IMG/VR virus record: IMGVR_UViG_3300005732_000047 | Coordinates: 1-41,914 of that record | Length of the DNA stretch: 41,914 nt | Direction: 5' to 3' (one strand) | From: a virus | Part shown: positions 1-41,914 of the stretch, one piece after another | Numbering within the stretch: position 1 is the stretch's first letter | Layout of the letters: each line of letters opens with the position of its first letter | Made by a program: the position numbers and the translations under genes | Notes under the pieces: model-generated | What the model was told of the DNA's origin: nothing | Databases searched by the model: none | The model's input: only the letters and a program-made list of their open reading frames with translations

Positions 1-68
1 GAGGTTGATGAGGCGTTGCAGGACGCTAAGATGAAACTGGAGGAGCAAAACATTTCAAACTCGGTGGC
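1..68. repeat. Terminal direct repeat, left copy
   Basis: These 68 bases are identical to 41847-41914 at the other end. They lie inside one gene that stays in frame across the joint. The simplest reading is an assembly overlap of a circular or terminally redundant phage genome. The true virion ends cannot be told from this. Confidence 0.95.
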
Positions 69-111
69 AAAGAGAATACAGACCCACCTTCAATATAACA
101 CACAACTATAA
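1..111 (+). CDS. Head-tail adaptor-like protein, C-terminal end (gene crosses the contig joint)
   Basis: Codons run in frame from base 1 to TAA at 109-111. The first 68 bases equal 41847-41914, where the gene beginning at 41064 is in the same frame, so this is the last 36 residues of that protein. The joined protein is 297 residues. This tail is mostly helical and charged, and ends in NTQL. The next gene starts 5 bases after the stop. Confidence 0.9.
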   Translation, partial: EVDEALQDAKMKLEEQNISNSVAKRIQTHLQYNTQL

Positions 112-116
112 ATATC

Positions 117-383
117 ATGGGAAATCCATATAATGACCAACTAGAGCAAGGACTTGGCGGAGGCCACGTTCTTAACGTAGGCGAGGGCACTGTCACAACT
201 AAGTTTGGTGGGCTTCTCGTCATTACAGACACAGTAATTGATGCGTGGGACACAAACCTTTCCAACGAGGGCGACCTTGAGGGCGTAACAATTTCCGCAG
301 GAACTTACATTGCGGCCAAGATTGATAGCATTCTGCTGACATCTGGAACTGCAATTGCATACGAACGCTACGACATCAGCTAA
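117..383 (+). CDS. Small putative virion protein
   Basis: This encodes 88 residues, begins 5 bases after the adaptor stop and overlaps the next start by one base (TAATG). The sequence is rich in Gly, Thr, Val and Ile in a beta-strand pattern, with no signal peptide or membrane segment. Its place between the adaptor and a lectin-like protein suggests a minor head or tail component. I do not recognise the family; the structural role is inferred from position and composition. Confidence 0.75.
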   Translation: MGNPYNDQLEQGLGGGHVLNVGEGTVTTKFGGLLVITDTVIDAWDTNLSNEGDLEGVTISAGTYIAAKIDSILLTSGTAIAYERYDIS

Positions 384-1195
384 TGCCAGCACTGGGACTA
401 GGACTAGGGTTGCAGATTCCCACCAGGTCTCTTGGTGGGCTTGATCCAGCGGTGACAGCCTTCGCGTCTGCGAGTGGCGCAACCGATTTGACGGGGCTGA
501 ATAACCTTATCGTCTACCTCAAGGCGCAAAACCTATACGATAACTTTGTAATCTATCCTATGAAGTCGGCGCAAAACGCTGGCACTGGGGCGACGGTTTA
601 TTCGCTTGGAGGTCTGACGACCAACAATATGACGCTGGTGAACTCTCCGACATGGGGGGCTAGTGGCGTTACGTTCAACGGCACGAATCAGCATGGTGAA
701 ATTGCCGACTTTCTGGGGTCGGACACCTTAACCGTGTTTGATCGTTTTACGATTAATGTGCCACAAGATAACGACGACGAAATTATAAACCAATGGGACA
801 CTGGGGCAAATCAAAGAAGTTGGCGATTAGCCCAAGTTAATACAGGTGAATTAAGCCTAAGCCGTGATCCAACGGGCAATTTCTCCTCTCCAGAGGTCTA
901 CACAATGTCAGATAATCCGTTCGACAACACGGACGTTACCGCTGTTTGCGAATGGGTTGATGGGGGCAGTCGATCCGCTTGGGCTAACAAGGCTTCGCAG
1001 TCTCTAAGTTTGGCATCAGGCTCGGCTCAAACATCCCGACTAAATTCAACGGCCAAAATTGGCATTATGGCGTCTTTTACTAATGGCACTGCTCAACGCT
1101 TGTCGAGCGGCTTGCAAACTGCTTCTGCATTTGTTCACGGGGCACTGACTACAGCCCAACGCGAAACCATAACGGACTACATTAACGCACTATAA
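383..1195 (+). CDS. Putative structural protein with a concanavalin A/LamG-like fold
   Basis: This encodes 270 residues. The N-terminus contains a repetitive GLGLG segment and a short alpha-helical stretch. From about residue 85 the pattern resembles LamG or concanavalin A-like domains found in phage structural proteins: a GVTFNGTNQH strand pair, alternating beta strands, and a conserved end in which a helix follows LTTAQRETI. Such domains usually bind carbohydrate or decorate virions. Its start overlaps the preceding stop, so the two genes are translationally coupled. The assignment is by sequence pattern only. Confidence 0.65.
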   Translation: MPALGLGLGLQIPTRSLGGLDPAVTAFASASGATDLTGLNNLIVYLKAQNLYDNFVIYPMKSAQNAGTGATVYSLGGLTTNNMTLVNSPTWGASGVTFNGTNQHGEIADFLGSDTLTVFDRFTINVPQDNDDEIINQWDTGANQRSWRLAQVNTGELSLSRDPTGNFSSPEVYTMSDNPFDNTDVTAVCEWVDGGSRSAWANKASQSLSLASGSAQTSRLNSTAKIGIMASFTNGTAQRLSSGLQTASAFVHGALTTAQRETITDYINAL

Positions 1196-1197
1196 CC

Positions 1198-1287
1198 ATG
1201 AAGCAAGTAAGGAAATCAACTAAACGAGTCGCCAAAAAGACTACACCCATAAAAAAGAAAACTACATACATTAGAAAGAAAAAATAG
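1198..1287 (+). CDS. Tiny highly basic peptide (29 aa)
   Basis: ATG at 1198 opens a 29-codon frame ending in TAG at 1285-1287. It starts 2 bases after the previous stop and ends 2 bases before the next ATG, so it fills its slot exactly. More than half the residues are Lys or Arg, in runs such as KKTTPIKKK and a terminal RKKK. There are no acidic residues and no hydrophobic core. It could bind nucleic acid or membranes. The function is unknown, but the tight packing supports a real gene. Confidence 0.6.
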   Translation: MKQVRKSTKRVAKKTTPIKKKTTYIRKKK

Positions 1288-1289
1288 TA

Positions 1290-1598
1290 ATGACTGGGGA
1301 ATCAAAAGGAATGGGCGCACAGATTATCGTAGGCGTAGTGACGGGCATCGTCATAGGCATACTGTCTGGAAGCCTCACTGCGGCAGTCCGCGTCAATACG
1401 GTGGAGAGGAACCTTGAGGTTCATGTGTCTCAGTCGGCAAGCACAGAGGCACAGATTAGACGAGACATCGTAAGGCTGGAGCAAGGCAATTTGCAGTTAC
1501 AGAAGAACTACAATGGCATTTTGCTTGATGTTGGCGAGATTAAAACGAATACAGCAGTCATCATAGAAAGGCTAAAGCAATGGGAACCAGTAAAGTAA
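1290..1598 (+). CDS. Putative inner-membrane lysis protein (i-spanin-like or holin-like)
   Basis: This encodes 102 residues. A single hydrophobic Gly/Ile/Val segment spans about residues 9-31. It is followed by a long heptad-patterned helix (about 35-98) with many Glu, Gln, Asn and Leu. An N-terminal anchor plus an external coiled coil is the topology of inner-membrane spanin subunits; a holin accessory protein is the alternative. It overlaps the following lipoprotein gene by 19 bases in another frame, a nesting typical of spanin pairs. The role is inferred from topology and neighbours. Confidence 0.6.
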   Translation: MTGESKGMGAQIIVGVVTGIVIGILSGSLTAAVRVNTVERNLEVHVSQSASTEAQIRRDIVRLEQGNLQLQKNYNGILLDVGEIKTNTAVIIERLKQWEPVK

Positions 1599-1783
1599 TC
1601 TTTATCCTCTACGTTTTCTACGCAATCACATGGGCTGCTGGATGTGTAGTTGTCAAAGAGGCAAACGTCACGAACAGCGAATTTAACTCTGCTGGGTGGA
1701 AATCTCAAGCAGGGGTGTCTGGTGATGCCGTAATTGAGGCGACCACCACACCTAAAACTGACATTAGCGCGGCTGGTCTATGA
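1580..1783 (+). CDS. Putative outer-membrane lipoprotein (o-spanin-like)
   Basis: This encodes 67 residues. A basic start (MGTSK) is followed by a hydrophobic stretch ending in WAAGC at residues 18-22, a lipobox-like signal with Cys22 as the lipidated residue. The mature part is short, polar and rich in Thr, Ala and Ser. The gene begins inside the upstream coiled-coil membrane gene and its stop overlaps the next start (ATGA). A small lipoprotein nested in such a gene is the usual form of a two-component spanin. The start shown keeps the whole signal peptide. Confidence 0.6.
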   Translation: MGTSKVIFILYVFYAITWAAGCVVVKEANVTNSEFNSAGWKSQAGVSGDAVIEATTTPKTDISAAGL

Positions 1784-1956
1784 AGTTTCTAGTGGTACTT
1801 TTGCTACTTGTCGGGTGTCAAAGCCCAAGACCAGTTCCAGACGCAACTGCAAAACTAGAAATTTACAAGACCAAAGACGGATTTACCATAATAACAAAAA
1901 GCGGCGACGAGAGCCTAGAAACAAAGTTCAAAGTCTATGAAACCTTCGATGATTGA
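1780..1956 (+). CDS. Second small lipoprotein (58 aa)
   Basis: ATG at 1780 overlaps the previous stop (ATGA) and the frame closes with TGA at 1954-1956. The peptide begins MKFLVVLLLLVGC, a compact lipoprotein signal with Cys13 as the predicted lipidated residue. A Pro-rich linker and a short beta-like domain ending in ETFDD follow. It overlaps the next gene by 20 bases. Two consecutive lipoproteins in a lysis-type cluster are unusual. One may be the o-spanin, and the other could protect against superinfection; both roles are inferred. Confidence 0.6.
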   Translation: MKFLVVLLLLVGCQSPRPVPDATAKLEIYKTKDGFTIITKSGDESLETKFKVYETFDD

Positions 1957-2158
1957 TTATTACAAGCCAAAAGGCAAAGGGCTGACGATTGCCCTGTGCG
2001 TGCTGTTTTTGTCGGCGGTTGCGATTGTCTATGCTGTCTGTGCGTCCGACATTGCGGTTCGGGTTCAGGGAGCCTATGACATTGATATTAAGACGGGCAA
2101 GGGTTCGACGGAAATCAACGTAAACAACTTTATAGAGCGAGGGCCAACAGGCATATGA
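1937..2158 (+). CDS. Small single-pass membrane protein
   Basis: This encodes 73 residues. After a short basic, Tyr-rich N-terminus comes one strong transmembrane segment (about residues 16-37). The polar C-terminal part contains the strand-like stretch IDIKTGKGSTEINV. A second in-frame ATG at 1949 would shorten it by four residues; neither start has a good ribosome site, so coupling with the overlapping lipoprotein gene is likely. The stop overlaps the next start (ATATGAGA). It may be a holin or another envelope protein of the lysis cluster; the family is not recognised. Confidence 0.55.
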   Translation: MKPSMIDYYKPKGKGLTIALCVLFLSAVAIVYAVCASDIAVRVQGAYDIDIKTGKGSTEINVNNFIERGPTGI

Positions 2159-2724
2159 GACGTGTGCATATATTACATGGATTCAACGTCAGGGACTCTG
2201 GCGAATCTACTGTCGGAATGATTGTTCCAGAGCTAACTAGACTCGGCTACGACTGCATATATCACAAGTGGGGATGGCGGGGATTATTTGGCTGTTGGGC
2301 TTTTAATCGAAAACTTGTTGAGCGACTAAAAGACAAGATCGAAGAAGGCGATGATGTTGTTGGACACAGTGATGGTTGTAATATTGCAATGTGGGCAGCA
2401 GAGGATGGGGCTGAAATCAGAAGGCTAATCCTCGTAAATCCAGCATTAGATAATGACAAGGAATTGCCAGATCAGATTGAACATTGCGCTGTATTCTGTG
2501 ACCCTCAGGACGTGTGGGTGCGCATATCGTCGTGGATTCCGTTTAACAGATGGGGAAGAATGGGCGCAACGGGGCCAACCAGTCAGGACTCTCGCTATAC
2601 TACGATACGTCACCCCTACGGACATAGTGGTATATTTAAGAAATACAATCGTTACACTACTCTCGCTAGGAATATCGCAAAGTTCCTGTCGATAAACCTA
2701 GAACACGCATACCGCAACAACTAG
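2155..2724 (+). CDS. Alpha/beta hydrolase, possible lysis esterase or lipase
   Basis: This encodes 189 residues with the marks of a small serine hydrolase: an N-terminal strand followed by HG (residues 8-9, oxyanion region), a nucleophile elbow G-H-S-D-G at 70-74 with Ser72, an acidic candidate at Asp117 or Asp119, and a late His in PYGHSG (His157). The reaction would be ester or amide cleavage; the substrate is unknown. It closes the membrane and lipoprotein cluster, where an endolysin would be expected. Its TAG is shared in antisense with the stop of the convergent HNH gene (CTAG). Confidence 0.7.
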   Translation: MRRVHILHGFNVRDSGESTVGMIVPELTRLGYDCIYHKWGWRGLFGCWAFNRKLVERLKDKIEEGDDVVGHSDGCNIAMWAAEDGAEIRRLILVNPALDNDKELPDQIEHCAVFCDPQDVWVRISSWIPFNRWGRMGATGPTSQDSRYTTIRHPYGHSGIFKKYNRYTTLARNIAKFLSINLEHAYRNN

Positions 2725-3254
2725 ACATCATTCATGGCTTCTTTAGAAAAACCAGCACGACGAGCAGCAGCATTATACGCAAGTGCGGCTTCTTCTTCCG
2801 TTGCGTATGAGCCAAGCCTAGAAATAACAGAATCTACGTTTATCTGCGCCACCCATGAGCCGCCGCTAGACCGACGAGTGACCCCTCTGTGCTTTGACGC
2901 ACCGCCTCTTGGCTTTTGATACGATCTCATGTTTTGACAATGACTCATCATCCTCAAGTTTTCTACTCGATTATCGGACTTATCGCCATTTATGTGGTCT
3001 ACAGTAAGGTCTTCGCTATAGTCGGGAAGGAACGCTTGAGCAACCAAACGGTGAACGCGCTTACTTCCCGTCTTAACTGTCTTTATTCTCATGTATCCCT
3101 TGCCGTTGTCTGTCGGATTAAGCCATTGGCCACGAACTTTATAATTACCATTAGAAATATATCCTTCACGCCAAATCCTTCCGTCATCAAACACGGTCAA
3201 CTCAGCACTATGCACTGTTAGTGCAACTCCGATTACTACATCATTATCAGTCAT
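2721..3254 (-). CDS. HNH homing endonuclease with AP2 DNA-binding domain
   Basis: This encodes 177 residues. The HNH core spans about residues 66-102: VHRLVAQAF, then VDHINGDKSDN with D86-H87, then Asn residues in RVENLR. An AP2-type domain follows at about 122-172 (KHRGV, SWVAQI, LGSYATEEEAALAYNAAA). This architecture is typical of free-standing phage homing nucleases. It is antisense to all flanking genes and sits between the hydrolase and the tail fibre, consistent with insertion. A TTGACA box 35 bases before the ATG suggests its own leaderless promoter. A second, homologous copy lies at 25227-25724. Confidence 0.88.
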   Translation of the reverse strand: MTDNDVVIGVALTVHSAELTVFDDGRIWREGYISNGNYKVRGQWLNPTDNGKGYMRIKTVKTGSKRVHRLVAQAFLPDYSEDLTVDHINGDKSDNRVENLRMMSHCQNMRSYQKPRGGASKHRGVTRRSSGGSWVAQINVDSVISRLGSYATEEEAALAYNAAARRAGFSKEAMNDV

Positions 3255-3308
3255 ACAAATAAAATGAACAACTTTTTGAGGTCTGTCAAGTCAAACTCTT
3301 ATTAAAAT
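3255..3308. promoter_or_regulatory. Overlapping divergent promoters (HNH leftward, tail fibre rightward)
   Basis: On the minus strand TTGACA (3289-3284) lies 35 bases before the HNH ATG, with CATTTT as the -10 after a 17-base spacer. On the plus strand TTGAGG (3276-3281), a 17-base spacer and TTATTA (3299-3304) precede the tail-fibre ATG at 3309. The two promoters are interleaved within 54 bases and would exclude each other. Neither start codon has a Shine-Dalgarno site. Confidence 0.6.
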
Positions 3309-4658
3309 ATGAACACATTCACATTAACAGGAACACTTAAGGACATCAACAACAACGCTATCTACGCTGGTAGGTATGTGAAGTTTCGAGTGACGGGTGC
3401 TGGAACGGATACGGATACTAGCACCGTCTATCCTAGACAGACGTTTAGCTTTGTGGTTCAGTCTGACGGGACGTTGGCTCCAGAGAACTCAGGCGACACA
3501 ATGGAGCTATGGGTGAATGGTGACAGTGGGGTTCGGTCTTACTACCGAATCTACCTGCCATGGCGAGAGGTCGTGGATGTGGTTCTGCCTAGTGCGGTTG
3601 ACGGAACTACGGTTGACCTTTCTACGATCATTGAGAGTTACCAGGTGGACGGTTCCACGCAGCAGAACACGACACTTGGGGATGCGAAGGCTTACACGGA
3701 TGTTCTAGCAGACGATCCGACTAACAACACGAGCTTTGACGCAGGGAATTGGCAAGATGCAATTCTGCCAACGCCTACCAACGAGTCCATCCTCAGAGGG
3801 GACGGAACCGACTGGGTGGGAGCTACTGAGTTCAGGGTTAATACTGGAACAAGTAATAGCGGCGTTGAGGTCGGTAGCGGTGCAACGGCAAATGGAGATG
3901 GATCGGTCGCCATTGGAAAAGACTCGGTTGCCTCTGGCGACAATTCCTTTGCATTTGGGGCGCAGGTTGGTGGCGCTGCGGCTGGTGCAACAGCATCGGG
4001 GGACTACTCTTTTGCCTTTGGAACGGATGCCGTCGCTGGAGGTAGTTTGTCGTTTGCGCTTGGAAGTCTAGCCGAAACAGATCCCACTGCTTCGCTTTCG
4101 GTGGCGCTAGGATACAGAGCAAAGGCCAACCACACTGGAAGCTTTGTCTTTGCTGATTTCACTGTCGCTGATGTGGAATCTACGGCAACCGATCAATTCA
4201 CGTGTAGGTTTAGCGGAGGATACGAGTTTAAGGGCGGAGACGCCAATTTTGAGTCAGGCTTATCCTTTTCTGGGGGTCAGGTGGTGGATACAATTGAAAC
4301 TACGCTGACAGATGACGACACACACATTCCTACTTCTGGTGCGGTGGTGGATTACGTCTCTGGGTTCAAAAAGGCAACGACTAGCGTAACATCCACGACC
4401 TACACAGTTCTATCAACGGATAGCGTGGTTCTAGTGGATGACGACACTGCGGCAGCAGAGGTCACTGTAACGCTATTGGCGGCTGCTACGGCGGGAGACG
4501 GATTCTTACTAAACATCAAGAAGACTGGCAGCACCGCAAATGTCGTCATTGACGGAAACGGAGCAGAGACAATCGACGGAGCAACCACAGCAACACTCAC
4601 CTCGCAATACGAATCAATCACGCTCGTCTGCGACGGGTCAAACTGGCACATTATTTAA
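3309..4658 (+). CDS. Tail fibre or adhesin with YadA-like head repeats
   Basis: This encodes 449 residues. The N-terminal 110 residues form a beta-rich domain like phage fibre attachment regions. The centre (about residues 185-285) carries repeats of the trimeric autotransporter head type, for example GDGSVAIGKDS and GDYSFAFGTDA. The C-terminus is a Thr-rich beta region ending in LVCDGSNWHII, a common closing motif of phage fibres. It probably forms a trimeric receptor-binding fibre. The next gene follows after 9 bases with a GGAG ribosome site. Confidence 0.75.
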   Translation: MNTFTLTGTLKDINNNAIYAGRYVKFRVTGAGTDTDTSTVYPRQTFSFVVQSDGTLAPENSGDTMELWVNGDSGVRSYYRIYLPWREVVDVVLPSAVDGTTVDLSTIIESYQVDGSTQQNTTLGDAKAYTDVLADDPTNNTSFDAGNWQDAILPTPTNESILRGDGTDWVGATEFRVNTGTSNSGVEVGSGATANGDGSVAIGKDSVASGDNSFAFGAQVGGAAAGATASGDYSFAFGTDAVAGGSLSFALGSLAETDPTASLSVALGYRAKANHTGSFVFADFTVADVESTATDQFTCRFSGGYEFKGGDANFESGLSFSGGQVVDTIETTLTDDDTHIPTSGAVVDYVSGFKKATTSVTSTTYTVLSTDSVVLVDDDTAAAEVTVTLLAAATAGDGFLLNIKKTGSTANVVIDGNGAETIDGATTATLTSQYESITLVCDGSNWHII

Positions 4659-4667
4659 GGAGAATCT

Positions 4668-5825
4668 ATGACTTACCAACCAAAATTCAATTCTTACACA
4701 TCTACCGACAACAGTAGCACATCAACTCTAACCAACGGCTCTACATTTACTGGAACGTGGGAGGACGTTAAGGAATACGAGAGTGTTATAGTTGCCGTTA
4801 CCGCCGACCAAGACGGTGTTTTTTACATCGACTTTAGCCCAGACGGAACGAACGCAGACAGCACTCTTACAAGATACTACAACACTTCCGACATCGAGGC
4901 TCCGCACAGGTTTACCATTACACGCAGATATTTCCGCGTAAGGTTTACGAATGACAGCGGTAGCGGCCAGTCAGCGTTCCGTCTACAAACTACCGTAAAG
5001 GCCGCATCTGCTAATTTGAATGCTCCCATTGATGGAACCCTGTCGAGGGACTACGATGCAACGGTTGTTCGTCCGACTAACTTTGATGATGAAGTTGCAA
5101 TGGGATTGCGCCAAGGCCACTCGACATGGAATAAGTTTGGGTTCAATGCAGACGTTGATAGCGGGTCCGAGGAAATCGTTGCAGCCTTTGGTGGAACTTT
5201 TTCCATAATGACGAGCGCAGATACTCTAGACGTTGTTAGTTCTAGCGCGAACGACACCTCAGCTGGAACGGGCGTAAGAACAATTGCGATTACAGGTGTA
5301 GATGCAAATAACTTAGAACAAACGGAAGTGGTTACTTTAAACGGAACAACCCCTGTCACTACATCGAACTCATGGCTGGGGGTTAATCGTGTCACTGTAT
5401 TGACAGCAGGTAGCGGCGGCGCACCCGCTGGCAACATCACGATTGACGACAACGGCAATTCGGTCGGAACTCAGGCATACTTACCAGCAGGGCAGAACGT
5501 AACCCAACAATGTATATTCCACACTCCGATAAACCAGACGTTTTTGTGTGACTTCATTTGGGCAAACATAAAAAAAGGTGCTGGTGATCCAATCGTCACC
5601 ATTTACCTTAGAAGTTACTCACGAGTAACTGGACTAACCTACGAGGTGGCTAGGTTTACTTTGGATGCTGATGTTGAACTCACAGGGCAAATATCCAACA
5701 CGAAGACACCGCTTGTCTTTACTGGTCGAGAAGTAATACAGATGGTTGCTGAGACCGACACTAACAACACCGAGGTCTCAGGTCGGTTCTCTGGAAAACT
5801 AATTAAATCTCCATCAGCGGAGTAA
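4668..5825 (+). CDS. Putative virion structural protein (tail or fibre component)
   Basis: This encodes 385 residues with an AAGGAGA ribosome site close to the ATG. It has two beta-rich parts. Residues 1-110 resemble a jelly-roll domain. Residues 150-260 contain the pattern VTLNGTTPVTTSNSWLGV followed by a Gly/Ser-rich strand region, which occurs in structural proteins of other phages. The C-terminal 100 residues are again beta-rich. There is no signal peptide. Its place between the tail fibre and other tail genes supports a virion role; the exact part is unknown. Confidence 0.65.
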   Translation: MTYQPKFNSYTSTDNSSTSTLTNGSTFTGTWEDVKEYESVIVAVTADQDGVFYIDFSPDGTNADSTLTRYYNTSDIEAPHRFTITRRYFRVRFTNDSGSGQSAFRLQTTVKAASANLNAPIDGTLSRDYDATVVRPTNFDDEVAMGLRQGHSTWNKFGFNADVDSGSEEIVAAFGGTFSIMTSADTLDVVSSSANDTSAGTGVRTIAITGVDANNLEQTEVVTLNGTTPVTTSNSWLGVNRVTVLTAGSGGAPAGNITIDDNGNSVGTQAYLPAGQNVTQQCIFHTPINQTFLCDFIWANIKKGAGDPIVTIYLRSYSRVTGLTYEVARFTLDADVELTGQISNTKTPLVFTGREVIQMVAETDTNNTEVSGRFSGKLIKSPSAE

Positions 5826-5828
5826 TCT

Positions 5829-7172
5829 ATGGCTAATTCACACGGCAGTCTAAGATGGAAACTATACGGAGGCGGCGCGGAGGTTGCGAAGCTTCCTAAT
5901 AGTCGCTATGCGGTCACTATTCGCTGCCAGTCTCACAATCTGACAAAGGACTGGTATTACGCGAACTTAGCAAATTTATTCAAAGACTTTGGTAGCGCCT
6001 ACGACCTTCCGCTAGAGGATGGCGATGAAGCGTCTAGCTCTTGGACTCCAGACGACGGTGAGGAATACCCAAATCTCAAGCTAATTAACATTGAGTATAA
6101 GTATATTCCAAACATGGATACACCTGTTCTGGAGTTCTCTTATGAGACGCTGACTAGCACATGGACAAACGAGGACAACGACCTAAACCCATTGTCGATC
6201 AATGGCCTTCGTGTTTTAGAGCAAAACCAAGTGGCGGTCAGCGGGACAGCATTGCCCTACGACGAGGATGACGTTGGTGTTGTTACGACTTCAGACGGAG
6301 GCAAGACGCTCTATCTGGCAGGTCTTGAGGATCGTTCGAGCGAGCGCAAGGGGCAGGTCACGCTAAGTTGGGCAGAGGCAGGAACTCTAAGTGAAACGGT
6401 TACACCAGAATCCACTGGTCTTAATCGAGTCAGCACAACATATTTAGCAGTAGAGCCAGCGACTTCTCACCCCGTTATTTCAAGAACCACCCAGAATGTA
6501 GAAGGACTCAAGACCATTACGGTTGTGACGCTTCAGCGTTCGGATGGCAGTGCCATTACGGACGGAAACCCAACCAACAGCTTCGGTCGGATGTATAACT
6601 TTGCATACCCAGGAGTTGTTGGCGTGTCCTCTGTGACAACCACAGCTATCTCTGGAGACACGGCAATCAACCGATTTTTCTACCAGCAATCCCCTACTGA
6701 GCGCCCGATTCCTGCAACGAGTTATGTGTTCTTTCAGACCGCATCTCAGCCAGTTGCGGGAGACTACACTTACGGTGGTGCTGTCGGCCTATGGTCTCCG
6801 TCCAACTGGGCGCGGGGAACTTATTACGGGTGGAGATACCAAGGATCTAACTTTGGAACACCGATAGGCGAGAATACAGGTTTTCGCGGATTCAGGACGG
6901 TTGAGGACGATAGCGAGATTTCGGGCGTTTTTACATCCATCAGTGGAACCGCTACTGACGACGACGGACTAAGTGGAACCTTGCTGCTGGACGGCACAAC
7001 CTACTCTATAAGTGTATCTGGTGGCCCAGAGAAGCCAGACGGGAAAACATACACCCTTGGGGTTATTGACATTGCTCCAGCATTCATTGATGTGGATGGC
7101 ACTCAATACTACAAGAAAATTATCACCGTAGCAACTATTCCGACCCAAAGCGGGTCTACTATTACAGGCTAA
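5829..7172 (+). CDS. Putative tail structural protein
   Basis: This encodes 447 residues and begins 3 bases after the previous stop. The start region has conserved-looking aromatic residues (KDWYYANLANLF). The middle is beta-rich, and a C-terminal domain of about 80 residues has alternating strands and many Thr, Ser and Gly. No enzymatic motif, signal peptide or coiled coil is seen. It overlaps the next ATG by one base (TAATG), so it is coupled to the small charged protein downstream. A tail or baseplate-like component is likely from context only. Confidence 0.6.
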   Translation: MANSHGSLRWKLYGGGAEVAKLPNSRYAVTIRCQSHNLTKDWYYANLANLFKDFGSAYDLPLEDGDEASSSWTPDDGEEYPNLKLINIEYKYIPNMDTPVLEFSYETLTSTWTNEDNDLNPLSINGLRVLEQNQVAVSGTALPYDEDDVGVVTTSDGGKTLYLAGLEDRSSERKGQVTLSWAEAGTLSETVTPESTGLNRVSTTYLAVEPATSHPVISRTTQNVEGLKTITVVTLQRSDGSAITDGNPTNSFGRMYNFAYPGVVGVSSVTTTAISGDTAINRFFYQQSPTERPIPATSYVFFQTASQPVAGDYTYGGAVGLWSPSNWARGTYYGWRYQGSNFGTPIGENTGFRGFRTVEDDSEISGVFTSISGTATDDDGLSGTLLLDGTTYSISVSGGPEKPDGKTYTLGVIDIAPAFIDVDGTQYYKKIITVATIPTQSGSTITG

Positions 7173-7729
7173 TGGATCAAAGGCAACCATCAGATCAAGA
7201 ATTACTATTAGAGTATCTTAGACAACAAGATGCTCAAAAGAGGTATAATTCCATGTCTGGGAAGGAGCGGCGGCAAGCAGACAAGGAGCAACGGGCAAGT
7301 TCGCGGCGAAGTCGTGACGCTAAACGTGCGTCCGACCAACAGAAGGCAGATGCAGAAACCTACGGCAAGGACTCTCTAACCTACGACATGAAGTATGGCG
7401 AGGAAGGGAAAGTTCAGGACGTATCAACAACTGAGACTAGCCAATACACGGACAACAAGACTGACTACGAGAGTGACAGCAACCAGCGGGGCTTTGATCG
7501 GTTTCATCCTGAATACGAAATCCCAGACCTTCTCAGCGAGGGTGGTGGTCTTCCTGACTATCCTAGCGATCCAGAGCCAGAGGCAGCAAGCGTAGAGGCG
7601 CTACTCGTGTGGGAGGCTGGTGATGTTGACGCTGCCAAGTGGTTCGAGTCATCGGTTAATGTTTTTCAAGTAGTTAAAAGCGACAACACAGTGGGCGACT
7701 TTGCGTTCTTTGCAGCGCCTTCAGAATAA
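7172..7729 (+). CDS. Hypothetical protein with charged N-terminus
   Basis: This encodes 185 residues. Residues 1-65 are strongly charged and helical (many Lys, Arg, Glu, Gln), like a coiled coil or a nucleic-acid or protein-binding arm. The middle is low in hydrophobic residues and probably disordered. The last 50 residues form a small beta-type domain with repeated Val and Phe. It overlaps both neighbouring genes by one base, so it is tightly coupled with tail genes. I do not recognise the family; a tail assembly factor is a guess from position. Confidence 0.6.
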   Translation: MDQRQPSDQELLLEYLRQQDAQKRYNSMSGKERRQADKEQRASSRRSRDAKRASDQQKADAETYGKDSLTYDMKYGEEGKVQDVSTTETSQYTDNKTDYESDSNQRGFDRFHPEYEIPDLLSEGGGLPDYPSDPEPEAASVEALLVWEAGDVDAAKWFESSVNVFQVVKSDNTVGDFAFFAAPSE

Positions 7730-8295
7730 TGACACAACAACTCAGAGCAGGGCCATTCGGAAGTTCAAGCAATAGCTTCCTAGACGAACCAGTATCGGCT
7801 AGCCGCCTTGTCGTGCCCATTAACGGGGCTATGAGTGGTAACGCGAACTGGGTATGGAAGCACTACTTAGGGAAGAATATAACAGAGGGAAATGACGAAG
7901 TAACCACACGAAGCTACGAAGATGGTTTACCCAATGAGAGCGCGTTTGCGGAGGAGTCTGGAGGGAACTCATCGGCAAGCCTCGACCTACGGTGGAGGTA
8001 TCAGGCAGTCAGCGACTTCACAATCTCGGTAAACTACGACCTTGAGGCATCTGCAACGCTGGGGTCAGGGGATGGGGGTGTGTTCATCACCGTGACGGTT
8101 GATGGCGTGGAGGAGTTTAGCGCCAGTGACGAACAACAGGGGGTCACATCCGTCTCTCTGTCTGGAATCGAAGACATCAGTATTCCCAACACTGACGACT
8201 CGCCACCAAAGCTCATTGAGGTAGATGTGAGTGGTTATTTTGCTGAAATCGGAACAACTAACACAGAGGTGGACTTGAGCATAGCAATAACTTGA
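7729..8295 (+). CDS. Putative structural protein, beta-rich
   Basis: This encodes 188 residues with beta strands throughout, including LDLRWRYQAV, FTISVNYDLEA and VFITVTVDGVEEF. There are no cysteines, signal peptide or membrane segments. The composition (Thr, Ser, Glu, Val, Gly) and length fit a virion surface or tail accessory protein. The stop overlaps the -35 box of the promoter for the next transcription unit. The family is not recognised. Confidence 0.6.
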   Translation: MTQQLRAGPFGSSSNSFLDEPVSASRLVVPINGAMSGNANWVWKHYLGKNITEGNDEVTTRSYEDGLPNESAFAEESGGNSSASLDLRWRYQAVSDFTISVNYDLEASATLGSGDGGVFITVTVDGVEEFSASDEQQGVTSVSLSGIEDISIPNTDDSPPKLIEVDVSGYFAEIGTTNTEVDLSIAIT

Positions 8296-8320
8296 CAACA
8301 TTACTTTTATACTATACAAC
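8292..8320 (+). promoter_or_regulatory. Promoter for the internal virion protein genes
   Basis: TTGACA at 8292-8297 is followed, after spacers of 15-17 bases, by overlapping -10-like sequences around TATACA and TACAAC. Unlike the leaderless promoters elsewhere it leaves a leader of about 15 bases that contains AAGGA before the ATG at 8339. The only gap of any size in this part of the arm lies here. Confidence 0.5.
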
Positions 8321-8338
8321 CTAAGATAAGGACATATT

Positions 8339-9850
8339 ATGGCAAATTCATTTTTACAGAATCTACTGAAGGGGCAACCTCAAAAGCCAGCTTGGGAGCA
8401 GCCTGTTCCAACGTCACCGCCACCCGTAACGCTAGGGCCAGCAGCGCCTACCTTCGCAGAAAAAGCTGGATTCTACGGGAATCGCATGGATCAAGCATTT
8501 GGTAAACCCTTCTCCGAGGGTTCTTACAGCATGTCTGACCCGATGCGACCAACTGAAAGCATCATCAAGCCTGGTATCGGACAAATGACAGATGATGCTG
8601 GTCAAGCATTTAACCAGTGGGCGGCACAGTCTATGCGCGATTCGAGTCAAACATTAGAGCAAAAGCAATCTGCCGCTGGATGGAGTCCAAAGGCAATTGC
8701 CCCCAATTTAGCAAGTTCTCCTCAAGTCGCTCCTATTTCCGCGCCAGCGGAGCAACAGACTCAAACCATAGATATGGGGTCTAATGTAGCAGCAAGCACT
8801 GTCATGTCGCCAGAGCCAAGCAGAGCGCCTTACGCAACACAACCCCCTAGCGGCCTAACGACAGTAGGAGGCGCACCGTTGTCCGAGTTCCTGAGTGGCG
8901 GAGCAATGCCAGAACAGGGCTTTGCAAGGGCTGAGAATGCGATGTATGGCGACAACTCCATTAGTAGGGGTCTAGGGGGTGATGCAGCAACGAAAGCCTT
9001 TCAGGACGCTTCTGCGGCTCGTGAGGCACGTATAGGCTTCTCTCAGCGTCCAGGCGTTGACGTTCCAAGTCTAGCAATGCAGGAGCAGCGTGTGGCGGCG
9101 GGGCTTGACCCGAACGGCGGCATGAACTCTGGACTGAGCCAAGCGCAGCAACGAGCTTACATGGGGTCGGGTATTGACCCTGATACAATGCAGCCTATTG
9201 CCCCAGAGGGAGAAGTAATGTCTGTCCAAGAAAAAGCAAATCTCCTAAAGACTCTAACCCAGACGGAAACCGAAAAGCTAAAGCAGGCTGGACTGGTTCA
9301 GGAAATGGAGGAGCGAGGAATCAAGGCGCAAGGTGCTCGCACCGAGGAACAATTGCAGGCTCAAGGAGAACTCCGATCATACGGCGAGCAGCTTAATAAG
9401 CTAACTGGGGTTCGAGATGAGATCGCTAAGGTTACCAAGAAAAATTGGGCAACCGAAGGCGGCTTGGGCTGGCTAAACGCTACCCTTCCGCTTGGGTCTG
9501 ATGCTCGAACCGTAAGCCGACTTGTTAAGGAAATCGAGGGTAGCACGTTTATTCGAGGCATTATTGACGCTAAGAATCGTGGTGCTACATTTGGACCACT
9601 ATCTGACCAAGAGGGTGCGAATATCGTAGCCGCATACGGAAAGATCCTTACTCCAGATATGAAGAACGAGCAGCGGGTGACAGCTATAAATGACCTACTT
9701 AGTGCAATGAACGAAGGATTTAACAACTCCGCAGAGCGTTACAAGTCCAGATACCAAGGAGGAGAGCAAGTAGCATCTGGCGCACCACAGCAACCATCTG
9801 GCGGAACAATCCCAAATGTCGAAGGAGTAACAATCAGAATTAAAAGCTAA
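8339..9850 (+). CDS. Putative internal virion or ejection-associated protein
   Basis: This encodes 503 residues with an AAGGA ribosome site. Residues 1-290 are low-complexity, rich in Pro, Gln, Ala, Ser and Gly and probably disordered. Residues 295-350 form a charged coiled coil. The last 130 residues form a helical domain followed by a short GTIPNVEGVTIRI tail. It overlaps the start of the 951-residue protein by one base. Paired genes of this kind next to each other late in short-tailed phage genomes usually encode ejected internal proteins; that role is inferred. Confidence 0.6.
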   Translation: MANSFLQNLLKGQPQKPAWEQPVPTSPPPVTLGPAAPTFAEKAGFYGNRMDQAFGKPFSEGSYSMSDPMRPTESIIKPGIGQMTDDAGQAFNQWAAQSMRDSSQTLEQKQSAAGWSPKAIAPNLASSPQVAPISAPAEQQTQTIDMGSNVAASTVMSPEPSRAPYATQPPSGLTTVGGAPLSEFLSGGAMPEQGFARAENAMYGDNSISRGLGGDAATKAFQDASAAREARIGFSQRPGVDVPSLAMQEQRVAAGLDPNGGMNSGLSQAQQRAYMGSGIDPDTMQPIAPEGEVMSVQEKANLLKTLTQTETEKLKQAGLVQEMEERGIKAQGARTEEQLQAQGELRSYGEQLNKLTGVRDEIAKVTKKNWATEGGLGWLNATLPLGSDARTVSRLVKEIEGSTFIRGIIDAKNRGATFGPLSDQEGANIVAAYGKILTPDMKNEQRVTAINDLLSAMNEGFNNSAERYKSRYQGGEQVASGAPQQPSGGTIPNVEGVTIRIKS

Positions 9851-12705
9851 TGCCTACTTACGAACTCACAGATGATGCCACTGGAATGACCATCGAAATT
9901 GATGGTGCTCCAGAACTTACAGAATCCAGCGTGCGGTCCTATATGCAACAAGCTCGAAATCAGGCCGCTAAATCCATTGCGGACGGTAGCTACGAGCTAG
10001 ACGACGAGACGAAACTGCCGCTCAGCAAGGACCAGTCTCGCCAACGCTTGCAGAAATTCTCAGCATACGCTCTAGGTGTAAAACCTGAAGAAATAGATGT
10101 AGAATCAGGCATGGGCCTATGGGACCGAACAAAGCTATCATTCCAGCCAACCGAAGCTGACAAGATGAAGCAACTTGAGGACACTTATGGCAAGGAAAAC
10201 GTGGCGATGCTTGACGTAGGGGGGAACCCTAAGATGTTCTATCGAGACCCAAAGAGCAATAAGCTAACAATGGTTGATGAGCAAGGAGTATCCCTCGCTG
10301 ACTTCACCGCCGACATTGCTGGAACCGCGCTTCCCATAGCTGGAGCAATTGGAGCGGCAGTTGCAACTGGTGGAGCATCAATTCCAGTAACCGCCTTGGC
10401 TGCGGCTGGTGGTGGACTCGCTGCGGGGGTTGCTCAAGATGTTGGAGTTCGCGCTGCATCTGGAGAGGATATTCGATTCGGTGAGATCGCTAAGAGGCAG
10501 GCAATTACAAATGCCATCGGAATTCCAATCGACATGGTTACTGGTGTTGGCGGTCGAGTCCTAATGAAGACTGTTGGTCGCAGGGCTGTTGACCAGGGTT
10601 CAGCACAGCTAGTCAAGGGCATTGATGACATTATGGCTCGGTATGACGGTGATGGTGCTGTAAAGCTTACGGCAGCGCAGGAGGCAAGCACAGATGCGTC
10701 ACTCAAACAGAGTATTCGGGCAGGAATGGACCCCAATGGTTTAGAGGCTCGTGCATACGAGAGTCAACGTGACGAAATCCTAAAGTTGAATCGCGCCATT
10801 AAGGGCGAAGAAGTCCTAGATGAACCTATCGAGGATGTAATGCAGTCCGTAGCATCGCGCCAGATGCGCCTCCTTGACGCATACGAGGGTCGAGTTAAGA
10901 AGATGGCCGAAGCTAAGGCGGATGCGGAAATGGCCGTTAAGGGCCAAACAAAGGCGCAGGAGGCTCGGATCAGGAAAAAGCTTCTGGATGATGCAGACCT
11001 TGAGATTAGGGCGATGCGCGAGCAAGCTGAAGCTGGCATTAAGAAATTAACCAAGGGCAAGCAACGCTTAACATCTGCCATTGGAGACGACATTCGTGGA
11101 CAGCAAGAGCAAGCCTTCAAAGCCGTTGACCAAGAGAGCAAGGATCTTTACGAAGAGGCATATCGAAGACTAGACACTCCGCAGGCGAATACACCTGTAT
11201 CGGAGATTGACAGGGTTCTCTCAAGGATTGACGATGCGGCCCTTGACGAGGCGGCTCCAGAGCTTGCGGCAGTCAAGCGACTTCGTGCGCGTGTTGCGGA
11301 TACCACAAAGCCAGCGGAGTTGACATTCAGAGAGCTTGACCGATACCTGAGAGAAATCACAGATAAGATCAACTACAAGAAAAAGGTTGGCGTAGGTGAG
11401 TCAGAGTATCAGTTACAGCAGATAGGAAAGAAGCTCGATAAGTTGCGCGATACAGCTATGGGCGCACCGAAGACTGCTGGTGCTCGCGGCGCAGGTAAAC
11501 CTGCGCGAGACGCATACATGAAGGCAAAGCGCAACTACCGAAACAAGGTGCTTCCATACTTTGACGGTGATCGTGCTGCGAACCTTGGCCGCGTGTTAGG
11601 CGGATCGGCTGAATCGGTGGGTGCGCGTGGCGAGAACGTCCTCAATCGAACCCTAACAACCAAGGGATCAATTGAGGATGCCATAAAATCTGGAGTCAGC
11701 AGAAAGTCACTGCAAGAGGCGTATATCGAAAAGATTGTTCAAGATGCGGCTGGTGGGCCAATTGTCATTGACCGCAATCTGATAAACGCGCTCTACAAGG
11801 GCAGAGCCAACAAGATCGTTTCAGACCTCAATACCATCAATAAGAACATCAAGGCGGGTGGTGCTAAGGCTAAGGTTTCTGCCGAGGAGATTGATGCTGT
11901 CCTCAAAGAGTTCGATCCTCCAGCACGAGCTAAGAAGTTGCGGGCCATTGCTGAGAAAGAGGCGACGGAGAAGAAGATGGCCCAAGCTCGACAATCAGCA
12001 CTTGGGAAGATCATCAAGGGTGAGATTCCAACACCAGATGACATTCACCACTTCGTTGACGACATCTCTAATCTGCGACCAGGCCAGATTGAGAAGCTAA
12101 AGGCTCGACTTCCAAATGAAAGTCAGCGCAGATCGCTAGAGCGAAGTGCCATTGATCGCCTATATGAAGAAGCTGGTCAGCTATCGGCTAAAGCCCAACG
12201 GTCGGGTCGCAAGACAGGCCGAGAAGCGTTATGGGAACCAGATAAGATGTTTGACATCCTTAATAACTCAAAGAAGAGGGCGCAATGGGAGTCACTTATT
12301 GGCAAGCAAACCGTCAAGGACATCGAAGACCTGAATCGCTGGTTGTTAAGCTCTGCTGAGATCAGGGAAACCACACAAGAGGGTATTGGTCGCTTTGTCA
12401 CATCTACTGGCGCAAGCGGTGTTCCAAGCATCCTCTTTGTTTCTCCACAGCTACCACGTTGGCTTGGAAGAAAGATGCTTGGTGTAATTCATACGTCTCC
12501 GCTGGCTCGCGGCATGATGGTTCGACACCTAAAGGAAGGTGATATTGACGAAGAACTGTTCCAGCGACTATTCTACATGACTATGGGAACGCAGCGCGGG
12601 ATGGATGCTGTCTCTTCTGAGATGGCAAAAGACCCAGCATTCTCGGAGTGGATGCGCGAGTCGGTAAAGGGGGCTGGCATGGAATCGACTGCCCATGGCG
12701 AGTAG
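9850..12705 (+). CDS. Large internal virion (ejection) protein
   Basis: This encodes 951 residues, the largest protein in the genome. The first 45 residues resemble the short N-terminal module of phage internal proteins (YELTDDATGMTIEID). Residues 155-200 hold a hydrophobic Gly/Ala segment (AGAIGAAVATGGAS onwards) that could insert into membrane. The rest is very long charged alpha helix and coiled coil with many Lys, Glu, Ala and Arg. The pattern fits proteins ejected with the DNA to build a trans-envelope channel. No lysozyme motif was seen. It is the last gene of the rightward arm. Confidence 0.7.
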   Translation: MPTYELTDDATGMTIEIDGAPELTESSVRSYMQQARNQAAKSIADGSYELDDETKLPLSKDQSRQRLQKFSAYALGVKPEEIDVESGMGLWDRTKLSFQPTEADKMKQLEDTYGKENVAMLDVGGNPKMFYRDPKSNKLTMVDEQGVSLADFTADIAGTALPIAGAIGAAVATGGASIPVTALAAAGGGLAAGVAQDVGVRAASGEDIRFGEIAKRQAITNAIGIPIDMVTGVGGRVLMKTVGRRAVDQGSAQLVKGIDDIMARYDGDGAVKLTAAQEASTDASLKQSIRAGMDPNGLEARAYESQRDEILKLNRAIKGEEVLDEPIEDVMQSVASRQMRLLDAYEGRVKKMAEAKADAEMAVKGQTKAQEARIRKKLLDDADLEIRAMREQAEAGIKKLTKGKQRLTSAIGDDIRGQQEQAFKAVDQESKDLYEEAYRRLDTPQANTPVSEIDRVLSRIDDAALDEAAPELAAVKRLRARVADTTKPAELTFRELDRYLREITDKINYKKKVGVGESEYQLQQIGKKLDKLRDTAMGAPKTAGARGAGKPARDAYMKAKRNYRNKVLPYFDGDRAANLGRVLGGSAESVGARGENVLNRTLTTKGSIEDAIKSGVSRKSLQEAYIEKIVQDAAGGPIVIDRNLINALYKGRANKIVSDLNTINKNIKAGGAKAKVSAEEIDAVLKEFDPPARAKKLRAIAEKEATEKKMAQARQSALGKIIKGEIPTPDDIHHFVDDISNLRPGQIEKLKARLPNESQRRSLERSAIDRLYEEAGQLSAKAQRSGRKTGREALWEPDKMFDILNNSKKRAQWESLIGKQTVKDIEDLNRWLLSSAEIRETTQEGIGRFVTSTGASGVPSILFVSPQLPRWLGRKMLGVIHTSPLARGMMVRHLKEGDIDEELFQRLFYMTMGTQRGMDAVSSEMAKDPAFSEWMRESVKGAGMESTAHGE

Positions 12706-12886
12706 GACGCTGGGCAGCAAGGGCAAGACGCACAGAAGCAATATGCGGAGCGTACTGACCTATGCAGTTGACCTTCATGCGTTTACGGCAAAAACGCCCT
12801 AGTAGCGTACGGGGCGCATTTAAGCCCTCAGAAGCCTCACACGGGCTTAACGCTTCCACCCTACCCCTACCACTCGGACAAAAAGA
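12706..12886. other. Convergent gap with inverted repeats, no gene
   Basis: This is a short non-coding stretch between the end of the rightward arm and the end of the leftward arm. It contains TTAAGCCC (12820-12827) and GGGCTTAA (12843-12850), a perfect 8-base inverted repeat with a 15-base loop, and a smaller CGCCC/GGGCG pair just before it. No T-tract follows on the plus strand, so factor-independent termination is uncertain. Confidence 0.4.
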
Positions 12887-12904
12887 AAGCCCCGTATAGG
12901 GGCT
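12887..12904 (-). terminator. Terminator ending the leftward arm
   Basis: Read leftward, AGCCCC and GGGGCT pair around a 5-base loop and are followed by TTTCTTTTTG. It lies about 35 bases after the stop of the GIY-YIG gene. The CCCTCAC just before the stem resembles the 3' modules at 28 kb. Confidence 0.8.
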
Positions 12905-12939
12905 GTGAGGGCTGTTTGTGTGACCACTGCTGACCTAAG

Positions 12940-13485
12940 TTATGCAACGGTGAGTTTCCCTGTGACGCAGATGAATCGAACCTGCGCGTCGGACAATTCA
13001 AACCACTCGCCCCGAACTCGCTGGTCTGCATATCTTTTGTGCAAAATAGATTCATTGAAGTCTGGACGCTCCATCGCATGAAACACCTTGTCAATTGTCG
13101 GCTTCTGCGACTGCAATGTTCTTTCTCGCAGCATGGGGTTTACGCTTTTCCCTATTTTGTATAGGTTGTTGGCGAGATCTTTCATTAGGTAAACATAGGC
13201 AGCTTGCTTGTATCGCCTGACCCAGACATCCTCAAAGTGCTTTTCGTGGGTAGGGGCATCCATGTATCCAGCCAAGTCTAGAATCTCTACGCTTTCATCA
13301 GACAAGGGAGGCAAGTCTGACTCTTTGATTTCCACATATTGCGCATCGCTGGGGTCGCCAACCTCGTCAATTGCATCGAATATCTCAACGTCGGACATGG
13401 AGTCGGTAAAGTGCAAGGTAAAGCGGGAACCGTTACATTCCTCCCCCCAGTAGACCAGTAAGTAGTGTGTGTTTGATGATTGCAT
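12940..13485 (-). CDS. GIY-YIG-type protein (T5orf172/MUG113-like)
   Basis: This encodes 181 residues. The N-terminal 90 are unrecognised and acidic. From about residue 95 the GIY-YIG fold of the T5orf172 family appears: YVYLM (97-101), LYKIGKS (108-114), Arg120, Glu145 in an NES helix, and EWFEL (160-164). This fold is a nuclease; in phages it is often mobile or used in DNA processing. It is the last gene of the leftward arm and has a strong terminator downstream. Confidence 0.75.
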   Translation of the reverse strand: MQSSNTHYLLVYWGEECNGSRFTLHFTDSMSDVEIFDAIDEVGDPSDAQYVEIKESDLPPLSDESVEILDLAGYMDAPTHEKHFEDVWVRRYKQAAYVYLMKDLANNLYKIGKSVNPMLRERTLQSQKPTIDKVFHAMERPDFNESILHKRYADQRVRGEWFELSDAQVRFICVTGKLTVA

Positions 13486-13581
13486 TGCTTTAAAAGTTAG
13501 CCTCCAATCCGCATAAACAGTGGGCCTAGTTGGTGTGTTTTTGGGGTTCGGGTAGGTAGGTATCAGATTGCTAAAAATGAC

Positions 13582-13779
13582 CTAAAAGAAGTTCATATCC
13601 ACCGTCACACGGGGAAGCATGTTCCCGTCGATGTCTGCCCACAGCAGGGTGTCATCCTTACGGCAGCACCAACCATTGTCATATTCCCACCCGTCCACTT
13701 CCACAAGGTGGTAGATGGACTGGCACTGATTGGTGTTCAGGTGCGGGTAGGCTCGCTTGTAATGGTTAATTGTCTTCAT
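13582..13779 (-). CDS. Hypothetical protein (65 aa)
   Basis: The start MKTINHY at 13779 is chosen because the frame further upstream has low-quality sequence. Features are aromatic-rich stretches (WEYDNGWCC) and a final beta-like segment ending in NFF. No family is recognised. It stands apart from its neighbours by about 100 bases on both sides, which suggests its own promoter, although no good -35 was found. Confidence 0.55.
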   Translation of the reverse strand: MKTINHYKRAYPHLNTNQCQSIYHLVEVDGWEYDNGWCCRKDDTLLWADIDGNMLPRVTVDMNFF

Positions 13780-13896
13780 AATAAATAGTTGCCCTCTGTG
13801 TGTATTTGCGGATCGGAGGGCGCGACCCTGAAAGCGGGAAACAAAGAAAACCCGCAGCTGGCTCACACTTGCCAATATGAACACGAAATCTATTTG

Positions 13897-14178
13897 TTAA
13901 TTAAGTCCTCCGTCCTTCCACTTCTCGGTAACATACTCAGTCACCCTGTCCTCAATTAGTTCAATCAGGTCGGCTGTAAGCTTGATGTCCCCGCCATCTT
14001 CGTCAACGGCGCTCAGAATGTCAATGTCATCAATGACAAGCTCAACCTCCTTGCGAATGCCAAACTCGTGAGAGAAGGAGGCGTCTGTCTCGTAGGCCTC
14101 AACCTCCGCCTCCACGACGAACCATCCGTATTCTGTCCTGTCTATCTCTAGTTCTACTTCTGTTCTGTATTGTTTCAT
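13897..14178 (-). CDS. Hypothetical acidic protein (93 aa)
   Basis: This encodes 93 residues, strongly acidic, with alternating Val/Glu strands near the start (VELEIDRTEYGWFVVEAEVEAYE) continuing as a beta-rich fold and a helical C-terminus. It looks like a small cytoplasmic inhibitor or accessory protein of the kind common in early phage regions; the function is unknown. A TTGACA box lies exactly 35 bases before its ATG, so it probably has its own leaderless mRNA. Confidence 0.65.
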   Translation of the reverse strand: MKQYRTEVELEIDRTEYGWFVVEAEVEAYETDASFSHEFGIRKEVELVIDDIDILSAVDEDGGDIKLTADLIELIEDRVTEYVTEKWKDGGLN

Positions 14179-14213
14179 GGTCTTAGTTATTTACAGTTTG
14201 CAGGTGGTGTCAA
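14179..14213 (-). promoter_or_regulatory. Leaderless promoter for the 14178 gene
   Basis: On the minus strand TTGACA begins at 14213, 35 bases before the ATG. An A/T-rich region containing TAAATAAC fills the -10 position. No Shine-Dalgarno sequence lies near the start. Confidence 0.6.
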
Positions 14214-14217
14214 GCAC

Positions 14218-14901
14218 TTAAAGAAACAAAGGTTCAAAAAAAGCAAGCCTTGAGCTATACACCACACCACAGCCAACAATCGGCTTGGCAGCATAAACCC
14301 GTCCGTATGACATCGCTGGATTGTTGTGATCCACACCGCAACCAACCTGCATACCAAACACGCAGTCGTTCTGGTTGGCGTGATAAACAACACCAGCTTG
14401 AGCGTGTAAGTGTCCCTGGACAAGCGAGCAGAACTCAGCCATGCTATTCTTGTGTGCGGCCATTTGACCTCCCTTGGCTTTATCTCCGTGGCGGTATACA
14501 ACATCGTCAATGATAAGGTCGTGGAACCGAGGGTGGATTGTCCAGCCGTCCAGCCCCCACAGCGTCTTGAAGTCGCACAGCACTTCCTCTGGCAAGCCTA
14601 TGGTCTGAGCCTTTCTGGATGGCAGAGAGTCGTGATTCCCAATCAGGTGATCAACCTTCGGAAAAGCCTTGTGCAGCCGCCTGACCTGCTTTAGTGCCTC
14701 TCGGTATTCCTCTGCCGCGCTAGGCATGGATGGGTCTTTTTCGTGGTAACTGATTGCAGACCAATCGACAAGATCGCCAATGTGAACCACTCGGTTACAC
14801 TTATGCTTCTTCTCAATCTTCTTGAGGAAGCTGATATATTGTGGGTGCATTGCTGGCGCGTGGCAATCACCTATAACGAGAACTCTGTTTTGTTTAGCCA
14901 T
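14218..14901 (-). CDS. Calcineurin-like metallophosphoesterase
   Basis: This encodes 227 residues with the ordered motifs of the family: GDCH (11-14), IGDLVD (41-46), GNHD (88-91), a later His in RHGD (138) and GHLH (163-166). These bind two metal ions and hydrolyse phosphate esters. Phage members can act on nucleic-acid ends, nucleotides or proteins; the substrate here is unknown. It follows a small gene after 5 bases and ends 40 bases before the next unit. Confidence 0.85.
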   Translation of the reverse strand: MAKQNRVLVIGDCHAPAMHPQYISFLKKIEKKHKCNRVVHIGDLVDWSAISYHEKDPSMPSAAEEYREALKQVRRLHKAFPKVDHLIGNHDSLPSRKAQTIGLPEEVLCDFKTLWGLDGWTIHPRFHDLIIDDVVYRHGDKAKGGQMAAHKNSMAEFCSLVQGHLHAQAGVVYHANQNDCVFGMQVGCGVDHNNPAMSYGRVYAAKPIVGCGVVYSSRLAFFEPLFL

Positions 14902-14906
14902 ATGTA

Positions 14907-15095
14907 TTATTGTTGGTGTTCGTCAAAGAACATGTCTTCGACTTGCTTGTGGTTAAATCCAAGGAACTGTCCAAGAAGGATAAACGCATCCTTGAGCTGG
15001 TCAGTGTCGCCAATGGGCTTATGGATGGTCATTTCTCCCACCTCATGTCCATTCTGGACACGGATGATGCTATGTTTTTCTTCTGTGTTTATCAT
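14907..15095 (-). CDS. Hypothetical protein (62 aa)
   Basis: This encodes 62 residues with a beta-like start (RVQNGHEVGEMTI), then a helical half rich in Phe, Leu, Gln and Asp that ends in DEHQQ. It lies in an operon between a Cys-rich gene and the metallophosphoesterase, 2 bases after the former. A weak GGAAAG ribosome site precedes the ATG. No family is recognised. Confidence 0.6.
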   Translation of the reverse strand: MINTEEKHSIIRVQNGHEVGEMTIHKPIGDTDQLKDAFILLGQFLGFNHKQVEDMFFDEHQQ

Positions 15096-15097
15096 GG

Positions 15098-15331
15098 TTA
15101 CTTTCCGTAGATGTCAATGTAGTAGGTGTAGTCGTGCTTGTCACATTGCTCAGTCATGTCTGACATTACTACTTGGTAGCCACGATCTGTCTTATCGTCT
15201 TCCTTGAGATGCCTGATTGCTCTGGCACAGGTATCTGCCTTCGGGCATGTCTCTGAGGCACAGCGGCAGTAGTCGTTTGGTAGGCGCAGTTTTATTCTCA
15301 TGTTATGCCTGTTTGAGTTTGAGTAAACCAT
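15098..15331 (-). CDS. Cys-rich small protein, possibly metal-binding
   Basis: This encodes 77 residues. Five Cys in the first half (DYCRCASETCPKADTCAR) and later Cys/His residues (EQCDKHDY) suggest a zinc or disulfide-stabilised fold. The C-terminus has a Tyr-rich strand (YTYYIDIYGK). An AGGAGG ribosome site supports the ATG at 15331 rather than the internal Met. The function is unknown. Confidence 0.65.
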   Translation of the reverse strand: MVYSNSNRHNMRIKLRLPNDYCRCASETCPKADTCARAIRHLKEDDKTDRGYQVVMSDMTEQCDKHDYTYYIDIYGK

Positions 15332-15343
15332 GTATTAGCCCTC

Positions 15344-15625
15344 CTAATGTGTTGCAGATTGTATTACTGGTATGTTCTGCTTGAAAAGTTTTTGAATCCT
15401 ATCGGCCACTTCGCCGTATCGAGTGACAACTATCGGATAGTCATTTCCGCACTCTTCGGCGAACTCGGCAAGCATACCGAGCAGCATTGTCCTTTGTGGG
15501 CTGTCGTCGGATGGATGCGGAGCAGAACCAGCCGCACTAGACAAGCCATTTGCTCTAGGCGTGGTCGGATCGGTAAGCACATTGAACGCTGATATTGTAT
15601 CTAAAGTTTTCTGTCTATTTTTCAT
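15344..15625 (-). CDS. Hypothetical protein (93 aa)
   Basis: This encodes 93 residues. The first half is Ser/Pro/Ala-rich and probably disordered. The second half is a helix-strand-helix segment (LGMLAEFAEECGNDYPIVV, VADRIQKLF). The 20-base leader ACTGACACGACTATGAAAAA is identical to the one before the gene at 24005. No family is recognised. Confidence 0.6.
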   Translation of the reverse strand: MKNRQKTLDTISAFNVLTDPTTPRANGLSSAAGSAPHPSDDSPQRTMLLGMLAEFAEECGNDYPIVVTRYGEVADRIQKLFKQNIPVIQSATH

Positions 15626-15645
15626 AGTCGTGTCAGTCCTATTTG

Positions 15646-15960
15646 TTAATCAAGTTCTTCCATATACTCGTGTCCTATCCTCGCCACATGCCTCTGAGCC
15701 AACGCTAATGCGTCAAGGATACCCTTGCGGGTTGATTGAAGGTCTTTGGGAGTGACCATCTTTAAAGCGATGTGGTGCGGCTCGTAGAGGTTTGCTACAC
15801 AGCTAAGAGCCTCAAGTGCTTCCATTGCTCGGAACTGACTCTCGGCCAGCGTGTCGCGCAGGTAGTGGTTTTGGTGGACTAGCTCGGCATTCTCGCTCTG
15901 GACTTGAGCAAGCTTGGCTTCCAGTTCCTCTACTTTCTGGGCTAAATAAGATTCGTTCAT
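15646..15960 (-). CDS. Hypothetical coiled-coil protein
   Basis: This encodes 104 residues. Residues 1-40 form a clear coiled coil (VEELEAKLAQVQSENAEL). The rest is helical and ends in YMEELD. Short coiled-coil proteins of this type are frequent in phage early regions. An AAGGAACAAC ribosome site precedes the ATG. It starts 4 bases from the overlapping end of the next gene upstream, so the two are coupled. Confidence 0.65.
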   Translation of the reverse strand: MNESYLAQKVEELEAKLAQVQSENAELVHQNHYLRDTLAESQFRAMEALEALSCVANLYEPHHIALKMVTPKDLQSTRKGILDALALAQRHVARIGHEYMEELD

Positions 15961-16262
15961 AGTTGTTCCTTAATCCATTCCATTGCTTGTTCTTGTGTCA
16001 TTGGCTTTATGTCATTCACAACCATCACGCTTTCGGTGTAGGGGCCAGCCCCGTAGTTTTCCTTCAACCCTCCGTAGATTGACCCGCTGTGTCCGTAGAA
16101 CAGCCAGCCACCTTTGTCTTCCTCGACGCGGGTGATGCCGCTGTTGAGTTGCCATCTGTCTCCATCTAGGTAGCCTCCGCGCCATGTTCCCATGACCTTA
16201 ACTATGTCGTCAGAGATTCTGACTAGACACCATAGGTGCGGGATTGTGATATTGTTATTCAT
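15957..16262 (-). CDS. Hypothetical protein (101 aa)
   Basis: This encodes 101 residues with a compact beta-rich N-terminal part containing several Trp and Gly residues (LWCLVRISDD, GTWRGGYLDGDRW) and a short C-terminal helix with QEQAMEWIKE. The region before its ATG contains a 15-base copy (16267-16281) of the sequence at the end of the gene at 16558, a sign of local duplication. The function is unknown. Confidence 0.6.
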   Translation of the reverse strand: MNNNITIPHLWCLVRISDDIVKVMGTWRGGYLDGDRWQLNSGITRVEEDKGGWLFYGHSGSIYGGLKENYGAGPYTESVMVVNDIKPMTQEQAMEWIKEQL

Positions 16263-16288
16263 GGCTATCGGATGGTAAGTTCTATTTG

Positions 16289-16561
16289 TTATGCAGAAAC
16301 TAGATCGCCCAGCTTCTCCTTTAGTTCTTCGATCTTTTCGCCGCGCTCAACAGACATCTCCCGAAGTTCGCCCGATATATCACGGCATCTGTCAACACAC
16401 TCTAAGATGCTTTTTGCGTAGTCGGTAAATCGTTCACCAAAATACTCAGTCAGTTCTTTATCGCTGACTGCCCCATCAATCTCATCCTTGAGGCAATCAA
16501 AAAGGTGTTCTGCCTCTTTGTAGATTGGGCAGGTTTCTGGTATGTTTCGTAGTCGGCTCAT
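16289..16561 (-). CDS. Hypothetical helical protein (90 aa)
   Basis: This encodes 90 residues, almost entirely helical. It starts MSRLRNIPETCPIY and ends in a coiled coil (ISGELREMSVERGEKIEEL). Four Cys occur, two of them in CVDRC. The ATG overlaps the stop of the preceding gene (ATGA), showing translational coupling. No family is recognised. Confidence 0.65.
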   Translation of the reverse strand: MSRLRNIPETCPIYKEAEHLFDCLKDEIDGAVSDKELTEYFGERFTDYAKSILECVDRCRDISGELREMSVERGEKIEELKEKLGDLVSA

Positions 16562-16791
16562 AATCGGATGGTAAGTTTATCTAAGCCCTCGCTAGTTCCC
16601 TCCATTTCTGGAATCTCGGCCACCTCATGCTCGTATGGCTTCTCATCAATCTCCACCTTCAGAATACCGTCCTGCACGTAGAAGCCAGTGATCTTCCAAG
16701 GGCGGTAGTCCTTGTCTACAATCTCCATTGCGTAGGCGTCGAGATGAACCTCGTTTAGTTGATCAAAAAATTCGTTTGTCTTGTTGCTCAT
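16558..16791 (-). CDS. Hypothetical protein (77 aa)
   Basis: This encodes 77 residues, acidic, with a helical start (NEFFDQLNEVHLDAYAMEI), a central beta hairpin (WKITGFYVQDGILKVEIDE) and a final beta segment LTIRL. It overlaps the next gene by 4 bases. Its final 15 bases are repeated before the gene at 16262. The function is unknown. Confidence 0.6.
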   Translation of the reverse strand: MSNKTNEFFDQLNEVHLDAYAMEIVDKDYRPWKITGFYVQDGILKVEIDEKPYEHEVAEIPEMEGTSEGLDKLTIRL

Positions 16792-16794
16792 TAT

Positions 16795-17004
16795 TTATTT
16801 CTCTTTGAAGTTGAAAATCATGTCGTTGTAATCTCCGTCGTTGAAGTATTGAATCCAGTAATGAAACGCCTCAGATTCGACCCTATCCTTTTCGGACTCG
16901 GCCCCACAGACAGACCAGTTTCCCCGTTTGCAGTGAACCTCCATGAAACCACCCTTTATGAGTTTGGTCTCGGTTGTATTCTCGAACCATGTCTGCTTGT
17001 CCAT
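16795..17004 (-). CDS. Hypothetical protein (69 aa)
   Basis: This encodes 69 residues. It is rich in charged and aromatic residues, with Cys in HCKRGNWSVCGAE and a helix EAFHYWIQYF. A strong GGAGGAGGT ribosome site lies just before the ATG, which overlaps the stop of the gene upstream. No family is recognised. It belongs to the operon that starts at 17207. Confidence 0.65.
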   Translation of the reverse strand: MDKQTWFENTTETKLIKGGFMEVHCKRGNWSVCGAESEKDRVESEAFHYWIQYFNDGDYNDMIFNFKEK

Positions 17005-17207
17005 TATTTTACCTCCTCCACTTCGCCGTCTTCAATCATTTGAGAGAACTCTACGTCTAGGTAAGCAATGGGTTCCTCGCCCCAGCCATCCAGACGAACG
17101 AGCATTTGCCCGCTGGTGCAATGTTCGCAGTCGGCAACGGGGATGATTTGAAAGACATTCCAAACCTTCCCGTTGATCTTGTATTCGTTGTTTTCTTTTA
17201 TGTTCAT
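17004..17207 (-). CDS. Hypothetical protein (67 aa), first gene of its operon
   Basis: This encodes 67 residues: beta-rich, with CEHC (residues 27-30) as a possible metal-binding pair, a hydrophobic GWGEEPIAYLDVEF strand, and an acidic end. It overlaps the next ATG. A TTGACA box 36 bases before its ATG suggests a leaderless mRNA that serves the genes from here down to about 14218. The function is unknown. Confidence 0.65.
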   Translation of the reverse strand: MNIKENNEYKINGKVWNVFQIIPVADCEHCTSGQMLVRLDGWGEEPIAYLDVEFSQMIEDGEVEEVK

Positions 17208-17243
17208 GTCTTATCTTTATGTTGATGGTTAAACCCGTGTCAA
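17208..17243 (-). promoter_or_regulatory. Leaderless promoter for the 17207 operon
   Basis: On the minus strand TTGACA begins at 17243, 36 bases before the ATG. ATAAAG or TAAAGA lies at the -10 position after 17 or 18 bases. There is no Shine-Dalgarno sequence. It sits in the 43-base gap downstream of the helicase gene. Confidence 0.65.
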
Positions 17244-17250
17244 GGTGTTT

Positions 17251-18588
17251 TTAATTAAATCGACCTTTTTGTTCAATAAACTTAAAATCAAACCTCTTAC
17301 CTCGTGTGCCTTCCCGTTCTTTTGCGAAGTGTCCACGCATCTCCATGTAGGGTTTCCCGTTCGGGTCTACCTTTCGAGACGCGTCGGCATCGCCTTCCTT
17401 TGGCCAGAAGATAAAAATGTTATCAGCATCTTGATAGATAGAGCTTGATCCAATGAGGTCTTGGTGAACTAGCCCTTTCTCTGGATTAAACACTAGCCGC
17501 TTCTCAGCTTCCTTGTTGACCTGAGACAGCACCACAGACGGGATGCCAAGGTCAAGAGCAAGTCGCTTCAGGCTCTTAGAATTGTGAGCCATTGACTCAA
17601 CCGAAGACATCTTGGAATTGGGGGATTCAAGTAGCTGCAAGTAATCCACTACCAGTAGGCCAATGTTATGCTTGCGCTTCCACTGCCTAGCCAAAGACGA
17701 AAGGTTCTCAACCTTGTAGTGTAGGTGGTCTGTCAGGATATTACAGTTCTCAAGCTTGAGCCGCGTTTCCTCTAGTGCCGCAAGCTCCGACCTGTTGGCA
17801 ACTCCATCTGCCACACGGCCAAGGTCTACGCCAGAACTAATCCGTAGCATACGCCTAGCAAGCTGCTGACTCAGCATTTCGTAGGAGCAATAGCCAACTG
17901 ACATTCCATCTTGAATTGCGTGACGCATGGCAACATTGATTGCAAGCTGAGACTTTCCGCAAGAGGAAGGGGCGGATAGCACTGTGATGGTTCCAGGTTC
18001 CATGCCGTGTGGAAGGTGTTCGTCAATAGATGGTATTCCAAACTTGAGTCCACGAGCTACGTAGGTTCCGTCTCGCATGGATTCAATCTCAGCCCACACT
18101 TCCTTGGTGGCCTTGGCAATCGTGCTGTCCTCCTGAGCGTCCTTGTGAATGCCAATGATGTCAGCCTCTAGTCGAGATGTGATGTCGTCAGCCTCTCCCT
18201 CTTGGCCGTAACTCGCTTCTATGGCCTCGCGGCACGAGCGTATGGTAGACCTTAGCTGCCATTTAGATCGGACGATAGAGGCCCACGTAGAGGCTTGCAG
18301 GGTGGTTTCTGCTGCGTCTTGGATGGTGTAGATGGCGGGAAGACCTCCAACTGCATCTAGGTTGCCATCCTTGGTCAGTTGCTCCAGAAGGTTGACTTCA
18401 TCCAGCCCCTTGCCATCGCCTAGCAGCTTGCCCATCGCTTGCCATACGAGTTTGTGACGCTCCACGTAGAACGTGTCGCCGTTTAGTGTAGTGGCTAGGT
18501 CGTCGTAGACTGAGCTATCAAGTAGACAGCAAGCAAGGACGCCTTCTTCTGCCTCTTGGGAGTGGGGTGGAACCCTTAGTTCATCCAT
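17251..18588 (-). CDS. dnaB-like: Replicative DNA helicase, DnaB family
   Basis: This encodes 445 residues, the usual length. The N-terminal DnaB domain is at 5-105 (PPHSQEAEEGVLACCL), then a linker, then the RecA-like motor. Walker A is APSSCGKS (206-213), the Glu-containing motif is YEM (236-238), and Walker B is LLVVDYLQLL with Asp315. It would unwind DNA at the phage fork. Neither a primase domain nor a separate primase or polymerase gene is present. A TAAAAT -10-like site precedes the ATG, but the -35 is weak. Confidence 0.93.
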   Translation of the reverse strand: MDELRVPPHSQEAEEGVLACCLLDSSVYDDLATTLNGDTFYVERHKLVWQAMGKLLGDGKGLDEVNLLEQLTKDGNLDAVGGLPAIYTIQDAAETTLQASTWASIVRSKWQLRSTIRSCREAIEASYGQEGEADDITSRLEADIIGIHKDAQEDSTIAKATKEVWAEIESMRDGTYVARGLKFGIPSIDEHLPHGMEPGTITVLSAPSSCGKSQLAINVAMRHAIQDGMSVGYCSYEMLSQQLARRMLRISSGVDLGRVADGVANRSELAALEETRLKLENCNILTDHLHYKVENLSSLARQWKRKHNIGLLVVDYLQLLESPNSKMSSVESMAHNSKSLKRLALDLGIPSVVLSQVNKEAEKRLVFNPEKGLVHQDLIGSSSIYQDADNIFIFWPKEGDADASRKVDPNGKPYMEMRGHFAKEREGTRGKRFDFKFIEQKGRFN

Positions 18589-18625
18589 GTTTTTATTTTA
18601 ATTCTCTGAGAGTTGCGAACAGCGG

Positions 18626-18802
18626 CTAGTTCGCAGAAGGAAAACCGAGCTTCTTGGCCGTCACATAAAATCGAGCCACAAGCTCCTTTTCCCTGTCGTC
18701 TAGCTTGATTCCAGCCTTGTGGTATATCTCGTAGAATTCTTTACTCCACGAAAACCGTTCGGCTTCGGTGTATTCTGATCTGTCGTAAATTTCTTTATCC
18801 AT
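18626..18802 (-). CDS. Hypothetical protein (58 aa)
   Basis: This encodes 58 residues, starting at MDKEIYDRSEY. It is helical and charged, with aromatic residues (FSWSKEFYEIYH) and the stretch REKELVARFYVTAKKLGF. It might be a small DNA- or protein-binding helical domain. It starts 16 bases after the gene at 18819 and lies just upstream of the helicase, perhaps a replication accessory. That role is a guess from position. Confidence 0.55.
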   Translation of the reverse strand: MDKEIYDRSEYTEAERFSWSKEFYEIYHKAGIKLDDREKELVARFYVTAKKLGFPSAN

Positions 18803-18818
18803 AAGTGTTGTTCTGCTC

Positions 18819-19046
18819 TTAGTATTTGGTGTCAGCGCCCTCTGCGAATCCCCCGTTCCACGCTCGGCACACCAACTCATTTAGGTTGATTTCGCCATCG
18901 TTGTATTGTCGGCACATTTCGTCTAGCTTTGGGATGCCGTTATCAGTCGGAGCAGAACAAACGGATGCAGGACAATCACCCTCCGCTTGCTCTCGGTAAA
19001 AATCCTCGTCGTGTCTAGGGTCGTGTATTGGTGGTTCGTAGCTCAT
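18819..19046 (-). CDS. Hypothetical protein (75 aa)
   Basis: This encodes 75 residues. The first 25 are His/Asp/Pro-rich. Four Cys are spread through the remainder, and the C-terminal half has a helical run with aromatic residues (LNELVCRAWNGGFAEG). It starts 5 bases after the upstream gene and has an A/T-rich leader without a Shine-Dalgarno site. No family is recognised. Confidence 0.55.
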   Translation of the reverse strand: MSYEPPIHDPRHDEDFYREQAEGDCPASVCSAPTDNGIPKLDEMCRQYNDGEINLNELVCRAWNGGFAEGADTKY

Positions 19047-19051
19047 AGTAT

Positions 19052-19267
19052 TTATTCGGGTGATGTCTGATCCTTGGCGTTAGAGGAAAGAAGTTTTCGG
19101 GTTTCCCCAATTAGGTTTCCGATGTTTTCCTCGCTCGGTGTTCCAGTAGCCAGAGTCTCTCTACGTTTCTGCGGAGTCACCGCCATTAGTGCATATCCCG
19201 TGTAAGCTCGTTCCCATCGGTCGAGCGTGTCGAGTAGTCTTTGATTTAGTTCTGCTTTAGTCTTCAT
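19052..19267 (-). CDS. Hypothetical protein (71 aa)
   Basis: This encodes 71 residues, starting at MKTKAELNQRLL. It is helical, with a hydrophobic face and an Arg-rich middle (DTLDRWERAYTGY). The ATG lies 2 bases after the upstream stop, so reinitiation is likely. The function is unknown. Confidence 0.55.
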   Translation of the reverse strand: MKTKAELNQRLLDTLDRWERAYTGYALMAVTPQKRRETLATGTPSEENIGNLIGETRKLLSSNAKDQTSPE

Positions 19268-19269
19268 AG

Positions 19270-19476
19270 TCAATCCCTTGTCTGAACCGAAGCCCATGTG
19301 CTCCAGAAATTAGGCATTGGGTCGTAGTTGGGATGCACCCATCCCTTTGCCTCCCCGCGCTTCACGTAAATACGCATCATGCGATAGAAGTTCTCCCTGA
19401 TAGACTCAGCTAGTGGTGAGTCGTCGGTGGTCTTGAGTGCTCGAAAGTCTCGTTGTAGTTTGTCAAAGTCGTCCAT
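19270..19476 (-). CDS. Hypothetical protein (68 aa)
   Basis: This encodes 68 residues. The N-terminal half is a charged helix (DKLQRDFRALK, ESIRENFYRMMRIY). The C-terminal part is Trp- and Pro-rich (WVHPNYDPMPNFWSTWA). It is 14 bases downstream of the DUF4406/DUF6378 gene. No family is recognised. Confidence 0.55.
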   Translation of the reverse strand: MDDFDKLQRDFRALKTTDDSPLAESIRENFYRMMRIYVKRGEAKGWVHPNYDPMPNFWSTWASVQTRD

Positions 19477-19490
19477 TAGTCTTTTAGTTG

Positions 19491-20150
19491 TTAAACGTTA
19501 TCCACGTAGCCACCGCATTGTGCGTATCCAGCAATGTCAACCCAATTGTCTCGCTTTGGCTTATGGCAATTTCTAGCTATCTTCATTAGAATCATCATCT
19601 GAGCTACATCCCTTGCGTGTATTTGTGGCATGGTTCCATTGGTAATTTCAAGGTAGTTTGTCCACATATCCGCAATATCTTGGAAGTTTTTTGTCGGGGA
19701 GCCGTAATCCTGCTGTCGGTCTCCGCCCTGTATCCGCAGTGCTTCCTCGCAGACTCGCTCGTATTGAAATATGATTTCCTTTCGAAGCCACAAAGCGCAT
19801 CCGTGCTCTGCCCTTGCTCCCGTTGAAGTCTCCCATCCTTTGAGCATATAGATAGCGTCGGATTCTCTTATAGCTGCAATGTCCCTGTCGAATGACTCCT
19901 CAAGTGAGAAGTTGGGTAGAGAGTCTACGTCATTCCAGTCGGAGTCCTTTGGCATGTCCAGTGCGTCAAATCCCGCCTCCCTGTCAATATCTGCTGGAGA
20001 TATGACATTCCATCCGTCTTCCTCTAGTTTTGATTTAGCTTCATCGAAAGCTGCGAAGTTAAAATACGGTTTTCCTCTCATTGGGCCAGCGACATAAATA
20101 GTCCTAGCTTTGGTGGCTTCTTGTGGTATTTCTCTAGTGTTGTTGCTCAT
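19491..20150 (-). CDS. DUF4406-DUF6378 fusion (deoxyribosyltransferase-like plus MazG-like)
   Basis: This encodes 219 residues from MSNNTREI. The N-terminal half (about 15-130) matches the DUF4406 or nucleoside 2-deoxyribosyltransferase-like pattern: TIYVAGPMRGKPYFNFAAF, then SDAIYMLKGWETSTGARAEH. The C-terminal half (about 140-219) matches DUF6378: DYGSPTKNFQDIADMW, HARDVAQMMILMKIAR and KRDNWVDIAGYA. The fused activities point to nucleotide salvage or pool control. An alternative start at 20174 adds eight residues. The family names are from recall of motifs. Confidence 0.78.
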   Translation of the reverse strand: MSNNTREIPQEATKARTIYVAGPMRGKPYFNFAAFDEAKSKLEEDGWNVISPADIDREAGFDALDMPKDSDWNDVDSLPNFSLEESFDRDIAAIRESDAIYMLKGWETSTGARAEHGCALWLRKEIIFQYERVCEEALRIQGGDRQQDYGSPTKNFQDIADMWTNYLEITNGTMPQIHARDVAQMMILMKIARNCHKPKRDNWVDIAGYAQCGGYVDNV

Positions 20151-20397
20151 TGTTGGTGTCGGATTGTGGTTCACGTGAGATAAATTGAAGGCATTGAGCC
20201 ATTCTCGAAAGGTCTTGCATTCTTGGAGGGTCGTAGTCGTTGACCTTCGCCATCCAGAATTTTGCCATCTCTAGCTTTTCTTCTAGGTCTTGGCAGAGGC
20301 GCATTGCGTCATCAAACGGCATATCACCCACTGCGTGTTCTAGAGCCTTGTCCAGCAATGCGTCCGATCTTGGGGTTATGGGTTCTTTTTTGCTCAT
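20134..20397 (-). CDS. Hypothetical protein (87 aa)
   Basis: This encodes 87 residues, mainly helical, with an acidic amphipathic middle (DDAMRLCQDLEEKLEMAKFWM) and a polar, Gln-rich end. Its stop lies 17 bases inside the next gene, and its own ATG overlaps the stop of a tiny membrane peptide upstream (ATGA). No family is recognised; the nesting shows tight coupling. Confidence 0.6.
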   Translation of the reverse strand: MSKKEPITPRSDALLDKALEHAVGDMPFDDAMRLCQDLEEKLEMAKFWMAKVNDYDPPRMQDLSRMAQCLQFISREPQSDTNNEQQH

Positions 20398-20486
20398 GCT
20401 TTTGGTGGTGTTGTAAAAAATTCAATGATGAACAGCACTAGACACACTGTTAATACTGTCAGTTCCAGCATGTCTAGTGCGCTCAT
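20394..20486 (-). CDS. Tiny single-pass membrane peptide (30 aa)
   Basis: ATG at 20486 opens a 30-codon frame: a short acidic start, then a hydrophobic stretch LTVLTVCLVLFIIEFF long enough for one membrane pass, and a PPKA tail. The stop overlaps the next ATG by 4 bases (ATGA), strong evidence for translation. Its role is unknown; toxin-like or lysis-related small membrane peptides have this form. The DNA inside holds a 10-base inverted repeat, GCACTAGACA and TGTCTAGTGC. Confidence 0.55.
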   Translation of the reverse strand: MSALDMLELTVLTVCLVLFIIEFFTTPPKA

Positions 20487-20526
20487 CGGGGTTGTTAGTT
20501 AGGCAGTGGTTGGCGTGTGGCTTGCA

Positions 20527-20901
20527 TCAAAAAGGAATTTCTGAGTCCAGAACCTCGTCGCCCTGTGCTGGCTGGCTAGGTTCGTCCAATGCGTTGTTAT
20601 CAGACTGGCCTTGCGCCTTGTCAACACGTAAAGACTTGAGGCTAGTGAAATAGCGCCCGCTTGCTTCACGGCAGTCAACGTCGAAGGTAACTTTCACAGT
20701 GTCACCCACCTTGTTGTATTTACCGAAGTTCTCGATTCGCTGACCGTCCGATTTCTCAAAGATTTCAAAGGCTAGTTCCTTCTCTTTTCCTTGGTATCCA
20801 TCATTGTTCTTAATGACGAATAGCTGTTTACGATACTTCCCGTCAGAGATTTCCTCTGCATTGGGAATGTTGATTATTTGTCCTGTTGCTGTGTATTGCA
20901 T
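20527..20901 (-). CDS. Single-stranded DNA-binding-like protein (DUF3127 type)
   Basis: This encodes 124 residues. The OB-like core (1-95) follows the DUF3127 pattern: ATGQIINI, YRKQLFVIKN, KELAFEIFE and VKVTFDVDCREASGRYFTSL. The C-terminus is Gln/Asp-rich and ends in DSEIPF, like the partner-binding tails of SSB proteins. It probably coats single-stranded DNA for the annealing protein and helicase. It lies 3 bases downstream of the Erf gene, as expected for a recombination pair. Confidence 0.8.
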   Translation of the reverse strand: MQYTATGQIINIPNAEEISDGKYRKQLFVIKNNDGYQGKEKELAFEIFEKSDGQRIENFGKYNKVGDTVKVTFDVDCREASGRYFTSLKSLRVDKAQGQSDNNALDEPSQPAQGDEVLDSEIPF

Positions 20902-20904
20902 AAG

Positions 20905-21453
20905 TTATTTATTGAGTGTTTCTTTATGACTGGTGAATGCTCCCTTAACATCGGCTCGCTTTTGCATGTCGGTTGTTAGTGCTGTCCACATTGCGTTAAG
21001 TTCGTCCAACGTCTTAGCCGTTGATACCTTCTCCATGACGTCGGCTGGTCGTTCCTGTGGAGTCGGCGCGGATGCTGCGTTTCCGTCGTCGTCTTCAGAC
21101 GGGATGCCGCAAGCACTTTGCAACCCGTAGCGACGAGCGTAGGTGATGGCCGAACCCATGCCTTGCGGGTCTGACTTAGAGCATTTCAGTAGGAACTGAT
21201 TGCTAATGAACTCGCCACTCTCGTGCATGATGATTGTTTCAACGCCAGCAGTTCCTTCTCCAGATACAGGAAACTGAACAAAACTCAGGCCGTTTGCTGA
21301 GAACTGTTCTTTGACAACCTTAATGACTTCCTCAAGGTTGGCGTATTTACTTTTAAAGAAACTGTTCGATTCCGACTTGACTGCACCGCCCATTAATGCC
21401 TGAGCTTTATGCAAAGCTGGGGCTAGCTTAGAGATTGATTCACTTTTATTCAT
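20905..21453 (-). CDS. erf-like: Erf-family single-strand annealing protein
   Basis: This encodes 182 residues from MNKSESISKLAPAL. It has the Erf-family features: KSESNSFFKSKYANLEEV (27-44), a beta region GLSFVQFPV, and LLKCSKSDPQGMGSAITYARRYGL followed by DDDGNAAS. It would anneal complementary strands during recombination-dependent replication. The C-terminal part is helical. The SSB-like gene follows. A separate 35-codon piece resembling its first 27 residues lies about 600 bases upstream, suggesting past recombination. Confidence 0.85.
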   Translation of the reverse strand: MNKSESISKLAPALHKAQALMGGAVKSESNSFFKSKYANLEEVIKVVKEQFSANGLSFVQFPVSGEGTAGVETIIMHESGEFISNQFLLKCSKSDPQGMGSAITYARRYGLQSACGIPSEDDDGNAASAPTPQERPADVMEKVSTAKTLDELNAMWTALTTDMQKRADVKGAFTSHKETLNK

Positions 21454-21715
21454 AATTATCTGATTTCTTGATGTTGTCCTTCGCCCAGAGTGGTTGAAGG
21501 TTAGAGTAATGGAAGCACCTCTTCTGCTCCTTGTCAATGATTAAGTTGAATTTTGCGCAAGGTTTTATGTGATCGACGTGCCACTCCCCGTAGTTTTTCC
21601 ACGTCATTCCGTTCGCTTCCGAACTTCTCCGTATGGCTGAATCGGCAAACCCCTCCAATAGAACGCTGACACATTGGGGATTACCATTATGCAAATCTCC
21701 TTCCAGATTGGGCAT
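21446..21715 (-). CDS. HNH endonuclease, possibly N-terminally truncated
   Basis: The C-terminal half carries a typical HNH core: MTWKNYGEWHVDHIKPC with the H-D-H pair, then CFHYSNLQPLWAKDN, the Asn/His end of the fold. The N-terminal 35 residues are not recognisable and overlap another gene by 112 bases in a different frame. The true start is therefore uncertain and the gene may be a remnant. It sits between the nucleotidyltransferase-like gene and Erf, at the edge of the Erf duplication, as expected for a homing insert. Confidence 0.65.
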   Translation of the reverse strand: MPNLEGDLHNGNPQCVSVLLEGFADSAIRRSSEANGMTWKNYGEWHVDHIKPCAKFNLIIDKEQKRCFHYSNLQPLWAKDNIKKSDNYE

Positions 21716-22041
21716 AGGAATCTAAAATGAACGTCGCATCCTGGCGCTGTCCACTTGTTCTTATTGTTGCATCGTATTGTGTAGAATACCGACTTGTCGG
21801 ATAGGAACAATACAAGCGCGGTTATGAACTTCATAGCATCATCCACGCTGCCACAAACGAAGTCCAAATCGCTGGGGACTTTTCTGGGGTATTTAGTTGC
21901 CAGTCCAGCGGCAAATGATCCAGCAATTGTCATTTTATTGAATACGGCAAGCTCAATCACTTTCGAGTTTTGTTCTACCCACCTGTCTGGGTGTCCTTGA
22001 TTGCTCCAAAGTTCGGCAACTGCTTCGTATGTTTTATGCAT
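21604..22041 (-). CDS. Nucleotidyltransferase-like protein
   Basis: This encodes 145 residues. It shows AGSFAAGL (a GS motif) followed about 14 residues later by SDLDF, the G-S and D-x-D signature of the polymerase beta-type nucleotidyltransferase fold. A later Asp in CDVHF could complete the metal site. The target is unknown; RNA, protein and small molecules are all known in this superfamily. The last part overlaps the HNH frame. It starts inside the end of the Erf-like fragment. The assignment rests on motifs only. Confidence 0.55.
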   Translation of the reverse strand: MHKTYEAVAELWSNQGHPDRWVEQNSKVIELAVFNKMTIAGSFAAGLATKYPRKVPSDLDFVCGSVDDAMKFITALVLFLSDKSVFYTIRCNNKNKWTAPGCDVHFRFLCPIWKEICIMVIPNVSAFYWRGLPIQPYGEVRKRTE

Positions 22042-22141
22042 GATTATCCTCCTTTGCCGCCGATTTGACAGCCCCCGCCATTGAAGCTTGCGCCTTGACG
22101 AGTGCTGGTGCTAGTTTTGCTAGTGTGTCTGATCTTTCCAT
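22034..22141 (-). pseudogene. Erf N-terminal-like fragment (35 codons)
   Basis: ATG at 22141 opens a frame whose first 27 residues match the Erf start: KLAPALVKAQASMAGAVKS here against KLAPALHKAQALMGGAVKS in intact Erf at 21453. After VKS the similarity ends and the frame stops 8 codons later, at the start of the nucleotidyltransferase-like gene. The DNA is clearly diverged from intact Erf, so this is not a recent copy. It probably came from a related phage with the inserted genes. It may still be translated. Confidence 0.7.
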
Positions 22142-22143
22142 AA

Positions 22144-22581
22144 TTATTTTACTAGGTTAAAGATGTTTTCGAGGGTTTCGCGTGAATATTGATATGGCTC
22201 TTCGACACAGTTCCCGCTAAAGCAGTTCCACCACGAGTCACCAACCTCGTCTTCCCTCTTAAGAATCGCGACTATCTTAGCCTTGAGTTCGGAGTCGTCG
22301 TCAATGATGCCAAGCTTCAGTCCTTTGTTGACGTTGCCGACGTAGGCGAATCTTTCGTCGGCCAGACGAAGGGCACTAGTCCCTCCGAGTTCGTAGTTCA
22401 CTCCGTCATCAAGGTATGTGTAAGAACCCTCGTCATCAACAAGGATCAGGCTGCCTTCTGACGACCTAAAGACATCACCTCTTTGCGGTTCTCGCTTCTC
22501 AGGCTCCTTCTTCTTTGGCGTAAAGACAATGCTCCCATCGTCTTGTATTTCTTTTGTGTAGAGGTCTTGATTTATTTCCAT
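22144..22581 (-). CDS. Hypothetical protein (145 aa)
   Basis: This encodes 145 residues from MEINQDLY. A short beta N-terminal part and a Lys/Glu/Pro-rich linker (KKKEPEKREPQRGD) are followed by a beta-rich middle (GSLILVDDEGSYTYLDDGV) and a Trp/Cys-containing C-terminus (WWNCFSGNC). No family is recognised. It sits between the HNH gene upstream and the Erf-like fragment, 2 bases before the fragment's ATG. Confidence 0.6.
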   Translation of the reverse strand: MEINQDLYTKEIQDDGSIVFTPKKKEPEKREPQRGDVFRSSEGSLILVDDEGSYTYLDDGVNYELGGTSALRLADERFAYVGNVNKGLKLGIIDDDSELKAKIVAILKREDEVGDSWWNCFSGNCVEEPYQYSRETLENIFNLVK

Positions 22582-22585
22582 GATG

Positions 22586-22996
22586 TTATTGTTTAGTGGT
22601 TGTTTTCTTCCTTGCAAGCTTTTTCTTCGCTTTCGGTAATTTTTCTTTAGAGTGCTCTTTGTCGTGACACGGATTACAGAGAATCTTTAGCTCGTCTGTA
22701 GGGCAGAACAACCTTCTCAGGTAGTCATCCGCCCACACGTTAGGCACTTCGTTTACGTGGTGACAGATCAGAACCCTTCGCATCTGCTTAGAGGGTGTTC
22801 CGTCTTTCTTGGTCTTAAATTCCTTCTCTCCGATGTAGGCGGTCTTTCCGCACTCCTCGCATGTTTCCACCCACTTCTTTCGGCTCCCGTCCTTGCATGG
22901 CTTACGTGACCTCAGAAACGCTTCCTTTCGTTGCTCAGACTTCATCCAGAGCCGTCGAAGCTCTGAGGAGATTTGCGTGTCTATAAGTTTTGCCAT
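22586..22996 (-). CDS. HNH endonuclease with zinc-ribbon
   Basis: This encodes 136 residues. A zinc ribbon is formed by CEECGKTAY (around residue 50) and LCNPCHDKEH (around 115), enclosing the HNH core ICHHVNEVPNVWADD. The C-terminus is very basic (KKKLARKKTTTK). This is the compact HNH type common in phage early regions, either a homing nuclease or a packaging-type accessory; its distance from the terminase favours the former. It overlaps the gene upstream by 16 bases. Confidence 0.8.
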   Translation of the reverse strand: MAKLIDTQISSELRRLWMKSEQRKEAFLRSRKPCKDGSRKKWVETCEECGKTAYIGEKEFKTKKDGTPSKQMRRVLICHHVNEVPNVWADDYLRRLFCPTDELKILCNPCHDKEHSKEKLPKAKKKLARKKTTTKQ

Positions 22997-23241
22997 AGTT
23001 GTAATAGTTTTGGCTGTGAAGGGACTGGCATCCACCAATCAAGCGGCGTGTCGTTGTATATCGGGTCGGTTTCGCCGTCGGCATAAACTACCTTCATACC
23101 TTCCTCTAAAACGTCCAATATTACGGGAAATCCACCGTATATCGCAAAATAGATTCCACAGTATTTCGGGAATCCAGAACCAGTTTGACTAGGCAACGAC
23201 TGAGCCGCGCCTGTGTTTTCTTTAGCTGTATTTATATCCAT
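22981..23241 (-). CDS. Hypothetical protein (86 aa)
   Basis: This encodes 86 residues. After a polar N-terminus comes a beta-rich domain with many Gly, Pro, Tyr and Trp (YCGIYFAIYGGFPVILDVL, PLDWWMPVP). No family is recognised. Its end overlaps the HNH start. The A/T-rich leader without a Shine-Dalgarno site resembles that of the small gene upstream. Confidence 0.55.
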   Translation of the reverse strand: MDINTAKENTGAAQSLPSQTGSGFPKYCGIYFAIYGGFPVILDVLEEGMKVVYADGETDPIYNDTPLDWWMPVPSQPKLLQLWQNL

Positions 23242-23273
23242 AGTATTTAGTGTTGGTTGAAGTTGCCTGACGC

Positions 23274-23399
23274 TCAGTCGCGCCTATCAGCGTTGTTATG
23301 CTTAATTCGGACGCGAGAACCAGCCGATAGATGAGAACGCGAGTAAGCGCCCTGTTTTTCGGGAGTCGCAGACTCCGCTTGAGTTATATTTGAATCCAT
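23274..23399 (-). CDS. Small hypothetical protein (41 aa)
   Basis: ATG at 23399 opens a 41-codon frame ending in TGA at 23276-23274. The peptide is polar and basic at the end (SRVRIKHNNADRRD), probably unstructured. It begins MDSN, like the MDIN start of the gene at 23241, and both ATGs follow a CTAAA-type A/T-rich leader. Coding is supported by position in an otherwise gene-free 158-base gap, 6 bases after the next gene upstream ends. Confidence 0.4.
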   Translation of the reverse strand: MDSNITQAESATPEKQGAYSRSHLSAGSRVRIKHNNADRRD

Positions 23400-23405
23400 A
23401 ATTTT

Positions 23406-23669
23406 TTAGTCCTTTCGACTCGCGCCCATCATCTCAGTGTTCTCCAAATGAAGCAGCCAAGCGTCGATTGCCCATTGTCTCAGCGTGAGTTCGTCCACTT
23501 CTTCCCCCTCGACGTTATCGACCATCCACGCCGCCATCCATTCGATGCCGTTGTAGAAGTCGCTGCCTACCCTTTTGGAATCTTGGCAGTGTTGCCGCAT
23601 TTGCGTGAAACATTGAGCCGCAGTCATTTCTCCTGTGGTCACCCTATCTTCGATTTCTGATATTGTCAT
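23406..23669 (-). CDS. Hypothetical helical protein (87 aa)
   Basis: This encodes 87 residues from MTISEIEDR. It is helical and acidic, with Trp residues (GIEWMAAWMVDNVEG, LRQWAIDAWLLHLE). A longer start at 23720 is possible but gives a low-quality extension. No family is recognised. It lies in the operon of small genes between 24270 and the HNH cluster. Confidence 0.55.
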   Translation of the reverse strand: MTISEIEDRVTTGEMTAAQCFTQMRQHCQDSKRVGSDFYNGIEWMAAWMVDNVEGEEVDELTLRQWAIDAWLLHLENTEMMGASRKD

Positions 23670-23735
23670 AAGTTTGATTTGTTTGGTGTTGTCGCTCCGA
23701 GAACCATACGGATCTAGCAACCTCGTGCCTCGGCG

Positions 23736-24005
23736 CTAGTCCTCCGCGTTCTGCAATGGAATTAAAATGGTCGTTTCATATCCGTCGCTATCTTCGTAGT
23801 CTGGATGGCCTTGAGGTATCGTTGCAGCTGTTACATTCAGAACCCCGTTTCGATGGATAGATTTCCACTCGATCTTCACGGGATGCCCGCGGAAAGCTAC
23901 AGAACCAGCCGAGTCAGGGCAATGACTATTCGCGCTCGGCTCATCTATATCTACCTCTGTTAGTGTCCCCATTTGGGCATCTGGACGTATAATCAGTTTT
24001 TTCAT
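23736..24005 (-). CDS. Hypothetical protein (89 aa)
   Basis: This encodes 89 residues from MKKLIIRPDAQ. It is beta-rich, with VAFRGHPVKIEWKSI and GVLNVTAATIPQGHP, and probably folds as a small beta barrel. The ATG is preceded by the 20-base leader ACTGACACGACTATGAAAAA, identical to that of the gene at 15625. The leader has no clear Shine-Dalgarno site. The function is unknown. Confidence 0.6.
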   Translation of the reverse strand: MKKLIIRPDAQMGTLTEVDIDEPSANSHCPDSAGSVAFRGHPVKIEWKSIHRNGVLNVTAATIPQGHPDYEDSDGYETTILIPLQNAED

Positions 24006-24027
24006 AGTCGTGTCAGTTCTTAGTGTT

Positions 24028-24270
24028 CTACCAGTCAAAGTCCTCGTTCAGAACTTCCTCTAGTTCGATTTCTTTTATGGTCTTGATCATTGGTTTCTTA
24101 AATTTACCGCATTTTGCGGCCAGTTCTCGTTCCTTGCCACTGTTATCACAGGCCGTGTAAATCATGTCAATCACAAATTTGCTGCATCCGTCTTTTTTTG
24201 CGTCTCTGGCAAGGATCGGCTTCGCCCTTGTCGGGTCAATCTTTCGTATCCAGTAATCATAGAGTCTCAC
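24028..24270 (-). CDS. Hypothetical basic protein (80 aa), GTG start
   Basis: This encodes 80 residues. GTG at 24270 gives MRLYDYWIRKI; a TTGACA box lies 36 bases upstream, the same spacing as before the leaderless ATG genes, which supports this start. The middle is basic (RDAKKDGCSKFVI, KFKKPMIK) with three Cys, and the end is acidic. No family is recognised. Confidence 0.6.
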   Translation of the reverse strand: MRLYDYWIRKIDPTRAKPILARDAKKDGCSKFVIDMIYTACDNSGKERELAAKCGKFKKPMIKTIKEIELEEVLNEDFDW

Positions 24271-24306
24271 TTGTTGCTATGCTTTTCAGATGTCAGGCCA
24301 TGTCAA
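24271..24306 (-). promoter_or_regulatory. Leaderless promoter for the 24270 gene
   Basis: On the minus strand TTGACA begins at 24306, inside the last codons of the upstream gene, 36 bases before the GTG. The -10 region (AGCATAGC) is a weak match. The fixed distance is the main evidence. Confidence 0.45.
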
Positions 24307-24498
24307 GCTACTCGACCAGCACCACCACTCTCCCGTTTTTGTGTCAGGCGTCGTCATGCAGACCCGCCCGCCCTCAATACTTTTGATCGTTCCTTTTTTC
24401 GTAACCCACCCTTCAAACGTGTGGTATTTGCGATAGGTGACTGGCGATCCAACCGAAAGCCCCGAACAAGGCGTTGAAATCAATTTCGTTTCATTCAT
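24286..24498 (-). CDS. Hypothetical protein (70 aa)
   Basis: This encodes 70 residues. It forms a small beta-rich fold: VGSPVTYRKYHTFEGWVTKKGTI with Gly and Thr turns, then GEWWCWSSSLTW. The pattern resembles small SH3-like or KOW-like domains, but the family is not certain. A good AAGGAACAAC ribosome site precedes the ATG, which overlaps the end of the methyltransferase gene by 4 bases. Confidence 0.65.
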   Translation of the reverse strand: MNETKLISTPCSGLSVGSPVTYRKYHTFEGWVTKKGTIKSIEGGRVCMTTPDTKTGEWWCWSSSLTWPDI

Positions 24499-25016
24499 GG
24501 TTGTTCCTTTCGGTCAACCGTTACAATCGTGTCATTGTGCCAGCCCCCGTGAGCAACCAACAGAATTTCCTCAATCTCCATTCCGTATTTCTTACCAATC
24601 CCTCCTGAGTTCCATCCAAACGTGAGGCACACGCCATCAGGCTTTAGAATACGCCCAATCTCCTGCTTCATGTTACCCCAGTAGGATGCCTGTGTGGTCT
24701 GCATGTTGACAGTCTTCCCTAGCTTCTTGTAGCACTCAGAAACCTGTCTTGGCGAATATGGAGGGTCGAATAAGACAACATTCATTGACTCGCTTCCAAG
24801 CTCCTTTAAGAAGTCAAGGGCGTCTAGGTGATGGTCGGCCTCTAAGTCGCAATCAAGGTCATTTGTGATTGTCCCCTCGCTCCACCGCTTTCCGTTGCAG
24901 AACGGGTCAGCTATTGTGAGTCCGTCCTCGTTTGTATAACTCTCGATTAAAGCCTTGATTGGCTTAATGCTGAAAGTGTCTTTGTTGGGCATTGCCCATG
25001 ATCGTGTTATTTTCAT
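24495..25016 (-). CDS. Adenine-specific DNA methyltransferase-like protein
   Basis: This encodes 173 residues. A class I methyltransferase core with ADPFC (36-40) in the SAM-binding region, NDLDCD, and the catalytic DPPY (84-87) followed by SPRQVSECYKKLG. KPDGVCLTFGWNSGG is the post-catalytic strand. DPPY is the amino-methyltransferase motif, adenine-N6 being most likely. It may protect phage DNA from restriction. No separate recognition domain is evident. A TTGACC box 35 bases upstream and repeated operator-like sites suggest tight control. Confidence 0.78.
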   Translation of the reverse strand: MKITRSWAMPNKDTFSIKPIKALIESYTNEDGLTIADPFCNGKRWSEGTITNDLDCDLEADHHLDALDFLKELGSESMNVVLFDPPYSPRQVSECYKKLGKTVNMQTTQASYWGNMKQEIGRILKPDGVCLTFGWNSGGIGKKYGMEIEEILLVAHGGWHNDTIVTVDRKEQP

Positions 25017-25051
25017 GTCATTGTTTCTACGAAACTGTTTCTACTGGTCAA
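25017..25051 (-). promoter_or_regulatory. Leaderless promoter with internal repeats (methyltransferase gene)
   Basis: On the minus strand TTGACC begins at 25051, 35 bases before the ATG, with TAGAAA at -10. Two copies of GTAGAAACA (plus-strand 25022-25030 and 25036-25044), 14 bases apart, cover the spacer and -10. GAAAC-A-GTTTC between them is a perfect inverted repeat. This looks like an operator for a repressor. Confidence 0.6.
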
Positions 25052-25055
25052 CTAA

Positions 25056-25112
25056 AATCGTGTGTTTTATTAAAATAATCCCGTATGCCGATTAAATATA
25101 ATCGTATGTTTT
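25056..25112. repeat. Direct repeat upstream of the methyltransferase promoter
   Basis: AATCGTGTGTTTT (25056-25068) and AATCGTATGTTTT (25100-25112) differ at one base and are 44 bases apart, about four helical turns. They lie immediately upstream of the -35 box, where activators bind. The rest of the 210-base gap to the next gene holds only a small GCATC/GATGC hairpin. Confidence 0.5.
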
Positions 25113-25226
25113 GCATCTTTGATGCTTGTCACTGCCTGTCAATGACTTGTGATGCTGTGATTCTGTAAGATTAGTCACTCCGTTAGTTGAGTTTCATGAA
25201 TTTCGGTTAGCCCTTGATTCAGGACA

Positions 25227-25724
25227 CTAAAAATTCATGGCCTCCGAAGGGAATCCATATTTCTTCGCGGCAGCATCATAGGCCCTTGCGGCATCCGACT
25301 CCTTGGAAAAGTTGCCTAGTTTTTTACTTTTGCCACTTATGGAGATTTCTGCCCTCCAGTATCTCGACTTTAGAGTCTTATCTCTCCAGACCCCTCTATA
25401 TTGTGATGTCTTACTCTTTCTAGGCTTTTGAAACGCCCGCGTGTTGTCTCTTGGTGTGGCAGAACGCAGGTTGGTCAGCTTGTTGTTGGACTTGTCTCCG
25501 TCAATGTGATCTACCTGCCTCCCGTTTTTCAGGTCGAGGTCGAACGCTTGAGCTACCACCCTGTGAATGAGGGTGTTTACTCCGCCGATATTGAGCCTTC
25601 GGTATCCAGACCGAGCCATATGTCCAAATGTTCGGACTGCCCCGACTCGCCTGTCAAGGCTAACGGAGCCGTCACTAAACGCGATGACCTCAACGTCATT
25701 TATTATTGTTTTTGCATATATCAT
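25227..25724 (-). CDS. HNH homing endonuclease with AP2 DNA-binding domain (second copy)
   Basis: This encodes 165 residues from MIYAKTIIND. The HNH core is at about 53-90: IHRVVAQAF, VDHIDGDKSNN with D72-H73, then TNLR. The AP2-like domain is at about 108-160 (QYRGVWRD, YWRAEISI, ARAYDAAAKKYG). It is homologous to the protein at 2721-3254 in architecture and in motifs such as AYNAAA/AYDAAA. It is next to a large gene-free, structured region. An upstream start at 25772 would add 16 residues. Confidence 0.86.
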   Translation of the reverse strand: MIYAKTIINDVEVIAFSDGSVSLDRRVGAVRTFGHMARSGYRRLNIGGVNTLIHRVVAQAFDLDLKNGRQVDHIDGDKSNNKLTNLRSATPRDNTRAFQKPRKSKTSQYRGVWRDKTLKSRYWRAEISISGKSKKLGNFSKESDAARAYDAAAKKYGFPSEAMNF

Positions 25725-25772
25725 AATTGGTATTATTGGCTGCTTGTTAAAAACTGCATTCGGTTGAACCAT

Positions 25773-26130
25773 AGCAGAGTTTCATAGGCGGCATGTCCCG
25801 CTATGATTCCGATGGAGTCTCTAATTCCATTGCTTTCGAGATGAGCCTAGCCGATTTCTTACGGTTGCCCTTTCTGCCTGCGATCTAGCTGTCGATTCCT
25901 GCATTCGTATATCACCGTCACTTTCGTCCCATCCAAGCTATTAAACTCTGCAAAACTTCACCTGGTATTACGGGTTAGTCGATTACTGAATCGCCGCATA
26001 TCTCTATTAACTAGGGTTTACGTGTCACCCATAAACGCGAGCCTTGTTTCATGCCCTGACTGTAAATTGATCCCCGCCTTGCCTACATCAGTAAGCAAGC
26101 GTCGCTTTGCCATTCGGCAAGGCAGGGAAA
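25773..26130 (-). other. Gene-free region with many hairpins, possible structured RNA
   Basis: There is no credible reading frame on either strand. The minus strand has several short perfect hairpins, for example CGATT-CAGT-AATCG and GTTTA/TAAAC around TGGGTGACACG. At its right end, CCCCGCCTTGCC (26072-26083) pairs with GGCAAGGCAGGG (26116-26127) in 11 of 12 positions. It lies between the putative small RNA and the HNH gene. It was compared by eye with group I intron core motifs without a match. Confidence 0.4.
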
Positions 26131-26250
26131 AGAACAAAAAGAAACCCCGAACTCAGGTAGCTGCACTTGCTGTGAACGGGGTTCCCCCGCTTGGCGGGGT
26201 AAAATGTTTACTTGCGGTGCAGCCGCTAAGATAGAGAATCTGTAAAAGAA
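26128..26250 (-). ncRNA. Putative attenuator-like small RNA
   Basis: Read leftward from a TATAAT-containing promoter, the transcript would be about 120 bases with no open frame. It contains four pairing strands in order: CCCCGC (26199-26194), GCGGGG (26190-26185), AACCCCG (26183-26177 complement region) and CGGGGTT (26049-side of the T-tract, 26149-26143). Strands 1:2 and 3:4 make a hairpin plus a terminator followed by TTTCTTTTTG, while 2:3 makes a competing hairpin. GCTGCAC near the 5' end can pair with GTGCAGC in the terminator loop (pseudoknot). The RNA is inferred from sequence only. Confidence 0.5.
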
Positions 26251-26256
26251 CAGTTC

Positions 26257-26281
26257 CATTATACGGACTTCGCCATTTTTT
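26257..26281 (-). promoter_or_regulatory. TGGCGAA-TATAAT element, leftward copy
   Basis: Minus-strand AAAAAATGGCGAA, a few bases, then CGTATAATGG matches the two rightward elements at 35608 and 37989 in the order and spacing of TGGCGAA and TATAAT. It is flanked by GTTCCA and TGGAAC arms. It would start transcription near 26250. Confidence 0.55.
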
Positions 26282-26286
26282 GGAAC

Positions 26287-26322
26287 AGTGCCAAGACAAA
26301 GGGGGTTTTCTCCATGTGTCAA
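26287..26322 (-). promoter_or_regulatory. TTGACA promoter reading into the gene-free region
   Basis: On the minus strand TTGACA begins at 26322, with a 17-base spacer and TTGTCT as -10. Unlike the leaderless promoters there is no start codon 35 bases on. It follows the terminator of the 26781 gene directly, so it may provide an alternative start for the putative RNA. Confidence 0.4.
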
Positions 26323-26333
26323 GCTTAGACCAT

Positions 26334-26360
26334 AAAAAAGCCCCCTATTGCTAGGAGGCT
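26334..26360 (-). terminator. Terminator after the 26781 operon
   Basis: Read leftward, AGCCTCCTA and TAGGGGGCT pair around a GCAA tetraloop and are followed by six T. It lies about 90 bases after the stop of the gene at 26449 and isolates it from the RNA region downstream. Confidence 0.85.
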
Positions 26361-26448
26361 ATGTAAGCCCTTAGAATTGGCTTGCCCTTCGCCCCTAGCC
26401 TAGACCCTCGCAGTGAGAGAAAAGGCCGTGTAGGGCGAATATGTGGCT

Positions 26449-26781
26449 TTACGGGCTATTCTCGGCCCTTTTCTTGAACATTCTAGCAGTCAACCCCCGC
26501 GAGTGGAGTCTTGAGTCTTCTGTCACTCTTGCAATGCCGTGACGGTCGGCGCATTCCTGCACGGTCAGACCATCGGCCAGCCATAGCTTAGTCTCCTCGA
26601 CCTCAATGTTTATTTGCTCCTCCCGTTGCCAGTTTGGGCGACCCTTGCCGACGGTTTGAGACTCTCCCATATCTGAGCCATTAGCGGCCATTAGTTCGCG
26701 GTAAGCGTCTCTCCCCCTGCCGTTCATAAATGCCATAAGGCTAGAGACTTGCGATGTTTCTAGTGTTGCGTGTGTATTCAT
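26449..26781 (-). CDS. Putative helix-turn-helix DNA-binding protein
   Basis: This encodes 110 residues. The C-terminal half contains an HTH-like pattern, LADGLTVQECADRHGIARV followed by a Ser/Arg-rich recognition helix. The N-terminus is a helix with a GRGRD turn, then a Gly/Lys/Arg linker. It is a candidate transcription regulator for the nearby repeated operator sequences, which is inference. An AAGGAACC ribosome site is present; the gene is third in an operon from 27251. Confidence 0.6.
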   Translation of the reverse strand: MNTHATLETSQVSSLMAFMNGRGRDAYRELMAANGSDMGESQTVGKGRPNWQREEQINIEVEETKLWLADGLTVQECADRHGIARVTEDSRLHSRGLTARMFKKRAENSP

Positions 26782-26800
26782 TGGTTCCTTTGTTTTGTTA

Positions 26801-27094
26801 TTAGTTGAATTTCTCCATTAAAAAGGCAATCAGGATTAAGACAGGCGTTGCCAGTAAGCACACCGTCACGATGATTGCAGACTCCATCTTGCGAGGGTCA
26901 ATCCCCATTTCAATGCAGAGCTTGTCGTCATCAAGGCTTCCTACTTCTGGCAAGTCTTTGATGATTTGCTGCATTTCCACATCTTCAAATTCAAGATTTG
27001 AGTATTCATGGCGTAGGGTTTCCGCGCTTCGGTGGTCGCAAGTGCCGAGTAGGATTCGGCCCTCGTAAGTTGATTGCTCATATACTTTATACAT
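26801..27094 (-). CDS. Small protein with C-terminal membrane anchor
   Basis: This encodes 97 residues from MYKVYEQSTYEG. The first 70 residues are soluble and acidic. A hydrophobic segment near the end (SAIIVTVCLLATPVLILIAFLM) is a clear tail anchor. The ATG overlaps the stop of the small gene upstream by 8 bases, and GGAGAGG serves as ribosome site. The function is unknown; it is likely an inner-membrane early protein. Confidence 0.65.
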   Translation of the reverse strand: MYKVYEQSTYEGRILLGTCDHRSAETLRHEYSNLEFEDVEMQQIIKDLPEVGSLDDDKLCIEMGIDPRKMESAIIVTVCLLATPVLILIAFLMEKFN

Positions 27095-27251
27095 TGGCTT
27101 GATCCTCTCCGTCAATGCGTTCTACTAAGCATTCGCCCAGTTTTTGCAGGACAATAAGACGCTTGGCTTCTAGGTCTTTTAATTCCTCCCTCAGCCTGTT
27201 TTCGCGTGTGGTGAGTTCTTGCTCGTGTTCTTGTTCTGGTGATGATTTCAT
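27087..27251 (-). CDS. Small coiled-coil protein (54 aa)
   Basis: ATG at 27251, with ribosome site AAGGAAA, opens a 54-codon frame ending in TAA at 27089-27087. The peptide is a highly charged helix (EQEHEQELTTRENRLREEL) with a heptad pattern and an acidic end. Its stop overlaps the next gene's start. It is the first gene of a three-gene operon with a 16-base palindrome in its upstream region. Confidence 0.65.
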   Translation of the reverse strand: MKSSPEQEHEQELTTRENRLREELKDLEAKRLIVLQKLGECLVERIDGEDQANV

Positions 27252-27265
27252 TTGTTTCCTTTCGT

Positions 27266-27295
27266 ATTATGCCCTGCAAGGCTCATATTTGAGCC
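27266..27295 (-). promoter_or_regulatory. Promoter -10 and 16-base palindrome before the 27251 operon
   Basis: GGCTCATATTTGAGCC (27280-27295) is a palindrome with perfect 6-base arms. CATAAT, a -10-like sequence on the minus strand, lies at 27271-27266, 15 bases before the ATG. A palindrome between -35 and -10 is a typical repressor site. Confidence 0.5.
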
Positions 27296-27343
27296 ACAAG
27301 GCTGTTTGATTGATTGCGAAGGGTAAGACACCCCTCTGCCCTT

Positions 27344-27379
27344 AAAGCCCGACAACTCCCGTTGAGGCGCTGTCAGGCT
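27344..27379 (-). terminator. Hairpin terminator after the 27895 gene
   Basis: Read leftward, AGCCTGACA and TGTCGGGCT pair across a 17-base loop, followed by only TTTAAGGG, so it is weaker than its relatives. The stop codon lies 22 bases before, followed by CTAGCCCAACCCTC, like the modules at 28 kb. Confidence 0.6.
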
Positions 27380-27400
27380 GAGAGGGTTGGGCTAGTGGAA

Positions 27401-27895
27401 CTACGAGGGAAGGCTCTGAAGTTCCTCCTCGGTGAGATTCAGTTCGCTGCGTAGTTTTTGCGCGTGTTCCTTTGCCTTATTCCAATTGGCAACGTCCTTG
27501 ATTGAATCGGGGTTATAGCCAAGGTCTTCCATGTCCTCATATAGAATATAATAATCACTACGAATGGAGCACAATATTGAATACAAAAGACCATCTTTGA
27601 AGGCTTTCGAAGCCTTTTTTCTTTTTCGTATATCGCTGCGATCCCACCGATCAACCGCAGGAGTTTGCGTCATTGCGTCAACATGGCTTCCGTGATAGGC
27701 AAAAGAAAGCTTTCCGATTGTAACAATCATGTGAAGCGCCTTTAAATCCTCGTTCCACGGCGAAGGAATGACGGTTGGAGGGCCAACGCAGATATTAAGC
27801 CGTTTTATTAGCTTTCCTAGGGTTTTCTTATCATCTGAGTATTCAAAGCAAAGTTCCTTGGCTGCTTCGTAATCGTAGTTAAACGTAGTTTTCAT
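27401..27895 (-). CDS. Hypothetical protein (164 aa)
   Basis: This encodes 164 residues, soluble and mixed alpha/beta: a helical start (AAKELCFEYSDDKKTLGKLIKRL), a central Val/Ile/Thr/Tyr strand region with HVDAMTQTPAVDRW, and a charged helical C-terminus (KEHAQKLRSELNLTEEEL). No family is recognised. It stands alone between two terminators, so it is a single-gene unit. An A/T-rich -10-like region precedes the ATG. Confidence 0.65.
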   Translation of the reverse strand: MKTTFNYDYEAAKELCFEYSDDKKTLGKLIKRLNICVGPPTVIPSPWNEDLKALHMIVTIGKLSFAYHGSHVDAMTQTPAVDRWDRSDIRKRKKASKAFKDGLLYSILCSIRSDYYILYEDMEDLGYNPDSIKDVANWNKAKEHAQKLRSELNLTEEELQSLPS

Positions 27896-27998
27896 AATGT
27901 TTTTCTTTAGTTTAATTTAGTTATGCCGTCATTAGCATGACCCTTTATTTACTGGCCCGGTGGCGATTGCAAGTCTTATTTTAATTATTTTTAGTCAG

Positions 27999-28059
27999 AA
28001 AAAAGCCCGTAGCGTTAACTACAGGCCGTGGAGTGGTTTGGCGTGAGGGTTAGGCTTCA
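27999..28059 (-). terminator. Stop-plus-terminator module after the 28233 gene
   Basis: Read leftward, the TGA is followed by AGCCTAACCCTCACGCC, then a hairpin GCCTGTAG...CTACGGGC and six T. The same order of elements occurs at three further sites up to 29.3 kb. Confidence 0.8.
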
Positions 28060-28233
28060 CTCCCCGCTTTCATAATAAAAATCATAAATTTCCCCAAGTA
28101 TAGCGGGATCAATTCCGAGGTCCCCAGACTCGCAAGCCTCTAGACTCGCGGTCTCATCGGTTAACTTGCAAGTTATCCATATAATTCCATCGTCAATTGT
28201 CGCCTCAAGCTCGTTAGTGTTATAATCTTTCAT
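28057..28233 (-). CDS. Small acidic protein (58 aa)
   Basis: This encodes 58 residues from MKDYNTNELEATI. It is strongly acidic, with strands GIIWITCKL and a helix ILGEIYDFYYES. The later start is chosen because the longer frame runs through the upstream terminator module. Small acidic proteins like this often inhibit host proteins, but nothing specific is known. It is the only gene in its cassette. Confidence 0.6.
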   Translation of the reverse strand: MKDYNTNELEATIDDGIIWITCKLTDETASLEACESGDLGIDPAILGEIYDFYYESGE

Positions 28234-28279
28234 AATATAGTAAGCCACGTTGGTTAGGCTGAATTGCCCCGTGACACCC

Positions 28280-28333
28280 AAAAAGCCCGACGCGCGAACG
28301 TCAGGCCGTGGGTTTGGGTTGGCGTGAGGGTTA
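28280..28333 (-). terminator. Stop-plus-terminator module after the 28519 gene
   Basis: The TAA stop is embedded in AGCCTAACCCTCACGCC. A hairpin (GCCTGACG/CGTCGGGC) and TTTTTGGGTGTC follow leftward, so the module continues directly into the leader of the next cassette. Confidence 0.8.
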
Positions 28334-28519
28334 GGCTATAACCTCGTTGAGCCAATACCCCTCGGAAGCGGTCAAATGAGCGACCGCAAAGGCACAGGCG
28401 GCACCATAACCATTGAATGCCGTGGCAAGGTTAATATCAGTTGACCAACTGACCTCACCAAAGGCAATGCAAAGGTAGGCGTCAGAATCGGTGGAACGAA
28501 TGTGCAGTGGATTTTTCAT
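28331..28519 (-). CDS. Small hypothetical protein (62 aa)
   Basis: This encodes 62 residues: a beta start (NPLHIRSTDSDAYLCIAFGEV), then a helical Ala/Gly-rich middle with ATAFNGYGAACAFAVAHL. There is no membrane segment. The upstream leader carries AATTCAAC, also seen before the gene at 29104. No family is recognised. It is a single-gene cassette between two matching terminators. Confidence 0.6.
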   Translation of the reverse strand: MKNPLHIRSTDSDAYLCIAFGEVSWSTDINLATAFNGYGAACAFAVAHLTASEGYWLNEVIA

Positions 28520-28596
28520 GGTATGTTCTATTGAGTCTTAGAGTTGAATTGAGAAGAAAAACTGTAGCGTTGAAGGCTGAATTGCCAGCGACACCC

Positions 28597-28650
28597 AAAA
28601 AGCCCGCAGTGTTAGCTACAGGCTTTGGGTTGAGTTGGGCGTGAGGGTTA
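28597..28650 (-). terminator. Stop-plus-terminator module after the 28848 gene
   Basis: The TAA stop continues as CCCTCACGCC, followed by a hairpin AGCCTGTAG/CTGCGGGCT (with G-U pairs) and TTTTTGGGTGTC. The sequence matches the module at 28280 closely outside the stem. Confidence 0.8.
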
Positions 28651-28848
28651 ATTCGTGTAGTCATAAGGCCAATAATTGCGACCAATACCCTCAAGGCTTA
28701 TACAATCGGCATCTGGGTTTTGCGCGTATATATCGCACCAAGGAATATCTGCCTTATATTGGCCTTCCAATGAGCATTGAACTGACTGTCCGTCGTCCCA
28801 CTCTAGCAGGAAGTAAAAACTATACTCGTCTGTGTGGTTCTTTGCCAT
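28648..28848 (-). CDS. Small hypothetical protein (66 aa)
   Basis: This encodes 66 residues. The N-terminal half is a beta sheet with EYSFYFLLEWDDGQSVQC, the C-terminal half acidic and aromatic (IPWCDIYAQNPDADC). An AGGAGAAT ribosome site precedes the ATG, 1 base after the upstream stop, so it is the second gene of an operon and uses ordinary initiation. The function is unknown. Confidence 0.65.
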   Translation of the reverse strand: MAKNHTDEYSFYFLLEWDDGQSVQCSLEGQYKADIPWCDIYAQNPDADCISLEGIGRNYWPYDYTN

Positions 28849-28849
28849 A

Positions 28850-29104
28850 TTATTCTCCTAGTTGTTTGTTAAGCCATTTTTCAAGCTGCTCCATGCGGTC
28901 AAATTCATATTGTGAGCAAACAAGGTCGCGCTCGCGGAGCAAGGCCAATGACTCTGCCTTACTTGCACACATAAGCCTACAGCGCGAAAGCGCCTGATAG
29001 AGTGCCTTCCATTCTACGCTGTGGCGCTTCTGCACTCCTAGTTGATCTAACACACTCTGACAAGCTGCGCGAGTGGTTTTATTAGTGTTCTTGGTTAATC
29101 TCAT
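28850..29104 (-). CDS. Small helical protein (84 aa)
   Basis: This encodes 84 residues from MRLTKNTNKTTRAAC. It is helical and basic, with four Cys and a C-terminal amphipathic helix (FDRMEQLEKWLNKQL). The start at 29104 is chosen because TTGAGC lies exactly 35 bases upstream, as before other leaderless genes, and the longer frame lacks any signal. It could bind nucleic acid. The downstream gene is coupled. Confidence 0.6.
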   Translation of the reverse strand: MRLTKNTNKTTRAACQSVLDQLGVQKRHSVEWKALYQALSRCRLMCASKAESLALLRERDLVCSQYEFDRMEQLEKWLNKQLGE

Positions 29105-29139
29105 GGCACTAACAATGCACACTAACCATATCCGCTCAA
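29105..29139 (-). promoter_or_regulatory. Leaderless promoter for the 29104 operon
   Basis: On the minus strand TTGAGC begins at 29139, 35 bases before the ATG, with CATTGT or ATTGTT at -10. No Shine-Dalgarno site is seen. Confidence 0.55.
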
Positions 29140-29144
29140 GCTTT

Positions 29145-29173
29145 AATTCAACTAAATCAATTCAACAGTTGAA
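29145..29173. promoter_or_regulatory. AATTCAAC repeat cluster, possible operator
   Basis: AATTCAAC occurs at 29145-29152 and 29159-29166, 14 bases apart, and the second copy forms the palindrome TTCAAC-A-GTTGAA (29161-29173). The cluster lies just upstream of a -35 box. A further AATTCAAC precedes the gene at 28519. Confidence 0.5.
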
Positions 29174-29248
29174 CAACACACCACACTAAACATACGACAT
29201 CCTTGTCGTGTATTACACAGCATATATCTATCAATCATGGCTACAAAA

Positions 29249-29297
29249 AAGCCTTAGCGGTTAAACTAAGGCTTTGGAGTGAGTTAGGCTAGTGCTA
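29249..29297 (-). terminator. Stop-plus-terminator module after the 29540 gene
   Basis: After the TAG, AGCCTAACTCACTCC leads into AAGCCTTAG and CTAAGGCTT, a perfect 9-base stem ending in six T. It is a divergent member of the 28-kb module family. Confidence 0.85.
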
Positions 29298-29540
29298 TGC
29301 CTCAAACCTCTTGCCCGTGCTAATAATGACTAATGCACCATCTACCCAGTCAAGGTCGCTCCATGCTACGTGAGCGCCCGCGCTGCCTGGCGCGTAGGCA
29401 TTCCAGGAGGTTATACCCTGAAGCGTGGCACTCCACATTAAATGTGACTTGTCTGGGTCTTCAAAACCAGACCCGCCTAGCCATACCTCCACCAGCTCCT
29501 TGCGCTCGGATGGTTTCATTGATCTAAATTCACTGTCCAT
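29295..29540 (-). CDS. Hypothetical protein (81 aa), first leftward gene
   Basis: This encodes 81 residues from MDSEFRSMKP. A helical start (SERKELVEVWL) and a Trp-rich beta domain (HLMWSATLQGITSWNAYAPG, AHVAWSDLDWVDGALVII) are seen. The internal Met at 29540 is chosen because TTGACG lies exactly 35 bases upstream and the frame before it covers that promoter. As the first leftward gene after the divergent gap it is probably expressed very early. The function is unknown. Confidence 0.6.
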   Translation of the reverse strand: MDSEFRSMKPSERKELVEVWLGGSGFEDPDKSHLMWSATLQGITSWNAYAPGSAGAHVAWSDLDWVDGALVIISTGKRFEA

Positions 29541-29575
29541 ACGAGGAATAAAACGCACTTTATCCGCATCGTCAA
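29541..29575 (-). promoter_or_regulatory. Leaderless promoter for the first leftward gene
   Basis: On the minus strand TTGACG begins at 29575, with a 17-base spacer, TTTATT as -10 and the ATG 35 bases from the -35. No Shine-Dalgarno site. Confidence 0.6.
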
Positions 29576-29961
29576 GCACTTATTTTCTAGTTAATGCTTA
29601 GGCTTAACATATCAAGCAAACATGATACGTTGATATTTGACTACTCAAAGTCTACTCTTTGACTCATGTATGCTAGGGGTTTTGAACACATGACAGGATG
29701 ACACATAGGATGCATCCCACCGACCGACAAAAGAAACCACACTCACGCACGAACACAGCGGGCAGTGACACGGGGGGAGGGGGTAGCGTAGGCTGTGCAG
29801 GCTGTAGTAGTGTATATATAAAACCCTCCTACAAAAAATAGTATGACCACGGGGCTTTTGGCCACGTATTTCATATCATAATTTACGTATATATTAACAG
29901 GTCGGTTTTGGGACTGTGGCTTTTGATTCTACAAGCCTTAATCCCAAAAGGTGCTTTTGGC
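29576..29961. other. Divergent control gap between the two arms
   Basis: About 390 bases without a convincing gene separate the first leftward and first rightward genes. Contents: two TTTGACT copies (29636-29642 and 29658-29664, 22 bases apart), a G-rich run near 29773, an A/T-rich stretch with TATATATAAA (around 29812), and several CTTTTGG half sites (29855-29861 and others). It is the natural place for early regulation and perhaps for a replication origin, which is not shown by sequence. Confidence 0.5.
29944..29960. promoter_or_regulatory. Inverted repeat CCAAAAG-GTG-CTTTTGG
   Basis: This is a perfect 7-base inverted repeat with a 3-base centre, ending one base before the TTGACA of the methyltransferase promoter. 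Further CTTTTGG copies occur 80-90 bases upstream. It is a candidate operator for a regulator of the rightward arm. Confidence 0.5.
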
Positions 29962-29997
29962 TTGACAAGGGTGTAAGAGTAGTATTGTGTTTGTGTT
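29962..29997 (+). promoter_or_regulatory. Leaderless promoter for the rightward arm
   Basis: TTGACA at 29962-29967 lies 36 bases before the ATG at 29998. TATTGT at -10 has a 15-base spacer, so the match is imperfect. No Shine-Dalgarno site precedes the ATG. Confidence 0.55.
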
Positions 29998-30768
29998 ATG
30001 AAGACAGAACTAATACACGACGATTGCATTGAAGCGATGCGGAGAATGGGAGATGGGAGCGTTGATCTCACTGTTACGTCTCCGCCCTATGATAATCTCA
30101 GAACCTACGAGGGGTCACTGGATTGGAACGAGGACATCTGGAAGCAGGTCTTGGAGGGTCTGTATCGAGTGACAGCAGACGGTGGCGTGGTGGTGTGGGT
30201 GGTAGGTGACGCTACGATTAAGGGTAGTGAGACTGGGACTAGCTTCAAGCAAGCGTTGTATGCGATGGAGTGCGGGTTTCGACTGCACGACACCATGATT
30301 TGGAATAAAGGTGGCTTCTCGTCGCCACAATCGAACCGATACGGGCCATGCTCTGAATATATGTTTATCTTAACAAAGGGCAAGCCGTCGTCTGTTAGTC
30401 TCATTAAAGATAGGAGGTCGAAGAAGTCTGGACAGAAGATACACTCTGGTAAACGGAAGTCTGATGGATCAATGAGGACATCGGCAAACCACGGAGATAT
30501 TCGCCCAGAGTTCGGTGTGAGATTTAATATATGGGATCAGCCCCCCGTTCAAAGCAACAAGGAGCGAACGGGGCATGTGGCGCAGTTCCCCGAACAACTA
30601 GCACACGACCACATCATCTCATGGAGCAACGAAGGCGACACAGTATTCGATCCATTCATGGGAAGCGGAACGACTGGCAAGATGGCAAAGGAGTTAGGGC
30701 GCAATTTCATCGGAGTCGAGAAGGTGGAGAAGTATTTTGAACTATCAAAGAAAAGGATTGAAGGATGA
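29998..30768 (+). CDS. DNA methyltransferase (N4-cytosine or N6-adenine type)
   Basis: This encodes 256 residues in the beta-group motif order. The catalytic TSPPY (27-31) comes first, then central strands (GGVVVWVVGDATI) and a variable, basic region (about 135-165) that probably reads the DNA target. Last is the SAM-binding FDPFMGSGTTG (about 217-227). TSPPY favours N4-cytosine but N6-adenine is possible. It probably protects phage DNA from restriction. It is the first gene of the rightward arm and overlaps the next gene by 4 bases. Confidence 0.9.
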   Translation: MKTELIHDDCIEAMRRMGDGSVDLTVTSPPYDNLRTYEGSLDWNEDIWKQVLEGLYRVTADGGVVVWVVGDATIKGSETGTSFKQALYAMECGFRLHDTMIWNKGGFSSPQSNRYGPCSEYMFILTKGKPSSVSLIKDRRSKKSGQKIHSGKRKSDGSMRTSANHGDIRPEFGVRFNIWDQPPVQSNKERTGHVAQFPEQLAHDHIISWSNEGDTVFDPFMGSGTTGKMAKELGRNFIGVEKVEKYFELSKKRIEG

Positions 30769-31358
30769 AATCAGTATTAGAAGTAGAGTGGAAGGTTAAT
30801 CCAGACGAGAGTGGGCTACGTGCTTACTACATACCTGGGTCTGTGATGCGTGATAGTCGTCTTAGCTGTAAGGCTAAGGTTGTATGGAGCTACATGAACA
30901 GTAGGCCATCTGGGTGGGACTTTAGTAGTGCTAGGATGGCGGAGAGCTTTAAGGAGGGTCGTAAGCCCATTCAGGGGGCAATACGTGAGTTAGAGGGGTA
31001 TGGGTATCTCAAGAGGCGACGTATGGCAGATGGTCGGATTAGCTATAATCTGGTCTATGACTCTACAGCGTTGACCGAGGAGGAGGCGCAAGAGTGCCTA
31101 GCTGAGACTTTCCCAGACTACTACGTGACGGACGAGGAGTTTGTGTGCATCAATGATTGCATTCAGGAGTTGATGAGGGATGGGATGGACGAAAAGCTGG
31201 CCAGGAAGACTGGTGAGGAGTTCTGGAAGTGGTGCGATAGTGAGAAGCTAGGTCAGAGCCGACACGCTTGGACTAGGTGGAAATCGCTCTATGTGCCTAA
31301 TATGGACGTAATGGGTCGTGATTCTGAGCCACTGAGTGATGGTGAGTTCTTTCCATAG
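30765..31358 (+). CDS. Winged-helix protein, possible replication initiator
   Basis: This encodes 197 residues. Residues 25-90 contain a winged-helix pattern: LSCKAKVVWSYMNSRPSGW, then AESFKEGRKPIQGAIRELEG, then YLKRRR and a beta wing. Such domains occur in phage and plasmid replication proteins and HTH_36-type regulators. The C-terminal part is helical, acidic and Trp-rich. An AAGG ribosome site and a 4-base overlap with the methyltransferase show coupling. With DnaB as the only other replication gene seen, an origin-binding role is plausible but unproven. Confidence 0.6.
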   Translation: MKSVLEVEWKVNPDESGLRAYYIPGSVMRDSRLSCKAKVVWSYMNSRPSGWDFSSARMAESFKEGRKPIQGAIRELEGYGYLKRRRMADGRISYNLVYDSTALTEEEAQECLAETFPDYYVTDEEFVCINDCIQELMRDGMDEKLARKTGEEFWKWCDSEKLGQSRHAWTRWKSLYVPNMDVMGRDSEPLSDGEFFP

Positions 31359-31383
31359 GGTTCGCCAATTTATTGGTTAGGGC

Positions 31384-31418
31384 TTGACACGTAGTTTATA
31401 ATCGGCATAAATATCGAC
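31384..31418 (+). promoter_or_regulatory. Leaderless promoter for the small-gene and terminase operon
   Basis: TTGACA at 31384-31389, a 17-base spacer, ATAAAT as -10, and an ATG 35 bases after the start of the -35. No Shine-Dalgarno site. Just upstream lies a reverse-oriented partial copy of the TTGGCGAA element (TTCGCCAATTT). Confidence 0.65.
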
Positions 31419-31607
31419 ATGAAGACAGACATCAGCACAGAAAGAGATACCATCACAATCGAGAAGGCCAAGTCTGGTTTTGTGATTTATGAGAAAACGG
31501 GTTATGGCGAGGTTGGGCCTATGCACGGTCTATCATCGGCAATCGACGTTCAGAGCAAGGTGACAAAGTGGACTAATGCTAAGGAATGCCAGCAGAACGA
31601 AGACTAA
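31419..31607 (+). CDS. Small hypothetical protein (62 aa)
   Basis: This encodes 62 residues with beta strands at the start (TITIEKAKSGFVIYEKTGYG), then a helix with SAIDVQSKVTKWTNAKE. No family is recognised. It overlaps the next gene by one base (TAATG). It is the first gene of the unit that leads to the terminase. Confidence 0.6.
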   Translation: MKTDISTERDTITIEKAKSGFVIYEKTGYGEVGPMHGLSSAIDVQSKVTKWTNAKECQQNED

Positions 31608-31816
31608 TGAAGACGAAAGTAGTCCTAATTTCACTAGAAGCATTTGGTCCTGACTCCTACGATGCAGACGAGGTGACGACAAGGGGAGATTCAATCCAAC
31701 TGTTCAAAAAGGGAAAGTCCGTGGCCATTCTGGATAATTCCCAAAAGCGCATTAAGGCGGCTTTTGTGGTGAAGGAGAGGAAGCCTCGGTGGAGAGTAAA
31801 ACTAGTAAAGGAATAA
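31607..31816 (+). CDS. Small basic protein (69 aa)
   Basis: This encodes 69 residues from MKTKVVLISLEAF; the start at the TAATG overlap is preferred over an earlier in-frame one. It is beta-rich, with a basic C-terminus (KERKPRWRVKLVKE). It overlaps the next gene in the same way. No family is recognised. Confidence 0.6.
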   Translation: MKTKVVLISLEAFGPDSYDADEVTTRGDSIQLFKKGKSVAILDNSQKRIKAAFVVKERKPRWRVKLVKE

Positions 31817-31980
31817 TGGACGACAGCTACAAGACCTTCAAGCTATGGTATAAGCAGCCTCTAGCACCCCTAGGAAGGGCTTTCTCCGTTAAAAGGGGTC
31901 GGAGCCTCAAAGAAGCACAAGACTGCGCTGAGAAGGCTCTGAAGCGTCCAGTAGAGTGGATTGAGCACGAGGAGATTTAG
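31816..31980 (+). CDS. Small protein (54 aa)
   Basis: This encodes 54 residues from MDDSYKTFKLWYKQ, starting at the TAATG overlap with AAAGGA as ribosome site. It ends in an Ala/Lys/Glu helix and VEWIEHEEI. A longer GTG-start frame exists but is less likely. No family is recognised. Confidence 0.6.
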   Translation: MDDSYKTFKLWYKQPLAPLGRAFSVKRGRSLKEAQDCAEKALKRPVEWIEHEEI

Positions 31981-31982
31981 AA

Positions 31983-32138
31983 ATGAGTGACCCCATTCGC
32001 CCCTACTACGACTGCTTTGTTCAGTGGCTCAGTATGACTAGGCCAGATGTTGCGTTCATGCTCCGACGCGGGATGGTGGACGTTAACGAGATTACGCCCT
32101 ATATTCGTGAATGGGCGGGAGATATAACTAGTAAATAA
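31983..32138 (+). CDS. Small protein (51 aa)
   Basis: ATG at 31983, 2 bases after the previous stop, opens a 51-codon frame ending in TAA at 32136-32138, 1 base before the terminase gene. The peptide is rich in aromatic and Arg residues (RPYYDCFVQWLSMTRPD) and predicted helical. Its exact fit between neighbours supports a real gene. The function is unknown; it may be a terminase-associated factor. Confidence 0.55.
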   Translation: MSDPIRPYYDCFVQWLSMTRPDVAFMLRRGMVDVNEITPYIREWAGDITSK

Positions 32139-32139
32139 T

Positions 32140-32694
32140 ATGGACGAACCTGCACCACTAATGACCAAGCTGGAGGAGCAAGCTCACGAAGCCTTGCGTA
32201 ATCACCAAAAGGACTGCTATTACACGGACGTTGCTGTTCTGAGGCCAGAGGTATGGAAGAATACTGCCGTTGCCATTCTACAAGGGGCTGGTTGCCGACC
32301 AACGATGAAGTCTCTGAACATTACGCAGCACACCTACTACAAGGTTAAGAAGGCTTTGTTCGCCACTCACGACGACTACCGCAAGCACGTGGCAGAATTA
32401 GCCCATGTAACACAGGCAATTAACGACGACAACAAGCAGAAGTTGTCTCAGATTATTGGCGACAGACTATCCAAGAAGGAAACTCTGGACTCCAAGGAAC
32501 TGCTAGACTTGGCGAAGGCACAGAAGGAAATGAGTGTAACGGGTCAGATTGACGCACAGCGCATTCAGAGGCTTGAGGGCGACGCTGACATGATTATTCG
32601 CCACGAGAAGGCCAAGACACCAGAGGAATTGCAGAAGGACTTTGAGGACAAGTTCTTAGCTGACATTAAAGAAGCGGAGGTCATAGATGGGTAA
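32140..32694 (+). CDS. terS: Putative terminase small subunit
   Basis: This encodes 184 residues. A helix-turn-helix-like segment is at about 40-75 (AVAILQGAGCRPTMKSLNITQHTYYKVKKA). It is followed by long charged helices (LSQIIGDRLSKKETLD, LLDLAKAQKEM), as in oligomeric small terminase subunits that bind the packaging site. It lies one short gene upstream of the large subunit, the usual place. The assignment rests on position and helical pattern more than sequence identity. Confidence 0.65.
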   Translation: MDEPAPLMTKLEEQAHEALRNHQKDCYYTDVAVLRPEVWKNTAVAILQGAGCRPTMKSLNITQHTYYKVKKALFATHDDYRKHVAELAHVTQAINDDNKQKLSQIIGDRLSKKETLDSKELLDLAKAQKEMSVTGQIDAQRIQRLEGDADMIIRHEKAKTPEELQKDFEDKFLADIKEAEVIDG

Positions 32695-32947
32695 GGGAGC
32701 ATCATACAGAAAGGGTCACAACCCAGCAAAGCAGCGAGCCAACTACGACGAAATTGACTGGTCTAAGGGTAAGAAGTTGTCAGAAAAACAGGGTAGTGTT
32801 TCTGACAAAACTTTTGGCGAGGCTACGGATCGCTTCATGGACAGTATCACCGAGTCCGATAAGGCTTGCATGGACGATGAATTATATGACTCCATATTCA
32901 AGGGCAAGAAGCCAGAGGCGACCAAGAAGAAAGGAAAGAGCAAATAA
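32687..32947 (+). CDS. Small basic protein between terminase genes (86 aa)
   Basis: This encodes 86 residues. It is basic at both ends (GKGASYRKGHNPAKQRANY and KKPEATKKKGKSK), with an acidic helical middle. The gene overlaps the small-subunit gene by 8 bases and ends 38 bases before the large subunit. It may bind DNA or bridge the terminase. No family is recognised. Confidence 0.6.
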   Translation: MGKGASYRKGHNPAKQRANYDEIDWSKGKKLSEKQGSVSDKTFGEATDRFMDSITESDKACMDDELYDSIFKGKKPEATKKKGKSK

Positions 32948-32985
32948 ACTCATTCGACCAAACCCCGCACCCGCTACTGCCGCCA

Positions 32986-34755
32986 ATGTCGGACGAGCAG
33001 ATTGTCAAGCACGTAATGGTGGATGGCAAGCTGGATCAGTCTAAGCTGAAGGAGGTATCAGACTGGATTAAGGCTAGAGAGGACACGATTCAGGAGGCGG
33101 TCAACAACCCGCTAGAGTCTGGGTTCATCTTCCCTTCATGGCGCAAGGTGCTGGATATGATTGATAAGTGGATGGAGGTCTTTGCTTTCGGGGGCAACGG
33201 TTCGTCTAAATCCGAGTGTCTAGCATGGTTGACTTCCCTAGCGGTGAAGCACAACCCAGGTGCTATCATCTGGCTATTCTCTCAGGACGACAAGGCTTCC
33301 GTCAACATCCAGCAGAAGCTCGTAGACAAATACCTGAGGGCTAAGTTTGGCTCTCAGCACAAGACAACAGGCGGTGGTTACTTCAAGTATTCTCCCGCCA
33401 ACGGCTACACCGACAACCGAGCGTTCTTTGACTACGAAGACGGGACTGAGTTTAGGCAGGTTCATTTTGGCACGTATTCTCAGTATGAGTCAAACAAGGC
33501 AAAGTTCGAGGGCTACGAGTATGGCAGTCGGACACCTGGCCTAATAAACATACCAGAATCTAAGTTCAGTTACGCTGGCCTAGACTTAGTGATACCCTCG
33601 TGGGAGGGTGAGATTAACATGGGTTGCGCCTTTGACGAGTATCTGGAGAACGGTGATATGTATAACACAATCACCTACCGTCTCCCGCGCCGTGGTTCAT
33701 TTGTGTTTAACGGCTTTACTCCAATTAACCACATGACCCCGTTTGTGTCTGGTAAAATCAAGGGGAGCATGGTCGTTGAGAAGATCAAGACCAACCCTAA
33801 GATATTCGACAGAGAGAAGAACGAACCGTCTGAGGTTGAATGGGTGCGCGAGAAGCGCAACAATCAGGGCCACAAGGCTGGCGTCGGCATGGTGTACTTT
33901 CCGTCAGGGCATAACCCTTGGGCTGGTGAGGACAACATGATCATTCTTCATGGTCACAAGACGTTGAAGGAGAGGCTTGTGCGCTTTCACGGCATTCCTG
34001 GCGACGTTATAACATCCTTATTCCCGAAGTTTAGCCTAGACCTGAACGTGATGACAGAGGACGAGCCGAATTGCATTGGCATGAAGTTCCCTGATATTTC
34101 AGATGCTTCCAAGTTTACTACGTGGCACATCGTTGACCCTGCCGACAACCGAAACGACTTCATGCTTTGGGGTGCAGCAGACTCGAATGGCAATGTTTTC
34201 ATCCGCAAGGAGTGGCCAGACAGGGAAGTTTACGGAGAATGGGCTGAGTTTGGGGATCCGCGCTGGAAGCCTGGACCTGCTACTAAGAAGCAGCAGCTTG
34301 GCATTCAAGGCTACATCGACCTCTACCAGGAGATTGAGGACGAGATTGGCGTGAAGCCGTTTGAGCGCGTGGGAGACTCTAGATTCTTTGCTCACTCACA
34401 CAGGCAGGGCGAGGACGTTATGGACTTATTTGACCAGTTTGCGGACAAGGGTTGCTACTTCGTCCCATCAGACGGACGCAAAGAGGAGATTGGGATTAGA
34501 GAGCTAGACGAGTGGTTTGACTGGAACGACAACATTGAGCCTGACGCAACGAACAAGCCAAGGGTCTATATTCACGCATCATGCGGAAACTTGATTGAGT
34601 CAATCCTAACCTACGAGCGCAAGGGCAAGTTTGACGAAGCACTGAAAGACCCTATCGACTGCCTTCGCTATTTGCGAATGGTGAACGCTGGTGAGGGGCC
34701 AGAGCATTACGATCAAGATGCTTTTAAACAAACCTACAAGACGGGAGGCTACTAA
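32986..34755 (+). CDS. terL: Terminase large subunit
   Basis: This encodes 589 residues, a normal length. The ATPase comes first: Walker A GGNGSSKS (69-76) and a downstream IIWLFSQDDKAS strand. The RNase H-like nuclease follows, with a first catalytic Asp in WHIVDPADN (about 384), and further acidic residues near DSRFFAHSH and in the final KDPIDCLRYLRM. It packages DNA into the prohead through the portal and cuts concatemers. The long central insertion is rich in aromatic residues. It overlaps the next ATG by one base. Confidence 0.92.
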   Translation: MSDEQIVKHVMVDGKLDQSKLKEVSDWIKAREDTIQEAVNNPLESGFIFPSWRKVLDMIDKWMEVFAFGGNGSSKSECLAWLTSLAVKHNPGAIIWLFSQDDKASVNIQQKLVDKYLRAKFGSQHKTTGGGYFKYSPANGYTDNRAFFDYEDGTEFRQVHFGTYSQYESNKAKFEGYEYGSRTPGLINIPESKFSYAGLDLVIPSWEGEINMGCAFDEYLENGDMYNTITYRLPRRGSFVFNGFTPINHMTPFVSGKIKGSMVVEKIKTNPKIFDREKNEPSEVEWVREKRNNQGHKAGVGMVYFPSGHNPWAGEDNMIILHGHKTLKERLVRFHGIPGDVITSLFPKFSLDLNVMTEDEPNCIGMKFPDISDASKFTTWHIVDPADNRNDFMLWGAADSNGNVFIRKEWPDREVYGEWAEFGDPRWKPGPATKKQQLGIQGYIDLYQEIEDEIGVKPFERVGDSRFFAHSHRQGEDVMDLFDQFADKGCYFVPSDGRKEEIGIRELDEWFDWNDNIEPDATNKPRVYIHASCGNLIESILTYERKGKFDEALKDPIDCLRYLRMVNAGEGPEHYDQDAFKQTYKTGGY

Positions 34756-35009
34756 TGACAATTCATCATTTCCTAGAAAACATGGACGACGCTGTGGCAA
34801 TTGCCAACGGCAAACGTCTACGGATTTTACCGTTTTTAGGTCAAGAAAGCGGGGACAGGTTGCGAGTTGTGGAAGGCGAGCGCATCATCACTGCATCACT
34901 AGCAGAGAATAGTAACTATACAAAGAGGATTTTTAACATACTTGGCGAACCAGACGTTTGGGAACCAAGGTCGTCACCGATGCTTGGGAGAGCCATTTGG
35001 AAATACTAA
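34755..35009 (+). CDS. Hypothetical protein (84 aa)
   Basis: This encodes 84 residues with a GGAGG ribosome site. A helical start (HHFLENMDDAVAIANGKRL) is followed by a beta region with RVVEGERIITASLAEN and a hydrophobic C-terminus (MLGRAIWKY). No family is recognised. It is coupled to the terminase by the TAATG overlap. Confidence 0.6.
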   Translation: MTIHHFLENMDDAVAIANGKRLRILPFLGQESGDRLRVVEGERIITASLAENSNYTKRIFNILGEPDVWEPRSSPMLGRAIWKY

Positions 35010-35011
35010 TT

Positions 35012-35437
35012 ATGAAATGTAAAGATATAGCAAACGAGTATCAAGTCACGGCCATGCAGGTCGGGCGGGTGCGACGAAAACTGAATCCAGACCACGACGG
35101 AGGGGATTTATCAAGCGACGAGGTAGAAGCTCTACGTTGTTACTTTGACGAACTAGAGGGCGTTTTGGAACGCAAAGAAATGGAGAAATCCGTTGAGCCG
35201 CAATATGTTGAGGGCTACGTCAGCTACGTCCAGCATGGGCGACGCGAGGTTGAGTGCAAGATTCGTGATGGTGGTCAAATCAAGACCGTCTACGCTCTAG
35301 TGCCAACCTCTGTTGATCCAGTTCGGATTCTCAACACAAGCATTAAACTGGAGTGGATTGAATACAATGATAAGAAATTCTACCGACACGCATCACTCGC
35401 AAACGTCGCATGGCCAAAGGGATATGGGGCGCACTAA
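35012..35437 (+). CDS. Hypothetical protein with HTH-like start (141 aa)
   Basis: This encodes 141 residues from MKCKDIANEYQVTAMQVGRV; the first 22 residues look like a helix-turn-helix. A helix of Glu/Leu residues follows, then a beta-rich second half (EGYVSYVQHGRREVECKIRDGG) that could be an SH3-like or OB-like domain. The start at 35012 is favoured over a TTG at 34958. A role in DNA packaging or regulation of late genes is possible; nothing specific is known. Confidence 0.6.
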   Translation: MKCKDIANEYQVTAMQVGRVRRKLNPDHDGGDLSSDEVEALRCYFDELEGVLERKEMEKSVEPQYVEGYVSYVQHGRREVECKIRDGGQIKTVYALVPTSVDPVRILNTSIKLEWIEYNDKKFYRHASLANVAWPKGYGAH

Positions 35438-35630
35438 TAAAGATCAGAAGGAAGCGGCTGACGCTTGGTTGGCGTGGGAACTCCTGCGCCGAGGCGTGTT
35501 GCTTGGCTGCATTCCACCTATGGAGCAAGCTGACATCGTAGAGGTTTGTGGCTTCCCGCACCACCAGACGCTCTCTCAAAGAGTGGGCAAAGGATTGAAG
35601 AAGGCTAAAAAATTGGCGAATCCTGTATAA
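35424..35630 (+). CDS. Small HTH-like protein (68 aa)
   Basis: This encodes 68 residues from ATG 35424 (ribosome site AAAGGG). Two helices and a turn, with VEVCGFPHHQTLSQRV as a possible recognition segment and a basic tail (GLKKAKKLANPV), suggest a small DNA-binding protein. The last codons overlap a TGGCGAA-TATAAT promoter element that precedes the portal gene, so it could regulate it; this is inference. Confidence 0.6.
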   Translation: MGRTNKDQKEAADAWLAWELLRRGVLLGCIPPMEQADIVEVCGFPHHQTLSQRVGKGLKKAKKLANPV

Positions 35631-35632
35631 TA
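35608..35632 (+). promoter_or_regulatory. TTGGCGAA-TATAAT element before the portal gene
   Basis: AAAAATTGGCGAA, two bases, then CTGTATAATA. The element differs from the copy at 37989 in two or three of 25 bases. TATAAT (35626-35631) ends 8 bases before the portal ATG, so the mRNA would be leaderless or nearly so. No TTGACA box lies at the usual distance. Confidence 0.65.
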
Positions 35633-35639
35633 GCGGTAT

Positions 35640-37739
35640 ATGTCCAACGAACTTATTGAGGGCTTGGCGTATGCCAAAGACGCCCCAGACCTTCAATCTA
35701 TCTCTCACATCTATGAGCTAGACAAGTCTAACCACTCTGGCTACGCCGATCAGTGCCGAGACTCACGCAACCAGCGTGTAAACTGGTGGCCAGGTAAATC
35801 GCTGGACTTAAAGAAGCATGGCGTAGATGCAATGCCTTGGCCTGGGGCGTCTGACGTTGAGGTTCCAGTCTACGACGTAAGAGCGAACACGTTGATAGCT
35901 TACATGATGAATGCGGTTCGTGATGGCAATATCACGGCTAACCCCATTGGCGGGAATGATGTTGAGAGGTCTGCTTCTGCCTCTGTGTTTTCTAGGTGGA
36001 TGTTGGACACATGGATTCCTAGAGCCTACGACCACATTGAGTTGTCTCTAAACAATATGCTAGAGAAGGGCATTGCCGCTACGTGGATTGGCTGGCAAAA
36101 GCAAAACAGACCACATCTCGAAAAGATTGATATCGAAATCGTCGCAGAGGCAGACCCAGAGCTAGCCGAATTGCTTTTGGACGAGGACAGGGAAGAAGAA
36201 GTCATTGCTATTTTCCAAGAGCAGTATGAGTTTGCCAACGCCAAGGAAATAAAGAAGGCACTAAAAGAGCTACGCAAGAACGGAGTTGCAGAGGTTCCAG
36301 TAGTTAAACAGGACATAAATCGTCCAATCATCGAGGCCAAGTGCCCACGGGCTGATATTATCTTCCCGTCCTACACGATGGACATTGAGGACGTAGATCG
36401 CGTCCATGTTCGTCACTTCATGTCGATTCAAAGCCTCAAGGCCGCGCAGACGGCAGAAGGGTGGGACAAGGAATGGGTAGAGGAGATTATTGATAAGCAC
36501 ATGGGTGTTACCCAAGGAGACATCGAGGGGCAGTATGGCAATCGAAACCCATTTGTTGCTAATCAGACTGCTACTTTGTTCAATGCTGGCAACCGCGACG
36601 CTCAAGACCTTGTTGAAGTTGTTCGGACGATTCAGGTGCTTGTAGACGAGAAGACTGGCGCAAAGGGGTATTACCAAACAGTGTGGTGTCCTAAGCAGTT
36701 GTCGCTAGGCAAGGGCAAGGCTACCGACCAGTATGGTATTTTTGAGCTTTTGAACGGGTGGGATGAATTGCCAATCGCAATCACCACAATGACCCGCGAC
36801 AGCAAAAACATTTACGACCAGCGAAACATGGGTGATTTGCTTCGTGGCAATCAGCGGTTGACAAAGGTAACGCGGGATTCATTCGTAGACCAACAAAGCC
36901 TGCACCTTAACCCGCCACGAACGCACCCCGCTGGTCGTCCTGCTTCTACATGGGGAGCAGGGGCAGACTTTGCCACTAGGCGCGGGGAGGAGAATCTATA
37001 CCGCACACTAGACATTCCTTCGACAATGCGCGAAGGGGTAGAGATGGAGAAGTTCCTAGAGGAAGAAGCAGACAGAATCATGGGGCTGTCCGAGGATTCG
37101 GAGAACTCTTTGGTTCGCAGACAGTATTTTATCAATCGTGCGCTCGTGCATGTTTCTGAGATTATGCGTCTAGCTTACAAAGCGTTCCAGAAGTTCTACG
37201 ACGGTGAGGACATTTACTTCCGAGTTACGGATAGTCCAGATCCCCAGACGTTCAATCGTTCTCCAATGGACGAGGAAATGGATATTAAGTTCTTCTACGA
37301 TGTTCGCCGTGGAGACCCTGCCTACATCAAGGAGTCTTCTAACTTTGCACTATCATTGCTCCAGAACGACACAGACGGTGTGTTTGATCGCAGCAAGGTG
37401 CTTCGCATTCTAGCTAACCTGAACTTGCCTCAATACGCTGGAAGCATGGAGAAGCCAGCCGAGCAAGCAACCGCTGATGTTCAAAAGAATGTAGCAGAAG
37501 ACTTGACCATGATCTTCGCTGGCAACACCGTGAATGCCCGACCGCAAGGCGCAAATGTAGCACTGGAGTATATTCAGGGCTATACGCAACAGCCAAGTAT
37601 CCAAGCCAGAATGCAGTCTGATCCGAACTACGCTCAAGCTCTTGGAGCATATGTTCAGCAGTATCAGTTCCAAATTCAGCAAGCACAGAACGCTGTTACG
37701 GGACGACTTGGCGCACCCGCACAAGACATTAGTAACTAA
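35640..37739 (+). CDS. Portal protein
   Basis: This encodes 699 residues, the size of the large portals of short-tailed phages. N-terminal clip/wing features include NQRVNWWPGKSLDLKKHG and MPWPGASDVEVPVYDVRANTLIAYMM (residues about 40-85). A helical middle has an acidic Glu-rich hinge (about 175-215), and the Gln-rich C-terminus (YVQQYQFQIQQAQ) is like the barrel helices. It forms the ring through which DNA is packaged and ejected, and partners terminase and the adaptor. The start has no Shine-Dalgarno site. Confidence 0.8.
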   Translation: MSNELIEGLAYAKDAPDLQSISHIYELDKSNHSGYADQCRDSRNQRVNWWPGKSLDLKKHGVDAMPWPGASDVEVPVYDVRANTLIAYMMNAVRDGNITANPIGGNDVERSASASVFSRWMLDTWIPRAYDHIELSLNNMLEKGIAATWIGWQKQNRPHLEKIDIEIVAEADPELAELLLDEDREEEVIAIFQEQYEFANAKEIKKALKELRKNGVAEVPVVKQDINRPIIEAKCPRADIIFPSYTMDIEDVDRVHVRHFMSIQSLKAAQTAEGWDKEWVEEIIDKHMGVTQGDIEGQYGNRNPFVANQTATLFNAGNRDAQDLVEVVRTIQVLVDEKTGAKGYYQTVWCPKQLSLGKGKATDQYGIFELLNGWDELPIAITTMTRDSKNIYDQRNMGDLLRGNQRLTKVTRDSFVDQQSLHLNPPRTHPAGRPASTWGAGADFATRRGEENLYRTLDIPSTMREGVEMEKFLEEEADRIMGLSEDSENSLVRRQYFINRALVHVSEIMRLAYKAFQKFYDGEDIYFRVTDSPDPQTFNRSPMDEEMDIKFFYDVRRGDPAYIKESSNFALSLLQNDTDGVFDRSKVLRILANLNLPQYAGSMEKPAEQATADVQKNVAEDLTMIFAGNTVNARPQGANVALEYIQGYTQQPSIQARMQSDPNYAQALGAYVQQYQFQIQQAQNAVTGRLGAPAQDISN

Positions 37740-37741
37740 GC

Positions 37742-37990
37742 ATGAACGAGATAACATACGAACAAGCATTAAAGTATTTTCAATCGCATGACCTTTACTG
37801 GGCTGCGTTTATTGATGGAATCGTTGCAAAGCGAGAAGGCTACATTGCCGACATGAAGCGAAATATGGAAACACCTAACTGCAACGACTCCGCACGTTTT
37901 GAAGTAAACGGTGCTATTGTCGCTATGGATGACCTAGTTTACGACTTCAAACTGCCAGCCAGAGACAGTTCTGACGTAGAGCCAGAATAA
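37742..37990 (+). CDS. Hypothetical protein (82 aa)
   Basis: This encodes 82 residues: helical, acidic at the end (RDSSDVEPE), with aromatic residues (ALKYFQSHDLYWAAFIDGI). The ATG is 2 bases after the portal stop. No family is recognised. Its place between portal and scaffold suggests a head-assembly helper. Confidence 0.6.
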   Translation: MNEITYEQALKYFQSHDLYWAAFIDGIVAKREGYIADMKRNMETPNCNDSARFEVNGAIVAMDDLVYDFKLPARDSSDVEPE

Positions 37991-38013
37991 AAATTGGCGA
38001 ACTCTGTATAATA
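37989..38013 (+). promoter_or_regulatory. TTGGCGAA-TATAAT element before the scaffold/capsid genes
   Basis: AAAAATTGGCGAA, two bases, then CTGTATAATA, nearly identical to the element at 35608. TATAAT is at 38007-38012 and the scaffold ATG at 38051, leaving a leader of about 30 bases that contains a TACAAC/GTTGTA inverted pair. It is a candidate late promoter. Confidence 0.65.
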
Positions 38014-38050
38014 CAACTATCGCCACACCATGCGTTATTGGTTGTAAATT

Positions 38051-39169
38051 ATGACAGATCAAACAGTAGAGGGCAGCTCTGATAGCCCCACAGTAATATC
38101 AGATGACGGGTCTTTGAACGAATCAGCTTTTTTAGCTGCACTAGGACAAAGCCGCCCAACTAGCACAGATGAAACACCGTTGGCCGAGAAATTGGTTGAG
38201 GAACCTGCTCAGGAAGAAGTCGAGGAAGTTGAGGAAGAAGCCGAAGTAGTGGCGGAAGACGAAACAACCGAAGAAGAATCTGAGGAAGTGACAGAAGAAA
38301 CGGTAGAAGAATCTGAAACTGGTGAAGATGTTCTTTCTCAAATCGACTGGGAAAATGCTGACTGGGACAACTTCGATGCTGAGTCTATTCCAAAAGAAGC
38401 GCGGATCAAGATTGCCGACTTATTCGGTGGTTCAGTAGGTCACGCTATTGGAGAGCTAAGAAAGAAGTATGGAGAAGAAAAACGGATGCGGGAAGCCGCA
38501 GAAGCTCAACTCCGAGAAGGTCTTGACGGCATCAGTAATACACCTACGGAATTTAAGGAATTGTCTAGCCTGGATGATTTAGATAACAAGTCTACAGAAT
38601 GGCGAAACTCCCTTAAATACGCCAATCAACTGCTCAACAAAACAGATGAGTATTTTGAAATCAACGGAGACGATGTTTCCCGCGACACATTGGTTCAGTG
38701 GAGAGATTACTGGGAAGGACTTGTTGATAAGGTTCCAGAACAACGTCAACGACTAAAAGACCTAAGTGGCTATTCCGCCTCGGAGGTAATGAAGTCAATT
38801 ACGACAGATGTTCCAGACCTATCCAACGAAGAATCCGAAGCCTATCAAGAATGGAAAAAGATCGTAGATGACCCCAAGATGGCGGTCATTAAGCAGATTG
38901 CTCCACGACAGTATGCTGAGATTCAGAAGATGGCCGCGCACAGCGTAGCCTATACGTTGAAGAAGCAGGTTCCACGAAGCACAAAGATTCCACTAAAGAA
39001 GCCTAAGAGTATTGGCACTAAGTCTGCCGCAGCACCAACATCAAATGTTCGCGGCGCACCAAAGCACATACAGGATTCACGTAGTCGTATCGTCTCAGGA
39101 GAATATAACGAGAAAGACATTGAAATATCACTGTTTAGTCAAGGTGGAGCATTCGCTCCTAAATCTTAA
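38051..39169 (+). CDS. Putative scaffolding protein
   Basis: This encodes 372 residues. A very acidic N-terminal region (about 40-100; EEVEEVEEEAEVVAEDETTEEE) is followed by helical, coiled-coil-like segments (GELRKKYGEEKRMREAAEAQL) and a basic C-terminal tail (KIPLKKPKSIGTKSAAAP). This is the classical scaffold layout, with a basic tail that binds the capsid protein. It lies immediately before the major capsid gene. No protease motif was seen, so the scaffold may leave intact. Confidence 0.75.
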   Translation: MTDQTVEGSSDSPTVISDDGSLNESAFLAALGQSRPTSTDETPLAEKLVEEPAQEEVEEVEEEAEVVAEDETTEEESEEVTEETVEESETGEDVLSQIDWENADWDNFDAESIPKEARIKIADLFGGSVGHAIGELRKKYGEEKRMREAAEAQLREGLDGISNTPTEFKELSSLDDLDNKSTEWRNSLKYANQLLNKTDEYFEINGDDVSRDTLVQWRDYWEGLVDKVPEQRQRLKDLSGYSASEVMKSITTDVPDLSNEESEAYQEWKKIVDDPKMAVIKQIAPRQYAEIQKMAAHSVAYTLKKQVPRSTKIPLKKPKSIGTKSAAAPTSNVRGAPKHIQDSRSRIVSGEYNEKDIEISLFSQGGAFAPKS

Positions 39170-39189
39170 TCACAAACAACTAATATACA

Positions 39190-40161
39190 ATGGCATCAGC
39201 AAATTCATATGACCTAACTAATCCAGGTTCAGCGGTATCTAACCGCGAGGACTTGGAGCAGGGCGTCTACCTTATCGACCCTGCAAATGCTCCTATGTGG
39301 ACAAACGCCACAAAAGAGCGCACAGACAACCCTAATCCTGAATGGAGTCTCGACAAGTTTGACGACGTAGACACTACTCAGATTGCCGAAGGCGCAGACG
39401 CGGTTTCGTTCGACAATGAATACGAGGACTTGGTTCGCGTTTCTAACTACGTCGGTATTACCCAGAAGAAATTCAAGGTTACTGACGTTCAAGAGAAGAC
39501 TGACTCTGCTGCTGGCGCAAACTACGCTGGCTCTGCGATGAAGGCTCTCAAGGAGTTGGATCGTAACACCGAGGCAATCATCCTTGGCACACAGGCAAAG
39601 GCTATTAGCGGTGCTACACGCACAACTGAAGGTCTTGGCGCACAGCTTAACACTACAACTAACATCTTCCCAGCTGATTATCAGATTCCAGCAGCACAGC
39701 TTGTTTCTGGAACAGCACCAACGGAAGTCAATGTTGACACTGTTTTGCGTAGTATCCGCGACAACTGTGGCGAGCCTAAGCACCTGAAAATCTTCGGTGG
39801 TTCTACATGGATCAACGCATTTGCGGCTAACACAATGCGCCTCCAGTCTTCTGACGACAACCGCACGACTGTTAATATCAACGGTCAAGACGGAACAATC
39901 GTCAACAAGATCCGCCTATATGAAGGTCAAGATGGTTCTGTCGAGCTTGTCACGCTTAATGCTGACACTCTCTACGACACAACTAACAAGGACATGGCTT
40001 ACTTCATCGACAGCGACTACTTCTCCGTAAAGGAAATGGGTGGTCTTGTTCAGAAGGAACTCCCTGATCTTGGTGGTGGCCGTCGTGCTGTCTTCAAGCG
40101 TTACTTCGCACCTTGCATTAAGAATCCTAAGGCTTGTGCCTACTGGGATGCTATTGCTTAA
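39190..40161 (+). CDS. Major capsid protein (SU10/DUF5309-like, HK97 fold)
   Basis: This encodes 323 residues. The N-terminus (DLTNPGSAVSNREDLEQGVYLIDPANAPMW) and later strands (VSNYVGITQKKFKVTD, AMKALKELDRNTEAIILG) resemble the SU10-type capsid family with HK97 fold. GGLVQKELPDLGGGRRAVFKRYF near the end is typical. It forms the shell around the DNA. Codon use favours C-ending and T-ending codons more than neighbours, as is usual for a highly expressed gene. It has no classical Shine-Dalgarno site. Confidence 0.85.
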   Translation: MASANSYDLTNPGSAVSNREDLEQGVYLIDPANAPMWTNATKERTDNPNPEWSLDKFDDVDTTQIAEGADAVSFDNEYEDLVRVSNYVGITQKKFKVTDVQEKTDSAAGANYAGSAMKALKELDRNTEAIILGTQAKAISGATRTTEGLGAQLNTTTNIFPADYQIPAAQLVSGTAPTEVNVDTVLRSIRDNCGEPKHLKIFGGSTWINAFAANTMRLQSSDDNRTTVNINGQDGTIVNKIRLYEGQDGSVELVTLNADTLYDTTNKDMAYFIDSDYFSVKEMGGLVQKELPDLGGGRRAVFKRYFAPCIKNPKACAYWDAIA

Positions 40162-40186
40162 CGATTAACCAAGGAGATATAATACT

Positions 40187-40681
40187 ATGGCTAATGTTAC
40201 AGTAACAACCAAACCCGCAACTCTTGAGTCAATCAATGAGTCCGTATTCGTAAAGCGTTCCCTCTCGGTTCGCTGGCAGGATATCGTAAACGGCGGAACC
40301 TACGCAGACAATGACACTGCAACCTTCACAATCCCAGTTCTTGCTGGCGAGCGTGTATCAAGCGTTGGAGTGAAACTCATTACTGCTTTCGATGACAGTG
40401 GTTCGGGAGACGAACTTAATGTTGAAGTTGGCGACGGTGCTGATCCTAATGGATACATCACCAGTGCTGCCCTTCACACTGATCAAACTGAAATCAGCAC
40501 AGTAGCCAACACTGGCGCACTGGTAGTTGGTGGCTCTGGTGCTCGCGGCAAGCTTTATACTGCCGACGACACTGTTGACGTTCTGTTCACTCCGAACGTC
40601 TCCACTGGCACTGATTACAGCCTGGACGAGCTAACCGCTGGTGAAGTTCTCATCACGGTCTACGCCGAGTCCTACAACTAA
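40187..40681 (+). CDS. Putative head decoration or capsid-accessory protein
   Basis: This encodes 164 residues with the strongest ribosome site in the genome (AAGGAGATATAATACT). It is beta-rich with Thr/Val strands (TATFTIPVLAGERVSSVGVKL) and ends in GEVLITVYAESYN. No signal or membrane segment. The place right after the capsid gene, the strong ribosome site and the terminator behind it suggest an abundant virion protein such as a decoration or spike protein; the specific role is inferred. Confidence 0.65.
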   Translation: MANVTVTTKPATLESINESVFVKRSLSVRWQDIVNGGTYADNDTATFTIPVLAGERVSSVGVKLITAFDDSGSGDELNVEVGDGADPNGYITSAALHTDQTEISTVANTGALVVGGSGARGKLYTADDTVDVLFTPNVSTGTDYSLDELTAGEVLITVYAESYN

Positions 40682-40689
40682 CACTCAAC

Positions 40690-40728
40690 GGAGGGGAGGG
40701 TTTCGGCCTTCCCCTCCACCCCTTTTTT
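40690..40728 (+). terminator. Strong terminator after the capsid genes
   Basis: GGAGGGGAGGG (40690-40700) pairs with CCTTCCCCTCC (40707-40717) around TTTCGG in an 11-base stem, followed by CACCCC and six T. It lies 9 bases after the decoration gene. The next gene starts 6 bases after the T-tract, so downstream genes depend on read-through or another promoter. Confidence 0.85.
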
Positions 40729-40733
40729 ATCTT

Positions 40734-41063
40734 ATGGTTGCGTTTATTCAAAAGGAAAAAGAACTAAATGTCGATGGCGACGAGTTTAACTTTGGCATTC
40801 AGCAGTATTGGAATAACCTATTTGATGAGGCTAAGAAGCACATGGAATACGAGTTGGCTGAGTGTGCTAAGGATGCCTATGACATTAACGCGCAAACCAA
40901 AGGCGACATGCGCCTACTTTGCAGTATGCCAGTGAGACTAGCTGCATGGCTTGATGCTCAGTATGGAGAAGATTGGCGCACAGACCGCGACTTCATTAAG
41001 TGCTATCAACGATATATGGGACAGACTTTTCTCCCAGAACCGTCCATGAACTACGGAAACTAA
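40734..41063 (+). CDS. Hypothetical head-completion protein (109 aa)
   Basis: This encodes 109 residues from MVAFIQKEKELNV. Mostly helical, with Cys residues and GDMRLLCSMPVRLAAWLDAQYGEDW, and a C-terminal ending FLPEPSMNYGN. It lies between the capsid group and the adaptor gene, which starts at its stop (TAAATG). A head-tail joining role is plausible from position. The family is not recognised. Confidence 0.6.
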   Translation: MVAFIQKEKELNVDGDEFNFGIQQYWNNLFDEAKKHMEYELAECAKDAYDINAQTKGDMRLLCSMPVRLAAWLDAQYGEDWRTDRDFIKCYQRYMGQTFLPEPSMNYGN

Positions 41064-41914
41064 ATGAGCCTTAGCACCGACACATACGACAACCTGAAGC
41101 TGCACACGGAGGCGATGTGTGGCAACACCTTTCACGGCGACGAGGCCATCTTTTTTCAGCGCAACGTAAACCTTGCAGCAAGCAGAGCCTACGGAGCTTC
41201 CTCTTGGTGGGAACGCTTTCTTGTGGTATCTGAGCCAAGGACGGTAACTCGCGGAGACGTAGACTTCACCGAGGACAGCTTTCAAGTCTACGGCGCGGGA
41301 ACAGCCGACGTAAATGGTCTGTATGTTCGCAACGGAACAGTAAACAGCAAGGCTAAGTATACGCTCTATGAGAGCGATGGAACTACCGCACTGTATGACA
41401 TTGAGTGGGACAACTCTAGTAAGTGGGAGATTCTAACACAAGCAGACGCGGTGCTCTATGACATCACAGACTCAAGTGCTACGCCCCCGACAAGCGGTTG
41501 GGCGGCAAACACTGGAACAGCACCAGCGCCGTTACTCGTGGACGTATCGGAAATCGGAACTGTTTTACAAGTCAACCGTTACGATTTAATCCAGGACGGA
41601 AACCCATACTCTCCGATTAAATACCATGTTACTGCGCGAGGAATCACTCTGCATGATCAAGATGTAGACACCGTTTATGTAACCTACAAGAAGCCACTCA
41701 GCGACAAATACGGAGACGGAACAGGTGGCACAGTTTCCGCGATTCCTTCTGAGTGGTTCGACTACATTGCCTTGTATGCGGCACGACTTTACCAAATCTC
41801 CAACCGTCAAAGCAACCCTAATCCAATGGCTACGATTGCGAGCCGAGAGGTTGATGAGGCGTTGCAGGACGCTAAGATGAAACTGGAGGAGCAAAACATT
41901 TCAAACTCGGTGGC
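41064..41914 (+). CDS. Head-tail adaptor-like protein with an inserted domain (continues at base 1)
   Basis: The frame starts at ATG 41064 and runs off the window; it continues at bases 69-111, giving 297 residues. The N-terminal and C-terminal helical parts (LKLHTEAMCGNTFHGDEAIF; WFDYIALYAARLYQISN) look like an adaptor that joins the portal ring to the tail. Between them (about residues 75-145) sits a beta-rich insert with the pattern DVNGLYVRNGTVNSKAKY, W-D, and a later TPPTSGW, which resembles a small repeated domain in other phage and bacterial surface proteins. Naming of the adaptor is by position and fold pattern. Confidence 0.6.
   Translation, partial: MSLSTDTYDNLKLHTEAMCGNTFHGDEAIFFQRNVNLAASRAYGASSWWERFLVVSEPRTVTRGDVDFTEDSFQVYGAGTADVNGLYVRNGTVNSKAKYTLYESDGTTALYDIEWDNSSKWEILTQADAVLYDITDSSATPPTSGWAANTGTAPAPLLVDVSEIGTVLQVNRYDLIQDGNPYSPIKYHVTARGITLHDQDVDTVYVTYKKPLSDKYGDGTGGTVSAIPSEWFDYIALYAARLYQISNRQSNPNPMATIASREVDEALQDAKMKLEEQNISNSV
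41847..41914. repeat. Terminal direct repeat, right copy
   Basis: This is identical over 68 bases to positions 1-68 and lies in the same reading frame of the adaptor gene. It shows the window is a closed or terminally redundant genome. Confidence 0.95.

Follow-up and report, generated by a model that had tools for sequence, protein, structure and literature searches.

The PRM promoter of phage lambda is a host-type promoter with its start point at the AUG, and Thermus is a member of a host group that is rich in leaderless genes. Leaderless transcription is already known in phages, both for lambda, whose cI message is the classical example (PMC3160421, PMC9031893), and for Thermus phages, with most of the middle and late messages of phiYS40 being leaderless (PMC3594737); the middle and late promoters of P23-45 belong to the extended -10 class (PMC7403470). 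Phage transcripts have been termed "often leaderless" in one paper (PMC5312081), and it is the 70S ribosome that binds a leaderless message, at an AUG on or close to its 5' end (PMC9031893). Leaderless genes are also widespread in bacteria, with the motif TANNNT some 12 bases upstream of their start codons (Zheng et al. 2011, PMC3160421).

The phage described here shares some features with each of these systems. Like phiYS40 and P23-45, it is a tailed phage with many predicted leaderless genes and with late promoters that have a good -10 box and no -35 box; unlike in the Thermus phages, an element peculiar to the phage lies upstream in its late promoters, and another predicted leaderless class combines a strong -35 box with a weak -10 box. 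With lambda cI it shares a host-type promoter with a predicted start point at the AUG, although lambda cI is a single gene, whereas several promoters per genome would be of this kind here. The TA-led genes of the bacterial and archaeal genome survey (Zheng et al. 2011), with their -10-like TANNNT signal, have a counterpart in the portal promoters of this phage, but the TTGACA class is distinguished by a strong -35 box and a degenerate -10. As in the AsiA/MotA promoters of T4, the -10 box is retained at the late promoters and a phage-specific element replaces the -35 box (PMC5312081, PMC7403470); unlike in T4, the activator is only putative, and the element, positioned ~5–8 bases upstream of TATAAT, differs between close relatives. 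What appears to be new is that a single phage genome would reach leaderless starts by two kinds of promoter, of which one is conserved across the clade.

The window, a stretch of 41,914 bases corresponding to IMG/VR record IMGVR_UViG_3300005732_000047, is derived from a tailed phage, with a structural part pointing to the right and an early part pointing to the left. The latter encodes a DnaB helicase, an ERF annealing protein, a metallophosphoesterase, a methyltransferase, and an HNH nuclease. A right-pointing operon starts with a methyltransferase, followed by an initiator-like HTH protein, and leads to a terminase-like gene (named by position and without a family match), a portal-like gene, and the major head protein. 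The long intergenic region between divergent operons (29680-29880) contains G-rich and A/T-rich blocks, and a similar layout is seen in contig L188 at ~500-700; both are possibly an origin or control region. The start of the second HNH gene is probably ATG 25724 (minus) rather than 25772, because the alignments of its homologues begin at 25724. No intron around this gene was supported, since the Rfam search returned no intron match and only a DUF3800-VIII RNA.

The nearest annotated record is that of Phage C75C1, with a portal protein ~36% identical. Uncultured relatives of the structural part, namely G001 (L072/L113), L069, L070, L074-L078, L114, and L115, are nearer than C75C1, and relatives of the early genes are found in L084-L106; the relatives of the phage derive from environmental metagenomes. 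No relatives of the helicase were found in viral contigs in a single-sequence scan. Four tandem tRNA genes (Ser, Ser, Met, Thr) are present in G001 (L079) at 2498-2827, whereas a tRNA search of the window found none. In a host search with the profile of the major head protein (MCP), matches were obtained only in two MAG contigs, at ~30% identity, one from Rickettsiales and one from Opitutae. The pattern CTTGACA-N28-30-ATG is enriched over the reversed pattern in the Rickettsiales contig (18 vs 7) and not in that of Opitutae (10 vs 8), and these counts name no host.

An earlier note on this DNA had listed ten start codons preceded by TTGA-type -35 boxes at a nearly constant distance and had read them as one genome-wide family of leaderless sigma-70 promoters. 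All ten boxes are indeed present, 33 (3309+), 35, or 36 bases upstream of the start codon (Table 1). Exact CTTGACA precedes six of these starts (3254-, 14178-, 17207-, 24270-, 29998+, and 31419+), near matches are found before 25016- and 29540-, and the matches before 29104- and 3309+ are weak. Three of the starts, 24270 (GTG), 29104, and 29540, are without homologue support. Counting both strands, the whole window contains ten copies of CTTGACA: besides the six located 35–36 bases before candidate starts, one precedes the leadered gene 8339, which has a Shine-Dalgarno site, one lies in a gene-poor region (26322), and two are within coding sequence. As the boxes are TTGACA, a Bacteroidetes-type promoter is unsupported.

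Table 1. Predicted promoters and contrast cases in the window. Distances run from the box's first base to the start codon.
Feature	Coordinates	Strand	-35 box or upstream element	-10 box	Start codon	Distance (bases)	Remarks
HNH endonuclease gene	3252..3289	-	CTTGACA, 3289-3284		ATG 3254	35	predicted leaderless promoter
Weak site	3276..3311	+	TTGAGG, 3276-3281		ATG 3309	33	divergent from the 3254 promoter
Leadered contrast case	8292..8341	+	TTGACA		ATG 8339	47	SD-like AAGGA, short leader
93-aa gene	14176..14213	-	CTTGACA, 14213-14208		ATG 14178	35
Gene after DnaB helicase	17205..17243	-	CTTGACA, 17243-17238		ATG 17207	36
GTG-start gene	24268..24306	-	CTTGACA, 24306-24301		putative GTG 24270	36
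DNA methyltransferase gene	25014..25051	-	TTGACC, 25051-25046		ATG 25016	35
Third copy of late element	26257..26279	-	late element with TATAAT, 3 mismatches	TATAAT			gene-poor region, upstream of Rfam DUF3800-VIII RNA
Weak site	29102..29139	-	TTGAGC		ATG 29104	35
Site before 29540	29538..29575	-	TTGACG, 29575-29570		ATG 29540	35	second in-frame ATG at 29519
DNA methyltransferase gene heading the initiator operon	29962..30000	+	CTTGACA, 29962-29967		ATG 29998	36
Site before 31419	31384..31421	+	CTTGACA, 31384-31389		ATG 31419	35
Portal-like gene, late promoter	35610..35642	+	AAATTGGCGAA element	TATAAT, 35626-35631	ATG 35640		predicted leader 0–2 nt
Twin late promoter	37991..38053	+	AAATTGGCGAA-type element	TATAAT, 38007-38012	ATG 38051		leader ~40 nt

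The number of boxes at this distance is far above expectation. Among 63 curated starts, TTGACA is found 33–37 bases upstream in six cases versus 0.13 expected (P 5e-9), TTGAC in nine versus 0.52, and TTGA in 12 versus 1.98, with the remaining 5-base distance bins near background. Because the curated list includes the starts chosen in the earlier note, the test was repeated on a mechanical, uncurated list of the 80 longest-ATG reading frames, in which CTTGAC is the top-ranked hexamer at 34–37 bases (6 observed, 0.19 expected). The chance frequency of 0.4% previously assigned to such a box is correct for a five-base word, but TTGAC is present at only eight of the ten starts; the excess survives. 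The candidates also lack Shine-Dalgarno sites as claimed, with 0 of 11 reaching -4.4 kcal/mol against the anti-Shine-Dalgarno sequence, compared with 18 of the 54 other starts. The contrast that had been drawn with four operon-internal genes is thus true but mild, since 36 of those 54 starts are likewise without such a site, and for this reason the absence of a Shine-Dalgarno site is only weakly informative and not diagnostic of leaderless transcripts.

Taken singly, the -10 boxes in the TTGACA class are poor and A/T-rich. When a sigma-70 -10 matrix was moved along 17 sites, the mean score was highest 6 and 7 bases ahead of the start codon (z 2.7 and 2.8), at the position that a leaderless start requires. 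The best-hexamer -10 score over all sites is borderline, with 5% of shuffles reaching the same score. The motif TANNNT ~12 bases before the start is absent from most TTGACA-class starts and present at the portal promoters. Transcription would be expected to start next to a pyrimidine, but in the window the candidates show no significant excess of pyrimidines at position -1 (9/10 vs 33/52, P 0.10), and this sign of the start point was dropped. Judging from the geometry of the boxes, the start point would fall on the start codon or within ~5 bases of it.

The check suggested in the earlier note, whether the distance is kept in relatives while the intervening bases vary, has a positive outcome in several comparisons. 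CTTGACA stands 36 bases before both 17207-, the gene that follows the helicase, and its 29% identical counterpart in G001 (28921-), with different spacers, and the distance of 35 at the HNH gene 3254- is matched by TTGACA at 36 at its homologue in L101 (1403+). In L188 the initiator gene is the first in its operon, with CTTGACA at 35, whereas in the window it is the second and the box of the operon is at 36; an ATTGTGT -10-like block is common to the L188 initiator promoter and to the window promoter at 29998. Comparison of window positions 29998-30768 with L188 828-1349 places the methyltransferase gene between promoter and initiator only in the window, with the promoter and ATGAAG kept, which amounts to a swap of the first gene under one promoter. 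The box is also found at 35 before G001 1985+, a homologue of the operon-internal window gene 16262-, at 35 before the methyltransferase gene of L114, and at 34 and 35 in a small orthologous pair of L099 and L100 (60% identical) without a detected relative in the window. In the other viral contigs retrieved, intergenic TTGACA is likewise most frequent 35, 36, and 37 bases before a start (9, 8, and 5 occurrences vs ~2 per base), and since some of these contigs belong to unrelated phages, the geometry is not private to the clade. In a fresh set of relatives (L189-L268), the 34–37 bin was raised (7 vs ~2), but so was the 50–53 bin (8), making this replication partial.

The strongest single leaderless case in the phage family is predicted for a gene not included in the earlier list. 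In the window, the ATG of the portal-like gene 35640+ is preceded at eight bases by GTATAAT, and TATAAT is present 7–8 bases before the ATG in all 11 portal genes of the close set (the window, G001, L069, L070, L074, L076, L077, L078, L114, L115, and C75C1), with different intervening bases. The MAFFT alignment of the portal genes misplaces the row of C75C1, in which TATAAT is actually 8 bases from the ATG. At that position TATAAT is found in none of 35 more distant portal starts. TTGACA is absent from the portal promoters, and the position of their -10 box is also compatible with a leader of 1–2 bases. The sites thus do not form one genome-wide family, as the portal gene would be leaderless via a different promoter, consisting of TATAAT and a phage-specific element. 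To call the leaderless expression systematic is likewise too strong, since some operon heads are leadered, namely 8339+, with its Shine-Dalgarno site, and 38051+, with a leader of ~40 bases, and others show no promoter box of this kind.

An unlikely alternative is that the TTGACA boxes belong to ordinary promoters with a very short leader of a few bases, translation then taking the A/U-rich, Shine-Dalgarno-independent route that serves many other starts in the genome. Initiation without a Shine-Dalgarno site is general here, being seen at about two thirds of the other starts, and the -10 boxes are too weak to define a base-exact start; however, the distance is sharply fixed at 35–37 in the window and its relatives, with no upward spread from 35, and the portal TATAAT independently fixes a leader of 0–2 bases. 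It is very improbable that TTGACA represents an operator or another protein-binding site at a fixed distance, with the real promoter further upstream. Although the strong TTGACA is accompanied by poor -10 boxes and in two cases (14213 and 17243) sits right where the upstream gene ends, the -10 signal is weak yet correctly placed, and in L101 and L099 a TTGACA box is followed 17 bases on by TATACT or TATATT, with an ordinary leader. Chance combined with post-hoc selection of starts and words by eye, to which the two boxes matching TTGA only and the selected start codons 24270 (GTG), 29540, and 29104 might point, is the least probable explanation of all, being contradicted by the persistence of the excess on the uncurated list, in contigs that had not been seen when the proposal was made, and at homologous genes.

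At the late promoters, a phage-specific element adjoins the -10 box. At the portal promoter it reads AAATTGGCGAA in the window, GGCAACGCAAGCC in G001, CTTCCCCC in L076, and AAAGCTCGTTGTATA in L115, and in each phage scanned the phage's own element recurs at another TATAAT (TATACT in L115) before 38051 or its equivalent, the likeness being weakest in C75C1. Among eight phages, the observed within-phage similarity of the elements is reached by only 2 of 40,320 pairings, the effective number of phages being somewhat below eight because G001 is close to L069. A third copy of the element is present in the window (Table 1), so that the element is found at several putative late promoters of one genome. 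Since it varies between phages yet is common within each of them, a phage-encoded activator is suggested, and the late pair would be driven by this putative, phage-specific late activator. The TTGGC found at the late promoters was also considered as a sigma-54 signal, but this reading was rejected, as relatives have unrelated elements there (CAACGC, CTTCCCCC, and AAGCTCGTTGTATA).

The leader of the twin promoter (38013-38050) precedes the gene in front of the major head protein, and its pattern ATCG..CGTTA recurs in most relatives; leaders of this type are found in L079, L069, L074, L076, L078, L111, and L112. Downstream of the third copy, the Rfam DUF3800-VIII RNA match is located at 26068-26131 (minus), with 41.5 bits against a gathering threshold of 40.2.

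The leaderless sigma-70 reading of the TTGACA boxes remains the best one, with a conserved distance and a weak -10 signal in the right place, although two of the ten examples that had been offered for it are weak. Taking both promoter types together, it is probable that about eight TTGACA-class starts and the portal gene are leaderless, the portal promoter probably being directed by an activator. In the proposed mechanism, the eight starts, which are mainly in the early/middle region, would have promoters of the sigma-70 type, in which a strong CTTGACA -35 box is paired with a weak -10 box rich in A and T, read by the host RNA polymerase with its main sigma factor. Transcription would begin at the first base of the start codon or 1–2 bases away, and the leading gene of each transcript would then be translated leaderless. 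The portal promoter would combine a perfect TATAAT with the element just upstream that replaces the -35 box and is probably the site of a phage-encoded late activator. Later in infection, this activator would steer the polymerase to the late pair, yielding one transcript that begins from or next to the portal AUG and another that is leadered. The sequences themselves show the positions of the boxes, their excess over expectation, the conserved distances, the missing Shine-Dalgarno sites, and the pairing of late elements in each phage, from which start points, polymerase use, timing, activator, and leaderless translation are inferred. We can speculate, with considerable reserve, that paired late promoters under one fast-changing, phage-specific activator provide a leaderless portal mRNA and a leadered capsid-operon mRNA with a conserved 5' region. 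Such an arrangement, together with the leaderless early genes, might allow the phage to adjust the timing and the ratios of its proteins through the different handling of leaderless and leadered messages by ribosomes.

Because they share an element and differ in the predicted presence of a leader, the twin late promoters would offer a natural paired test of leader function. Leaderless expression in phages has been documented mainly for lambda cI and the Thermus phages; if the present reading is true, a clade outside these cases, with two distinct promoter types directed at the start codon and a leaderless structural gene kept throughout the clade, would show that such expression can belong to the regular programme of a phage instead of being a peculiarity of a single host group.

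Follow-up and report, generated by a model that had tools for sequence, protein, structure and literature searches.

Predicted promoters of one class before the portal and scaffold genes of an aquatic phage family, with an upstream box that changes between lineages

Two nearly identical TATAAT-containing elements lie upstream of the portal gene and the putative scaffold gene in a viral genome from IMG/VR (IMGVR_UViG_3300005732_000047, 41,914 nt; the whole stretch is referred to here as the window). This raises the question of whether they are promoters of one class for the virion genes, and what would read them in place of a -35 element. The 41.9-kb record comes from an aquatic virus with a bacterial host, and its family is large and unclassified, consisting of Phage C75C1 and IMG/VR contigs. 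The phage family is abundant and mostly uncultured; we found no literature on how its genes are controlled and no paper on C75C1. Positions 1-68 and approximately 41847-41914 repeat each other; since the last ~68 bases equal the first, the window is probably a complete, circularly closing genome.

Repeated elements and their genes in the window

The element reads AAAAATTGGCGAA-N2-CTGTATAATA and occurs on the plus strand at 35608-35632 (copy 1, AAAAATTGGCGAATCCTGTATAATA) and 37989-38013 (copy 2, AAAAATTGGCGAACTCTGTATAATA). Direct reading gives 23 of 25 identical bases, and the mismatches are confined to the two "free" bases, which confirms the near-identity claimed in the initial annotation. 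That annotation also proposed a motif search of the full genome. With the 20-mer TTGGCGAANNCTGTATAATA at up to 3 mismatches, the whole window gave three matches and no others: copies 1 and 2 and a diverged copy 3 on the minus strand at 26281-26257 (AAAAAATGGCGAAGTCCGTATAATG, 3 mismatches). Shuffled windows (n = 100) gave a mean of 0.02 matches and never reached three. When the 20 nt 5' of TATAAT were compared in fixed register, copies 1 and 2 agreed at 16/20 positions, a level reached among 83,788 window positions by this pair only. Copy 3 scored 15/20 in the same register, for which we estimate about 0.8 expected by chance, yet it is in register with TATAAT. In all three copies TATAAT qualifies as a -10 element by the sigma-70 criterion. 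No -35-like hexamer was found at 16-18 bp spacing (at 17 bp: ggctaa in copy 1, agaata in copy 2), the extended -10 TGn is absent before TATAAT in the window copies (CTG, CTG, CCG), and a sigma-70 consensus scan of the window reported neither copy 1 nor copy 2.

Copy 2, the predicted scaffold promoter (37989-38013, plus strand), has its box TTGGCGAA at 37994-38001 and TATAAT at 38007-38012. It is intergenic, overlaps at its first bases the stop codon that ends ORF 37742-37990, and stands 38 nt 5' of the ATG of the putative scaffold ORF (38051-39169, plus strand, 372 aa). This ORF has no Pfam or PHROG match and is named from its position between the portal and capsid genes, which is the same in 13/13 genomes. 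It is followed by the major capsid protein gene (39190-40161, plus strand; domain match to SU10_MCP, PF17236), one further ORF, and a terminator-like hairpin at 40690-40717 (plus strand, consensus match only). This gene order and the hairpin indicate that copy 2 heads a compact capsid unit. The context TATAAT-N6-ATCG before the scaffold gene is kept in relatives at the corresponding place, which points to a start 7 nt beyond TATAAT, at A38019 (ATCGCC...) in the window. In the L139, L118 and L066 loci and their relatives a conserved hairpin, ATCGCCATCGCTCGGCGTT, seems to form the 5' end of the scaffold mRNA, with a Shine-Dalgarno-like sequence after it; the hairpin is a possible mRNA stabiliser.

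Copy 1, the predicted portal promoter (35608-35632, plus strand; box TTGGCGAA at 35613-35620, TATAAT at 35626-35631), lies within the final codons of ORF 35424-35630, the TAA stop codon of which is inside TATAAT. The downstream ORF (35640-37739, plus strand, 699 aa) encodes a portal protein with homologues that include database-named portal proteins. Its ATG is 8 nt after TATAAT and has no Shine-Dalgarno sequence. When the 7-nt spacing of the scaffold copy is applied here, the start would fall at 35638, 2 bases 5' of the ATG (predicted range 35638-35640). The distance from TATAAT to the portal ATG is 7-8 nt in the window, G004 and C75C1 lineages, and the portal mRNA should therefore be leaderless or nearly leaderless. 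A leaderless portal transcript had been claimed before, and the spacing supports it, being kept in relatives whose portal is just 36% identical. In published work genes have been called leaderless when a -10 box lies in the -14 to -8 range before the ATG (PMC3160421); at the window portal the second-position A is 13 nt before the ATG. Among 640 ORFs of 13 genomes, 15 have TATWAT 5-12 nt before the start codon and 7 of these are portals, that is, 7/13 portals vs 8/627 other ORFs. A Shine-Dalgarno core precedes just 14 of the 58 window ORFs of at least 80 aa, so starts of this kind are normal for the window genome. Three genomes that lack the portal promoter (G010, G012 and G014) carry TGTGATATAAT upstream of a different small gene, at a spacing that would make its mRNA leaderless, which suggests that leaderless late promoters recur across the phage family. 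The leaderless-spaced TGTGATATAAT or TTATGATATAAT sites are at 10466 and 16660 in G010, 32338 in G012 and 34237 in G014; they have AACCCC-like bases on the 5' side and precede a conserved gene of 85-89 aa and, in one case, a 492-aa gene.

Copy 3 (26257-26281, minus strand) has the box ATGGCGAA at 26276-26269, TATAAT at 26263-26258 and a predicted start at about 26251. A leftward terminator-like hairpin at 26360-26339 precedes it by 58 bp, and it points into a 676-bp stretch without a convincing gene. Here it would start a predicted short structured RNA of ~120 nt (26128-26251, minus strand; fold z = -3.4) with a T-rich tail at its end. The next RNA in the same direction is a DUF3800-VIII RNA (RF03075; 26068-26131, minus strand; 41.5 bits vs a gathering threshold of 40.2), which was not found in G004 or C75C1. 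The third copy described in the initial annotation is real, at 3 mismatches, but no counterpart was found when G004 was searched. Judged by sequence alone, copy 3 is probably a promoter.

The promoter pair in related phages

Relatives were collected through the portal protein. G004 (43.6 kb), L004 and L005 have portals 70% identical to that of the window, and Phage C75C1 has one that is 36% identical. Alignment and C75C1-portal searches gave at least 580 contigs; 80 from each search were used. One relative comes from a 10-kb contig that had been placed in an Opitutae MAG, a link too weak for naming a host. The exact window motif is absent from G004, L004, L005 and L006 and had zero matches in all IMG/VR contigs searched. 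Two looser 15-base patterns hit 20 and 31 stretches in IMG/VR, which is about the chance expectation by our estimate, and they were discarded.

Portal copy counterparts are nevertheless present in G004, L004, L005, C75C1 and many contigs. In G004, L004 and L005, TATAAT stands 7 nt before the portal ATG and the box TTGGCGAA is missing; G004 and L004 also have TATAAT before the scaffold gene at the corresponding place. The boxes themselves differ: the two G004 copies read GCAACGCAAG and the two L004 copies GTAACGCAAG, and L005, a contig that stops within the portal gene, has a single copy with GTGACGCAAG. Comparison of the window with G004 shows the same change in both copies at seven positions (-14 to -10, -7 and -2 relative to TATAAT), and from -14 to -6 there are 0 discordant positions. 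The upstream regions of the portal and scaffold copies of the same genome match at 16/20 positions in the window, 15/20 in G004, 15/20 in L004, and 12/20 in both C75C1 and G009 (the C75C1 value is equalled by 118 of 78,928 positions). Coding constraint cannot account for this match since the scaffold copy is intergenic and the portal copy coding, and the similarity stops at the element ends, which argues against gene conversion. A trans-acting reader is better supported by the joint change of the box at the same two places in G004 and L004 than it would be by conservation. The initial annotation had taken absence of the motif from the same places in related phages as evidence against a promoter class. 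The exact motif is indeed absent there, yet G004 and L004 share a different box at both places, and a motif missing in a relative is no refutation when the pair turns over jointly.

In more distant relatives the box takes a different form. C75C1 and its relatives have TTGATTaATGTGtTATAAT before the portal gene, with 8 nt to the ATG, and the L102 lineage has GTTGATACGTGTGATATTAT, with 12 nt to the ATG; the scaffold promoters of C75C1-type phages are CTTGTATAAGGTTGTATAAT or CTTGATACATAAGTTATAAT. The family form found repeatedly at the portal and scaffold genes is TTG-N10-TATAAT, which puts the TTG box one DNA turn nearer to the -10 than a normal -35 (7 vs 17 bp spacing). In a divergent set from which near-duplicates had been removed at 70% identity over 24 nt, TTG starts exactly 13 nt before the -10 in 13/16 portal and 14/27 scaffold promoters; nearly every other offset has ~0-1 such cases, the exception being five scaffold sites that form a TTG16 subclass. 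When the TATWAT sites of 13 genomes were compared, TTG stood at offset 13 in 13/51 of those near ORF starts, a few of which may be coincidental, vs 19/791 elsewhere (p = 4.6e-9), and the sites near ORF starts show no TTG excess at the 16-18 bp spacing of a -35 element. Most portal copies of the C75C1-type relatives have an extended -10 TGn. Some relatives, for example L006 and many loci of the co-occurrence survey, have no such promoter by the patterns used. In that survey the two promoters tend to be present or absent together: 30 de-duplicated loci have both, 4 the portal promoter only, 8 the scaffold promoter only and 43 neither (Fisher 1.5e-11). The genomes' own portal-scaffold pairing was equalled by 6 of 20,000 shuffles of partners, and the window and G004 pairs contribute most to this result. 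These p-values overstate independence because the loci are phylogenetically related, and the 70% de-duplication is a partial correction.

Ordinary promoters appear to exist in the same family. The TTGACA-N7-TATAAT at 31384-31402 of the window was considered as a member of the class and rejected, since G008 and G009 have canonical TTGACA-N16-TATAAT promoters at their similar sites. The window site precedes ORF 31419 and is likely kin of the canonical early promoter of these two genomes. The canonical promoters of G008 and G009 suggest that ordinary -35/-10 promoters are used elsewhere in the family, which makes the absent -35 at the portal and scaffold genes more telling. The earlier proposal of a promoter class without a -35 at these two genes is thus supported, both by the missing hexamer and by the recurrence in relatives. 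Three other candidates were dropped. An additional TTGGCGAA at 31375-31356 on the minus strand lacks a TATAAT and is at chance level; the palindrome GGCGA...TCGCC around the scaffold -10 of the window is absent in G004 and L004; and a sigma-54 -24/-12 reading of TTGGC does not fit, as there is no GC pair at the right spacing and relatives keep the TTG without GGC.

Proposed reading, candidate readers and alternatives

We consider it fairly probable that both copies are virion-gene promoters composed of TATAAT and a box at -25 to -18 that replaces the -35 element, read by one trans-acting factor. Copy 1 would serve the portal gene and copy 2 the scaffold-capsid unit. In place of the -35 element, specificity would lie in the box (about -25 to -18), and transcription by the host RNA polymerase would begin some 7 nt beyond TATAAT, at the portal ATG or no more than 2 nt from it, and ~32 nt before the scaffold ATG. 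The box (TTG 13 nt before TATAAT in the family, TTGGCGAA in the window) would be read by a single factor, most likely phage-encoded and made ahead of the virion proteins, that directs the polymerase to both promoters; as its specificity drifts, both boxes would change together. Judging by the genes served, the pair may well be the switch to late expression. More tentatively, as a proposal on which we lean slightly to the doubtful side, TTG-N10-TATAAT may define a widespread, previously undescribed late-promoter class of a large aquatic phage family, in which a phage factor re-aims the host polymerase and drifts jointly with its boxes, giving lineage-specific promoter codes at fixed genome positions. 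The result supplies a concrete definition of predicted late promoters for the family and narrows their expected transcription starts to a few bases; if the reading is right, it is also a natural experiment on a regulator that changed along with its two target sites.

Pfam and PHROG scans covering most of the ORFs recognised no sigma factor or known activator, no relative of MotA or AsiA, and no sigma domain (a very diverged one might escape). Several HTH proteins are encoded, and none is linked to the box, so that picking one reader among them is a guess. The initial annotation suggested binding by the HTH-like proteins at 35424 or 26449. The latter has no Pfam or PHROG match. The small HTH-like ORF at 35424-35630 (plus strand, 68 aa), the 3' end of which includes copy 1, is modelled as three helices (pLDDT 68) with no PDB match, and its recognition region evolves fast. 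It has relatives in G004, L004, L005, L006 and G010-G014, but none adjoining the portal gene in C75C1 and G005-G009; as C75C1-type phages keep the promoter pair without it next to the portal, it is weakened as a candidate and is not the general reader. A second candidate, a 184-aa TerS-like protein with an HTH and a long helix (32140-32694, plus strand), lies upstream of TerL in 13/13 genomes. It resembles a small terminase, has no fold match at E <= 0.001, and is just 28% identical between the window and G004. The 141-aa protein with an HTH-like N terminus between TerL and portal (35012-35437, plus strand) is a weaker candidate, because its N terminus is nearly identical in the window and G004 whereas the box differs.

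Several other explanations have to be weighed. The box might be a basal element read by the host polymerase itself, through sigma region 3, the beta-prime zipper or a relocated sigma region 4, with lineages differing through their hosts. The almost invariant TTG at offset 13 in TTG13 lineages and the TGn of many portal copies, an extended -10 able to replace a -35 in known promoters, are in keeping with this, as are the non-canonical contacts of RNA polymerase at -17/-18 (PMC5101437). These contacts, however, lie nearer to the -10 than the TTG at -25 to -23, and TGn is absent from the window and G004 copies. Although without the TTG, G004 has one long specific box common to both copies, and 12-16 matching positions are more than a basal element needs; we therefore regard it as unlikely. 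It is very improbable that the element is no promoter at all and is instead a packaging site, a replication-related repeat or a short recent duplication. There are just two or three copies in the window genome, one of them in coding sequence, as such a site might have, but TATAAT keeps a fixed distance to the start codons of the same two genes despite portals 36% identical, the TATAAT-N6-ATCG start-site context before the scaffold gene is conserved, and a duplication would leave the box change at both places in G004 unexplained.

The sign of the predicted factor is a separate matter. A protein bound at -25 to -13 would also be well placed to repress, which counts against the activator reading, and sequence alone cannot decide between activator and repressor. 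The box could then be an operator at which a phage repressor covers -25 to -13 of both promoters until late infection. Its position overlaps the polymerase footprint, as is typical for repression, and an operator-repressor pair would co-drift in the way seen between the window and G004. A fixed TTG phase in very divergent phages would nevertheless be unusual for a free-moving operator, and the promoters would have to be strong without a -35 and, in the window and G004, without an extended -10; we judge this improbable.

Comparison with known phage promoters and other observations

The predicted activator promoters resemble several known systems in part, those of T4 and P23-45 in function and those of phiEco32 and 7-11 in evolution. 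T4 middle promoters keep TATAAT, and the MotA box is centred near -30. In place of the -35 element these promoters have a phage-specific box, which a phage activator reads once sigma region 4 has been displaced (PMC7403470). The arrangement with MotA and AsiA is alike in having a box in place of the -35, but here the box lies at -25 to -18 and has another sequence. The late promoters of Thermus phage P23-45 (gp39) are of the extended -10 class and little affected by displacement of sigma region 4 from the -35 (PMC7403470); selection there combines this displacement with TGn, in contrast to the long specific box common to both copies here and the window and G004 copies that lack TGn. Phages phiEco32 and 7-11 have late promoters at similar genome positions with unlike consensus sequences, and sigma factors that are 15% identical (PMC8948821). 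As here, positions are conserved and the motif turns over; however, their consensuses (tAATGTAtA; GTAAtg-16-aCTA) do not keep TATAAT, whereas the -10 here is canonical, and they have phage sigma factors (gp36, gp47), whereas the ORF scans here recognised nothing sigma-like. By these comparisons the window promoters do not appear to belong to the T4 middle, the P23-45 or the phiEco32/7-11 class. The portal gene also resembles leaderless genes with a -10 box before the start codon, with an extra upstream box that is common to the scaffold promoter.

Some differences between the window and G004 (L009) were noted outside the promoters. The TerL ORF of G004 (4165-6786) is 873 aa long vs 589 aa in the window and ~550 aa in others, and may contain an intein or other insertion. 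G004 has a cluster of four tRNA genes (Ser, Ser, Met, Thr) at 2498-2827 that is absent from the window. The metallophosphoesterase gene at 14218-14901 (minus strand) of the window is 83% identical to that of G004, whereas most other early genes share little or nothing; this likeness may reflect recent exchange or strong constraint.
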